Shown here: positions 1 to 64,000 of the stretch, one piece after another
Layout: each line of letters begins with the position of its first letter
Position numbering within the stretch: position 1 is the stretch's first letter
NCBI GenBank assembly: GCA_030272155.1
Contig: CP126204.1
Coordinates: 1,479,501-1,543,500 of the forward strand
Direction: 5' to 3'
DNA: 64,000 nucleotides
DNA from: Tetradesmus obliquus
Taxonomy: Eukaryota > Chlorophyta > Chlorophyceae > Sphaeropleales > Scenedesmaceae
Notes under the pieces: generated by a model
Database searches by the model: none
What the model saw: only the letters and a program-made list of their open reading frames with translations
What the model was told of the DNA's origin: nothing
Made by a program: the position numbers and the translations under genes

Positions 1-216
1 CGCCATGCAGAAACAGTAGGTCCAGCTGGTGAAGGGTCCTTGCTGCTCCAGCGTGCCGCAGAGCTGTTACCGCAAGGGCAGAGCTGTCGAAAGACCGTAT
101 GCCCAGCTGCGGCTACTCCAGCGCCTCTATACCATTTCGATGTAACGGATATAGCTTATATAGCTTATATTTTGCGATGAAACGCTTACCTACGGAATTC
201 AGTATCAATCGAAACG
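1..216 (-). mobile_element. 5' end of a LINE copy running off the left edge
   Basis: This stretch is the reverse complement of about 5,221-5,436, the 5' terminus of the full-length LINE, and ends at the same terminal TTTCGATTG. Two independent copies ending at the same base argue that this is the true 5' end of the element. The rest of the copy lies left of the window. The next 71 bases (217-287, starting ACGGCC) match nothing else I can see here. Confidence 0.85.
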
Positions 217-287
217 GCCTTGTTGACTACGTGTGTGTGTGTTGCCTATTCAATCCTTTCTCGTTAATCACAGGCAGCATCCCATTC

Positions 288-771
288 GTCCTGGATGCCT
301 TTCGGGGCTGCTCCGCAAGGGGCTGTCTGCATGATCGTGTGACAGCGTCTCTTGGTACAAGAGACCTGTGGAGTGAGTGCGGAACAGGTTGCCTCATTCT
401 CTCAATGGATCTTTTTATGGAGCAAGTGCACCGTTATTTAGGTCCGCCCTTGTAACGTTCTTGCTTCAAAAAAAAAAAAAAAAAAAAAAAAAAGACAGCG
501 TCTCTTGGTACAAGAGACCTGTGGAGTGAGTGCGGAACAGGTTGCCTCATTCTCTCAATGGATCTTTTTATGGAGCAAGTGCACAGTTATTTAGGTCCGC
601 CCTTGTAACGTTCTTGCTTCAAAAAAAAAAAAAAAAAAAAAAAAGACAGCGTCTCTTGGTACAAGAGACCTGTGGAGTGAGTGCGGAACAGGTTGCCTCA
701 CTCTCTCAATGGATCTTTTTATGGAGCAAGTGCACAGTTATTTAGGTCAGCCCTTGTAACGTTCTTGCTTC

Positions 772-799
<28 letters not shown>
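288..799 (+). mobile_element. Three head-to-tail LINE 3' tails, each with poly(A)
   Basis: Three consecutive LINE 3' ends each finish in CTTGCTTC plus about 22-28 A. The first starts at GTCCTGGATGCC; the second (494) and third (644) both start at GACAGCGTCTC. Each later unit begins directly after the A-run of the previous one, as expected if new insertions land in an existing poly(A) tail. The first two carry the TCCGCCC variant near the end and the third carries TCAGCCC, so they are not simple copies of one another. Confidence 0.85.
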
Positions 800-803
<4 letters not shown>

Positions 804-925
804 CAATCACGGTCTGTCACACATCACAGGACGTCATTGCGCGACTGTGATTTTAGTGGAGTCTGGGCACTCGGTCAGGTCCTGGATGCCTTTCGGGGCT
901 GCTCCGCACGGGGCTGTCTGCATGA
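800..925 (+). mobile_element. Internal fragment of the LINE 3' UTR
   Basis: It matches about 13,614-13,742 of the full-length element (GGGC, AATCACGG to CATGATC) but has no hairpin, tail or poly(A). It runs directly into satellite sequence at about 926. The abrupt joint looks like recombination rather than insertion. Confidence 0.75.
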
Positions 926-1447
926 TCCTGCCCCCATGACATTCGTACGGCTTCAAATTTGATAAATCAACCTTTTACAAAGAGAGAAAACAATGAATAA
1001 ACTTTCACGAAGCACACCCAGCACATTTTCATCATGGGCCACGAGGGGGGCCGGAGCGAAACTTCAATCATCGCGGCGCATCAAAGGTCGCTGCGCTTAT
1101 TTTTTTTTTTTTTTGAAGCAAGAACGTTACAAGGGCTGACCTAAATAACTGTGCACTTGCTCCATAAAAAGATCCATTGCTGCGCTTATTTTCGTATGTC
1201 AGTCCCAGGCATGTGAGGGCCTAACATGCTTGGTCATGGAACGTCCGGGATAAAATCGTCCAGTAGGAATTTAAGCCGGCCAGTGAGTTTCCAGTGGCGG
1301 TTCACAGACACCCTTGCCAACCCGCATCCTGCCCCCATGACATTCGTACGGCTTCAATTTTGATAAATCAACCTTTTACAAAGAGATAAAACATTGAATA
1401 AACTTTCACGAAGCTTACCCAGCACATTTCCATAATGGGCCACATCA
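926..1447 (+). repeat. Satellite units with LINE insertions
   Basis: Two units of the 312-333 bp satellite have anchors GACATTCGTACGG at 938 and 1,338. The spacing of 400 bp becomes the usual 312-333 bp once the short LINE insertion at 1,104-1,178 is subtracted. The right end is interrupted by the minus-strand LINE at 1,448. Confidence 0.85.
1104..1178 (-). mobile_element. Very short LINE insertion with target-site duplication
   Basis: A T-run is followed by about 64 bp of the LINE 3' end in minus orientation. It is flanked by GCTGCGCTTATTTT at 1,090-1,103 and again at 1,179-1,192. This target-site duplication shows a genuine retro-insertion into the satellite, truncated after about 64 bases. 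Confidence 0.85.
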
Positions 1448-3666
1448 TTTTTTTTTTTTGAAGCAAGAACGTTACAAGGGCGGACCTAAATAACTGTGCA
1501 CTTGCTCCATAAAAAGATCCATTGAGAGAATGAGGCAACCTGTTCCGCACTCACTCCACAGGTCTCTTGTACCAAGAGACGCTGTCACACGATCATGCAG
1601 ACAGCCCCTTGCGGAGCAGCCCCGAAAGGCATCCAGGACCTGACCGAGTGCCCAGACTCCACTAAAATCACAGTCGCGCAATGACGTCCTGTGATGTGTG
1701 ACAGACCGTGACTGGCCCTTGAAACAAAATCTGTCCATGGCGTAACTGTCAGCTATCACTGCATGGTGACTTGTACACCTCTACAAGCTGCACTTTACAG
1801 GCAGCATTACGACACCTACACAAGACGCCTATTAATAGGTGACGGATTGTCGACACAGACAATCCCCACCTGACTATTCATTGACTCTCCACTTCATGCA
1901 AAGCACACCCTGCTACTGACCGAACATACACCTATGAGATATGTGGCATTCTGTAGGAAATGACACCACCTCAGGCACACAAAGCCACACACACACAAAC
2001 TAATCCACACATGCTGCACACATCCTCGTACACTGCTACCCACACGCACGCATACATAACGTACTCTGCTACCCACTCACATGCATACATAACGTATCCC
2101 GGCCATCAGCTTATCCTTTGCCATACTATTTTGCAACACATCACAACGAGGAACGACGGCCACTACTCCAACGAATGCATTGTACCCCCCGCCCGAACCG
2201 TCAAAACAGACCACCACGCCTCGTAGACCCGTGCCCAATCCATCCCTCACATGCCAGCCGCGCTGGCCCGAACCTTGATGCGCCCATTTGCGCCCATCCT
2301 ATACAGTGCTCCCCACTTCTGCTCAAAGTCAACAAGTTTGATCTCAGGCGACCTTCCCTGCAGCCATGCAAACGGTATCCCACAACCTATCCTAACATCT
2401 ACTTCCACCCTATCCCACTCCCTCTGAATTTGCTGCCGCAGCTCTGCCAGAAACCTACACGCCACAGCCTTAGCAGCGTATGATGAGCTGCCCGGCTCGC
2501 CAGTTGTACCCCGTTGCCTGCCCATGCTGCTGCTTCTGCTGTCCTCTGCATCGCTGATGCCGTGGCTCTGAGATTGAGAATTGTTGCCTGCATTGCGGCT
2601 GCCGCTGCCATCGCTGCCATCTGCACTGGCCACAATCACGCCAGGCCTGATGCTGCTGCAACGCACCACCCAAATGGACTCCAGCAGCAGCAGACGCAGC
2701 TGCGTCCACATCTGCTGCTGCCCTGCTGGCGGGGCCCACACACTGAAGTCATCCAGCAGCAGCAGACGGCTGTTATTAACAGGGACCACTGCTCCGGGCT
2801 GCACACGCTGCCACACCTGTTGCGCGTACCACTGCCACGCTGCTGCAGCTACAGGGCACTCCACTAACAAGTGGGTGAGGGTCTCCAGTTGCTGCGGCTG
2901 CTGGCACTGCTGTGCTGGGCAGGTAAAGTGAGCCGGCGCGTGTCTGCTGGATGCCAGCATGCGCCGTGCGCCTACCTTCACTCCTGCATGCAGAAGCCGC
3001 CAGCCAAACACTCGCAGCCGCCTCGGCAGCTGGGTGTCTTTTAGCCGCTGATAACTCGCCACCCAGCGGTGCTGCCTGGCATTGGCAGCACCCATGGAGT
3101 GAGTGATCGGGTCCAGTAGATCATTGTGTGCTGGGCAGCTGATGCGCTGCTGTTGCTGCTCCTGTTGCTGCCGTTGAGCTGTGACTACTGCTGCTGCTGT
3201 TGCCGCGCGCTGTCTTGGCAGCTCCCGCTCCCTGGACGGATCCATCCAGGACGCATGGTAAGCCGCCATCATAGCTGCGTCGCTAAACCGCTGGCTGCCA
3301 CTGCTGCTGCTGCTACGATTGCCAGGCGCCTCGCTATTTTGCTGCATTTGCTGGAAGGACCGTTTCTGAGCTGCCTCCATCTCCTGCAAGCCGTCCTGTG
3401 GCGCCTCAGCACCCAGGCGGTTGCGCCACAGGCGCGGGCGCATGCCGACACCTGATACCCATCCCTCTTTGCACTGCCGACTGCATTGCTCCTGCAGCAG
3501 CCTGCATGTTGCCACCTTTGGCGTGAACTGCAGCAAGCTGACAGCAAACCCCATCCCCCATACACTAGGATCTACGCGAATGTCTGCCCAAGCCCCCACC
3601 AGGTACCATGACGGCGTGCTTCGCGATTGCTGCTGCTGCTGCTGCTGTTGCGGGTGCTGTCCTTGG

Positions 3667-3711
<45 letters not shown>

Positions 3712-3957
3712 CCCTGGTGGTGCTGCTGCTGCTGCTGCTGCTGCTGCCGTTCCTGTTGTTGCTGCTGTCGCGGCTGTTGCTGTTGCCATGCAGCTGGCTG
3801 CTGCAGCTGCTGCTGCTGACGTTCCTGTTGTTGCTGCTGTCGTGGCTGCCGCTGTTGCCGTGCTGCTGGCTGCTGCCGCTGTTGCTGCTGCTGCTGCCGC
3901 TGCTGCCGCTGCTGTTGTTGCCGCTGAAATGCAGGGTGCGGCACTGCTGTTACATCA
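1448..3957 (-). mobile_element. 5'-truncated LINE copy with target-site duplication
   Basis: Poly(T) at 1,448-1,459 is followed by the 3' UTR and the last third of ORF2 on the minus strand, truncated at 3,957. It is flanked by AATGGGCCACATCA at 1,434-1,447 and 3,958-3,971. Its sequence is nearly identical to the full-length copy, so the insertion is recent. The inner poly-glutamine tracts differ in length from the other copies. Confidence 0.9.
2247..3944 (-). pseudogene. LINE ORF2, C-terminal fragment (open frame, 565 codons)
   Basis: This is the C-terminal third of the LINE ORF2 protein: a glutamine-rich tract, then a conserved region, then the zinc-binding segment with CPAQQC and HLLVECP (zf-RVT type), ending at the same stop codon as the full-length protein. 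There is no internal stop. The endonuclease and reverse transcriptase domains are missing because the copy is 5'-truncated, so it cannot be autonomous. The apparent first Met (MPHPAFQ) is an internal codon of the parent frame. Confidence 0.85.
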
Positions 3958-4030
3958 AATGGGCCACATCACAGGACGTCATTGCGCGACTGTGCTTTTA
4001 GTGGAGTCTGGGCACTCGGTCAGGTCCTGG

Positions 4031-4072
<42 letters not shown>

Positions 4073-4230
4073 AAGCAAGAACGTTACAAGGGCGGACCTA
4101 AATAACCGTGCACTTGCTCCATAAAAAGATCCATTTAGAGAATGAGGCAACCTGTTCCGCACTCACTCCACAGGTCTCTTGTACCAAGAGACGCTGTCAC
4201 ACGATTTTTTTTTTTTTTTTTTCACACGAT
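3958..4230 (-). mobile_element. Nested LINE 3' pieces and a poly(T)-only insertion
   Basis: First comes a plus-strand 3' UTR fragment (3,965-4,037). A minus-strand tail copy follows, with about 35 T and then GAAGCAAG to GCTGTCACACGAT. Inside that lies a run of about 16 T flanked on both sides by TCACACGAT (4,197-4,205 and 4,222-4,230). The last run contains no LINE sequence beyond its tail, yet it has a target-site duplication. Confidence 0.8.
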
Positions 4231-4575
4231 CATGCAGACAGCCCCTTGCGGAGCAGCCCCGGACAAAAGCTGCGCCACCCAGAGCAGAGGTGGGGAAGCA
4301 CCACCTGCGCTGTCCAAGGAGCGGCATGCCAGGCGGCCGCAGCTTGACAACCACAGGGCGGTGATCTGAAGGCTGCCTCATGTGCTGTGTGGCCTTCTGC
4401 AGCCAGCCCTCCTCAACCAGGTCTGCTGACAAGAAGACATAGTCAATCCTGCCGGCTGACGTGGCTTGATTTGCTGCTGCTGGCTGGCCCTGATCTCGCC
4501 TGCTGCCTGCTGCTGCTGCAGCCGCTACTGCAGCCGCCGCGGCTGCAGCATGAGCTGTGGCTGTAGCGTCTGTTA

Positions 4576-4627
<52 letters not shown>

Positions 4628-4804
4628 GGCTGCCGCGTTGCTGCTGCCAGCTGCGCTGCCATGGTAGCTGTAATGCGTAGGCTGCCTGGCGTGCGGGTTG
4701 CAGTGTCGCCACGCATCCACCAGGCCCGAGCGCACAGTGACGCGCTGCAGCTGCGCTGCCCCCACCATGCGGCGCGAGTGTCGCGCCCGCGTGCCAGCCA
4801 CTGG
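4223..4804 (-). mobile_element. Internally deleted LINE: endonuclease fragment fused to 3' UTR
   Basis: Bases 4,262-4,804 match the full-length element at about 8,242-8,784 on the opposite strand (part of the ORF2 endonuclease, including the poly-alanine stretch). Bases 4,223-4,261 match 3' UTR near 13,712-13,750. About 4.9 kb has therefore been lost, including the whole reverse transcriptase. The joint shows 2-3 bases of shared sequence. The ends do not read GT..AG, so splicing of the RNA is not supported. Confidence 0.8.
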
Positions 4805-5211
4805 CTTTTTTTTTTTTTTTTTTTTTTTTTTTTTGAAGCAAGAACGTTACAAGGGCTGACCTAAATAACTGTGCACTTGCTCCATAAAAAGATCCATTGA
4901 GAGAGTGAGGCAACCTGTTCCGCACTCACTCCACAGGTCTCTTGTACCAAGAGACGCTGTCACACGATCATGCAGACAGCCCCTTGCGGAGCAGCCCCGA
5001 AAGGCATCCAGGACCTGACCGAGTGCCCAGACTCCACTAAAATCACAGTCGCGCAATGACGTCCTGTGATGTGTGACAGACCGTGACTGGCCCTTGAATC
5101 AAAATCCGTCCATGGCGCAACTGTCAGCTATCACTGCATGGTGACTTGTACACCTCTACAAGCTGCACTTTACAGGCAGCATTACGACACCTACACAAGA
5201 CGCCTATTAAG
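4805..5211 (-). mobile_element. Minus-strand LINE 3' UTR copy abutting the full-length element
   Basis: About 30 T are followed by 377 bases of 3' UTR, ending at CGCCTATTAA in the middle of a 12-bp palindrome. It stands head to head with the full-length plus-strand LINE, separated by GGTAGG and a short T-run. I could not find a target-site duplication for it. Confidence 0.8.
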
Positions 5212-5220
5212 GTAGGTTTT

Positions 5221-5588
5221 TTTCGATTGATACTGAATTCCGTAGGTAAGCGTTTCATCGCAAAATATAAGCTATATAAGCTATATCCGTTACATCGAAA
5301 TGGTATAGAGGCGCTGGAGTAGCCGCAGCTGGGCATACGGTCTTTCGACAGCTCTGCCCTTGCGGTAACAGCTCTGTGGCACGCTGGAGCAGCAAGGACC
5401 CTTCACCAGCTGGACCTACTGTTTCTGCATGGCGAATTACGTTCGTGAGCTGAGCTGAAGAGCTTGCATGCAGCTGAGCTGGGCGTGCCAGTGACAGCAG
5501 CAGCAGCAGCAGCAGCAGCGGCAACAGCACCAGGGAAGGCAATCACTTGCTGCACCGCTCTCCGGCTATGTATAGCATTCCTGGTTAG
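5221..5588 (+). promoter_or_regulatory. LINE 5' UTR, presumed internal promoter
   Basis: These 368 bases precede ORF1. They include an AT-rich direct repeat (TATAAGC, TATATAAGC) about 45 bp from the 5' end. LINEs of this type are transcribed from a promoter within the 5' UTR. That this sequence acts so here is inference from position and composition. Confidence 0.4.
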
Positions 5589-6724
5589 ATGTTTTCAGTA
5601 CATGAGAGTAGAATGCTTCACAGCAACAGCATGTGGGGACAGGGGCAGCAGCAGCCACACAGTATTCACAGGCGACAGCAGCAGCTGCATCAATGCCAGC
5701 AGCACAGGCGGGTACCGGCGGCGCCTGCACGCCCCCGATGCCCGGGGGGCAACTGGTGCTTCTCACCCAGCCGGTTGCTATCTTGTAGCAAACTGCAGGC
5801 ACAACCCATGCTGACAGCAGACCCCCCAGCACTCAGCGGCCTATGCGCGCTCAGCGTGCGTCTGTATGTGGGCGAGGCACAGCAGCAGTACCAGGGAAGT
5901 AACCAGCAGCATATGGCCAAGGCCTATGCATCGCAGTACCGGCTGCTGACGACAGCAATAACTCAGCGAGGCCAGCAGCAGGACGGTCCAGGCTGCAGCA
6001 CCTTCATGCAGCTCGCGCAGGCACACCGCATGTGCAGCACAGAGGAGGCGAAGGGCAGCAGCGGGTATGTGGACCTGCTGCTGCAGCCTGCCAACGTTGC
6101 GGTTGCAGCCGCAATGCAGTGCATAAAGAACGGCGGTGTAGAGGTGGCGGACCGCCGTATCCGCGCGGGCTGGTCACCAGCAGCAGCAGAGCCGGATGAA
6201 GCAGTACGCATCGTCTTCGCCAACCCGCCGCTGCACCAGGCACGGAAAGGGTTCACACGTGTGGTGCTAGCAGCGGCAGGATACCGCCACCTGAGGGTGG
6301 TTCACGAGCAGCTGGGGTGCAGCCGGCAGACTGGAAATGCAGCAGCGCGCGTCCCATGCGCTGACAGCATTGTAGCCTTTGTGGCTGCAGAGGACGCGGA
6401 CCTCATCCTGCGCAAACTGCCGGACGCTTTTGAGGTGCCCGGCAGGCCCGGGCTGCCTACCACCATCTTTGTGGACGGCCGCACGGCGCAGCAGCCGCAG
6501 CGATGGGAAGAGGAGCAGCTGGTACAACTGGAGATACGGCAGCTGGGCCGTGAACTACAGCAGGAACTGCTGCTGGAGACAGCACAGCAGCAGCAGCAGC
6601 AGCAACAACAACAACAGCAGCAGCAGCGGCAGCAGCACCATGAGCAGCAGCAGCAGCAGCACAACGCAGATGATGTTGCTATGGAAGACGCGGCGGCCCT
6701 GGCCCATGCATTAACACAGCAGCC

Positions 6725-6756
<32 letters not shown>

Positions 6757-6886
6757 CGCCCCAGCAGCTGCAACAGCAGCAGCAGACTGGTGATGATGCA
6801 GAGATGGAGGACGCGCATGTGCAGTCAGGAGCAGCCATACCTCGACAGCTGCCGTTGCCGCAGCAGCAACAACACCTGCTGCAAAT

Positions 6887-6927
<41 letters not shown>

Positions 6928-7700
6928 CCACAGCGCAGACTGCTGCTGCCTGCATGGATGCAGCATTCCCTCTGGACCCGTTTGCCCAGCAGCCGGATGC
7001 AGCTGCCGCCACAGCCACGCCAGCAGGAGCAGCCGCCGCAGCAGCAGCAGCAGCAGCAGAGATAGCCCGGCCAGGCCAATGCCACACGGAGATGGAGGAG
7101 TCCCTCAGCGATACCCTGCAGGGCAAACTGGACAGTGGCCAGTTCACTGAGCAGGTGAAGGGAGATATGCTGAGTGCGTTCTACATGCAGCATGGTGCAG
7201 CCTTAGTGTCTAAAGCAGAAGAGGCGCTGTTTGTGCAGCAGTGGCTGCAGCAGCACTTCCCTGCTGTTGCAGCAGCCTCATACGAGGATGCTGAGTATGG
7301 TAGGGGAGGGATGAGCACAGTTGCGGCTGGAGCAACGGCAGCAGCAGACAGCAACACAGCTCAGGGCAGGGGCCAGGGGGCTAAGGGTAGGACGGCGCGG
7401 CAGTCTGCTGCAACAGCAGCTGCAGCAGCAGCTGCAGCAGCAGCAGCAGCGGCGAAGTCGACCAGGACAGCAACACCAGCAGCAGCAGGTGCAGCATCGT
7501 CACCACCCGTAGGGCGCTACCCCAGCCGGCAGCGCAAGGAGCCAAACCCTGTCTTTGGCCACAACGTCAACAACTTTGCAGTACTAGCGTCACTGCCGCA
7601 GCAGCAGCACCACAACACAATAGTAACAGCGACACAGCCAGCCACGCAGCCTGCCACTCCAGCACAGAAGTCCCGCCTTCGCGGCGGGCGCGGCTCTTAA
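5589..7700 (+). CDS. LINE ORF1 protein (gag-like, glutamine-rich), 703 aa
   Basis: By position this is the first protein of the LINE, expected to bind the element RNA as a ribonucleoprotein with ORF2. A conserved-looking, non-repetitive part at about residues 160-300 (VRIVFANPP, then FTRVVLAAAGY and IVAFVAAEDADLILRKLP) has alternating hydrophobic residues compatible with an RRM-like or transposase_22-like fold, but I cannot confirm this. Residues of about 330-450 are runs of Gln broken by acidic patches (DDVAMEDAA, DDAEMEDA). The C-terminal third contains poly-Ala and a basic Ser/Pro/Arg tail. I see no CCHC zinc knuckle. The stop codon TAA (7,698-7,700) shares its last A with the ATG of ORF2, suggesting termination-reinitiation. 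The first in-frame ATG is used as start; a later one (MWGQ) is possible. Confidence 0.8.
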
Positions 7701-8419
7701 TGCCGCCAACAGGAGCGCACGGACTGCGGCCCCTCTGCGTGGCAGCTGTCAATGTCAACGGCTTGGCTGCTGCAGGCAAGCGAAGGGATTTCTTTGCTTG
7801 GCTGCAGAAGCAGGCGTCTGATGTTGTGTTGCTTTCAGAAACCCACAGCAGGTCCGACCAGCAGATGCAGCAGTGGGCGCAGCAGGGAGCAGGGCACGGC
7901 AGGCCGTGGCAAGGGTACTGCTATGCAAATAGCAAGCCCTTGGAAGTTGGCGTACAAGCTTCAGTTGGGGTGGCAGTACTGCTAAGTCAGAGAATAGTTC
8001 AACAGGACACAGAACCTGTGATTGAGTTTACAGACGGGCAGGGCAGGTTACTCAGGGTAGCCTGGACAACGCCGTGGGGCCAGCAGCTGGCAGCGGTGGC
8101 GGTGTATGCGCCGCACGAACCCACGGGGCGCCCAGCCTGGCTTCAGGGGCCTTATCAGGAGGCACTGGAGGCAGGCGCGCAGGGGTCCAGCCTGATTGTG
8201 GGCGGGGACTTCAACTGTGCCTTGCAGGAAATCGACGTGCAGCCAGTGGCTGGCACGCGGGCGCGACACTCGCGCCGCATGGTGGGGGCAGCGCAGCTGC
8301 AGCGCGTCACTGTGCGCTCGGGCCTGGTGGATGCGTGGCGACACTGCAACCCGCACGCCAGGCAGCCTACGCATTACAGCTACCATGGCAGCGCAGCTGG
8401 CAGCAGCAACGCGGCAGCC

Positions 8420-8463
<44 letters not shown>

Positions 8464-11400
8464 CACAGCAATAACAGACGCTACAGCCACAGCTCATGCT
8501 GCAGCCGCGGCGGCTGCAGTAGCGGCTGCAGCAGCAGCAGGCAGCAGGCGAGATCAGGGCCAGCCAGCAGCAGCAAATCAAGCCACGTCAGCCGGCAGGA
8601 TTGACTATGTCTTCTTGTCAGCAGACCTGGTTGAGGAGGGCTGGCTGCAGAAGGCCACACAGCACATGAGGCAGCCTTCAGATCACCGCCCTGTGGTTGT
8701 CAAGCTGCGGCCGCCTGGCATGCCGCTCCTTGGACAGCGCAGGTGGTGCTTCCCCACCTCTGCTCTGGGTGGCGCAGCTTTTGTCTCAGCTATGCAGGAG
8801 AGCCTGTCAGCAGCGGTGGAGCAGCAGCAGCAGCAGCGGCCGCGCAACAACCCAGCAGCTGAGTTTGAGCACCTTAAGCAGCATGCTGTGACTGCCACTG
8901 CAGTCATAATGCAGCGACAGAGGCTGCAGCAGCAGGCAGAACTTAGGCGGCTGCGCAGGGCGGTGGCAACAGCCGGCTGGCAGCAGCGCCAGCACAGCAA
9001 TGGGCAGACGCAAACCAACCTTCAGCATGCAGAACAGCAGTTGCTGGATTATGAAGTGCAGCAACGCCAGCAGCAGCAGGAGAAGACTGATGCGATGTAC
9101 GAGCTGTACGCTGATGGCCCGTCTAGCTTTTGGGGAGCGAGGCTAGGGCAGGCCGTGCCGGAGCCGCAGTATATCAGCGCTGTGGCTGCAGCAGATGGCA
9201 CCACAGTGTCCACTGGCAGCAGCGAGGGCGCGGCAGCAGCAGGCAGCCTGCTTGCAGACTTTTATGACCCTGCAGAAGACGGGCTGTTCTCGCGACGCCC
9301 CACCGACCCACAGCAGCAGCAGGAGCTGCTTGCGTGTGTGGATAAGCAGCTTTCTTCGGAGCAGCAACAGCAATGCCTGGGCCCTGCAGGCGACGGCACC
9401 ATCACCTTGGAGGAGGCGACAGCGGCACTCAACAGCATGCCTAGAGGGAAGGTGCCAGGCAGCGATGGGCTCACGTATGAGTTCTATAGCGCATTCTGGG
9501 AGCAGCTAGGACCAGCTTTTGTGGCAGCATGCAACTTCCGGTTTGGTCTGGAGGGGGCGCTGCTGTCTCCGCAGCAGCGCCTTGGGCTCATCACCTTACT
9601 GTTCAAGGGTGGCGGTAAGCCAAGGGACCAGGCTGCCAGCTACCGCCCCATCACGCTGATGAACTGTGATGTGAAAATTCTGGCGAAGGTGGTGGTGCTG
9701 CGGGCGGCGCCAGTGCTGGACAGCGTCGTGGACAGCACTCAGACAGCGTTTGTTCCAGGCAGGGACATTGCAGACAATGTGCTGCTGCACCTGGAGGAAG
9801 TTGACTTCCTCAGGACGCAGCAGCAGCCCGGCTGCATTTTGTTTCTGGATTTTGAGAAGGCCTATGACAGGCTAGACAGGGAATGGCTGATGAAGTGCAT
9901 GGCAGCAATGCAGTTCCCGCCAGGCATGCGTAGGTGGGTACAGCTGCTGCTGGCAGGCACACAGGGCCGCATCGTGTTCAACGGCGGCCACCTCAGCAGG
10001 GTGTTTGACATCCCCTCTGGCTGCGCGCAGGGCAGCCCACTCAGCCCGCTGCTGTATGTGCTAGCAGCGCAGCCGCTGGCGGCCAAATGCAGAGCGCTGC
10101 AAGCAGCAGGGGAAGTGGACAGCATCAGCATGCCCGATGGCTCAGCAGCACCCTGCAGCATGCAGCATGCAGACGACACCACCCTGCACGCCGCCAGCAG
10201 GCAAGGCGTTGCTGTGCTGGTGAGGAAAGCAGTACAGCCGTTTTGTGCAGCGAGTGGCGCCAAGCTGGGAGTCAGCAAGTGCCAGGGCATGGAAGTGGGC
10301 ACGCAGCAGCCGTTTGTAGGGGTAGATCCAGCCACGCAGATACCGTTCCATGATACAGCACTACACCCGATCAGGCACCTGGGTCTGCTGCTGTCAGCAG
10401 CAGGCGCAGAGCCGCATGCAGCAGCGCTGTACACGCAGCGCCTGCAAACCATCACATACCGGGCGCGGCAGTGGGCACGGCAGAATCTCAGCTATTTGGG
10501 GCGCTGCGCAGTTGCGCAGCAGATGATGGCATCTTGCATCACCTATCATGCGCAGTTCGTGCCAGTCCCAGTAGATATCATGGCCAGGATGCACCGCCGC
10601 CTCTTAGGGTTTGTGACAGAGCAGGGCTGCGCTCGAGAAGCCAACATCCGGCAGTGGAATGAAAGCCCTCCGGCAGCAGTGGCCAGCCTGCCTTTCAGCA
10701 TGGGCGGAATGAGGCAGGTTGATGTCAGGGCGCACGCCACAGCAATGCAGGCACGTACAGCAGCAGCATTGCTGTCGCCGCGGCGAGCCCCATGGAAGGC
10801 CTTCATGCGGGCCAACCTGCGCCACGCACTGCCAGGACTAGGGGAGGCAGCGTTGGTGCAGCGATCAAAGGCGCCGCTGCAGGCTGCCGCCAGGGGCGGC
10901 AGGCTGCCGCTGCGCCTATCAGCATACATAGAGGCGCTGCAAAGCGTGGGCATTCACAGGCACGTCGAGCACAGCGCCATGACCAGCCAGCAGATCCAGC
11001 TTGAGCTGCTGGTGGGGAACCACAGCGTGGGCAGCAGCTCAGATGGGCAGATGTTGGCAGCAGCCGGTGCCCTCCCTGCTCAGCTGCGCCACGGCGCAGG
11101 CACCACACTGGGGCAGGTGCAGCAGCAGCTAACTGGACAGCCGCAGCAAGATGGCATTGTGCTGCCGCCGGCATGGCTGCACACTCTGCGGGAGGGCAGC
11201 ACAGGTGCATGGCAGACCGACACGCAGCAACAATGGGCACAACAGTTGCAGCACGACGGCACCACCAAGTGCTACAAGGTGCAGCAGGATGGCAGCTTGA
11301 AGGCCACAACAGCTGTCCTAATGGACACAGCAGCCCTCCAATGGGCGCCATGTTGTGTGGTAGATGTAACAGCAGTGCCGCACCCTGCATTTCAGCGGCA

Positions 11401-11607
11401 ACAACAGCAGCGGCAGCAGCGGCAGCAGCAGCAGCAACAGCGGCAGCAGCCAGCAGCACGGCAACAGCGGCAGCCACGACAGCAGCAACAACAGGAACGT
11501 CAGCAGCAGCAGCTGCAGCAGCCAGCTGCATGGCAACAGCAGCAGCCGCGACAGCAGCAACAACAGGAACGGCAGCAGCAGCAGCAGCAGCAGCAGCACC
11601 ACCAGGG

Positions 11608-11664
<57 letters not shown>

Positions 11665-13087
11665 CCAAGGACAGCACCAGCAACAGCAGCAGCAGCAGCA
11701 ATCGCGAAGCACGCCGTCATGGTACCTGGTGGGGGCTTGGGCAGACATTCGCGTAGATCCTAGTGTATGGGGGATGGGGTTTGCTGTCAGCTTGCTGCAG
11801 TTCACGCCAAAGGTGGCAACATGCAGGCTGCTGCAGGAGCAATGCAGTCGGCAGTGCAAAGAGGGATGGCTATCAGGTGTCGGCATGCGCCCGCGCCTGT
11901 GGCGCAACCGCCTGGGTGCTGAGGCGCCACAGGACGGCTTGCAGGAGATGGAGGCAGCTCAGAAACGGTCCTTCCAGCAAATGCAGCAAAATAGCGAGGC
12001 GCCTGGCAATCGTAGCAGCAGCAGCAGTGGCAGCCAGCGGTTTAGCGACGCAGCTATGATGGCGGCTTACCATGCGTCCTGGATGGATCCGTCCAGGGAG
12101 CGGGAGCTGCCAAGACAGCGCGCGGCAACAGCAGCAGCAGTAGTCACGGCTCAACGGCAGCAACAGGAGCAGCAACAGCAGCGCATCAGCTGCCCAGCAC
12201 ACAATGATCTACTGGACCCGATCACTCACTCCATGGGTGCTGCCAATGCCATGCAGCACCGCTGGGTGGCGAGTTATCAGCGGCTAAAAGACACCCAGCT
12301 GCCGAGGCGGCTGCGAGTGTTTGGCTGGCGGCTTCTGCATGCAGGAGTGAAGGTAGGCGCACGGCGCATGCTGGCATCCAGCAGACACGCGCCGGCTCAC
12401 TTTACCTGCCCAGCACAGCAGTGCCAGCAGCCGCAGCAACTGGAGACCCTCACCCACTTGTTAGTGGAGTGCCCTGTAGCTGCAGCAGCGTGGCAGTGGT
12501 ACGCGCAACAGGTGTGGCAGCGTGTGCAGCCCGGAGCAGTGGTCCCTGTTAATAACAGCCGTCTGCTGCTGCTGGATGACTTCAGTGTGTGGGCCCCGCC
12601 AGCAGGGCAGCAGCAGATGTGGACGCAGCTGCGTCTGCTGCTGCTGGAGTCCATTTGGGTGGTGCGCTGCAGCAGCATCAGGGCTGGCGTGATTGTGGCC
12701 AGTGCAGATGGCAGCGATGGCAGCGGCAGCCGCAATGCAGGCAGCAATTCTCAATCTCAGAGCCACGGCATCAGCGATGCAGAGGACAGCAGCAGCAACA
12801 GCAGCAGCATGGGCAGTCAACGGGGTACAACTGGCGAGCCGGGCAGCTCATCATACGCTGCTAAGGCTGTGGCGTGTAGGTTTCTGGCAGAGCTGCGGCA
12901 GCAAATTCAGAGGGAGTGGGATAGGGTGGAAGTAGATGTTAGGATAGGTTGTGGGATACCGTTTGCATGGCTGCAGGGAAGGTCGCCTGAGATCAAACTT
13001 GTTGACTTTGAGCAGAAGTGGGGAGCACTGTATAGGATGGGCGCAAATGGGCGCATCAAGGTTCGGGCCAGCGCGGCTGGCATGTGA
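7700..13087 (+). CDS. LINE ORF2: APE endonuclease, reverse transcriptase, zf-RVT; 1,795 aa
   Basis: This protein nicks target DNA and copies the element RNA into it. The endonuclease spans about residues 8-330, with NVNGL, SETHS, GGDFNCAL (about 167), RIDYVF and SDHRPVVV (about 323). A poly-alanine stretch of about 60 residues is inserted between the core strands (about 238-300). The reverse transcriptase spans about 560-900: SYRPITLMN (about 647), FLDFEKAYDRL (about 715, catalytic Asp), GCAQGSPLSPLLY (about 774) and QHADDTTL (about 822). The usual Tyr or Phe before ADD is His here. A long Gln/Arg tract follows at about 1,230-1,335. A zf-RVT-type region lies at about 1,530-1,600 (RLRVFGWRLLHAG, CPAQQC, HLLVECP). 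All catalytic residues I can check are present and the frame is open, so the copy could be active. Confidence 0.92.
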
Positions 13088-13875
13088 GGGATGGATTGGG
13101 CACGGGTCTAAGAGGCGTGGTGGTCTGTTTTGACGGTTCGGGCGGGGGGTACAATGCATTCGTTGGAGTAGTGGCCGTCGTTCCTCGTTGTGATGTGTTG
13201 CAAAATAGTATGGCAAAGGCTAAGTTGATGGCCGGGATACGTTATGTATGCATGTGAGTGGGTAGCAGAGTACGTTATGTATGCGTGCGTGTGGGTAGCA
13301 GTGTACGAGGATGTGTGCAGCATGTGTGGATTAGTTTGTGTGTGTGTGGCTTTGTGTGCCTGAGGTGGTGTCATTTCCTACAGAATGCCACATATCTCAT
13401 AGGTGTATGTTCGGTCAGTAGCAGGATGTGCTTTGCATGAAGTGGAGAGTCAATGAATAGTCAGGTGGGGATTGTCTGTGTCGACAATCCGTCACCTATT
13501 AATAGGCGTCTTGTGTAGGTGTCGTAATGCTGCCATGTAAAGTGCAGCTTGTAGAGGTGTACAAGTCACCATGCAGTGATAGCTGACAGTTACGCCATGG
13601 ACAGATTTTGTTTCAAGGGCAAGTCACGGTATGTCACACATCACAGGACGTCATTGCGCGACTGTGATTTTAGTGGAGTCTGGGCACTCGGTCAGGTCCT
13701 GGATGCCTTTCGGGGCTGCTCCGCAAGGGGCTGTCTGCATGATCGTGTGACAGCGTCTCTTGGTACAAGAGACCTGTGGAGTGAGTGCGGAACAGGTTGC
13801 CTCACTCTCTCAATGGATCTTTTTATGGAGCAAGTGCACAGTTATTTAGGTCAGCCCTTGTAACGTTCTTGCTTC
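13088..13875 (+). promoter_or_regulatory. LINE 3' UTR with three perfect inverted repeats
   Basis: Three structured elements are visible: GGATTGTC/GACAATCC (13,469-13,476 and 13,483-13,490, 6-nt loop), the palindrome CCTATTAATAGG (13,495-13,506), and GTCTCTTG/CAAGAGAC (13,755-13,762 and 13,766-13,773, 3-nt loop). The last sits about 100 nt before the poly(A) and is conserved in every full tail of the window. In LINEs, 3' UTR structure can help reverse transcriptase recognise its RNA; that role here is inference. Several truncated copies start 6 nt upstream of the last stem. Confidence 0.75.
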
Positions 13876-13896
13876 AAAAAAAAAAAAAAAAAAAAA

Positions 13897-14040
13897 TCGT
13901 GTGACAGCGTCTCTTGGTACAAGAGACCTGTGGGGTGAGTGCGGAACAGGTTGCCTCACTCTCTCTATGGATCTTTTTATGGAGCAAGTGCACAGTTATT
14001 TAGGTCAGCCCTTGTAACGATCTTGCTTCAAAAAAAAAAA
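13897..14040 (+). mobile_element. LINE 3' tail inserted at the end of the full-length poly(A)
   Basis: A tail of about 130 bp begins TCGTGTGACAGCG directly after the A-run of the full-length element and ends in CGATCTTGCTTC plus about 10 A. The A in CGATC is a diagnostic change shared with the tails near 18,110 and 26,397, so the three belong to one re-duplicated block. Confidence 0.85.
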
Positions 14041-14534
14041 CCGCATGCTGCCCCAACGACATTCGTACGGCTTCAAAATTGATAAATCAACATTTTACAA
14101 AGAGATTAAACAATGAATAAACTTGTACGAAGCACACCCAGCACATTTCCATCATGGGCCACGAGGCGGGCCGGAGCGAAAACACAACCGTCGCGGCGCA
14201 TCGAAGGTCGCTGCGCTTATTTTCGTATGTCAGTCCCAGGCATGTGAGGGCCTAACATGCTTGGTCATGGAACATCCGGGATAAAATCGTCCAGTAGGAA
14301 TTTTAGCCGGCCAGTGAGTTTCCAGTGGCGGTTCACAGACACCCTTGCCAACCCGCATCCTGCCCCCATGACATTCGTACGGCTTCAAATTTGATAAATC
14401 AACCTTTAACAAAGAGAGAAAACAATGAATAAACTTTCACGAAGCACACCCAGCACATTTTCATCATGGGCCACGAGGGGGGCCGGAGCGAAACTTCAAT
14501 CATCGCGGCGCATCAAAGGTCGCTGCGCTTATTT
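14041..14534 (+). repeat. Satellite units
   Basis: Satellite anchors lie at 14,058 and 14,370 (312 bp apart). The array begins directly after the short A-run of the preceding LINE tail and ends where a T-run and minus-strand LINE tail interrupt it in GCTGCGCTTATT, the same satellite position hit at 1,090. Confidence 0.85.
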
Positions 14535-15326
14535 TTTTTTTTTTTTTGAAGCAAGAACGTTACAAGGGCTGACCTAAATATTGCACAGTTATTTAGGTCA
14601 GCCCTTGTAACGTTCTTGCTTCAAGAAAAAAAAAAACGTTCTTGCTTCAAGAAAAAAAATGAATAGTCAGGTGGGGTTTGTCTGTGTCGACAATCCGTCA
14701 CCTATTATTAGGCGTCTTGTGTAGGTGTCGTAATGCTGCCTGTAAAGTGCAGCTTTTAGAGGTGTGCAAGTCACCATTTTTTTTTTTGAAGCAAGAACGT
14801 TACAAGGTCTGACCTAAATAACTGTGCACTTGCTCCATAAAAAGATCCATGGCAAGTCACCATGCAGTGATAGCTGACGGTTACGCCATGGACAGATTTT
14901 GTTTCAAGGGCCAATCACGGTCTGTCACACATCACAGGACGTCATTGCGCGACTGTGATTTTAGTGTGTAGGTGTCGTAATGCTGCCTGTAAAGTTCAGC
15001 TTGTAGAGGTGTACAAGTCACCATGCAGTGATAGCTGACAGTTGCGCCATGGACGGATTTTGATTCAAGGGCCAGTCACGGTCTGTCACACATCACAGGA
15101 CGTCATTGCGAGACTGTGATTTTAGTGGAGTCTGGGCACTCGGTCAGGTCCTGGATGCCCTTCGGGGCTGCTCCGCAAGGGGCTGTCTGCATGATCGTGT
15201 GACAGCGTCTCTTGGTACAAGAGACCTGTGGAGTGAGTGCGGAACAGGTTGCCTCACTCTCTCAATGGATCTTTTTATGGAGCAAGTGCACAGTTATTTA
15301 GGTCAGCCCTTGTAACGTTCTTGCTT

Positions 15327-15357
<31 letters not shown>
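14535..15357 (+). mobile_element. Mosaic of LINE tails including a 33-bp fold-back
   Basis: A minus-strand tail end (14,548-14,580) is followed after 9 bases by its perfect reverse complement (14,590-14,622). Then come a repeated CGTTCTTGCTTCAAG unit, 3' UTR sequence, a minus tail flanked by GCAAGTCACCAT on both sides (about 14,768 and 14,853), and finally an almost complete plus-strand 3' UTR with about 29 A (14,965-15,357). The same compound recurs near 17,345, 23,391, 25,759 and 27,079. Confidence 0.75.
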
Positions 15358-15359
<2 letters not shown>

Positions 15360-15914
15360 GCATGCTGCCCCAACGACATTCGTACGGCTTCAAAATTGAT
15401 AAATCAACATTTTACAAAGAGATTAAACAATAAATAAACTTGTACGAAGCACACCCAGCACATTTCCATCATGGGCCACGAGGCGGGCCGGAGCGAAAAC
15501 TCAACCGTCGCGGCGCATCGAAGGTCGCTGCGCTTACTTTCGTTTGTCAGTCCCAGGCATGTGAGGGCCTAACATGCTTGGTCATGGAACGTCCGGGATA
15601 AAATCGTCCAGTAGGAATTTTAGCCGGCCAGTGAGTTTCCAGTGGCGGTTCACAGACACCCGTGCCAACCCGCATGCTGCCCCAACGACATTCGTACGGC
15701 TTCAAATTTGATAAATCAACATTTTACAAAGAGATTAAACAATGAATTAACTTTCACGAAGCACACCCAGCACATTTCCATCATGGGCCACGAGGGGGGC
15801 CGGAGCGAAACTTCAACCATCGCGGCGCATCAAAAAGGTCGCTGCGCTTATTTTCGTATGTCAGTCCCAGGCATGTGAGGGCCTAACATGCTTGGTCATG
15901 GAACGTCCCTTGCT

Positions 15915-15950
<36 letters not shown>

Positions 15951-16176
15951 AACGTCCGGGATAAAATCGTCCAGTAGGAATTTTAGCCGGCCAGTGAGTT
16001 TCCAGTGGCGGTTCACAGACACCCGTGCCAACCCGCATGCTGCCCCAACGACATTCGTACGGCTTCAAATTTGATAAATCAACATTTTACAAAGAGATTA
16101 AACAATGAATTAACTTTCACGAAGCACACCCAGCACATTTCCATCATGGGCCACGAGGGGGGCCGGAGCGAAACTT
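15358..16176 (+). repeat. Satellite array with a tail-only insertion
   Basis: Anchors lie at 15,375, 15,687 and 16,050. The larger second spacing is due to an insertion at 15,909-15,946: CTTGCTTCTT plus about 28 A, flanked by ATGGAACGTCC (15,898-15,908 and 15,947-15,957). Only about 10 bases of LINE sequence came with the tail. Confidence 0.85.
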
Positions 16177-16819
16177 TTTTTTTTTTTTTTTTTTGAAGCA
16201 AGAACGTTACAAGGGCTGACCTAAATAACTGTGCACTTGCTCCATAAAAAGATCCATTGAGAGAGTGAGGCAACCTGTTCCGCACTCACTCCACAGGTCT
16301 CTTGTACCAAGAGACGCTGTCACACGATCATGCAGACAGCCCCTTGCGGAGCAGCCCCAAAAGGCATCCAGGACCTGACCGAGTGCCCAGACTCCACTAA
16401 AATCACAGTCGCGCAATGACGTCCTGTGATGTGTGACAGACCGTGACTGGCCCTTGAATCAAAATCCGTCCATGGCGCAACTGTCAGCTATCACTGCATG
16501 GTGACTTGTACACCTCTACAAGCTGCACTTTACAGGCAGCATTACGACACCTACACAAGACGCCTATTAATAGGTGACGGATTGTCGACACAGACAATCC
16601 CCACCTGACTATTCATTGACTCTCCACTTCATGCAAAGCACATCCTGCTACTGACCGAACATACACCTATGAGATATGTGGCATTCTGCAGGAAATGACA
16701 CCAACTCAGGCACACAAAGCCACACACACACAAACTTATCCACACATGCTGCACACATCCTCGTACTCTGCTACCCACACGCACGTATACATAACGTACT
16801 CTGCTACCCACTCACATGC
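16177..16819 (-). mobile_element. 5'-truncated LINE 3' UTR copy with target-site duplication
   Basis: About 18 T and then 625 bases of 3' UTR lie in minus orientation, flanked by AGCGAAACTT (16,167-16,176 and 16,820-16,829). It is inserted in the satellite and carries both the GTCTCTTG and GGATTGTC hairpins. Confidence 0.9.
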
Positions 16820-17344
16820 AGCGAAACTTCAACCATCGCGGCGCATCAAAAAGGTCGCTGCGCTTATTTTCGTATGTCAGTCCCAGGCATGTGAGGGCCT
16901 AACATGCTTGGTCATGGAACGTCCGGGATAAAATCGTCCAGTAGGAATTTTTGCCGGCCAGTGAGTTTCCAGTGGCGGTTCACAGACACCCTTGCCAACC
17001 CGCATCCTGCCCCCATGACATTCGTACGGCTTCAAATTTGATAAACCAACATTTTACAAAGAGATAAAACAATAAATTAACTTTCACGAAGCACACCCAG
17101 CACATTTCCATAATGGGCCACGAGGAAAAACAAATGGGCCACGAGGCGGGCCAGAGCGAAAATTCAACCTTCGCGGCGCATCAAAGGTCGCTGCGCTTAC
17201 TTTCGTTTGTCAGTCCCAGGCATGTGAGGGCCTAACATGCTTGGTCATGGAACGTCCGGGATAAAATCGTCCAGTAGGAATTTTAGCCGGCCACGAGGAA
17301 ATAAAAAATGGGCCACGAGGCGGGCCGTAGTGAAAATTCAACCG
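16820..17344 (+). repeat. Satellite units, partly rearranged
   Basis: One anchor lies at 17,017. After it the unit contains the repeated ATGGGCCACGAGG segment that distinguishes the longer (about 333 bp) unit type, and then an irregular short repeat GGCCACGAGGAAATAAAAAATGG leading into the compound LINE block. Confidence 0.75.
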
Positions 17345-17946
17345 TTTTTCATGGAGCAAGTGCACAGTTATTTAGGTCAGCCCTTGTAACGTTCTTGCTT
17401 CAAGAAAAAAAAAACGTTCTTGCTTCAAGAAAAAAAAATGAATAGTCAGGTGGGGTTTGTCTGTGTCGACAATCCGTCACCTATTATTAGGCGTCTTGTG
17501 TAGGTGTCGTAATGCTGCCTGTAAAGTGCAGCTTTTAGAGGTGTGCAAGTCACCATTTTTTTTTTTTTGAAGCAAGAACGTTACAAGGGCTGACCTAAAT
17601 AACTGTGCACTTGCTCCATAAAAAGATCCATTGCAAGTCACCATGCAGTGATAGCTGACGGTTACGCCATGGACAGATTTTGTTTCAAGGGCCAATCACG
17701 GTCTGTCACACATCACAGGACGTCATTGCGCGACTGTGATTTTAGTGGAGTCTGGGCACTCGGTCAGGTCCTGGATGCCTTTCGGGGCTGCTCCGCAAGG
17801 GGCTGTCTGCATGATCGTGTGACAGCGTCTCTTGGTACAAGAGACCTGTGGAGTGAGTGCGGAACAGGTTGCCTCATTCTCTCAATGGATCTTTTTATGG
17901 AGCAAGTGCACGGTTATTTAGGTCCGCCCTTGTAACGTTCTTGCTT

Positions 17947-17980
<34 letters not shown>

Positions 17981-18203
17981 GTGTGACAGCGTCTCTTGGT
18001 ACAAGAGACCTGTGGGGTGAGTGCGGAACAGGTTGCCTCACTCTCTCAATGGATCTTTTTATGGAGCAAGTGCACAGTTATTTAGGTCAGCCCTTGTAAC
18101 GATCTTGCTTCAAAAAAAAAACCGCATGCTGCCCCAACGACATTCGTACGGCTTCAAAATTGATAAATCAACATTTTATGGAGCAAGTGCACAGTTATTT
18201 AGG
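17345..18203 (+). mobile_element. Compound LINE-tail block
   Basis: Order of parts: tail end plus CAAGAAAAAAAAAA, a second CGTTCTTGCTTCAAG, 3' UTR from GAATAGTCAGG, a minus tail within a GCAAGTCACCAT duplication, 3' UTR with about 33 A (to 17,977), a tail with the CGATCTTGC variant, 59 bp of satellite, and 25 bp of LINE tail joined directly to ORF2 sequence at 18,204. The order matches the blocks near 25,759 and 27,079, which indicates segmental duplication after nesting. Confidence 0.75.
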
Positions 18204-19549
18204 CTCAGCAGCACCCTGCAGCATGCAGCATGCAGACGACACCACCCTGCACGCCGCCAGCAGGCAAGGCGTTGCTGTGCTGGTGAGGAAAGCAGTACAG
18301 CCGTTTTGTGCAGCGAGTGGCGCCAAGCTGGGAGTCAGCAAGTGCCAGGGCATGGAAGTGGGCACGCAGCAGCCGTTTGTAGGGGTAGATCCAGCCACGC
18401 AGATACCGTTCCATGATACAGCACTACACCCGATCAGGCACCTGGGTCTGCTGCTGTCAGCAGCAGGCGCACAGCCGCATGCAGCAGCGCTGTACACGCA
18501 GCGCCTGCAAACCATCACATACCGGGCGCGGCAGTGGGCACGGCAGAATCTCAGCTATTTGGGGCGCTGCGCAGTTGCGCAGCAGATGATGGCATCTTGC
18601 ATCACCTATCATGCGCAGTTCGTGCCAGTCCCAGTAGATATCATGGCCAGGATGCACCGCCGCCTCTTAGGGTTTGTGACAGAGCAGGGCTGCGCTCGAG
18701 AAGCCAACATCCGGCAGTGGAATGAAAGCCCTCCGGCAGCAGTGGCCAGCCTGCCTTTCAGCATGGGCGGAATGAGGCAGGTTGATGTCAGGGCGCACGC
18801 CACAGCAATGCAGGCACGTACAGCAGCAGCATTGCTGTCGCCGCGGCGAGCCCCATGGAAGGCCTTCATGCGGGCCAACCTGCGCCACGCACTGCCAGGA
18901 CTAGGGGAGGCAGCGTTGGTGCAGCGATCAAAGGCGCCGCTGCAGGCTGCCGCCAGGGGCGGCAGGCTGCCGCTGCGCCTATCAGCATACATAGAGGCGC
19001 TGCAAAGCGTGGGCATTCACAGGCACGTCGAGCACAGCGCCATGACCAGCCAGCAGATCCAGCTTGAGCTGCTGGTGGGGAACCACAGCGTGGGCAGCAG
19101 CTCAGATGGGCAGATGTTGGCAGCAGCCGGTGCCCTCCCTGCTCAGCTGCGCCACGGCGCAGGCACCACACTGGGGCAGGTGCAGCAGCAGCTAACTGGA
19201 CAGCCGCAGCACGATGGCATTGTGCTGCCGCCGGCATGGCTGCGCACTCTGCGGGAGGGCAGCACAGGTGCATGGCAGACCGACACGCAGCAACAGTGGG
19301 CACAACAGTTGCAGCACGATGGCACCACCAAGTGCTACAAGGTGCAGCAGGATGGCAGCTTGAAGGCCACAACAGCTGTCCTAATGGACACAGCAGCCCT
19401 CCAATGGGCGCCATGTTGTGTGGTAGATGTAACAGCAGTGCCGCACCCTGCATTTCAGCGGCAACAACAGCAGCGGCAGCAGCGGCAGCAGCAGCAACAG
19501 CGGCAGCAGCCAGCAGCACGGCAACAGCGGCAGCCACGACAACAGGAAC

Positions 19550-19580
<31 letters not shown>

Positions 19581-19589
19581 CCACCAGGG

Positions 19590-19643
<54 letters not shown>

Positions 19644-21066
19644 CCAAGGACAGCACCAGCAACAGCAGCAGCAGCAGCAATCGCGAAGCACGCCGTCATG
19701 GTACCTGGTGGGGGCTTGGGCAGACATTCGTGTAGATCCTAGTGTATGGGGGATGGGGTTTGCTGTCAGCTTGCTGCAGTTCACGCCAAAGGTGGCAACA
19801 TGCAGGCTGCTGCAGGAGCAATGCAGTCGGCAGTGCAAAGAGGGATGGGTATCAGGTGTCGGCATGCGCCCGCGCCTGTGGCGCAACCGCCTGGGTGCTG
19901 AGGCGCCACAGGACGGCTTGCAGGAGATGGAGGCAGCTCAGAAACGGTCCTTCCAGCAAATGCAGCAAAATAGCGAGGCGCCTGGCAATCGTAGCAGCAG
20001 CAGCAGTGGCAGCCAGCGGTTTAGCGACGCAGCTATGATGGCGGCTTACCATGCGTCCTGGATGGATCCGTCCAGGGAGCGGGAGCTGCCAAGACAGCGC
20101 GCGGCAACAGCAGCAGCAGTAGTCACGGCTCAACGGCAGCAACAGGAGCAGCAACAACAGCGCATCAGCTGCCCAGCACACAATGATCTACTGGACCCGA
20201 TCACTCACTCCATGGGTGCTGCCAATGCCAGGCAGCACCGCTGGGTGGCGAGTTATCAGCGGCTAAAAGACACCCAGCTGCCGAGGCGGCTGCGAGTGTT
20301 TGGCTGGCGGCTTCTGCATGCAGGAGTGAAGGTAGGCGCACGGCGCATGCTGGCATCCAGCAGGCACGCGCCGGCTCACTTTACTTGCCCAGCACAGCAG
20401 TGCCAGCAGCCGCAGCAACTGGAGACCCTCACCCACTTGTTAGTGAAGTGCCCTGTAGCTGCAGCAGCGTGGCAGTGGTACGCGCAAAAGGTGTGGCAGC
20501 GTGTGCAGCCCGGAGCAGTGGTCCCTGTTAATAACAGCCGTCTGCTGCTGCTGGATGACTTCAGTGTGTGGGCGCCGCCAGCAGGACAGCAGCAGATGTG
20601 GACGCAGCTGCGTCTGCTGCTGCTGGAGTCCATTTGGGTGGTGCGCTGCAGCAGCATCAGGCCTGGCGTGATTGTGGCCAGTGCAGATGGCAGCGATGGC
20701 AGCGGCAGCCGCAATGCAGGCAGCAATTCTCAATCTCAGAGCCACGGCATCAGCGATGCAGAGGACAGCAGCAGCAACAGCAGCAGCATGGGCAGTCAAC
20801 GGGGTACAACCGGCGAGCCGGGCAGCTCATCATACGCTGCTAAGGCTGTGGCGTGTAGGTTTCTGGCAGAGCTGCGGCAGCAAATTCAGAGGGAGTGGGA
20901 TAGGGTGGAAGTAGATGTTAGGATAGGTTGTGGGATACCGTTTGCATGGCTGCAGGGAAGGTCGCCTGAGATCAAACTTGTTGACTTTGAGCAGAAGTGG
21001 GGAGCACTGTATAGGATGGGCGCAAATGGGCGCATCAAGGTTCGGGCCAGCGCGGCTGGCATGTGA
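18204..21066 (+). pseudogene. LINE ORF2 fragment, frame open from RT motif C to the stop
   Basis: The frame starts just before the HADD motif of the reverse transcriptase and stays open through the zf-RVT region to the usual stop. The upstream Met at 18,160 lies in satellite/LINE-tail sequence that happens to be in frame, so the N-terminus of that reading is chimeric. Lacking the endonuclease and most of the reverse transcriptase, it is not functional alone. Confidence 0.85.
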
Positions 21067-21852
21067 GGGATGGATTGGGCACGGGTCTACGAGGCGTGGT
21101 GGTCTGTTTTGACGGTTCGGGCAGGGTGTACAATGCATTCGTTGGAGTAGTGGCCGTCGTTCCTCGTTGTGATGTGTTGCAAAATAGTATGGCAAAGGCT
21201 AAGTTGATGGCCGGGATACGTTATGTATGCATGTGAGTGGGTAGCAGAGTACGTTATGTATGCGTGCGTGTGGGTAGCAGAGTACGAGGATGTGTGCAGC
21301 ATGTGTGGATAAGTTTGTGTGTGTGTGGCTTTGTGTGCCTGAGGTGGTGTCATTTCCTACAGAATGCCACATATCTCATAGGGGTGTGTTCGGTCAGTAG
21401 CAGGATGTGCTTTGCATGAAGTGGAGAGTCTATGAATAGTCAGGTGGGGATTGTCTGTGTCGACAATCCGTCACCTATTAATAGGCGTCTTGTGTAGGTG
21501 TCGTAATGCTGCCTGTAAAGTGCAGCTTTTAGAGGTGTGCAAGTCACCATGCAGCGATAGATAACAGTTACACTATGCTGACAGTTTTTGTTTCAAGGGC
21601 CAGTCACGGTCTGTCACACATCACAGGACGTCATTGCGCGACTGTGATTTTAGTGGAGTCTGGGCACTCGGTCAGGTCCTGGATGCCTTTCGGGGCTGCT
21701 CCGCAAGGGGCTGTCTGCAAGATCGTGTGACAGCGTCTCTTGGTACAAGAGACCTGTGGAGTGAGTGCGGAACAGGTTGCCTCATTCTCTCAATGGATCT
21801 TTTTATGGAGCAAGTGCACAGTTATTTAGGTCCGCCCTTGTAACGTTCTTGC

Positions 21853-21885
<33 letters not shown>
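18204..21885 (+). mobile_element. 5'-truncated LINE copy (3.7 kb)
   Basis: It matches the full-length element from about 10,139 to the poly(A) (21,857-21,885) at near identity, with shorter glutamine tracts (a block of about 20 codons is missing) and the TCCGCCC tail variant, whereas the full-length copy has TCAGCCC. It therefore belongs to the other of two tail lineages. The 5' joint is to a short LINE tail fragment rather than to unique sequence. Confidence 0.9.
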
Positions 21886-21888
<3 letters not shown>

Positions 21889-23240
21889 ACATTTTACAAA
21901 GAGATTAAACAATGAATAAACTTGTACGAAGCACACCCAGCACATTTCCATCATGGGCCACGAGGCGGGCCGGAGCGAAAATTCAACCGTCGCGGCGCAT
22001 CGAAGGTCGCTGCGCTTATTTTCGTTTGTCAGTCCCAGGCATGTGAGGGCCTTACATGCTTGGTCATGGAACGTCCGGGATAAAATCGTCCAGTAGGAAT
22101 TTTTGCCGGCCAGTGAGTTTCCAGTGGCGGTTCACAGACACCCGTGCCAACCCGCATCCTGCCCCCACGACATTCGTACGGCTTCAAATTTGATAAATCA
22201 ACATTTTACAAAGAGATAAAACAATGAATAAACTTTCACGAAGCTTACCCAGCACATTTCCATAATGGGCCACGAGGAAAAACAAATGGGCCACGAGGCG
22301 GGCCGGAGCGAAAATTCAACCGTCGCGGCGCATCAAAGGTCGCTGCGCTTATTTTCGTTTGTCAGTCCCAGGCATGTGAGGGCCTAACATGCTTGGTCAT
22401 GGAACGTCCGGGATAAAATCGTCCAGTAGGAATTTTAGCCGGCCAGTGAGTTTCCAGTGGCGGTTCACAGACACCCGTGCCAACCCGCATGCTGCCCCAA
22501 CGACATTCGTACGGCTTCAAAATTGATAAATCAACATTTTACAAAGAGATTAAACAATGAATAAACTTGTACGAAGCACACCCAGCACATTTCCATCATG
22601 GGCCACGAGGGGGGCCGGAGCGAAACTTCAACCATCGCGGCGCATCAAAAAGGTCGCTGCGCTTATTTTCGTATGTCAGTCCCAGGCATGTGAGGGCCTA
22701 ACATGCTTGGTCATGGAACGTCCGGGATAAAATCGTCCAGTAGGAATTTTAGCCGGCCAGTGCGTTTCCAGTGGCGGTTCACAGACACCCTTGCCAACCC
22801 GCATCCTGCCCCCATGACATTCGTACGGCTTCAAATTTGATAAATCAACATTTTACAAAGAGATAAAACAGTGAATAAACTTTCACGAAGCTTACCCAGC
22901 ACATTTCCATAATGGGCCACGAGGAAAAACAAATGGGCCACGAGGCGGGCCGGAGCGAAAATTCAACCGTCGCGGCGCATCGAAGGTCGCTGCGCTTACT
23001 TTCGTTTGTCAGTCCCAGGCATGTGAGGGCCTAACATGCTTGGTCATGGAACGTCCGGGATAAAATCGTCCAGTAGGAATTTTAGCCGGCCAGTGAGTTT
23101 CGAGTGGCGGTTCACAGACACCCGTGCCAACCCGCATCAAAAACAAACAAACAAAAAACCAACAAAAACCCGCATCCTGCCCCCATGACATTCGTACGGC
23201 TTCAATTTTGATAAATCAACATTTTACAAAGAGATTTTTT
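21886..23240 (+). repeat. Satellite array (four to five units) with an A-rich insertion
   Basis: Anchors lie at 22,169, 22,502, 22,816 and 23,187, giving periods of 333 and 314, then a longer one. The last interval holds an A/C-rich insert (23,139-23,166) flanked by AACCCGCATC on both sides (23,129-23,138 and 23,167-23,176). The 333-bp units contain an extra copy of about 20 bp around ATGGGCCACGAGG. Confidence 0.85.
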
Positions 23241-23819
23241 TTTAAGCAAGAACGTTACAAGGGCTGACCTAAATAACTGTGCACTTGCTCCTTAAAAAGA
23301 TCCATGATGATCCACGAGGACATTTCCATAACGGGCTACGAGGAAATAAAAAATGGGCCACGAGGCGGGCCGTAGTGAAAATTCAACCGTTTTTCATGGA
23401 GCAAGTGCACAGTTATTTAGGTCAGCCCTTGTAACGTTCTTGCTTCAAGAAAAAAAAACGTTCTTGCTTCAAGAAAAAAAAAATGAATAGTCAGGTGGGG
23501 ATTGTCTGTGTCGACAATCCGTCACCTATTAATAGGCGTCTTGTGTAGGTGTCGTAATGCTGCCTGTAAAGTGCAGCTTTTAAAGGTGTGCAAGTCACCA
23601 TTTTTTTTTTTTGAAGCAAGAACGTTACAAGGGCTGACCTAAATAACTGTGCACTTGCTCCATAAAAAGATCCATTGCAAGTCACCATGCAGTGATAGCT
23701 GACGGTTACGCCATGGACAGATTTTGTTTCAAGGGCCAATCACGGTCTGTCACACATCACAGGACGTCATTGCGCGACTGTGATTTTAGTGGAGTCTGGG
23801 CACTCGGTCAGGTCCTGGA
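23241..23819 (+). mobile_element. Compound LINE-tail block ending in a chimeric joint
   Basis: This is the same order of LINE tail pieces as at 17,345. It ends abruptly in 3' UTR at GTCCTGGAT and joins ORF2 sequence of the next copy. Confidence 0.7.
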
Positions 23820-24581
23820 TGGGTGGAAGTAGATGTTAGGATAGGTTGTGGGATACCGTTTGCATGGCTGCAGGGAAGGTCGCCTGAGATCAAACTTGTT
23901 GACTTGCAAAATAGTATGGCAAAGGCTAAGTTGATGGCCGGGATACGTTATGTATGCATGTGAGTGGGTAGCAGAGTACGTTATGTATGCGTGCGTGTGG
24001 GTAGCAGAGTACGAGGATGTGTGCAGCATGTGTGGATAAGTTTGTGTGTGTGTGGCTTTGTGTGCCTGAGGTGGTGTCATTTCCTACAGAATGCCACATA
24101 TCTCATAGGGGTGTGTTCGGTCAGTAGCAGGATGTGCTTTGCATGAAGTGGAGAGTCTATGAATAGTCAGGTGGGGATTGTCTGTGTCGACAATCCGTCA
24201 CCTATTAATAGGCGTCTTGTGTAGGTGTCGTAATGCTGCCTGTAAAGTGCAGCTTTTAGAGGTGTGCAAGTCACCATGCAGCGATAGATAACAGTTACAC
24301 TATGCTGACAGTTTTTGTTTCAAGGGCCAGTCACGGTCTGTCACGCATCACAGGACGTCATTGCGCGACTGTGATTTTAGTGGAGTCTGGGCACTCGGTC
24401 AGGTCCTGGATGCCTTTCGGGGCTGCTCCGCAAGGGGCTGTCTGCATGATCGTGTGACAGCGTCTCTTGGTACAAGAGACCTGTGGAGTGAGTGCGGAAC
24501 AGGTTGCCTCATTCTCTCAATGGATCTTTTTATGGAGCAAGTGCACGGTTATTTAGGTCCGCCCTTGTAACGTTCTTGCTT

Positions 24582-24617
<36 letters not shown>
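23820..24617 (+). mobile_element. LINE 3' end with internal deletion
   Basis: It starts in the last part of ORF2 (equivalent of about 12,925) and loses the stretch equivalent to about 13,012-13,199, i.e. the ORF2 stop and the first part of the 3' UTR. It then continues to the poly(A) at 24,583-24,617. Short shared bases at both joints suggest template switching or recombination. Confidence 0.8.
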
Positions 24618-24619
<2 letters not shown>

Positions 24620-25546
24620 TGTTGACTTTGAGCAGAAGTGGGGAGCACTGTATAGGATGGGCGCAAATGGGCGCATCAAGGTTCGGGCCAGCGCGGCTGG
24701 CATGTGAGGGATGGATTGGGCACGGGTCTACGAGGCGTGGTGGTCTGTTTTGACGGTTCGGGCAGGGTGTACAATGCATTCGTTGGAGTAGTGGCCGTCG
24801 TTCCTCGTTGTGATGTGTTGCAAAATAGTATGGCAAAGGCTAAGTTGATGGCCGGGATACGTTATGTATGCATGTGAGTGGGTAGCAGAGTACGTTATGT
24901 ATGCGTGCGTGTGGGTTTTTTTTTTTTTTTTTTTTTGCGTGTGGGTAGCAGAGTACGAGGATGTGTGCAGCATGTGTGGATAAGTTTGTGTGTGTGTGGC
25001 TTTGTGTGCCTGAGGTGGTGTCATTTCCTGCAGAATGCCACATATCTCATAGGGGTGTGTTCGGTCAGTAGCAGGATGTGCTTTGCATGAAGTGGAGAGT
25101 CTATGAATAGTCAGGTGGGGATTGTCTGTGTCGACAATCCGTCACCTATTAATAGGTGTCTTGTGTAGGTGTCGTAATGCTGCCTGTAAAGTGCAGCTTT
25201 TAGATGTGTACAAGTCACCATGCAGTGATAGCTGACAGTTACGCCATGGACAGATTTTGTTTCAAGGGCCAGTCACGGTCTGTCACACATCACAGGACGT
25301 CATTGCGCGACTGTGATTTTAGTGGAGTCTGGGCACTCGGTCAGGTCCTGGATGCCTTTCGGGGCTGCTCCGCACGGGGCTGTCTGCATGATCGTGTGAC
25401 AGCGTCTCTTGGTACAAGAGACCTGTGGGGTGAGTGCGGAACAGGTTGCCTCACTCTCTCAATGGATCATTTTATGGAGCAAGTGCACAGTTATTTAGGT
25501 CAGCCCTTGTAACGTTCTTGCTTCAAAAAAAAAAAAAAAAAAAAAA
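24618..25546 (+). mobile_element. LINE 3' end inserted in the preceding poly(A)
   Basis: It begins CTTGTTGACTTTG (equivalent of about 12,997) immediately after a 35-A run and ends in about 22 A. The last 30 codons of ORF2 are intact. It is a clear case of one copy landing in the tail of another. A poly(T)-only insertion sits inside at 24,917-24,936. Confidence 0.88.
24906..24946 (-). mobile_element. Poly(T)-only insertion with 11-bp target-site duplication
   Basis: TGCGTGTGGGT at 24,906-24,916 is repeated at 24,936-24,946 with only T between. The uninterrupted version of the same 3' UTR sequence is present at about 13,284 and 21,264, so the empty site is known. Confidence 0.85.
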
Positions 25547-25994
25547 GACAGCGTCTCTTGGTACAAGAGACCTGTGGGGTGAGTGCGGAACAGGTTGCGG
25601 TCGCTGCGCTTACTTTCGTTTGTCAGTCCCAGGCATGTGAGGGCCTAACATGCTTGGTCATGGAACGTCCGGGATAAAATCGTCCAGTAGGAATTTTAGC
25701 CGGCCACGAGGAAATAAAAAATGGGCCACGAGGCGGGCCGTAGTGAAAATTCAACCGTTTTTCATGGAGCAAGTGCACAGTTATTTAGGTCAGCCCTTGT
25801 AACGTTCTTGCTTCAAGAAAAAAAAAACGTTCTTGCTTCAAGAAACAAAAAATGAATAGTCAGGTGGGGATTGTCTGTGTCGACAATCCGTCACCTATTA
25901 TTAGGCGTCTTGTGTAGGTGTCGTAATGCTGCCTGTAAAGTGCAGCTTTTAGAGGTGTGCAAGTCACCATTTTTTTTTTTTTTGAAGCAAGAAC

Positions 25995-26030
<36 letters not shown>

Positions 26031-26419
26031 AAGCAAGAACGTTACAAGGGCGGACCTAAATAACTGTGCACTTGCTCCATAAAAAGATCCATTGCAAGTC
26101 ACCATGCAGTGATAGCTGACGGTTACGCCATGGACAGATTTTGTTTCAAGGGCCAATCACGGTCTGTCACACATCACAGGACGTCATTGCGCGACTGTGA
26201 TTTTAGTGGAGTCTGGGCACTCGGTCAGGTCCTGGATGCCTTTCGGGGCTGCTCCGCACGGGGCTGTCTGCATGATCGTGTGACAGCGTCTCTTGGTACA
26301 AGAGACCTGTGGGGTGAGTGCGGAACAGGTTGCCTCACTCTCTCAATGGATCTTTTTATGGAGCAAGTGCACAGTTATTTAGGTCAGCCCTTGTAACGAT
26401 CTTGCTTCAAAAAAAAAAA
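25547..26419 (+). mobile_element. Compound LINE/satellite block with a poly(T)-only insertion
   Basis: A truncated tail starting GACAGCGTCTC joins satellite (25,600), followed by the compound order seen at 17,345. Within the minus tail, GAAGCAAGAACGTT occurs at 25,984-25,997 and 26,030-26,043 with only T between: another tail-only insertion. Confidence 0.78.
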
Positions 26420-27078
26420 ACCGCATGCTGCCCCAACGACATTCGTACGGCTTCAAAATTGATAAATCAACATTTTACAAAGAGATTAAACAATGAATAA
26501 ACTTGTACGAAGCACACCCAGCACATTTCCATCATGGGCCACGAGGCGGGCCGGAGCGAAAATTCAACCGTCGCGGCGCATCGAAGGTCGCTGCGCTTAT
26601 TTTCGTATGTCAGTCCCAGGCATGTGAGGGCCTAACATGCTTGGTCATGGAACGTCCGGGATAAAATCGTCCAGTAGGAATTTTTGCCGGCCAGTGAGTT
26701 TCCAGTGGCGGTTCACAGACACCCGTGCCAACCCGCATCCTGCCCCCACGACATTCGTACGGCTTCAAATTTAATAAATCAACATTTTACAAAGAGATAA
26801 AACAATGAATAAACTTTCACGAAGCACACCCAGCACATTTCCATAATGGGCCACGAGGAAAAACAAATGGGCCACGAGGCGGGCCGGAGCGAAAATTCAA
26901 CCGTCGCGGCGCATCAAAGGTCGCTGCGCTTACTTTCGTTTGTCAGTCCCAGGCATGTGAGGGCCTAACATGCTTGGTCATGGAACGTCCGGGATAAAAT
27001 CGTCCAGTAGGAATTTTAGCCGGCCACGAGGAAATAAAAAATGGGCCACGAGGCGGGCCGTAGTGAAAATTCAACCGT
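26420..27078 (+). repeat. Satellite units
   Basis: Anchors lie at 26,438 and 26,750 (312 bp). The second unit is the longer type with a repeated ATGGGCCACGAGG. The segment ends in the GGCCACGAGGAAATAAAAAATGG motif that leads into the next compound block. Confidence 0.85.
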
Positions 27079-27893
27079 TTTTCATGGAGCAAGTGCACAG
27101 TTATTTAGGTCAGCCCTTGTAACGTTCTTGCTTCAAGAAAAAAAAAAACCTTCTTGCTTCAAGAAAAAAAAATGAATAGTCAGGTGGGGATTGTCTGTGT
27201 CGACAATCCGTCACCTATTATTAGGCGTCTTGTGTAGGTGTCGTAATGCTGCCTGTAAAGTGCAGCTTTTAGAGGTGTGCAAGTCACCATTTTTTTTTTT
27301 GAAGCAAGAACGTTACAAGGTCTGACCTAAATACCTGTGCACTTGCTCCATAAAAAGATCCATTGCAAGTCACCATGCAGTGATAGCTGACGGTTACGCC
27401 ATGGACAGATTTTGTTTCAAGGGCCAATCACGGTCTGTCACACATCACAGGACGTCATTGCGCGACTGTGATTTTAGTGTGTAGGTGTCGTAATGCTGCC
27501 TGTAAAGTGCAGCTTGTAGAGGTGCACAAGTCACCATGCAGTGATAGCTGACAGTTTTTTTTTTTTTTTTTTTTTATTGATAGCTGACAGTTGCGCCATG
27601 GACGGATTTTGATTCAAGGGCCAGTCACGGTCTGTCACACATCACAGGACGTCATTGCGAGACTGTGATTTTAGTGGAGTCTGGGCACTCGGTCAGGTCC
27701 TGGATGCCCTTCGGGGCTGCTCCGCAAGGGGCTGTCTGCATGATCGTGTGACAGCGTCTCTTGGTACAAGAGACCTGTGGAGTGAGTGCGGAACAGGTTG
27801 CCTCACTCTCTCAATGGATCTTTTTATGGAGCAAATGCACAGTTATTTAGGTCAGCCCTTGTAACGTTCTTGCTTCAAAAAAAAAAAAAAAAA
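27079..27893 (+). mobile_element. Compound LINE-tail block with a poly(T)-only insertion
   Basis: It has the same structure as the block starting 1,320 bp upstream. TGATAGCTGACAGTT is repeated at 27,542-27,556 and 27,578-27,592 around a T-run (with one A), a tail-only insertion with a 15-bp duplication. The block closes with a plus-strand 3' UTR and about 18 A. Confidence 0.8.
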
Positions 27894-29300
27894 ATAAACT
27901 TTCACGAAGCTTACCCAGCACATTTCCATCATGGGCCACGAGGAAAAACAAATGGGCCACGAGGCGGGCCGGAGCGAAAATTCAACCGTCGCGGCGCATC
28001 GAAGGTCGCTGCGCTTACTTTCGTTTGTCAGTCCCAGGCATGTGAGGGCCTAACATGCTTGGTCATGGAACGTCCGGGATAAAATCGTCCAGTAGGAATT
28101 TTAGCCGGCCAGTGAGTTTCCAGTGGCGGTTCACAGACACCCGTGCCAACCCGCATGCTGCCCCAACGACATTCGTACGGCTTCAAATTTGATAAATCAA
28201 CATTTTACAAAGAGATTAAACAATGAATTAACTTTCACGAAGCACACCCAGCACATTTCCATCATGGGCCACGAGGGGGGCCGGAGCGAAACTTCAACCA
28301 TCGCGGCGCATCAAAAAGGTCGCTGCGCTTATTTTCGTATGTCAGTCCCAGGCATGTGAGGGCCTAACATGCTTGGTCATGGAACGTCCGGGATAAAATC
28401 GTCCAGTAGGAATTTTAGCCGGCCAGTGAGTTTCCAGTGGCGGTTCACAGACACCCGTGCCAACCCGCATGCTGCCCCAACGACATTCGTACGGCTTCAA
28501 ATTTGATAAATCAACATTTTACAAAGAGATTAAACAATGAATTAACTTTCACGAAGCACACCCAGCACATTTCCATCATGGGCCACGAGGGGGGCCGGAG
28601 CGAAACTTCAACCATCGCGGCGCATCAAAAAGGTCGCTGCGCTTATTTTCGTTTGTCAGTCCCAGGCATGTGAGGGCCTAACATGCTTGGTCATGGAACG
28701 TCCGGGATAAAATCGTCCAGTAGGAATTTTAGCCGGCCAGTGCGTTTCCAGTGGCGGTTCACAGACACCCTTGTCAACCCGCATCCTGCCCCCATGACAT
28801 TCGTACGGCTTCAAATTTAATAAATCAACATTTTACAAAGAGATAAAACAATGAATAAACTTTCACGAAGCTTACCCAGCACATTTCCATAATGGGCCAC
28901 GAGGAAAAACAAATGGGCCACGAGGCGGGCCGGAGCGAAAATTCAACCGTCGCGGCGCATCGAAGGTCGCTGCGCTTACTTTCGTTTGTCAGTCCCAGGC
29001 ATGTGAGGGCCTAACATGCTTGGTCATGGAACGTCCGGGATAAAATCGTCCAGTAGGAATTTTAGCCGGCCAGTGAGTTTCCAGTGGCGGTTCACAGACA
29101 CCCGTGCCAACCCGCATGCTGCCCCAACGACATTCGTACGGCTTCAAATTTGATAAATCAACATTTTACAAAGAGATAAAACAATGAATTAACTTTCACG
29201 AAGCACACCCAGCACATTTCCATCATGGGCCACGAGGGGGGCCGGAGCGAAACTTCAACCATCGCGGCGCATCAAAAAGGTCGCTGCGCTTATTTTCGTA
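27894..29300 (+). repeat. Longest satellite array, bordering the gene arm
   Basis: Anchors lie at 28,168, 28,482, 28,796 and 29,129 (periods 314, 314 and 333). Units are highly similar, with conserved blocks ACATTCGTACGGCTTCAA, AGCACACCCAGCACATTTCC, GGTCGCTGCGCTTA and GTCCGGGATAAAATCGTCCA. The array stops at about 29,300 in TTATTTTCGTA and never recurs to the right. Confidence 0.88.
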
Positions 29301-29690
29301 GCCTCCAGAGCTTCTAGTGCGCAAATGCGATAGTTCAGACATAACATATGCGTTGACTAATGTGTATCTCCGAGCTGGTGCCCAAAAGAACCCTGAGCAA
29401 GGAGGAGTAGCAGTTTCTCTGGTGTGGCTGGGTGACTCAGTTGATCCTCTCAGCGCCTTGTTTTTGCACAACATAACAGCCTCCAGAGTTTCCATTGCGC
29501 AAATGGTCTGATCCAGTCCTTGCACACAAATTGTTTGATGTAAATCTTTGAGCTGGTGGTTAAAAGAACACTGAACAAGGAAGAGTAGCAGTTTCCCGGT
29601 CATGACTAAATGACTTGAGTGATCCGCTCTGCGTTGCGGCTGAGTGACTCGGCTGATGGCACTGCTTGCACAGCAACAAATAACACACAC
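29301..29690. repeat. Diverged tandem duplication at the satellite/gene border
   Basis: A segment of about 180 bp starting CCTCCAGAGCTTCTAGTGCGC at 29,302 is repeated in diverged form from 29,481 (CCTCCAGAGTTTCCATTGCGC), with matching inner parts (GAGCTGGTG, AAAAGAAC, GGAAGAGTAGCAGTTTC). No coding potential is convincing. It separates the repeats from the SRP72 stop codon by about 450 bp. Confidence 0.65.
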
Positions 29691-29750
29691 ATGCTAGGTG
29701 TCTGACCCCAGATTGCCACGAAATCACATTGTCATGACATGTTGCTTCAT

Positions 29751-32700
29751 TCAACGCCTGCCTCCCTTGCCCTTGGACCCAGCCCTAGCAGGCAGGTTGG
29801 GCTTGGCTGGCCCCTTGGCCTTCTCAGGCTCCTCGCCCCGCTCCGCCTTGGCACCCCTGTCCAGCGCCTCGTCCACCTTGCCGGCGCCCTGGCTGCCCTT
29901 CACAGTCTCCTGCAGTGCAGAGGAAAAGAGGAACATAGCGTGTGAGTATAAGCATGATGACAACAACAACTGCCACTTGCAAACAACATGTGTTGCCACC
30001 GATGCCTAGGGCCATTGGATGTCAGCTTGTCTTTGGATGTAGAGCGTTGAATTGCGTGAAAACCTGCGCCCTGCAACTGCGATACACAAGTGCTGCAGTC
30101 TCCTCAACCCCCCTCGCCACATGCTTTGCACACGCTGCTAACACGCGCTGCCTGCACACGAGCCGCACCTGTCTGTCGCGCCTCCTGCGCTGCTTCTTCT
30201 TTGCGTCGCTGCGCTGCCACTTGGGCAACCAGCGCTCCGGGTCTGGTAGCGGCAGGCCCCCGTTGGGCTTGGAGGCGTCGTAGCCCTTGGGCAGGCGCGG
30301 CTTGCGCTTCTTGCGCGCCTTCTTCGCCTGCGCGTGAGCAGTACAGCGATGGTTTTATAAACAGCGGCAATTCACATGTAGCACTACAAGCAACACCGCA
30401 CCAAGATGGGAGTTGGCACCACCACATTTTATGGAATGCAGCTCCGTATGTTCAAGTCGTGCGACACGCATACAAACGCATGACCAGAGGTTGCGGCGGC
30501 AGCAGCGCACAAACAACTTCCTGCGTGCAGGCTGCAGTGCAATGGTGCCATTGCTGTGTCTGCTGCCGCTCATCTAACAGGCACACCACCACCGGATGCA
30601 GCCTAACTCCATAGCTGCGCCTGAAACCCGCCCCAGATGCAACCACCTTGGGCGCCGCCTCCGCCTCCTCTGCATCCTCCTCCTCCTGCCGCCGCCGCGC
30701 CAGCTCCTCCTTGCGCCTGCTGCTGCTGGCAGAGCGCGCCGCGTCCTCCAGCGAGTCCAGGTCCAGCCCGGTGCCCAGGGACGCGTACGCGGCTGCGTTT
30801 GATTCATTCGAGGGGGCCAGGGCGTGGAGGGATCGAAAAGTGCGACAGGGGCCGAGCGAGCGTGAGATTGTGAGTAATTATATGTGTGCACATGTGTGCC
30901 AGGCACCACATCAAGCATCGGAAGGGCACATGCATGCATGCGGAGGCAGATGCAACGCAATGTTACGAAAGGCATGTTGCACTTAACATTCCTGCATAGG
31001 CGTCAATGGCATGGTCAGCTGTCACAATGGCGAGCGCTGCATGTGCCTGTCACGGCAAAACAGTACGTTGATTCGAATATCGGTTGCTTTGCACAACGTT
31101 GCCTACTGCATGGCGCATGTAGCAGGCCGGTCAACTGGGCAGTCGCGCTCACCTGGCAGCTGCTTCTGCAGCACTGCCACTGCCTCTGCATCTCCCGAGG
31201 CGGCAGCAGCGCGCGCCAGCTGCGCCATCGCTGCTGCACTGGTGGTGCTGCCTGCCCCGCCCAGCTTTGACAGCTGCTGGTAGAGGGCCATGGCATCGCC
31301 TGCTGCGCCCTGCGACAGCTTCAGAGCCACTAGGCGCTGCAGGCACCAGCCCAGGCCTGCGGCGGCTGCTGTGTCACGCGGTGCTGCCGCGCTGCGCGCC
31401 TGCCAGTGCTTCAGCGCTGACTGCAGCAGCGACTCTGCTCCAGCTGCATCGCCCGTCTGCAACGGCAAATCATATTATCACTGAAGTGAGCAGGTTTGCA
31501 GCAGGGCGTCAACGGATGATCAAGTACTGCAGCGCTGCAACAGCTGCCCAACTCAAGTGTGGCAGTCGCCACCAAATCGCAGGGACCGCATGCACACAAA
31601 GAGCTAGCCAGAGGGTAGCCGCGCGAGCTGCTGCAGGTGCCGCACCTGCTCATGCAGCGCCACACGTGTAGCCAGCACTGCCGGGCGCATCTGCAGCTCA
31701 GCAGGCAGGCCGCTGCCCAGCAGCTGCAGCGCTGCTGCTGCATTGCCTGCCTCCAGAGCCAGATGCGCCCGCAGCAGAGTGGGGCGGGCTGCCTCCTCAG
31801 CACTGCTGCTGCTGCTGCTGCTTGGTGAAAAGCCTGCCAGTAGCTTGTCTGCCTCAGCAGCCTGGCCAGTGGCAGGGAAGGAGCAGCGGGGGACAGTGAA
31901 CAAAGCAAGCAGCACATGTGAGCCAAGCACAAGACCAGGTGTGATGACATCAGGAGTGCTACATGAGGAAGACAAGGGCAGCATGCATCTCAAAGAGATT
32001 AACCACCAGGGTGGGGAAGAAAGGGCGCTCACAAAGGCAGAGTAGTGCACAGTTAGAGCTTTTCAGCAAGCGCTACGTGCACTGCCGCATTGCGAGGCGT
32101 GCGCAGCACACCGTGCCCCCAGGCCTGCCTCACCTTGCCCGACTTGGCCAGCAGCACAGCCTGCAGCATGACCACGCTGGCGTCACCCGGGTAGGCAGCC
32201 AGCAGCAGCCCAGACAGCTCCCGCGCCTGGTCCAGCTTGCCTGGTAGGGGGGCAGCAGGCGGTGCAGAGGTTGCAGAGACACAGCTCGTGAGTGCAGCAG
32301 GAGGTGGGCGCATGCACGGGGATGTTGAGGGTAGAGACTACACTGAGACAGGCATGTCAAGCCAAGGCACAGCATAGACGCCTGGCATAGTAAGGACAAT
32401 GCAGCCGAAGGCGACCGCACACGCTATACTGCGCTGCTCTGCAGCTCGCGCACCTGACAGCAGGTACAGCAGCGCCCTGTTGAGGTGCAGCAGCTGCTTC
32501 TGCTGGGCGTTGAGGCGCGTGGCGATGTCCGGGTCCAGCGCCAGGCTGCCCCCTCCTGCGCCCTTGTCCAGCAGCGACTCCAGCTTGCGGATGCTGCGGC
32601 TGTAGAAGCCCTTCTGCTGCGCGTCTGCACACAGGCAGTGACAGGCAAAGAATATGAGTGAAGAGACAAGAAGAAATGTGTGCAAACAGCCTGAGTCAGT

Positions 32701-35503
32701 GCATACTAGCAGTGTACCGCGCTGCAGCCACAGAAGGTTCAGGCTGCCAGGCAACACCAAAACTGCACGCAGCAGGTGCCATTGACTGAGCCATCCAGGC
32801 CACAGCAACTCCGCAAGCCCTGCCACAAGCCGCCATGTAGAACTGCTACCAGCTGCTCATGCACCCTCACGTTGCCACAGCGCAGCCATCCCAGTCACCT
32901 GTCAGGTACGAGGCCACGGCCCAGTTGTTGGCTGCCAGCGCTGCCACCTCCCGTGCATGGATGTCACCAGCCACCAGCGGCTGCAGCTTGTCCAGCGCAG
33001 CAGCAGCCCTGCCACTCCCAAGCAGCAGGAAGGCCAGCAGCACGGTGAGGGGCGCCAGCTCGCCCAGCACCTCCTCCTCACTGAACTCCTCATCAAACAG
33101 CGCCTCCTCGCCTGAAACCGGCAGCGACAACAAGAGGTGAGTGCACTCGATTTTGTAAATGGTCACTGCGATTGGTCACTGTAATTGGTCACTGTAAAGG
33201 TGTTGATGTACTGTGTTTTGCATGCAAAGGGTTGTCAACATGCAAAGCTGTACTTGCTCACGTTGCGACGGTCGCAGCAGGCACAGTGCAGAGGACGTTG
33301 CATGGGTAGGCAAGGACTGCATGCAGGAGCTCTGGTGGGGCAGGGTAATGCTGACGCAGGCCTGGCGGCAGCTCTGCTGTTGGCCAACCAGAGCGACGCC
33401 GCTGCCAGGCCCCAAACCCTGCTATTATTGCGCCCAGTTCCTCGGCGCACACCCACAGCACCCTCTAGCCTGCTCACCCTGCTTGTAGGCTGCCTTCACT
33501 GCTGTCTCTGCCGCCTCCTCATCACCAACCTCAGCGAGTCCACAAGCCCTGCAACAACCGCCACAGCATCACCACAGCACCACAGCAAAATAACGAGCAG
33601 TGTTAAGCAGCGGCAGCAGCAGCCATGGACTAGCAGTGGCAAGCATCAAAACAACCCAGCAGATAGCGCCCGCAGCAGCAGCACAGCAAAGGCTGCGACA
33701 GCCCTTGACCAGCAGCAATGCCAGACCGTTCGGTCGTGTTGGTTTTGCAGATGCGTGTGCACGCCACGCAGTGCAGCAACCATGTCACCAGCTGCCGCAG
33801 CTGCCACCCTATCCCTGGTGTTTGTGAACAGTGCTGCCATCCCCAGCAACCACAGTGCTGATGTACTGCTGCTCATGCAGCTGCTTGACCAGCTTGTTCC
33901 CCAAAAGCTCAGCTTCCCACCCCCGTAAACCTCCCAAATTGTGCCAGCACGATGTGGGAGATATACAGGGGTGCTAAGCCCAGCTTTCAGGGTTATAAGC
34001 TGGGTAAGCAGAACGCTGTTTTGTGCCAACAAAGATGTAAATGCCGTAAATTTGTCTGAAACGTTGGGCAGCACCATCAAGAACCTATTACTGTGCTGCA
34101 CGTTGCCGATTCTGTTTCACCGGCAGCTGCAACAGGCACCATCTGCTGCAAAACCCTGTTGTTGAGCTTTGGTTAGAGCAGCAGCAACAGCTCTGAAGAT
34201 GCCTCGAGGCTGCCAGCCGCACTTCTTCAAGGCAAGACTGAAGCTGGCCACCAACCACGTGCCAAGTGTGATCTTGTTGCAACCGCAGCTGCTCAACAGG
34301 ATCCTGACACTGCCTGTGCATGGCTGCGCACGCTACACCCTGCAACCTGCACCTCAAGCACAGCAACCTCGCCATGCCCTGCACCGCCCCCGCACCTGTT
34401 GAAGGCTACCTCGAAGCTGCACTTGCATGGCTGTGCAAGCTATGCCCTGCTGGCTGCAGCTCAAGCCTGGCAGCTGTGCCCTGCACTGCCCTGAAACCGT
34501 GAATCAATAAGCAAAGCCCGCACCTGTTGAAGGCGATCTCGAAGCTGTCGCGTGGCTTGATGCCCAGCTGGCGCATCAACTCAGGCAGCTGCGCGGAGCG
34601 GCCCGCACTGACATAGGCGGCCAGCAGGTTGGTCTTCAGCTCAAGGCTGGACACCTGCAGACAGCAGCAGACAAGAGAAGCACCAAGCACGAGCTAAAGT
34701 GGTGCAAGTGCTTGGAAGAAAGAGGGGGAGTGGCACAGCCGACAGGCAGCAGGTTGGTCTTCAGCTCAAGGCGGGACATCTGCGGGAAGCAGCAGACAAG
34801 ATTGCAGGCGGCATGTTGTGTTGCTGCCAGTTCATGGAGAGCGGTAGTCATCAAATGCTTCGGAGCGCTGTCAGCACATTCTCCAGCGCGCCAAACAGCT
34901 CTCGCAGAAGCATGCCGCGGGTGGTTGCTGACCCCTTGGCACTGGCATTGTCTTCTAGGCAGCATGCACCCTTAAAACAAACAGGCCACATGCCTGCATT
35001 CATTCCCACCGCTGTCCGCTGCTACCATTACACAGTTCGCGTGCACTCCAAGCTGCTGCTGCTGCTGCTGTGCTGTCGCCGCACCTGCCCCGCCGCCTTG
35101 AGCTTGTCGCAGGCCTCGGGCCACAACACACGCCCCGCCCTGGCCCAGCCAAGTGCACGGGTGCACCAGCTGATGCTGAGATGCTGATGGGCCCAAGCCA
35201 TCTTTGAACTGCCCTCAACCCACCTGGCCTGCTGCCTTGAGCTTGTCGCAGGCTTCCACGCAGGCAGCGCCCTGGTCCAGCCTGAAGTGCACCTGCTGCT
35301 GATGCCCTCAACCCATTCCTTATATTCAATGTGACACTACGCAGTTGTGTGAGTAGACCCACCTGGCCTGCTGCCTTGAGCTTGTCGCAGGCCTCCACGC
35401 AGGCAGCCCCTTGGTCCAGCCTGAAGTGCACCTGGGCAGCCAGCTGCAGCGCCCCAGAGGCATGCGCCTCGCCCACAGAGCCCAGCAGCTTCAGCGCCTG
35501 CAG

Positions 35504-35550
<47 letters not shown>

Positions 35551-36555
35551 CATGGCACGCCCGGCGGCACAGCAGCTTCAGCAAGCGTGGCGCTGGAAAG
35601 ACAGCAGGTGAGGCCAGCGCATAGCTATAGCAGACGGTGGGCATGCTGCGCTGTGTGCAGGCAGCTACACGCGCCTGGCATGTCGACACGCCTGCTCCCC
35701 CTGCTGCAATGCAGTGTGCTGCACCCAGGTAGTTGCGTACAACTGCTGCTTGACACTTGCTGCAATGCATCATGAGAAAGCATAGCTGTCCCTACTCTGT
35801 TTGCCATCTGCTCTGTTTGTGCTGTGCCCTCAGCTGCCCTCTGTGCTGCAGCAGAGCATTCATTGCTGAGAGATGCAGAAGGCAACACGCATCTGCTGCT
35901 GCTGCATGAGCCGCCCTGCAGCACCATCCATCTGAGTGAGCAGCTGCTGCGCACCTCATCAAACTTGCCGAGCCTGTAGCAGCAGTATGCCTGCGGCCAG
36001 TGCAGAGGAACAGCACAGCAGCCGCAAGTATCAGTTGGTTGGCTAGTCTCCGCGAATGAGTTAGCTCTGCATGCCACGTTAGCCCTGAAAGAGCAGCGGT
36101 CATGAAGCTGCAGGACAGCGGCTGCCTGATCAGCAGCCGCAGGTATCAGGCAGTTGACACGGCAGCGCATGCTGCAAGAGGCCGCTGCAGCAGGCACTAG
36201 ACCAGCCACAGCTGCAGAAAAAGGCTCACCCGCTCAAAGTGCATCTCCTGCTGCAGCTGCTTGTGTGCTAGCACTTTAGCTGCCTCCTCATACTCTCCCA
36301 ACTGCAGGTTGGCGATTGCCTTGCATGCTAAAGCATCCACATCACCAGGTGACAGCCTAAGGACTGCAGCAGCAACAGCAACAGCAGAGTCAGTTGCAAG
36401 GCAGTAAACTCAGCAACGGAAGAGCAGGCACGCACCAGTGCATCAAACTTACTTGTGTCGGTGAGCTTTACGATTTTGCCATGTTCATGTTGGCTGATCA
36501 GCTTCTGCAGCTTTTCAAAGCACTGCTCCAGTTCACTGGGCTGGTCCGTCGCCAT
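29751..36555 (-). CDS. SRP72: Signal recognition particle subunit SRP72, 14 exons, 694 aa
   Basis: This is the SRP72 protein of the eukaryotic signal recognition particle, which binds SRP68 and 7S RNA in the cytosol and helps target nascent secretory proteins to the ER. I assign 14 coding exons: 36453-36555, 36230-36363, 35955-35990, 35363-35497, 34524-34654, 33478-33548, 32899-33111, 32454-32624, 32134-32240, 31646-31861, 31153-31456, 30647-30792, 30169-30327 and 29751-29909. All have GT..AG introns and the lengths sum to 2,085 nt. TPR repeats fill about residues 1-540 (DALACKAIANLQLGEYEEA, YCCYRLGKFDEALKLLG, FNRACGLAEVGDEEAAETA). The C-terminal RNA-binding segment is lysine-rich, with KPRLPKGYD and PDPERWLPKWQR at about 594-626, followed by a basic tail. 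Length is close to human SRP72 (671 aa). Exon 3 is a 36-nt microexon. Exon 4 and exon 5 edges are duplicated into neighbouring introns. Confidence 0.93.
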
Positions 36556-36765
36556 GCTGCAGGACGCGCCGAGGCGCTCACTAATCAAAAGCTGTAATCA
36601 CTAGTGCATCCACCAGCAAAATGGGTCAATGGGCACGTGTGCAGCAAGCAGCTGCGAACAAGCAAGCAATGTACAGCTGCTTGTTGGCTGGTCCGCAGCA
36701 GGTCGATCCAGCCTTTCTGGTGATCTACGTTGACTCCCAACAGCTGCTGAGTAGACCCCACTGCC
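36556..36765. promoter_or_regulatory. Short divergent spacer between SRP72 and the MYND gene
   Basis: About 210 bp separate the SRP72 start codon from the first possible Met of the plus-strand gene (or about 430 bp if the start at 36,988 is used). A shared bidirectional promoter is likely from the geometry. I see no TATA box or other clear element. Confidence 0.4.
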
Positions 36766-39700
36766 GTGCCATTGACGGTTGCAAGTAACAGGTACTGCTT
36801 TGTTGTTCAACTCATGAACCTCACTGCTGCTGTGGTGTCGCAAGGCTTCAGCACCTCGCACAGGGTACCCAGGCATTTTCAGCTAGTATCTCGAACGTTG
36901 ATTGACACGCACAGTCCAGCACTGACAGCCGTGTCAGCACCAGCAGCAGTGTCACCAAGAGCAGCAGAACCAGCCTTTCTGCCAGCAGGCATGCCTCTCA
37001 CGAGGCAAGAACAGCGGCAGGCACGGGACGCAGCCCACACACTGCAACAGCTGCTCAGCCGTCCCAGCTCTAAGCAGCTGCTGCAGCGCCCGCCTCCTGC
37101 TGCGCCGCTGACAGCAGAGCAGGCAGCATTCGCCACGCGCTGCTGTGCTTCTCTTGAGCAGCTTGGCAAAGCGCTACCCTTAAGTGGAGCAGCATCAGAT
37201 GGCTAGATCCTGCACGTGTTGCTCAGCGAGCAGGCAGCATGCAGTGTTGGCACACTGCTGGCCTGGCTGCAGCAGCGGCCCCAGCAGCTGCGCTTGGCCC
37301 AGGTACAGGTGCAGGCGACGCCTGCTGCGCTTGGCCCAGGTACAGGTGCAGGCGACGCCTGCTGCGCGCAATACACTAGAGGCTGTGTGGGTTGAGAGCA
37401 CTGCTGTCTTCCTGGGCATGACCGTAGCGAGCAACAGCATGTCAGCAAGTGAGGCAGCACCACTGGTGGTGGAGCTGACACAGCAGCTGCAGCAGTCAGG
37501 TGGGTGACGGCTGCCGGCGCTGTGGATTCGCTGATTGTCTGGTTGCTGCAGAGCTGCCTGGTCCAGTACGGGTTTCATTAGTTGACCACCTGATGCGGCC
37601 TTGCTGGACATACTCCTTCTTGCAGGCTTGCTGCGCAGCCTGCAGACGGACCTGCTTCCTCTGTTGCGTTCACTCATCAAGCAGCAGCAGGAGCAGCCGC
37701 AGCAGGTGCAACAGCTGCAGGTGGCAATACGCAAGCAGAACGGGCCATTTGCGTGTGCCTTCACCTACCCGTGCATGCTGCTGCGTGCATGGGAGCATGT
37801 GGTCAAGCATGCACCAGCAGTGCTGCCATCCGTGCTGCCTACGCTGCCAGCACTGCTGCAGCAGCTGCAAGGCTGCAGCCGCCTGCTGCTGCAGCTGCCA
37901 CAGTACGGTGGCGTGCAGTCGCCGGTGCCGGGCAGCAGCAGGGGCACCAGGGCCGGCGCAGCAGGCAGCAGCATGAAGTCGTCCGTGGTTGAGTTCCATG
38001 GCCTTGCCGCAGGCCTGCTATGCACCATGGTTGGGCTGAGCCAGCAGGTGACAGTGCTTGTCGGGCTGCTCGCGCAGCACGAGGAGGTGGAGGAGATGCT
38101 GCTGCAACTCCTGACAGCATGCACTGTGTTGCTGCACAAGGAGCACACCACACAGCATCAGCAGCAGCACCAAGCGAGGGTGCGTCCAGGCAACAGCGGC
38201 AGCAGCAGCTACAGGCAAGAGCTGTCCAAGTGGTCGCCCAAGGTGTGTGCAGACCTGCTGCCCATCCCTGCCTTCCACCAGGACATGCTGCAGCTGCTGC
38301 CAGGCGGCCAGGCCTACCTGGATGGTGCGGCAGCTTATGTAGCAGACTACTGTTCCACTGCGGACCAGCGGAAAGGGCACTGCTGGCTCCAAGTGTACAA
38401 GGTGCTCTTCATCTTCAGCAAGAGCCTGCGCAACCACTTGCGTGATAATGAGCCATTGGCCAGTGACGCTCCAGTGCTGTCGGCAGCTGCTCTGAGGTTG
38501 GTGCTGGAGCTGCTGCTGCTGGCTGCTGGCGAGCTGCAGCGGCAGCAGCAAGCAACAGGGCCCCATCCATCATGGCACCGCTTTGTGGCTGAGGCGTGCT
38601 ACTGGGGCAACACACTGCTGCACCTTCAGACAAGAGCTGTGCTGCAGGCTGGCGCCAGCTGCCTGCCGCCTGAGGTACTGCAGCAGGCTGGGCTGCAGCT
38701 GCTGCAGGCGCTGGCAGCACCACTGCAGCAGCTGCTGAGCAGCTCAGGCAGCTCGGGGACACTGCTGCGGCAGGTGCTGCTGGGCCGAATAGGGATGCAG
38801 GAGCAGCTGTATGCGGTCAGGGCTGCTGCTGCAGGGCTGGACCTGTCGTCGGACCAGTGTGAGTGCAGGCAGGGCAGCGGCAGCCCCTGAAGTGTGATGT
38901 GTGCTGTGGTGTAATATGTGAGCCGCCGAGGCTGCGTGCTGTGATGTCTGCTGCGTGAACAAGGCGATCAGCACCAACATGCAGCTTCGCCGGTTACAGG
39001 TTGCATTGCCTGTGTGAGCCTAGTGATGCTGCTTGGCGCAGGGAAAGTCTGACGCATAGACCTGCTGAAACCGCAGCGCCGTCGTGCTACCTGCAGTTGC
39101 AGCACTGAAGTTTGTCTGTCAGTGAGGCCGTTGCCAAGACACTGCAGCACATGTGTAACCTCTCACTGGCCTGACTTGCTGCTTGCTGCTCTGTGCTGTG
39201 CAGGGCCACCAGCAGGCCGGCTGCCCGCCCTAGCAGCAGCACACCCGCAGGCCTACATCGCACTCATCGACTGCTGCCTGCGCTCACCAGCAATGGAGGC
39301 GATGGATATGCTTGCGGCAGCAGACATGCTGACGCATGCAGCTGATGCGGTGCTTGGCTCTCCTGCAGCACTCACTGCTACAGCTCTGCCAGCTGGCTTG
39401 GCATCCGCCCTGACCAGCCTGGTCAAACGGGCGGTGCAGTTCACCAAGAAGGCAGTGAGCCTGCAGGCGCAGCCAGCAGAAGCTGCAGCAGCAGCCGCAC
39501 GCAACATACATGCTAGAGCTGATGCCTGCTTCCCTGATGCAGTGCTCAAGATCACCAGCATACTGTACACCAGGCTTGCAGACAACATAAACACAGCATC
39601 GCTGCACTGTCAACCGCAGCACAGCCCCAGTGGCGGCGGCAGCAGCGGCGGCAGCAGCAGCAGCAGCAGCAGCAATCAGGCAGCTGCCAGCGTTGTGCTG

Positions 39701-40465
39701 CTGGCTGTAGTGCTTGCGCGCAGCTTGGTGCAGCTGGCAGATGACATGGAGGCAGCAGGGCCCCAGCTGCTGCTGCAGTCCTTCCTAGGCCAGCCGCTGT
39801 ATGGCCTGAGCTGGTGCGAAGGGGTGCCTGGTGACATCCATAACTTGGTACCAAGGCCGTATGGCACCCTGCAGCAACACACTGCTGAGGTGCAGTGGCA
39901 CTTCTGGCAGATGTTCGTGCTGCAGTCAGCTCTGCGGATGCTCTCTGCTCTGGGACGGCTGGAGCTGGATCCAGCAACTCAAAGTGCTGTGGCAGCTAGC
40001 ACAGCAGCAGCAGCAGCAGCAGTAGCCCCGCCCGCTGGCAGCAGTACTAGTGGCTCGTGCAGCAGCAGCAACTCGCAGGTCAGCTGGGGCTACCTGCTGC
40101 AGCTGCAGCAAAGCAGCCCTCGCTGGGCCGCAGCAGTGGCCGCGTTTGATGTGGGCGGACTTCACAACCTCGACCTGACAGCAGCACAAGTGTTGCCTGG
40201 CAATCCTGTGCTGAACACCGTCAGGCAGCAGTATACAGCTGCCATCCAGCTGTGCAGGACACTGGTGGCTGAAGCACCACTGCCTGTGGTGTGCAACAAC
40301 CCCAGCTGTGAGAACCTGGCTGGAGTGAGCGAGGCTGCAGCGGCGAGCAAGGCGTGTGCTGGCTGCCGCTGCCGCTATTGCAGCGCTGCCTGCCAGACTG
40401 CTGACTGGAAGCGGCATAAAAGTGCATGCAAGCGCATGGCTGCTGCTGGTAAGGCATGTGTATGA
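36766..40465 (+). CDS. MYND-type zinc finger protein with a disrupted 5' part
   Basis: The MYND finger lies at the C-terminus (about 40,292-40,431). Its cysteines and histidine read CNNPSC, then CAGCRCRYCSAACQ, then WKRHKSAC, the standard Cys/His series of this protein-interaction finger. Upstream are long alpha-helical, Leu/Gln/Ala-rich regions without recognised domains. Supported exons are 37340-37499, 37626-38858 and 39204-40465, which join in frame. The 5' part is problematic. An open frame from 36,766 (or Met 36,988) reaches an in-frame TAG at 37,204-37,206, the same frame then continues as good coding sequence from 37,207, and a 37-bp tandem duplication at 37,287 shifts the frame. The gene may be a recent pseudogene, may start differently, or the assembly may contain errors. 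MYND proteins of this architecture are numerous in green algae; the target is unknown. Confidence 0.7.
37287..37367 (+). repeat. 37-bp tandem duplication containing AG|GT
   Basis: Two copies (37,287-37,323 and 37,324-37,360), plus the first 7 bases of a third, lie inside coding sequence. Because 37 is not a multiple of three, translation through both copies is out of frame. Bases 37,303-37,339 start with GT and end with AG, and removing them restores the frame exactly. Confidence 0.9.
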
Positions 40466-41898
40466 CGTATACTAGCACCAGGTTGGGATTTGCAGCCACG
40501 CTTGCATTGCCTCGACCTTTTGCATGCTGCAGAATACAGAGAGTGGAATGCTAGGTTTGTGGTTGCATTATGAGCGTACAATATAATCCGATGATTGATT
40601 GGGAGGCTGAGCTCAGCAGCTCCAGCCGCTTTGCCTGCTTTTGACCCATCCATCTGTCATGGTGCTTGCCTGCTTGGGCCGCATGCAATGCTGTGTTGTG
40701 GTGCAGTGGTGTAAAGATGGACAGTCTAGCATGAAAGAAGCAAAGCTGCGCATGTTCAAGCAAAGCTGGGCCAGAAGACCTCCTGCCCAAGGTCCCCCGG
40801 CGCTCCAAGTGGGCATGCAAGCACGGCTGTCCGGTGTTCGAGCAGCATGCCAAATACTGTCCTTGGCAGCTATGGCTTGACTTGGAACGGTCCGTTATGT
40901 AACATTTCATGACGTGACACATTGCTTCTGGCTCGACGCTGCTCGCCTTGTGTGCGGCTCTCGTGCTTCCTGTTCTAGGCCTCCACCATACAGCCCAGAT
41001 GACCTTGACAAGCGGGTTGCGCTGCATTCTTTGCTGCGTGACGCCCGGGCATTGGGCAGCCACAAAGATATATCTTGCATGCACGGCAGAAGTTGCTGCT
41101 GGCAGCGCCGATAATCAGAATCAATCAAAACGCTTCGTAGCCGCCGCGGCGCACTGCGACACGGTGTCCATGCATGTCACATGTGGATAGCACTAGAGAA
41201 CACACCAACTAATTAGACACGTTTCATAATTCTAAGGGCACAGCGCAACACATCCAGCAAAACACCGCAACGCCGCATCAGGCTGGCATTGCTGCAACAT
41301 CCACTGTTGCTTCTGGGCCAGCGCTGCCAGCTGTGCTGATCACAGCCCGCCTTCTGGCACGTCACGACACCCACAACACACAGTGTGTATGCACCTTGTT
41401 GACCACTGCAATGACCAAACTTCAAAAGCCTGCTTCCAGTGCTGTGACCTACTGACTCAGATGAAGCCAAACACATGAATGCGTGGATGAGGCCTGACGC
41501 ACAGCAATGGGGTTGCCAGCTGACTATGGGTAGCACACAACTGCTGCAAATGTGCCAAGGCCAAATGTCAAGCACCCCGGGCCACTTCGCGGGCAGTCCC
41601 TTCCAGTAAGAGGCATGTCCGACAGACCTGGCAGTAAGAGGCATGTCCGACAGACCTGGCAGACCACCACCATTGCTGCTGCCCTTTCAACCATCTGCAG
41701 GCCAGCCGACAAGCTAGCAGAGCTATGAGCTGGCATGCTGCCCGGCCTTCATGCTAGAGCCCTGATCTTCTGCGACGCTGGGGCTTGTTGCCTGCAGCAT
41801 GAAGAGCAGAGGCAGCGGGACAGCAACACTGAGACGATGTTGCCACGGCCTGCAGCTTTACGTGCAAGCTGTTCACGTTTGAATGCAGGGCAAATGCA
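40466..41898. other. Intergenic region between convergent genes
   Basis: No coding potential, RNA gene or mobile element is convincing here. A TGTAA, the usual green-algal poly(A) signal, occurs near 40,709, about 245 bp after the MYND stop. A perfect 28-bp tandem duplication (41,604-41,631 and 41,632-41,659; contains AAGAGGCATGTCCGACAG) is the only repeat noted. Confidence 0.5.
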
Positions 41899-42844
41899 TC
41901 ACACAAACAGCAGGACACACCCCACGCCTGTGGCCCAAGCATGAGTGTGTGTGGCATGCCTGCAGCATGTGCAGTCCAGTCTCAACGGTGCAACACAATG
42001 CATGCTGAACACCCACTCACTTTCTTCCTCTTCTTCACCAGCACTTGCGGCCGCGTCATCTGCTGCTGCTGCTGCTGCTGCCCGCCCTCTCTTGCCAGCA
42101 GCTGCTTTTGGCTTGCCCTTAGCTGCAGCAGCGCTGGCTCCTGCAGCAGCAGCCGCAGTCTTGCTGCGTGCAGCTGGCCGCCGTGTTGACTGCTGCTGCT
42201 GCTGGCTCGGCTGCTCACTGTCTGCTGCCGCTTCACACTGCATTTCAGAAGCACCTTGTTCCGGAACAGAGCTCAGCGATGCGGCTCCATGGTATTGGTC
42301 AGCAGACACAGCTGGCTGCAGCAGCTGCAGCTGACCCCCCAGTGGCATGGCTGGGCCAGCAGCATACTGGCCCTGGCTGGTACCATGCTGCAGCATGCTG
42401 GGATGTATTGCCTGTGCTGCTGCCGCCGCTCGGTGCTGCGCTGGTGTCACTGCTGCTGCTGCTGCTGCTGCCTGGGAAGGGTGGTAGTATGGCAGCTGGT
42501 GTGGCACCCATGTGCTCAGCTGCTGCTGTTGCTGCTGCACATGCTGAGGGTGTGCTGGCAGCTGCATGTGTGCTAGGTGTGCAGACACCAGGGCAGCTGG
42601 GCCAGCTGCACCGACAGCAGGCGTCAGGGGTGCTGCTGCTGTCTGCAGGCTGCTGGGTCCCGCAACTGCAGTGCAGTTGGCTTTTTTGCCGCGCTTAGTG
42701 GCTGTTGCTGCAGCAGGAGCTGCTGGTACATGCTGCATTGGCTGTTGATGATAGGTGGGTGCATTGGTAGCTGGCTCATAGAAGCCTTGCTGCCCTGCCG
42801 CACTGGCAGCTGAAGCAGCATCATACTGCGCATTGACAGCAGTG

Positions 42845-42879
<35 letters not shown>

Positions 42880-43625
42880 TGATGCTTAACTCTAGACCAG
42901 CCAAGAACATCAGCAAGTCCAGGTACGGCTACAACTATGCCGACAAACTTTTGCCGTCTTTTTTAAGACGGTGACGCATTGTTTCAACACATTGCAATTT
43001 GAGGCCTCTCTTGCACAATCAGCTGTACATGGTACCCACAATGTTGCTCCAGCTGCCGCAACACACTGCTCGCAGAATACGTATACGTCAGCATGCGCGC
43101 TGCTCCACATGCAACGCAGTGCACTCACCGAGCGCTTCAGCTGCTGGAACAGCTCCTCCTTGCGCTGCTGCTCTGCATGCCGCCTCAGCAGCATCCACAG
43201 CGCCAGCCCTGCGCCACCACCCAGAACTGCCACCCTCACCCCCAGCTTCACAGCGTGAAGATAACTATAATGCATGCCACCCCCAGCAGCAGCAGCACCA
43301 CCAGCTGCACCCAGCCCCCCACCACCACCCAGCAGCATATGCTGTAGCGGCAGGATGTGCTGCAGTGCAGCCCTCTCAGCCACCCAGGCTGCCAGCACTG
43401 ATAGCAGCAGCAGCAGCCGCACGTCTGGCGGGTGTGTGAAGAACAGCAGAGGGACACTTAAGCAGGCTGCATAGAAGCCGATGTCCTGCAGGGTGGTGCT
43501 GCTGGAGTGCAGGGAGTGCAGCAGGGAGGCTCCGCTGTGCTGGTAGTGCAGCAGCAGCTCCATGAGGCGGGCTATGCCCTGGGACTGCTGCAGCAGGCCT
43601 TCGCTGGCGTTGAGCAGCTGGGACT

Positions 43626-43702
<77 letters not shown>

Positions 43703-45197
43703 ACATGCTAGTGTACAACAAATGCGACGGTCATCAGATCATGCACTTACTACAGTTCAGCTACTGACAGAATGCCAGGCTCATGACTTCTTGACAACAT
43801 CCATCCTGCTGAGCAGTGCGCTCCATCCAAACGAACTGTGTGCCAGCTGAAGACACCACCGTCCGCAAGCTGGCACGGCTATAGTAATCAACAACAACAG
43901 CTGATGCTGTTGTCAATGCAAGGAGTGCAGCAGGCATGCAGTCTAGTAATAAGCTTCACGCACAGCTGTGCACCTGGCACCCACCTGCAGCGACTCGTAG
44001 CGTACTTGACGCTCCTCAAGCGCAGCAGCATCAGCAGCCAGCTGCTGCCACGCTGCTGCTGCTTGCTCCGCCTGCTGCTTCTGCTGCTGCTCCAACTGAC
44101 CAAACCCATGCAGCAGCTGCTGCTGGCGGCTGCTCAGGTTGCCCTGCACACAGCACCGAAGCAGCGTACATGTAAGCTACAATGCACATGTTTGAACTGC
44201 AGCTTCACAGAACACCACTAATCATAGACACTTGGTGTAGCAATTCTACTACCTGGAGGCCATAACGCTCTCTTGCATGGCGTGCTGCTGGGGCAGTAGC
44301 TTGCCATGCAGCAGCTGTGCATGCACGCAGTCCCCTCCACAGGCTTTTCAACTCTGAATTTTCTCAAGATCCTCAAAGCCCCTGCCAGCGCTGCATCCCA
44401 TCTCACCGTCATTGCCAGCGATTCATTCACGCTCTGCTGGATGCCCACGCTCAGCGTGCCCACCGCCTGCACCTGGTGACAGGAGTTGGCAGCAAGGATT
44501 CAGGAAAGTTGGTATCAATACGAACAGACGATCCAGGGCATGTGTGGCAGTGTTGTTGTGGTAAAGAGTGACGGCAGGGTAAGCACCTCCGCCAACTCTG
44601 CTGGCGCGACTACACGTTGAGGACTTTGAGCAAGCAAATGATCTGACCTGTGTTGCGAGCAGTAACAGCCAGTTGTTTCATACTCGGATAACCATAATAC
44701 GCACCTCCGCCAGCCCTGCTTGCGCTGCATCAGCCACCTGCAGCTGCACCGTCTGCAGGTCAGCCAGCGACTGCAGCGACTGCTGCAGCAGCTGCTGCTG
44801 GCTGGTCAGCTGGCCCTTGATGGCTGACAGGCTGGCGTTGGCTGCTGCTGTCTGGCTGTGCATGTCTTGAACGAGCGCTGTGGTCCACTCCTGAAAGGCT
44901 TGGGTTTGCAGGAACAGGCACATGCTGCGGGGAGGAGCAGGAGGAGGCAGCAGCACAGTCAAGTACTGTCAGACACCCTTGCATTGGCAGTGGCAGCCTG
45001 AGTGCAGGTGATAATTTGCAAACCTTGGCTGTTGGTGTACCCCAGCCAGCAAACCTCATCACACTGCTACCTATGTGCTGCTACTGCGTGCTGCTGTGCC
45101 TCTGCGCTCACTTGAAGACGTCACCGAAGAACTGCGTGTATGTAGTGTAAGTGTTCTGGTCCATCTTGGCTGTGCAGTCCTCAACACACGCCTGCAG

Positions 45198-45264
<67 letters not shown>

Positions 45265-46557
45265 TATCATGTCAGCTACCACACGGACTGCTGTGAGTCA
45301 GGCTGCTGCAAACCTCCAACCTGTCAAGCATTTGATAGAGGTCCACCAACTACATTATTACTCAAGCTCCTGCAGCGTGACTGCTGCTGCTGCTGCAGCC
45401 TTGCCGCCGCTGCTGCTGCTGCTGCTGCTGCTGCCTCCCTCACCTGCAGCCGCTTGTACTTGGGGCAGGCAGTGGGGCAGTCCAGCACCTTGAAGCCGCT
45501 GGCGCGCTGGAAGCACATCGTGAACTGTATGGCCAGCCAGCAGCGGTTGGTGGAGTCCATCTTGGTGCAGCCCTGCTTCATCGCAGAGATGGCTGCATCG
45601 CACAGGGAGCAGTGCAGGTCATGCACATGTGTCAACTCAGGAAGTTACATGCAGAACAACAGCCGCAACAAAGGCATGGAGTGTTGCCTTTGTCAAACTT
45701 GTTGCAGTTGCATATGTAGCACCAACACGTGTCCTGCACATCCTGGTGCAACCCTGCTTCATTGCAGAGACGGCTGCATGCGGGTACAGGGTGCAGCACA
45801 GGTCATGCACACACGGCTGGCTGCAACAGGTGCTTAGAGCGTTGCCCGAGTGACACCGGCTGCAGGCAAGGCAACCCAATGGGACAAGATGTTCCGGTGA
45901 TGCTGTGCTACCAGCTGCTGTTGCAGTATGGCTCAACCTTGGACGCTGCAGGGGTGGTAGCACTCCTCATTGTACTACTGCTTGCAAGCGGTACACAGCG
46001 GCATCATTTAGAAACCATTGTGCTCAGCTGTGGCGCCCCCACCTGAGGTGAAGCAGGTGTTGCCCAGGATGATGTTCATGAGCCCGCTTTCACTGGCTGC
46101 ATGCTGCTCCCACTTCTCCAGCGCATCTGCAGGCGCAGCAGCACGGGCGGCAGTGCGGCACAGCAAGGCATGGCGGATCGGTTCCAGCAACTTGCAAGGT
46201 GCAGCCCTACGTGCTTTGGCTGTTGTGAGTCTCTTCAAAAGGGAGGGATGACAAGCATGTGCAACAGTGCCCTAGGCTGGTGGAAAAGCGTGAGCTTTCA
46301 ATGCTGCACGTTGTTATAGCCTACTGCCAGCTTCAAGGGCGGCCCCACGCATCAAGCAAGCCAGCTGACCAACGTGTGCTGTCCAAACATCTCCAGAAAC
46401 ACTTACTTCTGCCCTGTATAAGGTTCTCCTGTGGTATGGCTTCCAGCACAGCAGCTGCATGCAATTGTCCAAGGGCCCATGTGCTGTGTAGCTGTGCTGC
46501 AGCTAAGCACAGCAGCAGTAGACTGGGGAGTGACACAGGCAGTCGTTGGTCAAACAT
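41899..46557 (-). CDS. GEX1/KAR5-type nuclear fusion membrane protein
   Basis: This is the family of yeast Kar5, plant GEX1 and fish Brambleberry, nuclear-envelope proteins needed for fusion of gamete nuclei. Exons: 46407-46557, 46043-46126, 45444-45592, 45112-45191, 44705-44924, 44407-44472, 43985-44143, 43129-43623, then a long last exon from 42825. The first eight sum to 468 codons in frame. In order: a signal peptide (LPSLLLLCLAAAQLHSTWA), a cysteine-rich domain at about 67-150 (NTCFTSG, GCTKMDSTNRCWLAIQFTMC, DCPTACPKY, VEDCTAKM, YTQFFGDV), coiled-coil Gln-rich helices at about 160-340, and membrane segments near 352-392 and 430-450. A low-complexity Gln/Ala tail with a KRGKK basic patch and an acidic end follows. 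The tail may splice at 42,021 (GAAGAAA|GTGAGT) or run to the stop at 41,899. The cysteine spacing and the YTQFF/CLFLQ region are the family hallmark; identity is inferred from these. Confidence 0.78.
43624..43701 (-). repeat. (CTG)n run directly upstream of a 3' splice site
   Basis: About 25 CAG triplets on the plus strand are CTG in the sense of the GEX1/KAR5-like gene and end at the CTGCAG acceptor of the membrane-segment exon (first base 43,623). The repeat thus occupies the position of the polypyrimidine tract. Confidence 0.85.
45192..45262 (-). repeat. (CTG)n run directly upstream of a 3' splice site
   Basis: About 21 triplets, CTG in the sense strand, end in CTGGCTGCAG, the acceptor of the exon starting at 45,191 that carries VEDCTAKM. 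Confidence 0.85.
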
Positions 46558-47132
46558 CCTGCTCCAGGGCCCCAGCCTATTAGGTGCACTGTCTCTCAGG
46601 ACTTCGCCTCAAGCAGCAGAGCAACCAATGTCGAGCCAGAGCATAGTGATGTCGTCCCTGGTGATTGAAACGATCGTTTAACTTTTAAAAAAACGTTTGA
46701 GGTGGTTCGAGGCACGATGGCAGGAACAGGCCCACGTCGAGCTCGTAGTGCTGCCCAGGCTGTAGCAAGTGGTGCTCTGCACGAGGCACTAGTATCTCGT
46801 ATTTTTACGCTTGACATTTTATACTTGATTCCAACAAGTTTTAAGATGGACTATGCATTGCCAGGCCTGTAATACCCGCTTTCCTTGTCAGCAGTGGCAC
46901 CAGATTGAGGGGCCATAAGCCCTGTCCTGATCCCAGCATGCAGAACTATTTTGGCTGCCGCCAAAAAAAGTATTGTTTGGCTAGTGACTGTTGTCACCGC
47001 CTGTGACTGCTGTGGTTACCCACATTGCCACCTTACGAACTGAAGTTGTGTTGTGGAGGTCGAATTGCACACAGCCTCACTTAAGATTCTTGACTGTACC
47101 AAACTGTAAAGTTTCAGCCAGACAAGGCAGCC
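46558..47132. promoter_or_regulatory. Divergent spacer between GEX1-like and SLOW GREEN 1-like genes
   Basis: These 575 bp lie between two start codons on opposite strands, so promoters for both genes should lie here. A perfect 12-bp palindrome, AAACGATCGTTT, sits at 46,668-46,679, about 110 bp from the GEX1-like start. The middle is AT-richer (TATTTTTACG, CATTTTATACTTG near 46,799-46,829). Protein binding at the palindrome is inference. Confidence 0.45.
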
Positions 47133-48064
47133 ATGCTGTGCTACTCACCAGGACTGCTGTCCACTCGGCAGCAGCTGCTGCGGCCAGGCGCTGCATTGAT
47201 GCCAGGAATCAGGACCCGCAGCCCATGCCTCATCGTGCATGCAGCCAAGGGCTTCGGCAGCAGCAAGCGCTCTACCAAGGTGTGGCACCAGCAGCAGCAG
47301 CAGCAACAGCAGCATGACCAATATGTCTCATGACCATGCAATGATGCGTAGGGCGTGCCAGCACGTCCTGTCACACCTGTCTTATATAACGATATCTCTG
47401 CAGGAGGATGTGTCAACAGCTGGCAGGAAGGCGAAGCGCGTGGCTGTGCGGCCCCAGGCCCCCCAGGTGCCATCAGGCCTAGCTGACGTGGCAGTGCAGC
47501 AGTACGAGGAGCTGGAGGCAGCCAAGAAGTGAGCAGCAGAGTCATGTTGACAGTGATATGATAATAAGTTGCATGCAAGCAGGCTAGTAGTACATCCTAC
47601 TAGGTTGGTGTGAACACACCCAGTGGTGTGGCACTCTGGTGGTAGCAGTGGCAGCAGCAAGGACGGCAGGAGTGAAGGCAACAGATACAGTAGAAGCAGT
47701 GACAGCAGCAATGACAGCAGCGATTGCAGCAGCTGTAACAGCAGCAGCAGTTAAGGCACCTGCTGGAGACCATGATGATGAGTGCTGCAGGCAGTAGCTT
47801 TGACAGCACTCCTGTGTCACAATGACATGCTGGCGTTGTTAGCGCCAAAACCGGAGACAGGTGGTGCTTGCTGTGCATGCAAGCATTGTGCATTACATGC
47901 AACAGAACACTGCAAATATGAGGAGCGCTGCTGGTGGTGTCAAGGTCAGCGCCACACCAGGCTGGTGTGCAAATCATACGCAGCACCTGACTAGTGCTGG
48001 AAGTGGCGGCGTACAAGTTGTTTGTGCTCCTGCTATCTGCTAAGTGGTGCCCTGCTGCTGCTTG

Positions 48065-48128
<64 letters not shown>

Positions 48129-50874
48129 GCTGCTGCTGCAGGGCTGCCGAGGAGGAGGCTGAGTTTGCGTCCCGCCTAGAGCTCATCAAGGCGGAGGCAG
48201 CACAGAAGAAGGCGGCAGGGGTGAGCTCAGCAGCTGCAGTAAATGCAGCTGCAGCTGCCTCAGCAGAGCAGCGGCCTAGCAAACCGCCAAGATATTTGCC
48301 ACGTGCAGAACGCAGCAGTCAGTGGCTTGCAAGGTCAGCCTTTGTCTTACAGACATCGCGTGCCGTTGGTTCTCTCTCCAGCAAGCACCATAGCTCCAGC
48401 TCATGCTCGCATCTCATACCACCTCACCACATGTACTGCAGTGCCCGACCTTTGCACCTTTGTGAACCTGTGCCTGGCCTGCAGCTGGTACCCAGCCTTC
48501 CTGCCAAGGCAGCAGTGCAGCAGCCGCAGCGTGCCGTGTTTGATGCGTCGTATCAATGCCTTGTCAAACCATCAACATGTCATGCACTGCTTGCTGCTGT
48601 TTCCCTTCTCCAGCAAGTGCTGTACACCTCACAACCCTTGCAAGCTCAACACAGGCCTCACAATACATGTGCCCTGCTGATCTTTGCACTGCTGCAGCTG
48701 GTGCCCAGCATCCCCGCAAAGGCAGCAGCGCAGCAGCCGCAGCGTGCCGTGTTTGACGCCCCCAAGGAGCCCGAGGACATCTACGCCAACCCGCCCTCCA
48801 TTCTGAGCACGCTGCAGGACCAGCTACAGAGCGACATCAACGACCCAGCCCTCAGGTGCGGCTGCGCGCTGCGGCTGGTAGCCTCATGTTGAGCAACTGA
48901 GTGGGGTTTGCTGGTGTAGGTGCGGCAGCAGTGGGCAGCAGTACACAGCGGATGGTGAGCAGTCCTCAAGTTGACGCTAAACGGGGCAGTGCCCCAGGCA
49001 GCCATGGAGATGGTAGCAATTCTGCACTGATGTGATGCTGAGCCATGCTGCGTCCTTGGTGTTTGGTGTACAGGGAAGCCAAGATCGGCCCCGGGCAGCT
49101 GGGCCTGGCTGGTGGCGCCACCCGCTTTGCTGCTTGGCCGCCAACTAGCATAATTGATTAGCCATGCTGCTGCCTCCTCCTGTCTTTGTGTGCTTGCAGG
49201 GAAGCCAAGAACGGCCCTGGGCAGCTGGGCCTGGCTGGTGGCGCCATCCGCTTTGCTGCTTGGCCGCCAACTAGCATAATTGATCAGCCATGCTGCTGCC
49301 TCCTCCTGTCTTTGTGTGCTTGCAGGGAAGCTAAGATCGGCCCTGGGCAGCTGGGCCTGGCTGGTGGCGCCATCCTGTTTGCTGCTTGGCCGCCAACTAG
49401 CATAGTTGATTAGCCATGCTGCTGCCTCCTCCTGTCTTTGTGTGCTTGCAGGGAAGCTAAGATCGGCCCTGGGCAGCTGGGCCTGGCTGGTGGTGCCATC
49501 CTGTTTGGGCTGGTGTTCGTGCTGGTGGCAGGTGGCGACTTTGCCACCACAAACAGGTGGGGCTTCGTGCTGCAATACATGCGTCATGTGACACATGTAT
49601 ACACGGCAGCTGCACCATGCAGCAGCCATGATATCCCCTGCCAGTGCCCTATCTTGCGCTCAAAAGCCAAGTGATCAGCACTGCAAGTGTGATGCGTGGG
49701 TGGTGCTGACATCCATCCTCTTTGCTGTTCAATTTGCTGCGATTGCAGTCGTGAGTGTCGAAGTCATGTTCGCTGATGTGATGTGGCTGTGCACACACCA
49801 CCCCTGCCACCTGTCTGGGTGCTGCCGCAGGTACAAAGGTGTGCGGCCATCGCGCCCGCCGCCTGACCCCATTGAGATGGCCCGCCTGGCAAGGCAGGCT
49901 GAGGGCTTCGAGGCCAAGTTTGCGGCTGACCCGGCAGACCTGCAGGTGCGAACGCCACCTTTGATTCTGCTGCCTTGTTTGCAGCGAAGCCTGCAGCAAA
50001 CGTAGCAGGCCTGCAGTTGCAAAGTTTGCAGCAACCCCAGCAGGCCTGCAGTTAGTTGCAGCTGACCCAGCAGACCTGCAGGTGTGTATGCCACTGTTGA
50101 TTCTGCTGCCTTGTTTGCAGCGAAGTCTGCAGCATTGCCAGCAGGCCTGCGGCTGCAGAGTTTGCAGCTGACCCAGCAGACCTGCAGGTGTAGTAGCGTT
50201 TTAACACATAGCACATTAATTGTGGATAGCTATGCCTTTGCTGCCGTCAGTCAGCAATGAAGCTTCCTGCAGCCCTTCAAGGGGCCACAGGCTACAAAAC
50301 AGCATGTGCACGTGTACTCCGAGTTTCGCCTACCGCTCATTTGTTGTTGGCGGCGTCTGCAGCAGAGTCAGGGCTGCCTGCGCTTTCGTGGCTTCTCGCT
50401 AACAGCTGCTGCCGCTGCCGCTGCCACTGCTGCTGCCATGTGTGGTGCTGCTGCTACAGTCGCTGGAGGCTGCTGCTGTGACGTATGCACGCATGGCTGA
50501 CTACCCCAGGGCGGCTGACCTGCTGGAGCAGCTGGTGAGGCGGGGGGAGGGGTACTGCAGCGGAAAGTGCAACTGTTGATTAGCTTGATGATCCTTGTTG
50601 CTGCTCTGTGGCTGTTGCTGTCGGCATGTATGCTACACACGACGACTGCAAACATAGGCCGCTGTGTGCTTGCTGCTGCGTTGGTGCTGTTACTTTTGGA
50701 TGTTGGGTGTGCGTGTTGCCGTGGTTGAATCTTGCTGCCTGTGCAGAAGCATGGAGCAGCACGGTTGCTGCGAGTGCAGAGTGCTGCTGCCCAGGCTGAG
50801 CGAGCTTAGCTGCTGGTGCTAGCCGTATCTGGCGCTTGGGCCTTGACCACACCCCCAACCTCATGCACTGCCTG

Positions 50875-50958
<84 letters not shown>

Positions 50959-52395
50959 ACTGTGGCCAAGCCGGATGACGCTGAGGCGTGGCGTGTGCTG
51001 GGCGAGGCGCGGCTGCTGAATGTTGATGCCAAGGAGTCGGTGACAGCGTATGAGAAGGCACTGGCACTGCGGCCCAACGACCAAACCATCATTGCTGTGA
51101 GTCGAGTCGGCAGCAGCGCGGGCAGCTGTTCCGCTGTAGCTATTGGCAGCAGCAGCAGGAGTGCGGCTTGATAGGTCTATGCTAGTTTGACTAGACTAGG
51201 CAAGGTGCTGGGTGCGGCGCGGCTGCTCAATGTTGATGAATGCTGTGAACTCGGTGGCAGCATATGAGAAGAAGGCACTGGCGCTGCGGCCCAATGACCA
51301 GACCATCATTGCTGTGAGTCGAGTCAACAGCAGCGCGGGCAGCTGTTCCTCTGTAGCTACCAGCAGCAGCAGCAGTGCGGCTTGATAGGTCTATGCTGGT
51401 TTGACTAGACTGGGCGAGGTGCTGGGCGAGGCGCGGCCGCTCAATGTTGATTAATACTAAGCATTTGATGGCAGCGTACAGGAAGGCACTGGCGCTACGG
51501 CCCAATGACCAGACCATCATCTCTTTGAGTCGAGTCAGCAGCAGCGTGGCCAGATGCCCTCTGTAGCCAGCGGCAGCAGCACGACATGGCAGGTTCTGTG
51601 CTGGTGTGGCGGGACCCCTTGCACAGGCTGGGTTCCTGCCGTATCACACTGCTGGTGCAACCACCTGAACAGAACAGGGGATTGCAGTCGCTTCAGCTGA
51701 ATAGCACGCACTGCCTGCTGCGTGCTGCTGTGTGTGTGCTGCTGCCTATGCACCTTGCTATATGTCCGCAGGGGCTGGTTGACGCTTACGTGGCCAACAG
51801 CCAACAGGCCAAGGCGGTCAGCTACCTGACAGGGCTGCGGGATCAGATACTGGCGAATGCAGTAACAGCAGCAGCAGCCGGCAGCAGCAGCAGCAGTGAA
51901 GCAGCAGCAGCAGCAGATGCGGCCAGCAGCAGTGCTGGTGCAGCAGGGGAGCAGGCCTCAAGCAGTGAGCAGCAGCTAGAAGTGGACCCCATCGGTGTGC
52001 AGCTGCTGCTAGGTGAGCGGCTGTGATACTGCCGACGGGCTGTGCTTTGGTTGTTGCTACAGTTGCCTGGCTTGCCTGCCTGCCTGCGCTGATTTGGGTT
52101 ACATATCCTTCTTTGCCTGCCTGGCAGACATGCCTGCATGGCAGCACCTCAAGCTGGTCCAGCAGCAGTGCAGCTTCTCAGCAGAGTCTGACCCACTTTT
52201 GCACTGATGTGTGTCGCATGGCCGCGCCCTTCGTCTCCCCTGCATGTCACCTGGCTGCTGTGCCACAGGTTGCTGCTGCTGCTGCTGCCGCGTGCAGGCA
52301 AGGCGTACGCGGGCTGACGTGGCCACGACCAGGACGCACTGGCTGCATACGACACACTCATCGGCGCCTTCCCCAGTGACTTCGGGGGGCTAACA

Positions 52396-52453
<58 letters not shown>

Positions 52454-52852
52454 CACTTGCAGGCAAGGCGTACGCTGGCCGGTGCGGCCACGACCAGGAC
52501 GCACTGGCAGCCTGTGACACAATTATTGGCGCATGTACGACACCCAACCTTGCTGCTGCTGCTGCTGCTGTTGCTGCTGTCGTCGCCTGCAGGCAAGGCG
52601 TACGCAGGCTGGCGTGGTCACGACCAGGACGCCCTAGCAGCTTATGACACGCTCATCGGCGCCTTCCCCAGTGACTTCAGGGGCTACCTGGCCAAGGCAG
52701 TGTTCCTGAAAGAGCGGGGCAGGCAGGGCGATGCAGAGCGCATGTTCCTGCAGGCCAAGTACTATGCGCCTGAGGAGATGCAGGGCTTTGTGGCTGCCAG
52801 GGCGGGCGAGCGGGCGATGATTGAGCCGCTGCCTGACAACGGCATGGAATGA
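47133..52852 (+). CDS. SLOW GREEN 1-like chloroplast TPR protein, 10 exons, 480 aa
   Basis: The C-terminal part closely resembles plant SLOW GREEN 1, a plastid TPR protein needed for chloroplast development. Exons: 47133-47279, 47404-47528, 48142-48220, 48698-48855, 49452-49556, 49831-49945, 50460-50534, 50959-51096, 51772-52012 and 52593-52852. All have GT..AG introns and the sum of 1,443 nt is divisible by three. Residues 1-50 are basic and Ser/Arg-rich, like a transit peptide. A hydrophobic segment (FGLVFVLVAGG) lies near residue 185. TPR units follow: TYARMADYPRAADLLEQL, AWRVLGEARLLNVDAKES with AYEKALALRPND, and in the last exon YDTLIGAFPSDFRGYLAKA and DAERMFLQAKYYAP. A Ser/Ala linker at about 340-375 is atypical. 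Exons 4, 5, 6, 8 and 10 have duplicated edges in adjacent introns. A TGTAA at about 53,022 may be the poly(A) signal. Confidence 0.82.
48058..48141 (+). repeat. (CTG)n run upstream of exon 3 acceptor
   Basis: About 24 CTG-type triplets end in CTGCTGCAG, the acceptor of exon 3 of the SLOW GREEN 1-like gene (first base 48,142). Confidence 0.85.
49074..49577 (+). repeat. Exact 126-bp tandem repeat x4 covering an acceptor and exon start
   Basis: Exon starts GGAAGC follow CAG at 49,074, 49,200, 49,326 and 49,452, spaced exactly 126 bp. Each unit holds the intron end (TGTGCTTGCAG in units 2-4), the first part of exon 5 (AKIGPGQLGLAGGA) and, in units 1-3, a run into TTGATTAG or similar with an in-frame stop. 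Only the fourth continues into the hydrophobic segment, so only it gives a full protein. Confidence 0.92.
50877..50955 (+). repeat. (CTG)n run upstream of exon 8 acceptor
   Basis: About 26 CTG triplets end in CTGCCAG, the acceptor of the TPR exon starting at 50,959. Confidence 0.88.
50959..51523 (+). repeat. TPR exon plus two decayed downstream copies
   Basis: The 3' part of exon 8 with its donor (CATTGCT|GTGAGTCGAGTC) recurs at about 51,203-51,325 and 51,407-51,535, about 210-217 bp apart. Both extra copies contain small deletions and insertions that break the TPR frame, so they are decayed exon duplicates inside the intron. Confidence 0.85.
52297..52680 (+). repeat. Three copies of the last-exon start, each behind a CTG run
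   Basis: GCAAGGCGTACGC follows CAG at 52,297, 52,463 and 52,593. The first copy soon meets TGA, the second lacks the FPSDF part, and only the third continues to the stop. Copies two and three are each preceded by long CTG runs (52,398-52,453 and 52,549-52,580). Confidence 0.85.
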
Positions 52853-53907
52853 GGGAAAATGTGAGGTGGATGTGTGAGGGATATGCGTGATGAGTGAGTG
52901 TGTGAGGCTGCTCAGCAGATGCTGCTCAGCAACGGCTGCTGCCAGTGGTGGTTGATGGTGACATGGAAGTGAGTTTGCGCGAGAGGCTGCAGACGGCTCA
53001 ACGGCAGGTGATGTTTCGAGTGTGTAACACTCGTGTGAGACAGGTACTGACACGAGTGTGTGTAGCGTCCATAACAGTGGTACGGCACAAGCTGCAGCCC
53101 ACACAGATGGTCAGGAGACTTAGAACGAGAGGTCTTCTGGCGCAGCTTTGCTTGAATGTGCAGTTTCGCATCCAATGCAGTCCGTGAGGACTCTGCGGAT
53201 GTGTTAATTCGTTCTTATACAAGCTGCAGCGGCGGCAACAGTGTGTGCTTCAGCAAGCGTACAGTGCGCAGGGATTTTCCTATTAGTGTGAGCTAAAGCT
53301 GTGCATTGCTGCCCATCTTATGAATGGCCACGATGTAAGTCGTCATAACCGGCTTTGAAAGCCGCGGCTTGAGCAGTACCGGCCCTGTGGCACCTGCATG
53401 CTGTCCACAACCTATGGCATGCCACACAGCAGCAGCAGCAATAGTGAGGGGGGTTGTCAAGTGGGTGGCAACACTGACTATGCTGAATTCCCGCGTATAA
53501 TATGAAGCTCTAAACAAAGCATTGCGATATGCATGGTACCACAGGTACTGAAAGACGACCGTGCGCACCAATTTCAGCTGCGTAGCTGCTTCGATCAGCT
53601 TCAGGCGGTTGGAACGTCACGCAGATCACGGTTGGCACGTTTCCTTTCAGCTGATGCAGTGCCGGCTTGTCAACGCCAAGAAAATTATTCCTTTTATTTT
53701 CGTCTTGGCCAGCTGTAGTCACACGTTCGCTTTGCTGCAAGGAATCCTGGATGACAATGACAGGTGTTGTCATTTCACTACGTGCGCTTTGCCGGCTGGA
53801 GCTCTTAAGCAATCGGTGTGCATGGTTCAGCCGTCAAGCATCCGAAGATTGGACTATCTGTGGCTTTTCATAAGTCTCATCAGCGCCATACTACCATATC
53901 TGCGAAC
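52853..53907. other. Intergenic region upstream of the cysteine-rich gene
   Basis: I see no gene, repeat array or RNA gene. The first part holds the 3' end of the preceding gene. The promoter of the following plus-strand gene must lie near 53,500-53,900. Confidence 0.4.
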
Positions 53908-55254
53908 ATGAACCGCCTGGTGAGTGCACTACTGCAGCAATACGTCGATCGATCTGAATTTGCAGTAGATCAGTTTTCAAACAATCAATGGCTTAGTAAT
54001 GATGATATGGGCTTCTATATAGCCGTGCCAGAGAGCAGGGGTCCTCAGGCGCATAAGCATCCTGCTCCGACATGTCTCGGAGGCAGCACGCTGAAGACAG
54101 CAAACAATCTGCTTTTGAACTTACAATAACAATTAAATTATGTTGGCTGATATTGCAGGCCGTATGTCTGCTTCTGCTGGCCGTCGTTGTGGCGGGTGAG
54201 TGTTTGGGCGCCAGCCTGCTGAGCGCAGCAACAGGCTCGTCGTCAACAGCTTACGGAATGAACAAAAGAGTTACCTGTCAGTCTAAATCTTTTAATGAAG
54301 ATACTGAGATGGATGTGGGCACGTACTTGGCTGTCGGCAGCAAGGACCCGCCCTGGAGAGATGGCAGCACTGTCGAGCAGCACTGAGCAGCATTGACAAC
54401 AGCAGCATGCACAAAAACGTTCGCCGTACCTACACTGCAAACTAATCTGACCCTTTTCGCCTCTGTTTCATTTCCCGTGTGCTGCCTGCAGCTGAGGAAG
54501 AGCAAATCGTGGTGAGCTTGAGCTGCAGCAGCCAGCACTGCACGCCAGAGGTGCCAGCCTGCTGTACCCCTGTCACCTGAGCACCTGAGTGAACACACCA
54601 CTGTTGTGGTATCGACTGCAATGCACACAGTGTATCATTCATCACTCCATATTCTCCTAGCCTGCAGTTATCGCGCTTGTGCTGTACAGCATACATGTAG
54701 CCTGACTCCACTGCCCGCCGTGCCCCTCCCCTCCCCCGCCCTGCAGAACGAGCGCAAGCTGCAGGGCCTGCTGCTGCCCCTGGCCGCCAAGGCTGTTGCT
54801 GTCAAGGCTATCGCAGCAAAGGCTGCTGTGGCTGGCGCGGTGGTGTCCCAGGGTGCTGCCGCACTGGCTGCTGCTGCGCCCCAGGTGTCGGTGCAGGAGG
54901 CTCCCTGCCAGCAGGTCTGCCATGACAAGTGCAGCGTGGTGATGGAGAAGGAGTGCAAGAAGGTGCCAGTGACAAAGAAGGTGAGAGAACCGGATATGGA
55001 TACTAGTTTTTTGCTGGGATCGTTTGTTGTCAGCTGTGTGAAACGCTGCTGATTTAGCGATGCATATGTTGCCCCAAACTTGCAATGACTGAAGCAACAC
55101 GCCTGTAGTCAGCTGCTGCGGCTTACTTAGTGTGCAGCTCACAATGCAGCTCTTCATGTGTTGCGCTGACACGTACACGGCTGTGCCTGGCAGCCTTTAC
55201 GTCGCTCTGCAGTGCGCGTCATGTTAATCTTTCCCGCCCGCAACCACTCACCAA

Positions 55255-55307
<53 letters not shown>

Positions 55308-55882
55308 CTGGTGCTCCTGCCACTTTTTTTCTGCCACCCACAACCCTGACCTACTAACCCACCACAATACCCCATGCCTACACATCCTTCCTACCCCACC
55401 ACCTACATTGTCATACCACATAACAAACCCCAGGAGTGCGCCATGGTGCCCAAGACAGTCAGCGAGAAGCGCTGCAGCAAGAACTGCCAGGTCAGCCTGC
55501 CAGGCCATGGCCGCAAGATGAAGGGACTGCTGCTGCCCCTGGCTGCCAAGGCCGTTGTCGCCAAGGCTGTTGTCGCAAAGGCTGCTGTGGCTGGCGCTGT
55601 TGTGGCCAAGGCTGCTGCTATGGTGCCCTCAGTGGTGAGCGCTGCGCTGCTGCTAGGCTGCATGTGGCTGTTGCGATGTGATGTTTTGTTTTTTGGTGTC
55701 AAACGCGCATACCGGCTGTAAGTGGGCTGCCAGTTTGCGGCCGGGATATAAACATGATGTATACGCTGTTCAGCTGCATGGTTGCTTGCGCACGACCAGA
55801 TCATCACTTGCTGTCATCATGGGAACTGTCCACTGGGCTCCCTCGCCATCCTCTTCGCTGGCAGTTCTTGCGTACAATTTCC

Positions 55883-55920
<38 letters not shown>

Positions 55921-56422
55921 CTGCAGGACTGCGAGGTGGTGTGTGAGGATGTGCCTGTCACGGTGCATGAGCTGCAGTGCAAGGACGTGACCAGTGAGGT
56001 GGAGCAGTGCGTCAACATGCCCAAGCAGAGCTGCGAGAAGGTGGGCCGCCAGTGATGCTGTGATGTGTGAGCATGTGTCTGCTGTTGCTTTGCGTGGTTC
56101 TGCAGAGGAATGCTATGCTGCCAGTGTGCCTGCCAGCATGCATGGCACTGCATGCAGGCTTGCTGCTGACTGCAGCGATAGCGTGTTCACTATGCTGTGC
56201 AAAAAATATATCTGCCAGCCATGCAATTACAGCATCCTTTGCAATGGCATAGGACAGCTGACATGCAGCTTTTGCAGCACGCATGCTGGGTGTACATGTT
56301 GTTCCTGCCTGCTGCTGATGCCGGCCTGCCGCCTGGTTGTATTGTTACTGCAGGTGTGCCTGTGCGTGCCCATGAAGCAGGTGACAGTCACCATGGGCCA
56401 CCCACTGATGGCTGGCGCCTAG
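53908..56422 (+). CDS. Small secreted cysteine-rich protein, unknown function, 228 aa
   Basis: I do not recognise this gene. Seven exons with GT..AG introns fit: 53908-53919, 54159-54195, 54492-54511, 54747-54980, 55434-55634, 55927-56040 and 56354-56422, together 687 nt and in frame. Residues 1-17 form a signal peptide (MNRLAVCLLLLAVVVAG). Two near-identical hydrophobic/Lys blocks (LLLPLAAKAV then KAAVAGAVV) lie at about 28-60 and 128-165. Around them are cysteine clusters: CQQVCHDKC with EC (about 80-95), CAMVP to CSKNC (103-119), DCEVVCEDVPVT with further Cys (170-204) and VCLCVP (208-212). The recurring C..V....VPVT pattern suggests ancient internal repeats. An extracellular, matrix or cell-wall role, or a membrane-active one through the Ala/Lys blocks, is inference. 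The first exon of four codons and third of 20 nt are unusually small, so the 5' model is the least certain part. Confidence 0.68.
55258..55303 (+). repeat. (CTG)n run in intron 4 of the cysteine-rich gene
   Basis: About 15 CTG triplets lie about 130 bp upstream of the acceptor at 55,433, in the sense strand. A second run (55,885-55,919) ends directly at the next acceptor, TCCCTGCAG. Confidence 0.8.
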
Positions 56423-58419
56423 ATGACTTCCCATTTCAAGGCAGCTGGACACTCAGGCACGCTGCCATGTGTGCCCCTCCTCTTCTAAATGATAGCCGTG
56501 CCTAGTGGAGGCGCCAGTGAGCAGCTTCCAAGACAGAGAAGCATCTTTTCTGGGCCGTGTTTCAAATTAACATAGATCAGATTGATGGTGTGACTGCATT
56601 GTGACGCGCCAGTGCCATCTGCACATCCGTGACAACACATGTACAGTAGTGGTGCTGGCACATTGCACCCTGAACAGCTGTTGATTATACTTGCATTTCA
56701 ACACGCCCGCACAGGGTGCAGTCATAAATTTGATCACCATCATGTCCTTGCTCTTGGGGATATTTCTCCCACAATGTGCTGACTAGGCACATCCGTTGCA
56801 GCATCCTTTCAGGCAGTGGTTTCATGCAAAAATGCTGCAGCGGTCGGGTAGCTTTCAGGTCCCTTGAGTGTTTGATACCATGGTAGTTTTTCATATTTTG
56901 TGGCAGAAGCTTAGTGCAGAGGAGGGGCCGACGATAGGATGAGGAGCATGTTGCCAGGCACCTGATCACTGAGTTGAGGACATTGCAGATAGACTGAACA
57001 CGATCATTTTAGACAGCCATACGCTGCATTGTTGAGCAGTACATTGGTTGTGAGCTGACGGGCTCTCAGGCACAGCTGGTCTGTTTGTACTCAGGCCTCA
57101 TGAGGTCACACAGACCAGCTTGCAGCTGATGCTCTGGGCTGATGTCCACACCTTGACGTTGACTGGCACTGCAGAGACTGTGGCTGTCCTTTGAGCATTG
57201 CACGATAGAAGTGATGTGTGAGGTGAGTTTGCAGGCAAATGCTCCTGCTTTTCACCATTGGTGTTAGACGGCTGAGGTCTGTGGTACGTTACGTTTCAAT
57301 TGAACGCTGTGCTGCAGCCCAAGTGGTCCGATGTGCATTGTGCCTGGACCAGTTGTCGCTGCTTGTGATTAGCAAATTCACCTGGTGCATGAGCCTGCAG
57401 TGCGTGGTGCTGTGTTGCGGTTTCACGCCCGCCAGCACGTTTTGCAGGTGAAGCGATGCACTTGCTGTGGCTTTCTTGTGCTGCATGTGCTAGCACCATT
57501 GCCTTGACGGTGGCGTCACCGACGGGCACAGCAGCAGTATCTTAGCCACCGGAACGTGCGAGGGTGCATGCACCAATCTTGTTAGTAGATAACATCTACA
57601 GGCTGCTCAGACTGCTGCTGTGAGCTCACATCAGCCTGCATGTGCTCTTGCAGCAATTTTCATGCAGCCTTGTTGATGCCGGCACAAGTCACAGCCCTCA
57701 TAGCAGTCATTTGAAAGTGATCATGGTAACCTTTTCCTGTTGCTGCTGACGGCAGTAAACTGCGGCCCGCCCACGGGCAGTGCTGTGCTTATGGTCTTGC
57801 AATTGCAGCGAAGGCTCTTGTTGCTTTTCCTACTAGGGTAAGGCTAGCCTAGGCTACGTGCCGCAGTTATCACTGCATGCAGAGCTGCGCAGCTCTGATC
57901 GGATTAATCCGCAGCACATGCTAATCTGAGGTTCAGCAGCCACGGTGGCCTTTCGGGGGACCACTTCTTGCCATGTGAGTGCGCATTATGTTGCATGATG
58001 CTGATGCTTGTAATGAATGCAATTCGGCAACTTTCCTTATATCAGAGCGAGGGCACGGAGTTGCCAGCGTTCAAACATTTCATTCACATGGTGTCAACCA
58101 CGTGCAAGAGGTGGCTGCTCCCGCTCTATATTTGAAGGGTTGCAACCCTACAGTGACAGGCACTCTTACAGTGCCGTTTGCACTTCAGTAGAACAGCCCG
58201 CAGATGCACAACACATGCAGCACATCACCAAAGCTCCTGTTTTTGCTTGTGCACGGCCCAAGGCCACACTGATACACACACCAACCACATCTCATAGCAG
58301 CAGCAGCAGCAGCAGCAGCTGCTGCAGAGCAGTCGTCAACAACCCGTGCTGCTGCTGCATCCGGCCCACCCAACTCACTACACAGTCTGCTACACATGCG
58401 TCCCCTGTACAGGGAGTAG
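56423..58419. other. Two-kilobase gap between convergent genes
   Basis: The region holds the 3' ends of the cysteine-rich and seryl-tRNA synthetase genes. I see no further open frame with gene-like features, no RNA gene and no LINE or satellite sequence. TTACA near 58,164 (TGTAA on the minus strand) could be the seryl-tRNA synthetase poly(A) signal. Confidence 0.45.
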
Positions 58420-61400
58420 CTAGCTGCTGGCGCCTGCTGCTGCTGCTGCTGCCGCCACTGCTGCCTCAATATCTGCCTTAGGCTTGTCCACCACCTTGCC
58501 CTTAGCATCAAACATCTTCCTGAAAGGAATGAAGCTAATCCCTGGCAGAAAGGGCTGCAGGCATGGTGGCACATTCACACCATCCGGTGTCTGGTAGTTT
58601 TCCAGCACGCAGCACAGCGTGCGCTCCGTGGCGCTGAGCGTGCTGTTGAGCATGTGCACGAATGCATTCTTCTGCTCGCCGCCAGCTGCAGTCTTGGGCT
58701 GGCGCATGCGGATGTCCAGCCGGCGCGACTGCAGGAGGGAAGGTTGCAGCAGGGCAGCAGCAGCGGCAGCAGGGATGTTGCAGAAATGCACTGCATGGGG
58801 TACACAACTTGACATGTGCATGCACACAACGTGTGCACTGAGACGCTCAGCAGCCCTGCGCTGCTTGATGCTTGGTTCACATGTTCTGAATTGCGCCGTT
58901 TCTAGTGCTTGTGGCATGCAAGCATGCGTGTAGCCGTGCTGCCGCCAGCATGTGCTGCATGCGGTCCGCACCTGGTAGTCTGTGCAGTTGGAGCATGAGA
59001 CCAGCTCACGGAAGGTCTTGCTGGCGGGGAACCATGCCTCCAGGTCGTACTTCTTGGCGGCAGCGTTGTTGAGCTCGCCAGACACAATGTTCACCACGCG
59101 GTACGGCAGACCCAGCGCCTGGCAGCAGCACGCAGCACGTGATACATCATAAGCCGTGCACCAGCTGTGTAATGCATGAGTAGATGATTGGTGAGTAAAA
59201 ACTTCACTAGTGGAAGGGGTACCGGCAGCAAGCACAGCAACCTGATACATGCTGAGCGTCCCGCACAAAACGCAATGTTCACCACGCGGTAAGGCAGCAC
59301 CAGCGCCTAGGGTGGGAGCATCACACAGCGCATGGTACACCCAGATAAGAACCATTGAGGAGGGCAAGCGGCAGCAAGCGCAGTGACCTGATATACACTG
59401 AGCACCTCACGCAAGACACGCTGTTCACCATGCGGTAGGCAAGCATAGCGCCTGGGCAGCGGGTGCAGCGCACAGCGCACCAGAGACTACACTACTTGTG
59501 AGCATCACCAGCAGAAAGTAAAGCAACCCGAAACAAGCTGCGCAGCTTGTGCAAGTGGCAAGGCGCAAGGGCCATGTGGGAGTGCGCACGTGCATGTGGC
59601 ACGCAGGGCGATTGGCCAGTCATATTCCGGATGGCCGCTACGCACCGGCACTAACAATGTAATAAGATCCCTACCACAGAATGACTGGCATCCGTACAAT
59701 CTGCACAACAACCAAAAGATAGCAGCCTGCTTGGCTGCTCACGCCCAGGTTTGAAAACTAGCACATGTGGTATCAAACTTGTGGCCGCTTGCCTGGTCTG
59801 CATTTTTTGTTGCCTGGTCTGCATTGCCACAGTCTGACTGCCTGCCCTTCAACGCCTCAACCCAAAGGCTTAGGGTGGTGCTGTGGATCCCAGAAGAGTC
59901 TTGCGGTAAAACCATATCAGGTATGATGGGATTTTACCGCAAATCCCATATGAGAATCACAGCACCCTCCTCAGCCATGTGGGCGAGGCGTTGCGACTGC
60001 AACATATGCACCAGGTGCAATGCATTGAATCGCTAAAACATGCCTGGCTGCCTGCCTGCTAGGCAGCGACCCATTTGGGTGCAAGTCCTCAGCATTGCCC
60101 AGCATCTCACAAAACATGTGTATTTGCAGAATGCATTAAAGCAACAAGGATCGCCGGGTTCCAGTGTACAGCCCAGAGCTTCAGACCTGAACCTCATGGA
60201 CCTAAATCTCGTCAAAAAACTCAAAAGGCCGCCTCACGCACCTGGTAGAAGTCCTCTGCGTTGCCCAGCATCTCCTCCATGACCTGCCAGCTGTCATCAC
60301 CCTCAGGGCTGCAGATCACAAACTGCTCCACCTTCTCAAACTGGTGGATCCTGCACGGCAGGTGGCAGGCAAGTGCAAACGGCAGCAGGGCGCAGCATAG
60401 GTCGGCAGCTGGTACACGACTGTGTATCAGCACAAATGTGAACACCCACTAAGTCCTGAGGACTGTGTGGTGCAAAGACAGATAGCAATATGGTTTGGCG
60501 GTAGGTTCACAGCTGGAGTGAAACCCCCAACAAAATGAGCTGCGGATGCATAGAACATGTGACCAGGCATGCGCCTCACCTGAGGATGCCCACCACCCTC
60601 CTCCACCCCAGCCTTGACCCAAAGAAGCCCACCCAGGAAGCCCTCAATGCAGTACACAGCAGCACAAACCCCCAGGCCCCCTCACTTGAGGATGCCGAGC
60701 GTGTCGTGCCTTACTTCCACTTTCATCATGAAATTTCAAGAGCTGCAACTCCAGCAGCCGCTGCCGCTCCCCTCCACCACATATGTGTGGTGACTTGTTG
60801 TTTGCACCAGGCATGCGCCTCACCTGAAGCACCAGGCATGCGCCTCACCTGAAGATGCCCAGTGTGTCACCAGGCATGCGCCTCACCTGAAGATGCCCAG
60901 TGTTGTTTGCACCAGGCATGCGCCTCACCTGAAGATGCCCAGTGTTGTTTGCACCAGGCATGCGCCTCACCTGAAGATGCCCAGTGTTGTTTGCACCAGG
61001 CATGCGCCTCACCTGAAGATGCCCAGTGTTGTTTGCACCAGGCATGCGCCTCACCTGAAGATGCCCAGTGTGTCACCAGGCATGCGCCTCACCTGAAGAT
61101 GCCCAGTGTGTCACCAGGCATGCGCCTCACCTGAAGATGCCCAGTGTGTCACCAGGCATGCGCCTCACCTGAAGATGCCCAGTGTGTCACCAGGCATGCG
61201 CCTCACCTGAAGATGCCCAGTGTTGTTTGCACCAGGCATGCGCCTCACCTGAAGATGCCCAGTGTGTCGCGGCCGTGGCTGCCCACCTCCTTCCTGAAGC
61301 AGGTGCTGTAGCCCACCAGGCGCAGCGGCAGCTCGGCCTTCTCAAACCAGCCCTTGCGGTGCATCGCACACAGCGTCTGCTCGCTGGTGGCGATCAGGTA

Positions 61401-61442
61401 CTTGTCATCGCCCTCGCCTGGCCACACAGGCAAGTTGAGGTC

Positions 61443-61484
<42 letters not shown>

Positions 61485-63973
61485 TCAACACCAATGCAGG
61501 ACCAATTTTGCCCTTTGGCGATCAGATACTTGTCATCGCCCTCGCCTGGCCAAATCATTGGGAGTGGTCAGCAGCAGGCGACATCAGCAGGTCAGCATGC
61601 CGCACACAACAAGTAGCTGCTGTTCAAGCGCTGGTGCACACTTTGCCTGTTGCCGTGGAATTGAGCAGGCATTGCCTCAGCCGCCCGTCATTAGACGCGT
61701 GGCCCACATGTGACCTTGTAGAGCTCATCATCAAACTGGGACAGCTGCGCGCACTCCGCCATGATGTCCTGCTTCATGAAGAAGGGAGTGTGCACCAGGG
61801 CTGCCGCAAGCGTGACTCATTACCCACCTGTGACCTCGCACAGCTCATCTTCAACATGGCTGCAGCTGCCGCAGAGTATGTGTTGTGCACAACACAACAT
61901 CGCCATGCACACCGATACAGAAATGCCACCCCATCACATCAACCCTCCCTCACCTGTGACCTTGTAGAGCTCATCATCAAACTGGCTGAGCTGCGCGCAC
62001 TCTGCCATGATGTCCTGCTTCATGAAGAAGGGCGTGTGCACGGGCTTGTAGCCGCGCCGGAACGCAAAGTGCAGCGCGGCGTTGATGAGCGCCTGGTTGA
62101 GCAGCGGGCCCTCATTGGTCAGGTAGAAGCCGCGCCCGCCTGGGGGGATGAGGCAGCAGCAGCAGCAGCAGCGCAGGCGCACACATCACTGCTGTCAGAC
62201 ACTGTCAGAGGGCCGTAGTGGTGAGTAAGTGACTCTGGTGCTGCTGTCCCGCCTCAATACACGGCTCAGCCCTGCGCTCCCACCTCCACCTACTGCATCA
62301 CATGACAGCTGCCCCGCAGCGCTCCAAGTTCTATCAGTGACCCTGCCATGTCCAGCTGCCAAAGGCGGCTGCGCCAAAGTGTGTGCCAACTGCCTTGTAA
62401 CAACACACCCCCACTAGCCAGCCCCACAATCGCACCTGCCACTGCCGCGACCGCCTCCAGGTTGACAATGTCCAGCAGCGTGACAAGGTCCACGTGGTTG
62501 TACAGCTTCTCACCCTCTCACCTCACAGCAACTGCTGCACACAACTCCAAAATTGGCACCGTAGATACCGCCGCCTGCTGTTCCTGCTGCAGGAGATCTG
62601 ATCTGCAAGGGCTGGTTGCTAGGCTACCCGCCCCACAACAACAAGCCCATAACAGACCCCACCAGCCAGCCCCACAATCGCACCTGCCACTGCCGCGCCC
62701 GCCTCCAGGTTGACGATGTCCAGCAGTGTGACCAGGTCCACGTGGTTGTACAGCTTCTCACCCTCAGCAGCGCTGCGGGGACTGCCAAACTCGCGCACAA
62801 TGGCGTTGTTGTCCTGCGCAAAGAGACAGGTCACATCACACAGGATGTGGCAGGCATGAGTAGCTGACAGAGCAACACCCAGGCTAGTCTGCTGCGGCTG
62901 TTTGCGCTTCGTAGTGACCAGAGCCAGCTCTTGCAGCATGAGCACTAGCATCTTGCAGCGCTAGATGGCCCAGCTTCTGCACGCGCAAGGCATCAGCGGG
63001 CCATGCTTATCTGCCTCTGCAGCAGGCTGCGCTGAGAGCTGCTGCTGTGACAGCTTGCACTGCAGTGGCAGAAGCGCTGCTGCCTGTACGCTACTGCCTG
63101 CTGACGCAGCTTGGTGGTGCCTGCTGGTTTGGCCAGCTCCAGCTACGCTGCTGCAGCAACCCTCGCCCCTGGCCCCTGAGCAGCGAGGCAAAGCTGCACA
63201 TTGCATGGTCTGCAAGGCTGAGCACACATGCATCCTACCAGCCATGAACATAAGAACCGACAAGCTGGATCAAACCAAAACAGCAGCAGTCTCACATGCA
63301 CGCAGCATATATGATATATATCACGGCGTTCTCATCATGCCAAAACACAACACCTGCAACTGTGCTCAGCCAAGCAATACCTTGAGAAGAAGAGGCAGCA
63401 GCGTGCAATCACAACTGCATATTACTGCCGCCGCACACCTCATTGTCGTCAACGGGCACGCTGTCATGCACGAGGTTGCCAATGGGCACCAGCGCTGCAT
63501 CGCGCTCGCTGATGATCTGCTTCTCCTTCTCCTCCAGCTCAGCAATGCTGGCCTTCATGGCCTTGGTCTTGTCCTGCAGCTCGGTGGCATCCTGCTTGGC
63601 CTGCAGGAGCGGTCGTGAGACAGTTTGACTGACAGCAGCCTTGACACAGCATGAAAATGGTGTCATCGCTGCATGCAGGGCAGGACACACAGCTGCGGGC
63701 CAGCCACTGCCCTGATGATGATCACGCTGCAACAGCTTGCATGGCACTGCCCCTCCTGCAAGCGCTTTAGATGCTACATCATGCAGTTGTTTCCCATGGA
63801 GCAGTTGCAGCTGCTTCGCTGCAGCACTGCGATTCTGCTGGCTGCATGCGCTGGCTGCGGGAATCGACTGCTGGCTTCAGGCTGCTGCCTGCTGCAACAC
63901 ACCTTGCGCAGCTCAGCAATCTGCTTGTTCAGGGCATTGAACTCCTTCTTGACCTGGTCCAGCTCGAAACGAG
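58420..63973 (-). CDS. Cytosolic seryl-tRNA synthetase (first exon outside window)
   Basis: This enzyme charges tRNA-Ser (and tRNA-Sec) with serine using ATP. Exons seen: 63903-63973, 63439-63600, 62684-62813, 61954-62139, 61249-61417, 60242-60350, 58972-59118 and 58420-58728. They join in frame to about 427 codons; about 40-45 N-terminal residues lie beyond 64,000. The coiled-coil tRNA-binding arm is in the first two exons ([20 protein letters not shown], then [15 protein letters not shown]). Class II motif 1 is in [20 protein letters not shown], motif 2 in [19 protein letters not shown] with [16 protein letters not shown], and motif 3 near [19 protein letters not shown]. The ending ([21 protein letters not shown]) has a poly-Ala tail. 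[10 protein letters not shown] and [10 protein letters not shown] fit the eukaryotic cytosolic type rather than the organellar one. Many exon edges are duplicated in the introns. Confidence 0.93.
59083..59456 (-). repeat. Duplicated acceptor edge of a seryl-tRNA synthetase exon
   Basis: The start of the exon at 59,118 (GCGCTGGGTCTGCCGTACCG on the minus strand) is repeated in decayed form at about 59,270-59,310 and 59,421-59,456, each with some of the intron before it. Confidence 0.8.
59901..59949. other. Two overlapping, mutually exclusive hairpins in an intron
   Basis: TTGCGGTAAAA (59,901-59,911) pairs perfectly with TTTTACCGCAA (59,932-59,942). ATGGGATTT (59,926-59,934) pairs perfectly with AAATCCCAT (59,941-59,949). 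Because the arms overlap, only one can form at a time. It lies in the long intron of the seryl-tRNA synthetase gene. Confidence 0.75.
60807..61262 (-). repeat. Minisatellite of splice donors, 38/42-bp units
   Basis: Eleven units carry CGCCTCACCTGAAGATGCCC at 60,841, 60,879, 60,921, 60,963, 61,005, 61,047, 61,085, 61,123, 61,161, 61,199 and 61,241. Spacing is 38 bp (GTGTGTCACCAGG type) or 42 bp (GTGTTGTTTGCACCAGG type). On the minus strand each unit reads GGGCATCTTCAG|GTGAGGCGC, the end of the motif 2 exon and its donor; the last one (61,249) is the real junction. A shorter unit at 60,816 and a diverged one near 60,568 extend the series. Confidence 0.95.
61517..62042 (-). repeat. Duplicated edges of two neighbouring seryl-tRNA synthetase exons
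   Basis: The acceptor edge of the exon starting at 61,417 is repeated at about 61,517-61,556. The donor half of the exon ending at 61,954 (about 90 bp) is repeated at about 61,709-61,798, with a decayed shorter piece near 61,826-61,858. Confidence 0.85.
62421..62765 (-). repeat. Duplicated donor edge of a seryl-tRNA synthetase exon
   Basis: About 98 bp covering the donor and last two thirds of the exon ending at 62,684 are repeated about 248 bp downstream in the intron (62,421-62,520), with few changes. Confidence 0.88.
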
Positions 63974-64000
63974 CTGCAGCAGCCAAATGATGTACAGGAG

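Follow-up and report, generated by a model that had tools for sequence, protein, structure and literature searches.

What lies in this part of the Tetradesmus obliquus genome? Beyond its first 29.3 kb, the window—the whole 64,000-nucleotide stretch of DNA analyzed here, on contig C14 of 17—carries models for an SRP72 gene, a GEX1-like gene, a SLOW GREEN 1-like gene, and a seryl-tRNA synthetase (SerRS) gene, and in all four the ends of exons recur as copies in neighboring introns (Table 1). Together with 250 kb from contigs C1, C2, C3, C4, and C6, the window forms a sample of 314 kb from a genome of 104.66 Mb; its repeat-rich first 29.3 kb was excluded from the edge and event counts. Duplicated pairs at 29–64 kb of the window come from self-comparison. 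Genes were modeled with a self-written gene finder trained on the same 314 kb, which recognizes splice sites of the form CAG|GTGAG and CTGCAG|G. Its third version was used; versions 1 and 2 were rejected for overpredicting tiny exons or for learning CAG repeats as acceptors. The models for SerRS, GSA aminomutase, ClpP, SRP72, and the TPR gene look sound. The window SerRS is 99% identical to T. obliquus A0A383V6T7, and GSA aminomutase (contig C6) is 100% identical to T. obliquus OEZ85_001690 over 293 residues, which places the source at or very near T. obliquus. The GEX1-like model has no Pfam match and takes its name from an earlier note on this DNA. Several copies were themselves called as exons by the gene finder, which makes the edge counts noisy.

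Table 1. Gene models, copied exon edges, and arrays (positions are those of the window unless a block, B1 or B3, is named)
Feature	Position	Strand	Basis or remark
SRP72 gene model	29751..36555	−	Own gene finder; Pfam SRP72 RNA-binding domain PF08492, repeated segments left out
Copy of SRP72 donor edge at 34,524 (real 34,517-34,594), 76% identical, in downstream intron	34389..34479	−	Self-comparison
Copy of SRP72 acceptor edge at 34,654 (real 34,622-34,676), 91% identical, in upstream intron	34747..34801	−	Self-comparison
Two copies (35,082-35,158; 35,218-35,295) of SRP72 donor-side segment 35,357-35,434, offset 139	35082..35295	−	Self-comparison set 35,082/35,221/35,360; 35,085-35,114 and 35,224-35,292 also modeled as exons by the gene finder, candidate segments only
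Copy of GEX1-like exon's acceptor edge (real 45,558-45,627), offset 181, 84% identical	45739..45811	−	Self-comparison
SLOW GREEN 1-like gene model	47133..52852	+	Gene finder; Pfam gives TPR-type domains only; name from the earlier note
Copy of SLOW GREEN 1-like acceptor edge at 48,698 (real 48,692-48,759), 90% identical, offset 213	48479..48546	+	Self-comparison
SLOW GREEN 1-like array (unit 122-126 bp, ~3.8 repeats) with acceptor edge 49,452 copied three times	49046..49507	+	Extends 26-28 bp into intron
SLOW GREEN 1-like donor edge 49,945 together with its copies around 50,056 and 50,159	49917..50191	+	Self-comparison pair 49,920/50,056
SLOW GREEN 1-like donor edge 51,096, duplicated twice (starts 51,205, 51,419) with a unit of ~210 bp	50995..51608	+	
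Two duplicates of SLOW GREEN 1-like acceptor edge 52,593, starting at 52,289 and ~52,463	52289..52683	+	Self-comparison duplications 52,249-52,271/52,436/52,547
SerRS gene model, truncated by window end	58420..63973	−	Gene finder; protein database match
SerRS acceptor edge 59,118 with its two duplicates, 59,270-59,339 and 59,410-59,460	59082..59479	−	
SerRS 42-bp array, ~11 copies; units carry copies of donor edge at 61,249	60796..61268	−	
Copy of SerRS acceptor edge at 61,417 (real 61,388-61,424), 97% identical, offset 128	61516..61552	−	
Two copies (61,705-61,802; 61,825-61,873) of SerRS donor edge at 61,954	61705..61873	−	Self-comparison pair 61,705/61,951
Copy of donor side of SerRS modeled exon 62,663-62,813 (real 62,657-62,765), 95% identical, offset 248	62409..62517	−	Going by the database protein, the actual donor could be near 62,683
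Array ending near junction	B1 19,320		Partial unit ends at +6
Array ending near junction	B1 41,132		Partial unit ends at −4
Array ending near junction	B3 25,886		Partial unit ends at 0 or 10, by pair
Array whose partial unit ends at GTGAGG, donor-like, not modeled as edge	B3 46,607		
Array extending 26-28 bp into intron	B1 44,782		

The earlier note had drawn attention to recurring exon edges in these four genes, and direct duplications are indeed found at the sites it named. Its further example, a MYND gene, was not recovered: a MYND-like regular expression had no match anywhere in the window, and between 36.5 and 45.5 kb, an interval that holds only 37-bp and 28-bp repeats, self-comparison shows the start of no duplicated pair scoring 36 bits or more.

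How common are such copies? Across the 314 kb, we defined 482 strong exon edges (241 acceptors and 241 donors) from our own models and scored a copy where the exon-side 60 bp was matched in the adjacent intron. Copies were found at 72 of the 482 edges (31/241 acceptors and 41/241 donors). At 61 edges they come to 3 bp or less from the junction, the other 11 stopping short, and 49 of the 61 junction-reaching copies retain the AG or GT dinucleotide. With exon-side 60-mers as queries, an intron-side score of at least 40 was reached at 100/526 edges, as against 1/526 for reversed queries, 8/526 for reverse-complemented ones, and 5/516 for queries from another edge; exon interiors gave 8/131 upstream and 8/131 downstream. 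On the wrong side of the edge the count was 32/527, so that the placement of acceptor copies upstream and donor copies downstream is a clear lean and not a rule. The copies lie in direct orientation, as simple short tandem duplication requires. Outside the window, direct local pairs of at least 50 bits outnumber inverted ones by 176 to 10; within it the count is 136 to 39, of which 89 and 38, respectively, start in the first 29.3 kb, leaving 47 to 1 beyond that point. Exon-end copying is thus confirmed as real, beyond the window as well as in it.

The trait is unevenly spread among blocks and genes. Junction-reaching copies occur at 13/74 edges in the window and at 18/70, 1/88, 3/76, 9/84, and 17/90 edges in the other blocks (48/408 in sum), two of the six blocks being almost devoid of them. 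Among genes, the rate runs from 7/12 edges in ClpP through 8/26 in the GSA-containing model, 5/16 in the SLOW GREEN 1-like gene, and 4/14 in SerRS to 3/24 in SRP72, and 16 of 32 genes have no copied edge, where a single common rate would give 8.9. Neither coding bias, GC3, nor CDS length explained the differences between genes. Copy-bearing introns exceed the rest in length, with medians of 496.5 (n = 50) and 286 (n = 191), respectively.

Are exon edges truly preferred, or do they only seem special? Tandem duplication could be uniform and neutral over whole genes, with exon-derived copies remaining recognizable for longer. Comparisons of edges with other positions gave mixed results. In a coverage test there was no edge excess (25/266 acceptors and 32/261 donors, against means of 23.0–24.4 for random gene or intron positions), as uniform duplication predicts; we discount this test because the copies and arrays were themselves counted as intron coverage. 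Exon-side queries did exceed their controls: copied segments were found for 62/386 exon-side edges, 22/361 intron-side flanks, and 26/315 intron interiors, although this is about the twofold difference expected if only the copy decays.

At offsets of 90–260 bp we counted 61 events that span exon and intron, 8 confined to introns, 7 confined to exons, and 10 in intergenic or unmodeled sequence; at offsets of 90–165 bp the ratio of exon-plus-intron to intron-only events was 46:5. Random 119-bp units would fall 47% in introns only, 26% across one edge, and 26% in exons only, and a uniform neutral simulation on these models, with exon selection, decay, and detection at assumed rates, predicts a visible ratio of edge to intron-only events of just 0.6–0.9. 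Requiring at least 25 aligned intron bases still leaves 25 edge against 8 intron-only events, where a rough geometric expectation is ~0.4 to 1. Implanted units were recovered about equally well at a divergence of 0.02 (84/90 edge and 89/90 intron), whereas at 0.15 recovery favored edges (44/90 versus 13/90). Given the simulated ratio and the similar recall at low divergence, the exon-touching excess holds up as far as the gene models allow. Of the eight intron-only events, four lie at 11.2–13.7 kb of a single block, one is a long match at 68% identity, and one (block B3, 16,096/16,302) is a 71-bp sequence with ends that by eye are inverted (TGTAACG/CGTTACA), probably an element; the count of eight is thus, if anything, too high. 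The uniform neutral account, which we favored for a time, was abandoned on the event count and the simulation and now appears unlikely. The earlier note's central proposal, that short duplication across splice junctions is frequent, is borne out above the uniform neutral expectation in the window and in the 250 kb sampled elsewhere.

The spacing of the copies points to a dominant size class. Among 87 events, 40 have units of 100–140 bp, and a second group of 11 falls at 200–260 bp; 14 lie at 15–40 bp, 5 at 40–100 bp, and 10 at 140–200 bp. Exon-only duplications have an offset divisible by three in 7/7 cases, whereas the offsets of exon-plus-intron events show no frame preference (21, 18, and 22 with remainders of 0, 1, and 2). 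This pattern is what coding selection would leave if one size class struck exon-containing sequence and only the harmless units stayed.

Where does the homology end? Among 54 anchored pairs, 21 are homologous in the intron flank as well (class A), and in 33 the homology ends near the junction (class B). When two class B pairs that look like simple repeats, at offsets of 58 and 60 bp, are set aside, class B makes up 31/52 pairs at offsets above 90 bp. Intron homology in class B is at the null level, in some pairs despite an exon copy that is 95–98% identical, and the two classes do not differ significantly in offset. Such a stop at the junction, together with the exon preference, would suit a junction-aware copying process, templated for example by splicing intermediates or other RNA, that inserts the exon end up to the junction, with arrays forming later by unequal exchange. 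In one young pair 33 exon bases are identical and the intron heads unrelated (its spacer also contains a dispersed element), and by-eye inspection of six arrays puts the end of the partial unit no more than ~10 bp from a junction in four, one of them at an unmodeled donor-like site. A further array (B5 12,128) turned out to consist of a 28-bp repeat and was dropped from this argument.

Against such copying, the intronic GT or AG carried by 49 junction-reaching copies would be lacking in a free exon, and two arrays run on into the intron (Table 1). Class B spacers also retain some homology to the copy's flank (7/30 at P ≤ 0.05), and part of the junction-stop pattern also emerges from neutral simulation when indels are numerous. 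Class B was observed in 6/14 young pairs, a larger share than the simplest decay model yields; the simulated fractions were 0.135, 0.226, and 0.400 depending on the indel rate. For pairs of both classes with an offset below 160 bp and an exon identity below 0.96, the median score per base was 0.60 (26 pairs), between the null value of 0.36 and the simulated 0.76–1.16. Old tandem units may thus account for many class B pairs. The splice junction itself may nonetheless act as a boundary, and plain tandem duplication perhaps tells only part of what happened. We judge junction-aware templated insertion to be quite unlikely. A more far-reaching proposal strikes us as doubtful: that a process sensitive to splice junctions, with splicing intermediates perhaps as its template or chromatin positioned on exons as its guide, takes the first or last 30–100 bp of an exon as far as the junction and pastes them into the neighboring intron at a near-fixed pitch of ~100–140 bp, thereby continually lengthening introns and seeding spare splice sites.

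What becomes of the copies? Copy and exon differ most at codon position 3, both in class B (0.171, versus 0.057 and 0.045 at the other positions) and in class A (0.164, versus 0.040 and 0.032). Standardized, this pairwise excess at position 3 comes to 4.0 (bootstrap 3.0–5.4), where we expected ~2 for a neutral copy. Pairs whose introns could be aligned show a higher rate of difference at position 3 (35/242) than in the intron (54/791), which a neutral copy does not explain. Constraint on the copies was considered as the source of this bias and is only weakly borne out by multicopy families and frameshifts. In 18 edge families with at least two copies, the two best copies carry private changes at 54/1,278 sites of positions 1–2 and 47/636 sites of position 3, a mild lean, whereas exon-private changes in the same families are strongly biased (8/639 and 26/318). 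Of the indels, 22/26 in class B and 5/7 in class A shift the frame. These observations support mostly near-neutral decay of the copies, with some signs to the contrary and with the position 3 bias only partly explained.

That bias and the retained AG or GT dinucleotides would fit a role for the copies, maintained by selection, as decoy splice sites or as alternative ends of exons. On the sequence evidence we consider such a role very improbable: against it count the frameshifting indels, the lack of frame preference in the offsets, and the mild bias of copy-specific changes, and a by-eye comparison with the database SerRS and GSA proteins found none of the copies in them. Also very improbable, in our judgment, is that recombination between diverged haplotypes, or an assembly artifact, joined two versions of one exon end. 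Divergence of 0.22 at fourfold sites and 0.044 at zerofold sites, the abrupt loss of intron homology, and a position 3 divergence above that of aligned introns would agree with such an origin. It is at odds with exon identities that range from 0.82 to 1.00, with multicopy arrays of a single unit, and with a genome search using a 1.65-kb SerRS query, which returned no second full copy and only short matches elsewhere.

Starting from the copies as observed, with their side and order, their size class, the frame filter, and the exon-touching excess, we consider it rather probable, with moderate confidence, that local duplication of exon ends recurs, is tolerated, and is followed by mostly neutral decay. 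Under this explanation exon ends would be copied again and again, in direct orientation and most often at a pitch of ~100–140 bp, into the adjacent intron, presumably by DNA-level repair or replication slippage. An event would be tolerated because the original edge stays intact and the copy falls on its intron side, so that splicing at the original edge should yield an unaltered mRNA. Exon-only duplications would persist only when the frame is kept. The copy would then decay almost neutrally, and copies could amplify into arrays, probably by unequal exchange. In plants, repair of paired nicks makes short tandem duplications that are likewise local, direct, and of roughly similar size; we know of no exon preference or junction precision among them. 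The exon preference, the uniform pitch, and the stop of homology near the junction are left unaccounted for by local duplication and decay.

Does this copying create introns? The earlier note had linked it to intron gain through duplicated AG|GT segments, and completed gain by that route is not supported here. Its signature—an exon tail matching the intron end, or an exon head matching the intron start, at an offset equal to the intron length—was found at an identity of at least 0.7 in none of 242 introns (the best reached 0.68), and the database proteins lacking the copies give no sign of it either. Introner-like elements would show up as similar intron sequences at many unrelated loci; 17/102 spacer and flank queries, many of them short pieces, matched elsewhere in the 314 kb, and a genome-wide search of two stretches placed a short dispersed element in one spacer. 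Dispersed spacer families led nowhere apart from that element.

The titles and abstract openings of the literature matches listed contain no description of exon-end copying in Tetradesmus. Related cases are known elsewhere. In a potato gene, a tandem duplication spans an intron–exon boundary, copying the acceptor and part of the exon as seen here, and such a boundary-crossing duplication can yield a new intron (PMC4974935). There a single gene gained an intron, whereas in T. obliquus duplications affect many genes and no gain of the AG|GT type was found among the 242 introns; on this precedent the copies are possible raw material for introns, and no more. In Drosophila, novel introns arose where coding sequence containing a proto-splice site was duplicated in tandem (PMC2891723). 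These too are local duplications near introns in conserved genes, but they are exonic and became intronized, whereas the T. obliquus extras sit in existing introns, mostly with the old splice site. Intron borders can also carry short direct repeats (PMC11782384), likewise beside splice junctions; those measure 4–30 bp and lie near both borders, whereas the T. obliquus copies comprise ~30–100 bp of one exon end within one intron, mostly at a pitch of 100–140 bp.

In the sample, roughly one exon edge in eight is affected. If the pattern holds genome-wide, T. obliquus would preserve one kind of event at many stages, ranging from near-identical arrays to copies far gone in decay, and intron growth, the choice between near-identical splice sites, and duplication-based intron birth would become directly testable. 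For annotation the copies are a warning, since they can be mistaken for exons, as they were by our own gene finder. The copying process could furnish raw material for new gene structures.

How frequent are exon-edge copies across the sampled blocks? Their distribution is uneven: they are nearly absent from two of the five sampled blocks (stretches L006-L015), where they were found at 1 of 88 edges (contig C2) and 3 of 76 (contig C3), whereas the block from contig C1 has them at 18 of 70.

Repeats of other kinds occur both in the window and in the sampled blocks (see table). The first 29,300 bp of the window hold 38 of its 39 inverted pairs of at least 50 bits, and 151-164 bp repeats and numerous runs of A or T are also present there. 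The unit of the array at 60,796-61,268, at 42 bp, lies far below the main 100-140 bp offset class of the duplications. Self-comparison of the window also revealed a repeated exon segment whose copies are 84% identical, the second 759 bp downstream of the first, and both are contained in predicted exons.

Features located in the window and in the sampled blocks
Feature	Location	Remarks
Tandem arrays, units 314-333 bp	window 21,953-23,138; 27,952-29,299	within repeat-rich 1-29,300
Perfect tandem repeat, 37 bp, 2.2 copies	window 37,287-37,367	CAGGT within unit
Perfect tandem repeat, 28 bp, 2.1 copies	window 41,604-41,662	
42-bp unit, ~11 copies	window 60,796-61,268	with donor-edge copies
107-bp exon segment and second copy	window 54,753-54,859; 55,512-55,618	cysteine-rich predicted gene
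71-bp intronic sequence, two copies	L012:6096-6166; 6302-6372	block B3 16,096; 16,302
Short dispersed element	L018:5436-5503	part of intron spacer
28-bp repeat array	L022:2126-2596	block B5 12,126-12,596; region without strong gene model

The two 71-bp intronic copies of block B3 are identical to each other and have inverted ends (TGTAACG/CGTTACA), by which the pair resembles an element. The spacer segment in L018 has at least 29 further genomic matches, at 79-93% identity. Finally, the transcript-derived (eukprot) GSA protein P0122 is a 97% identical match and carries an unrelated C-terminal tail that begins right behind GGHISG; this tail is possibly a retained intron.
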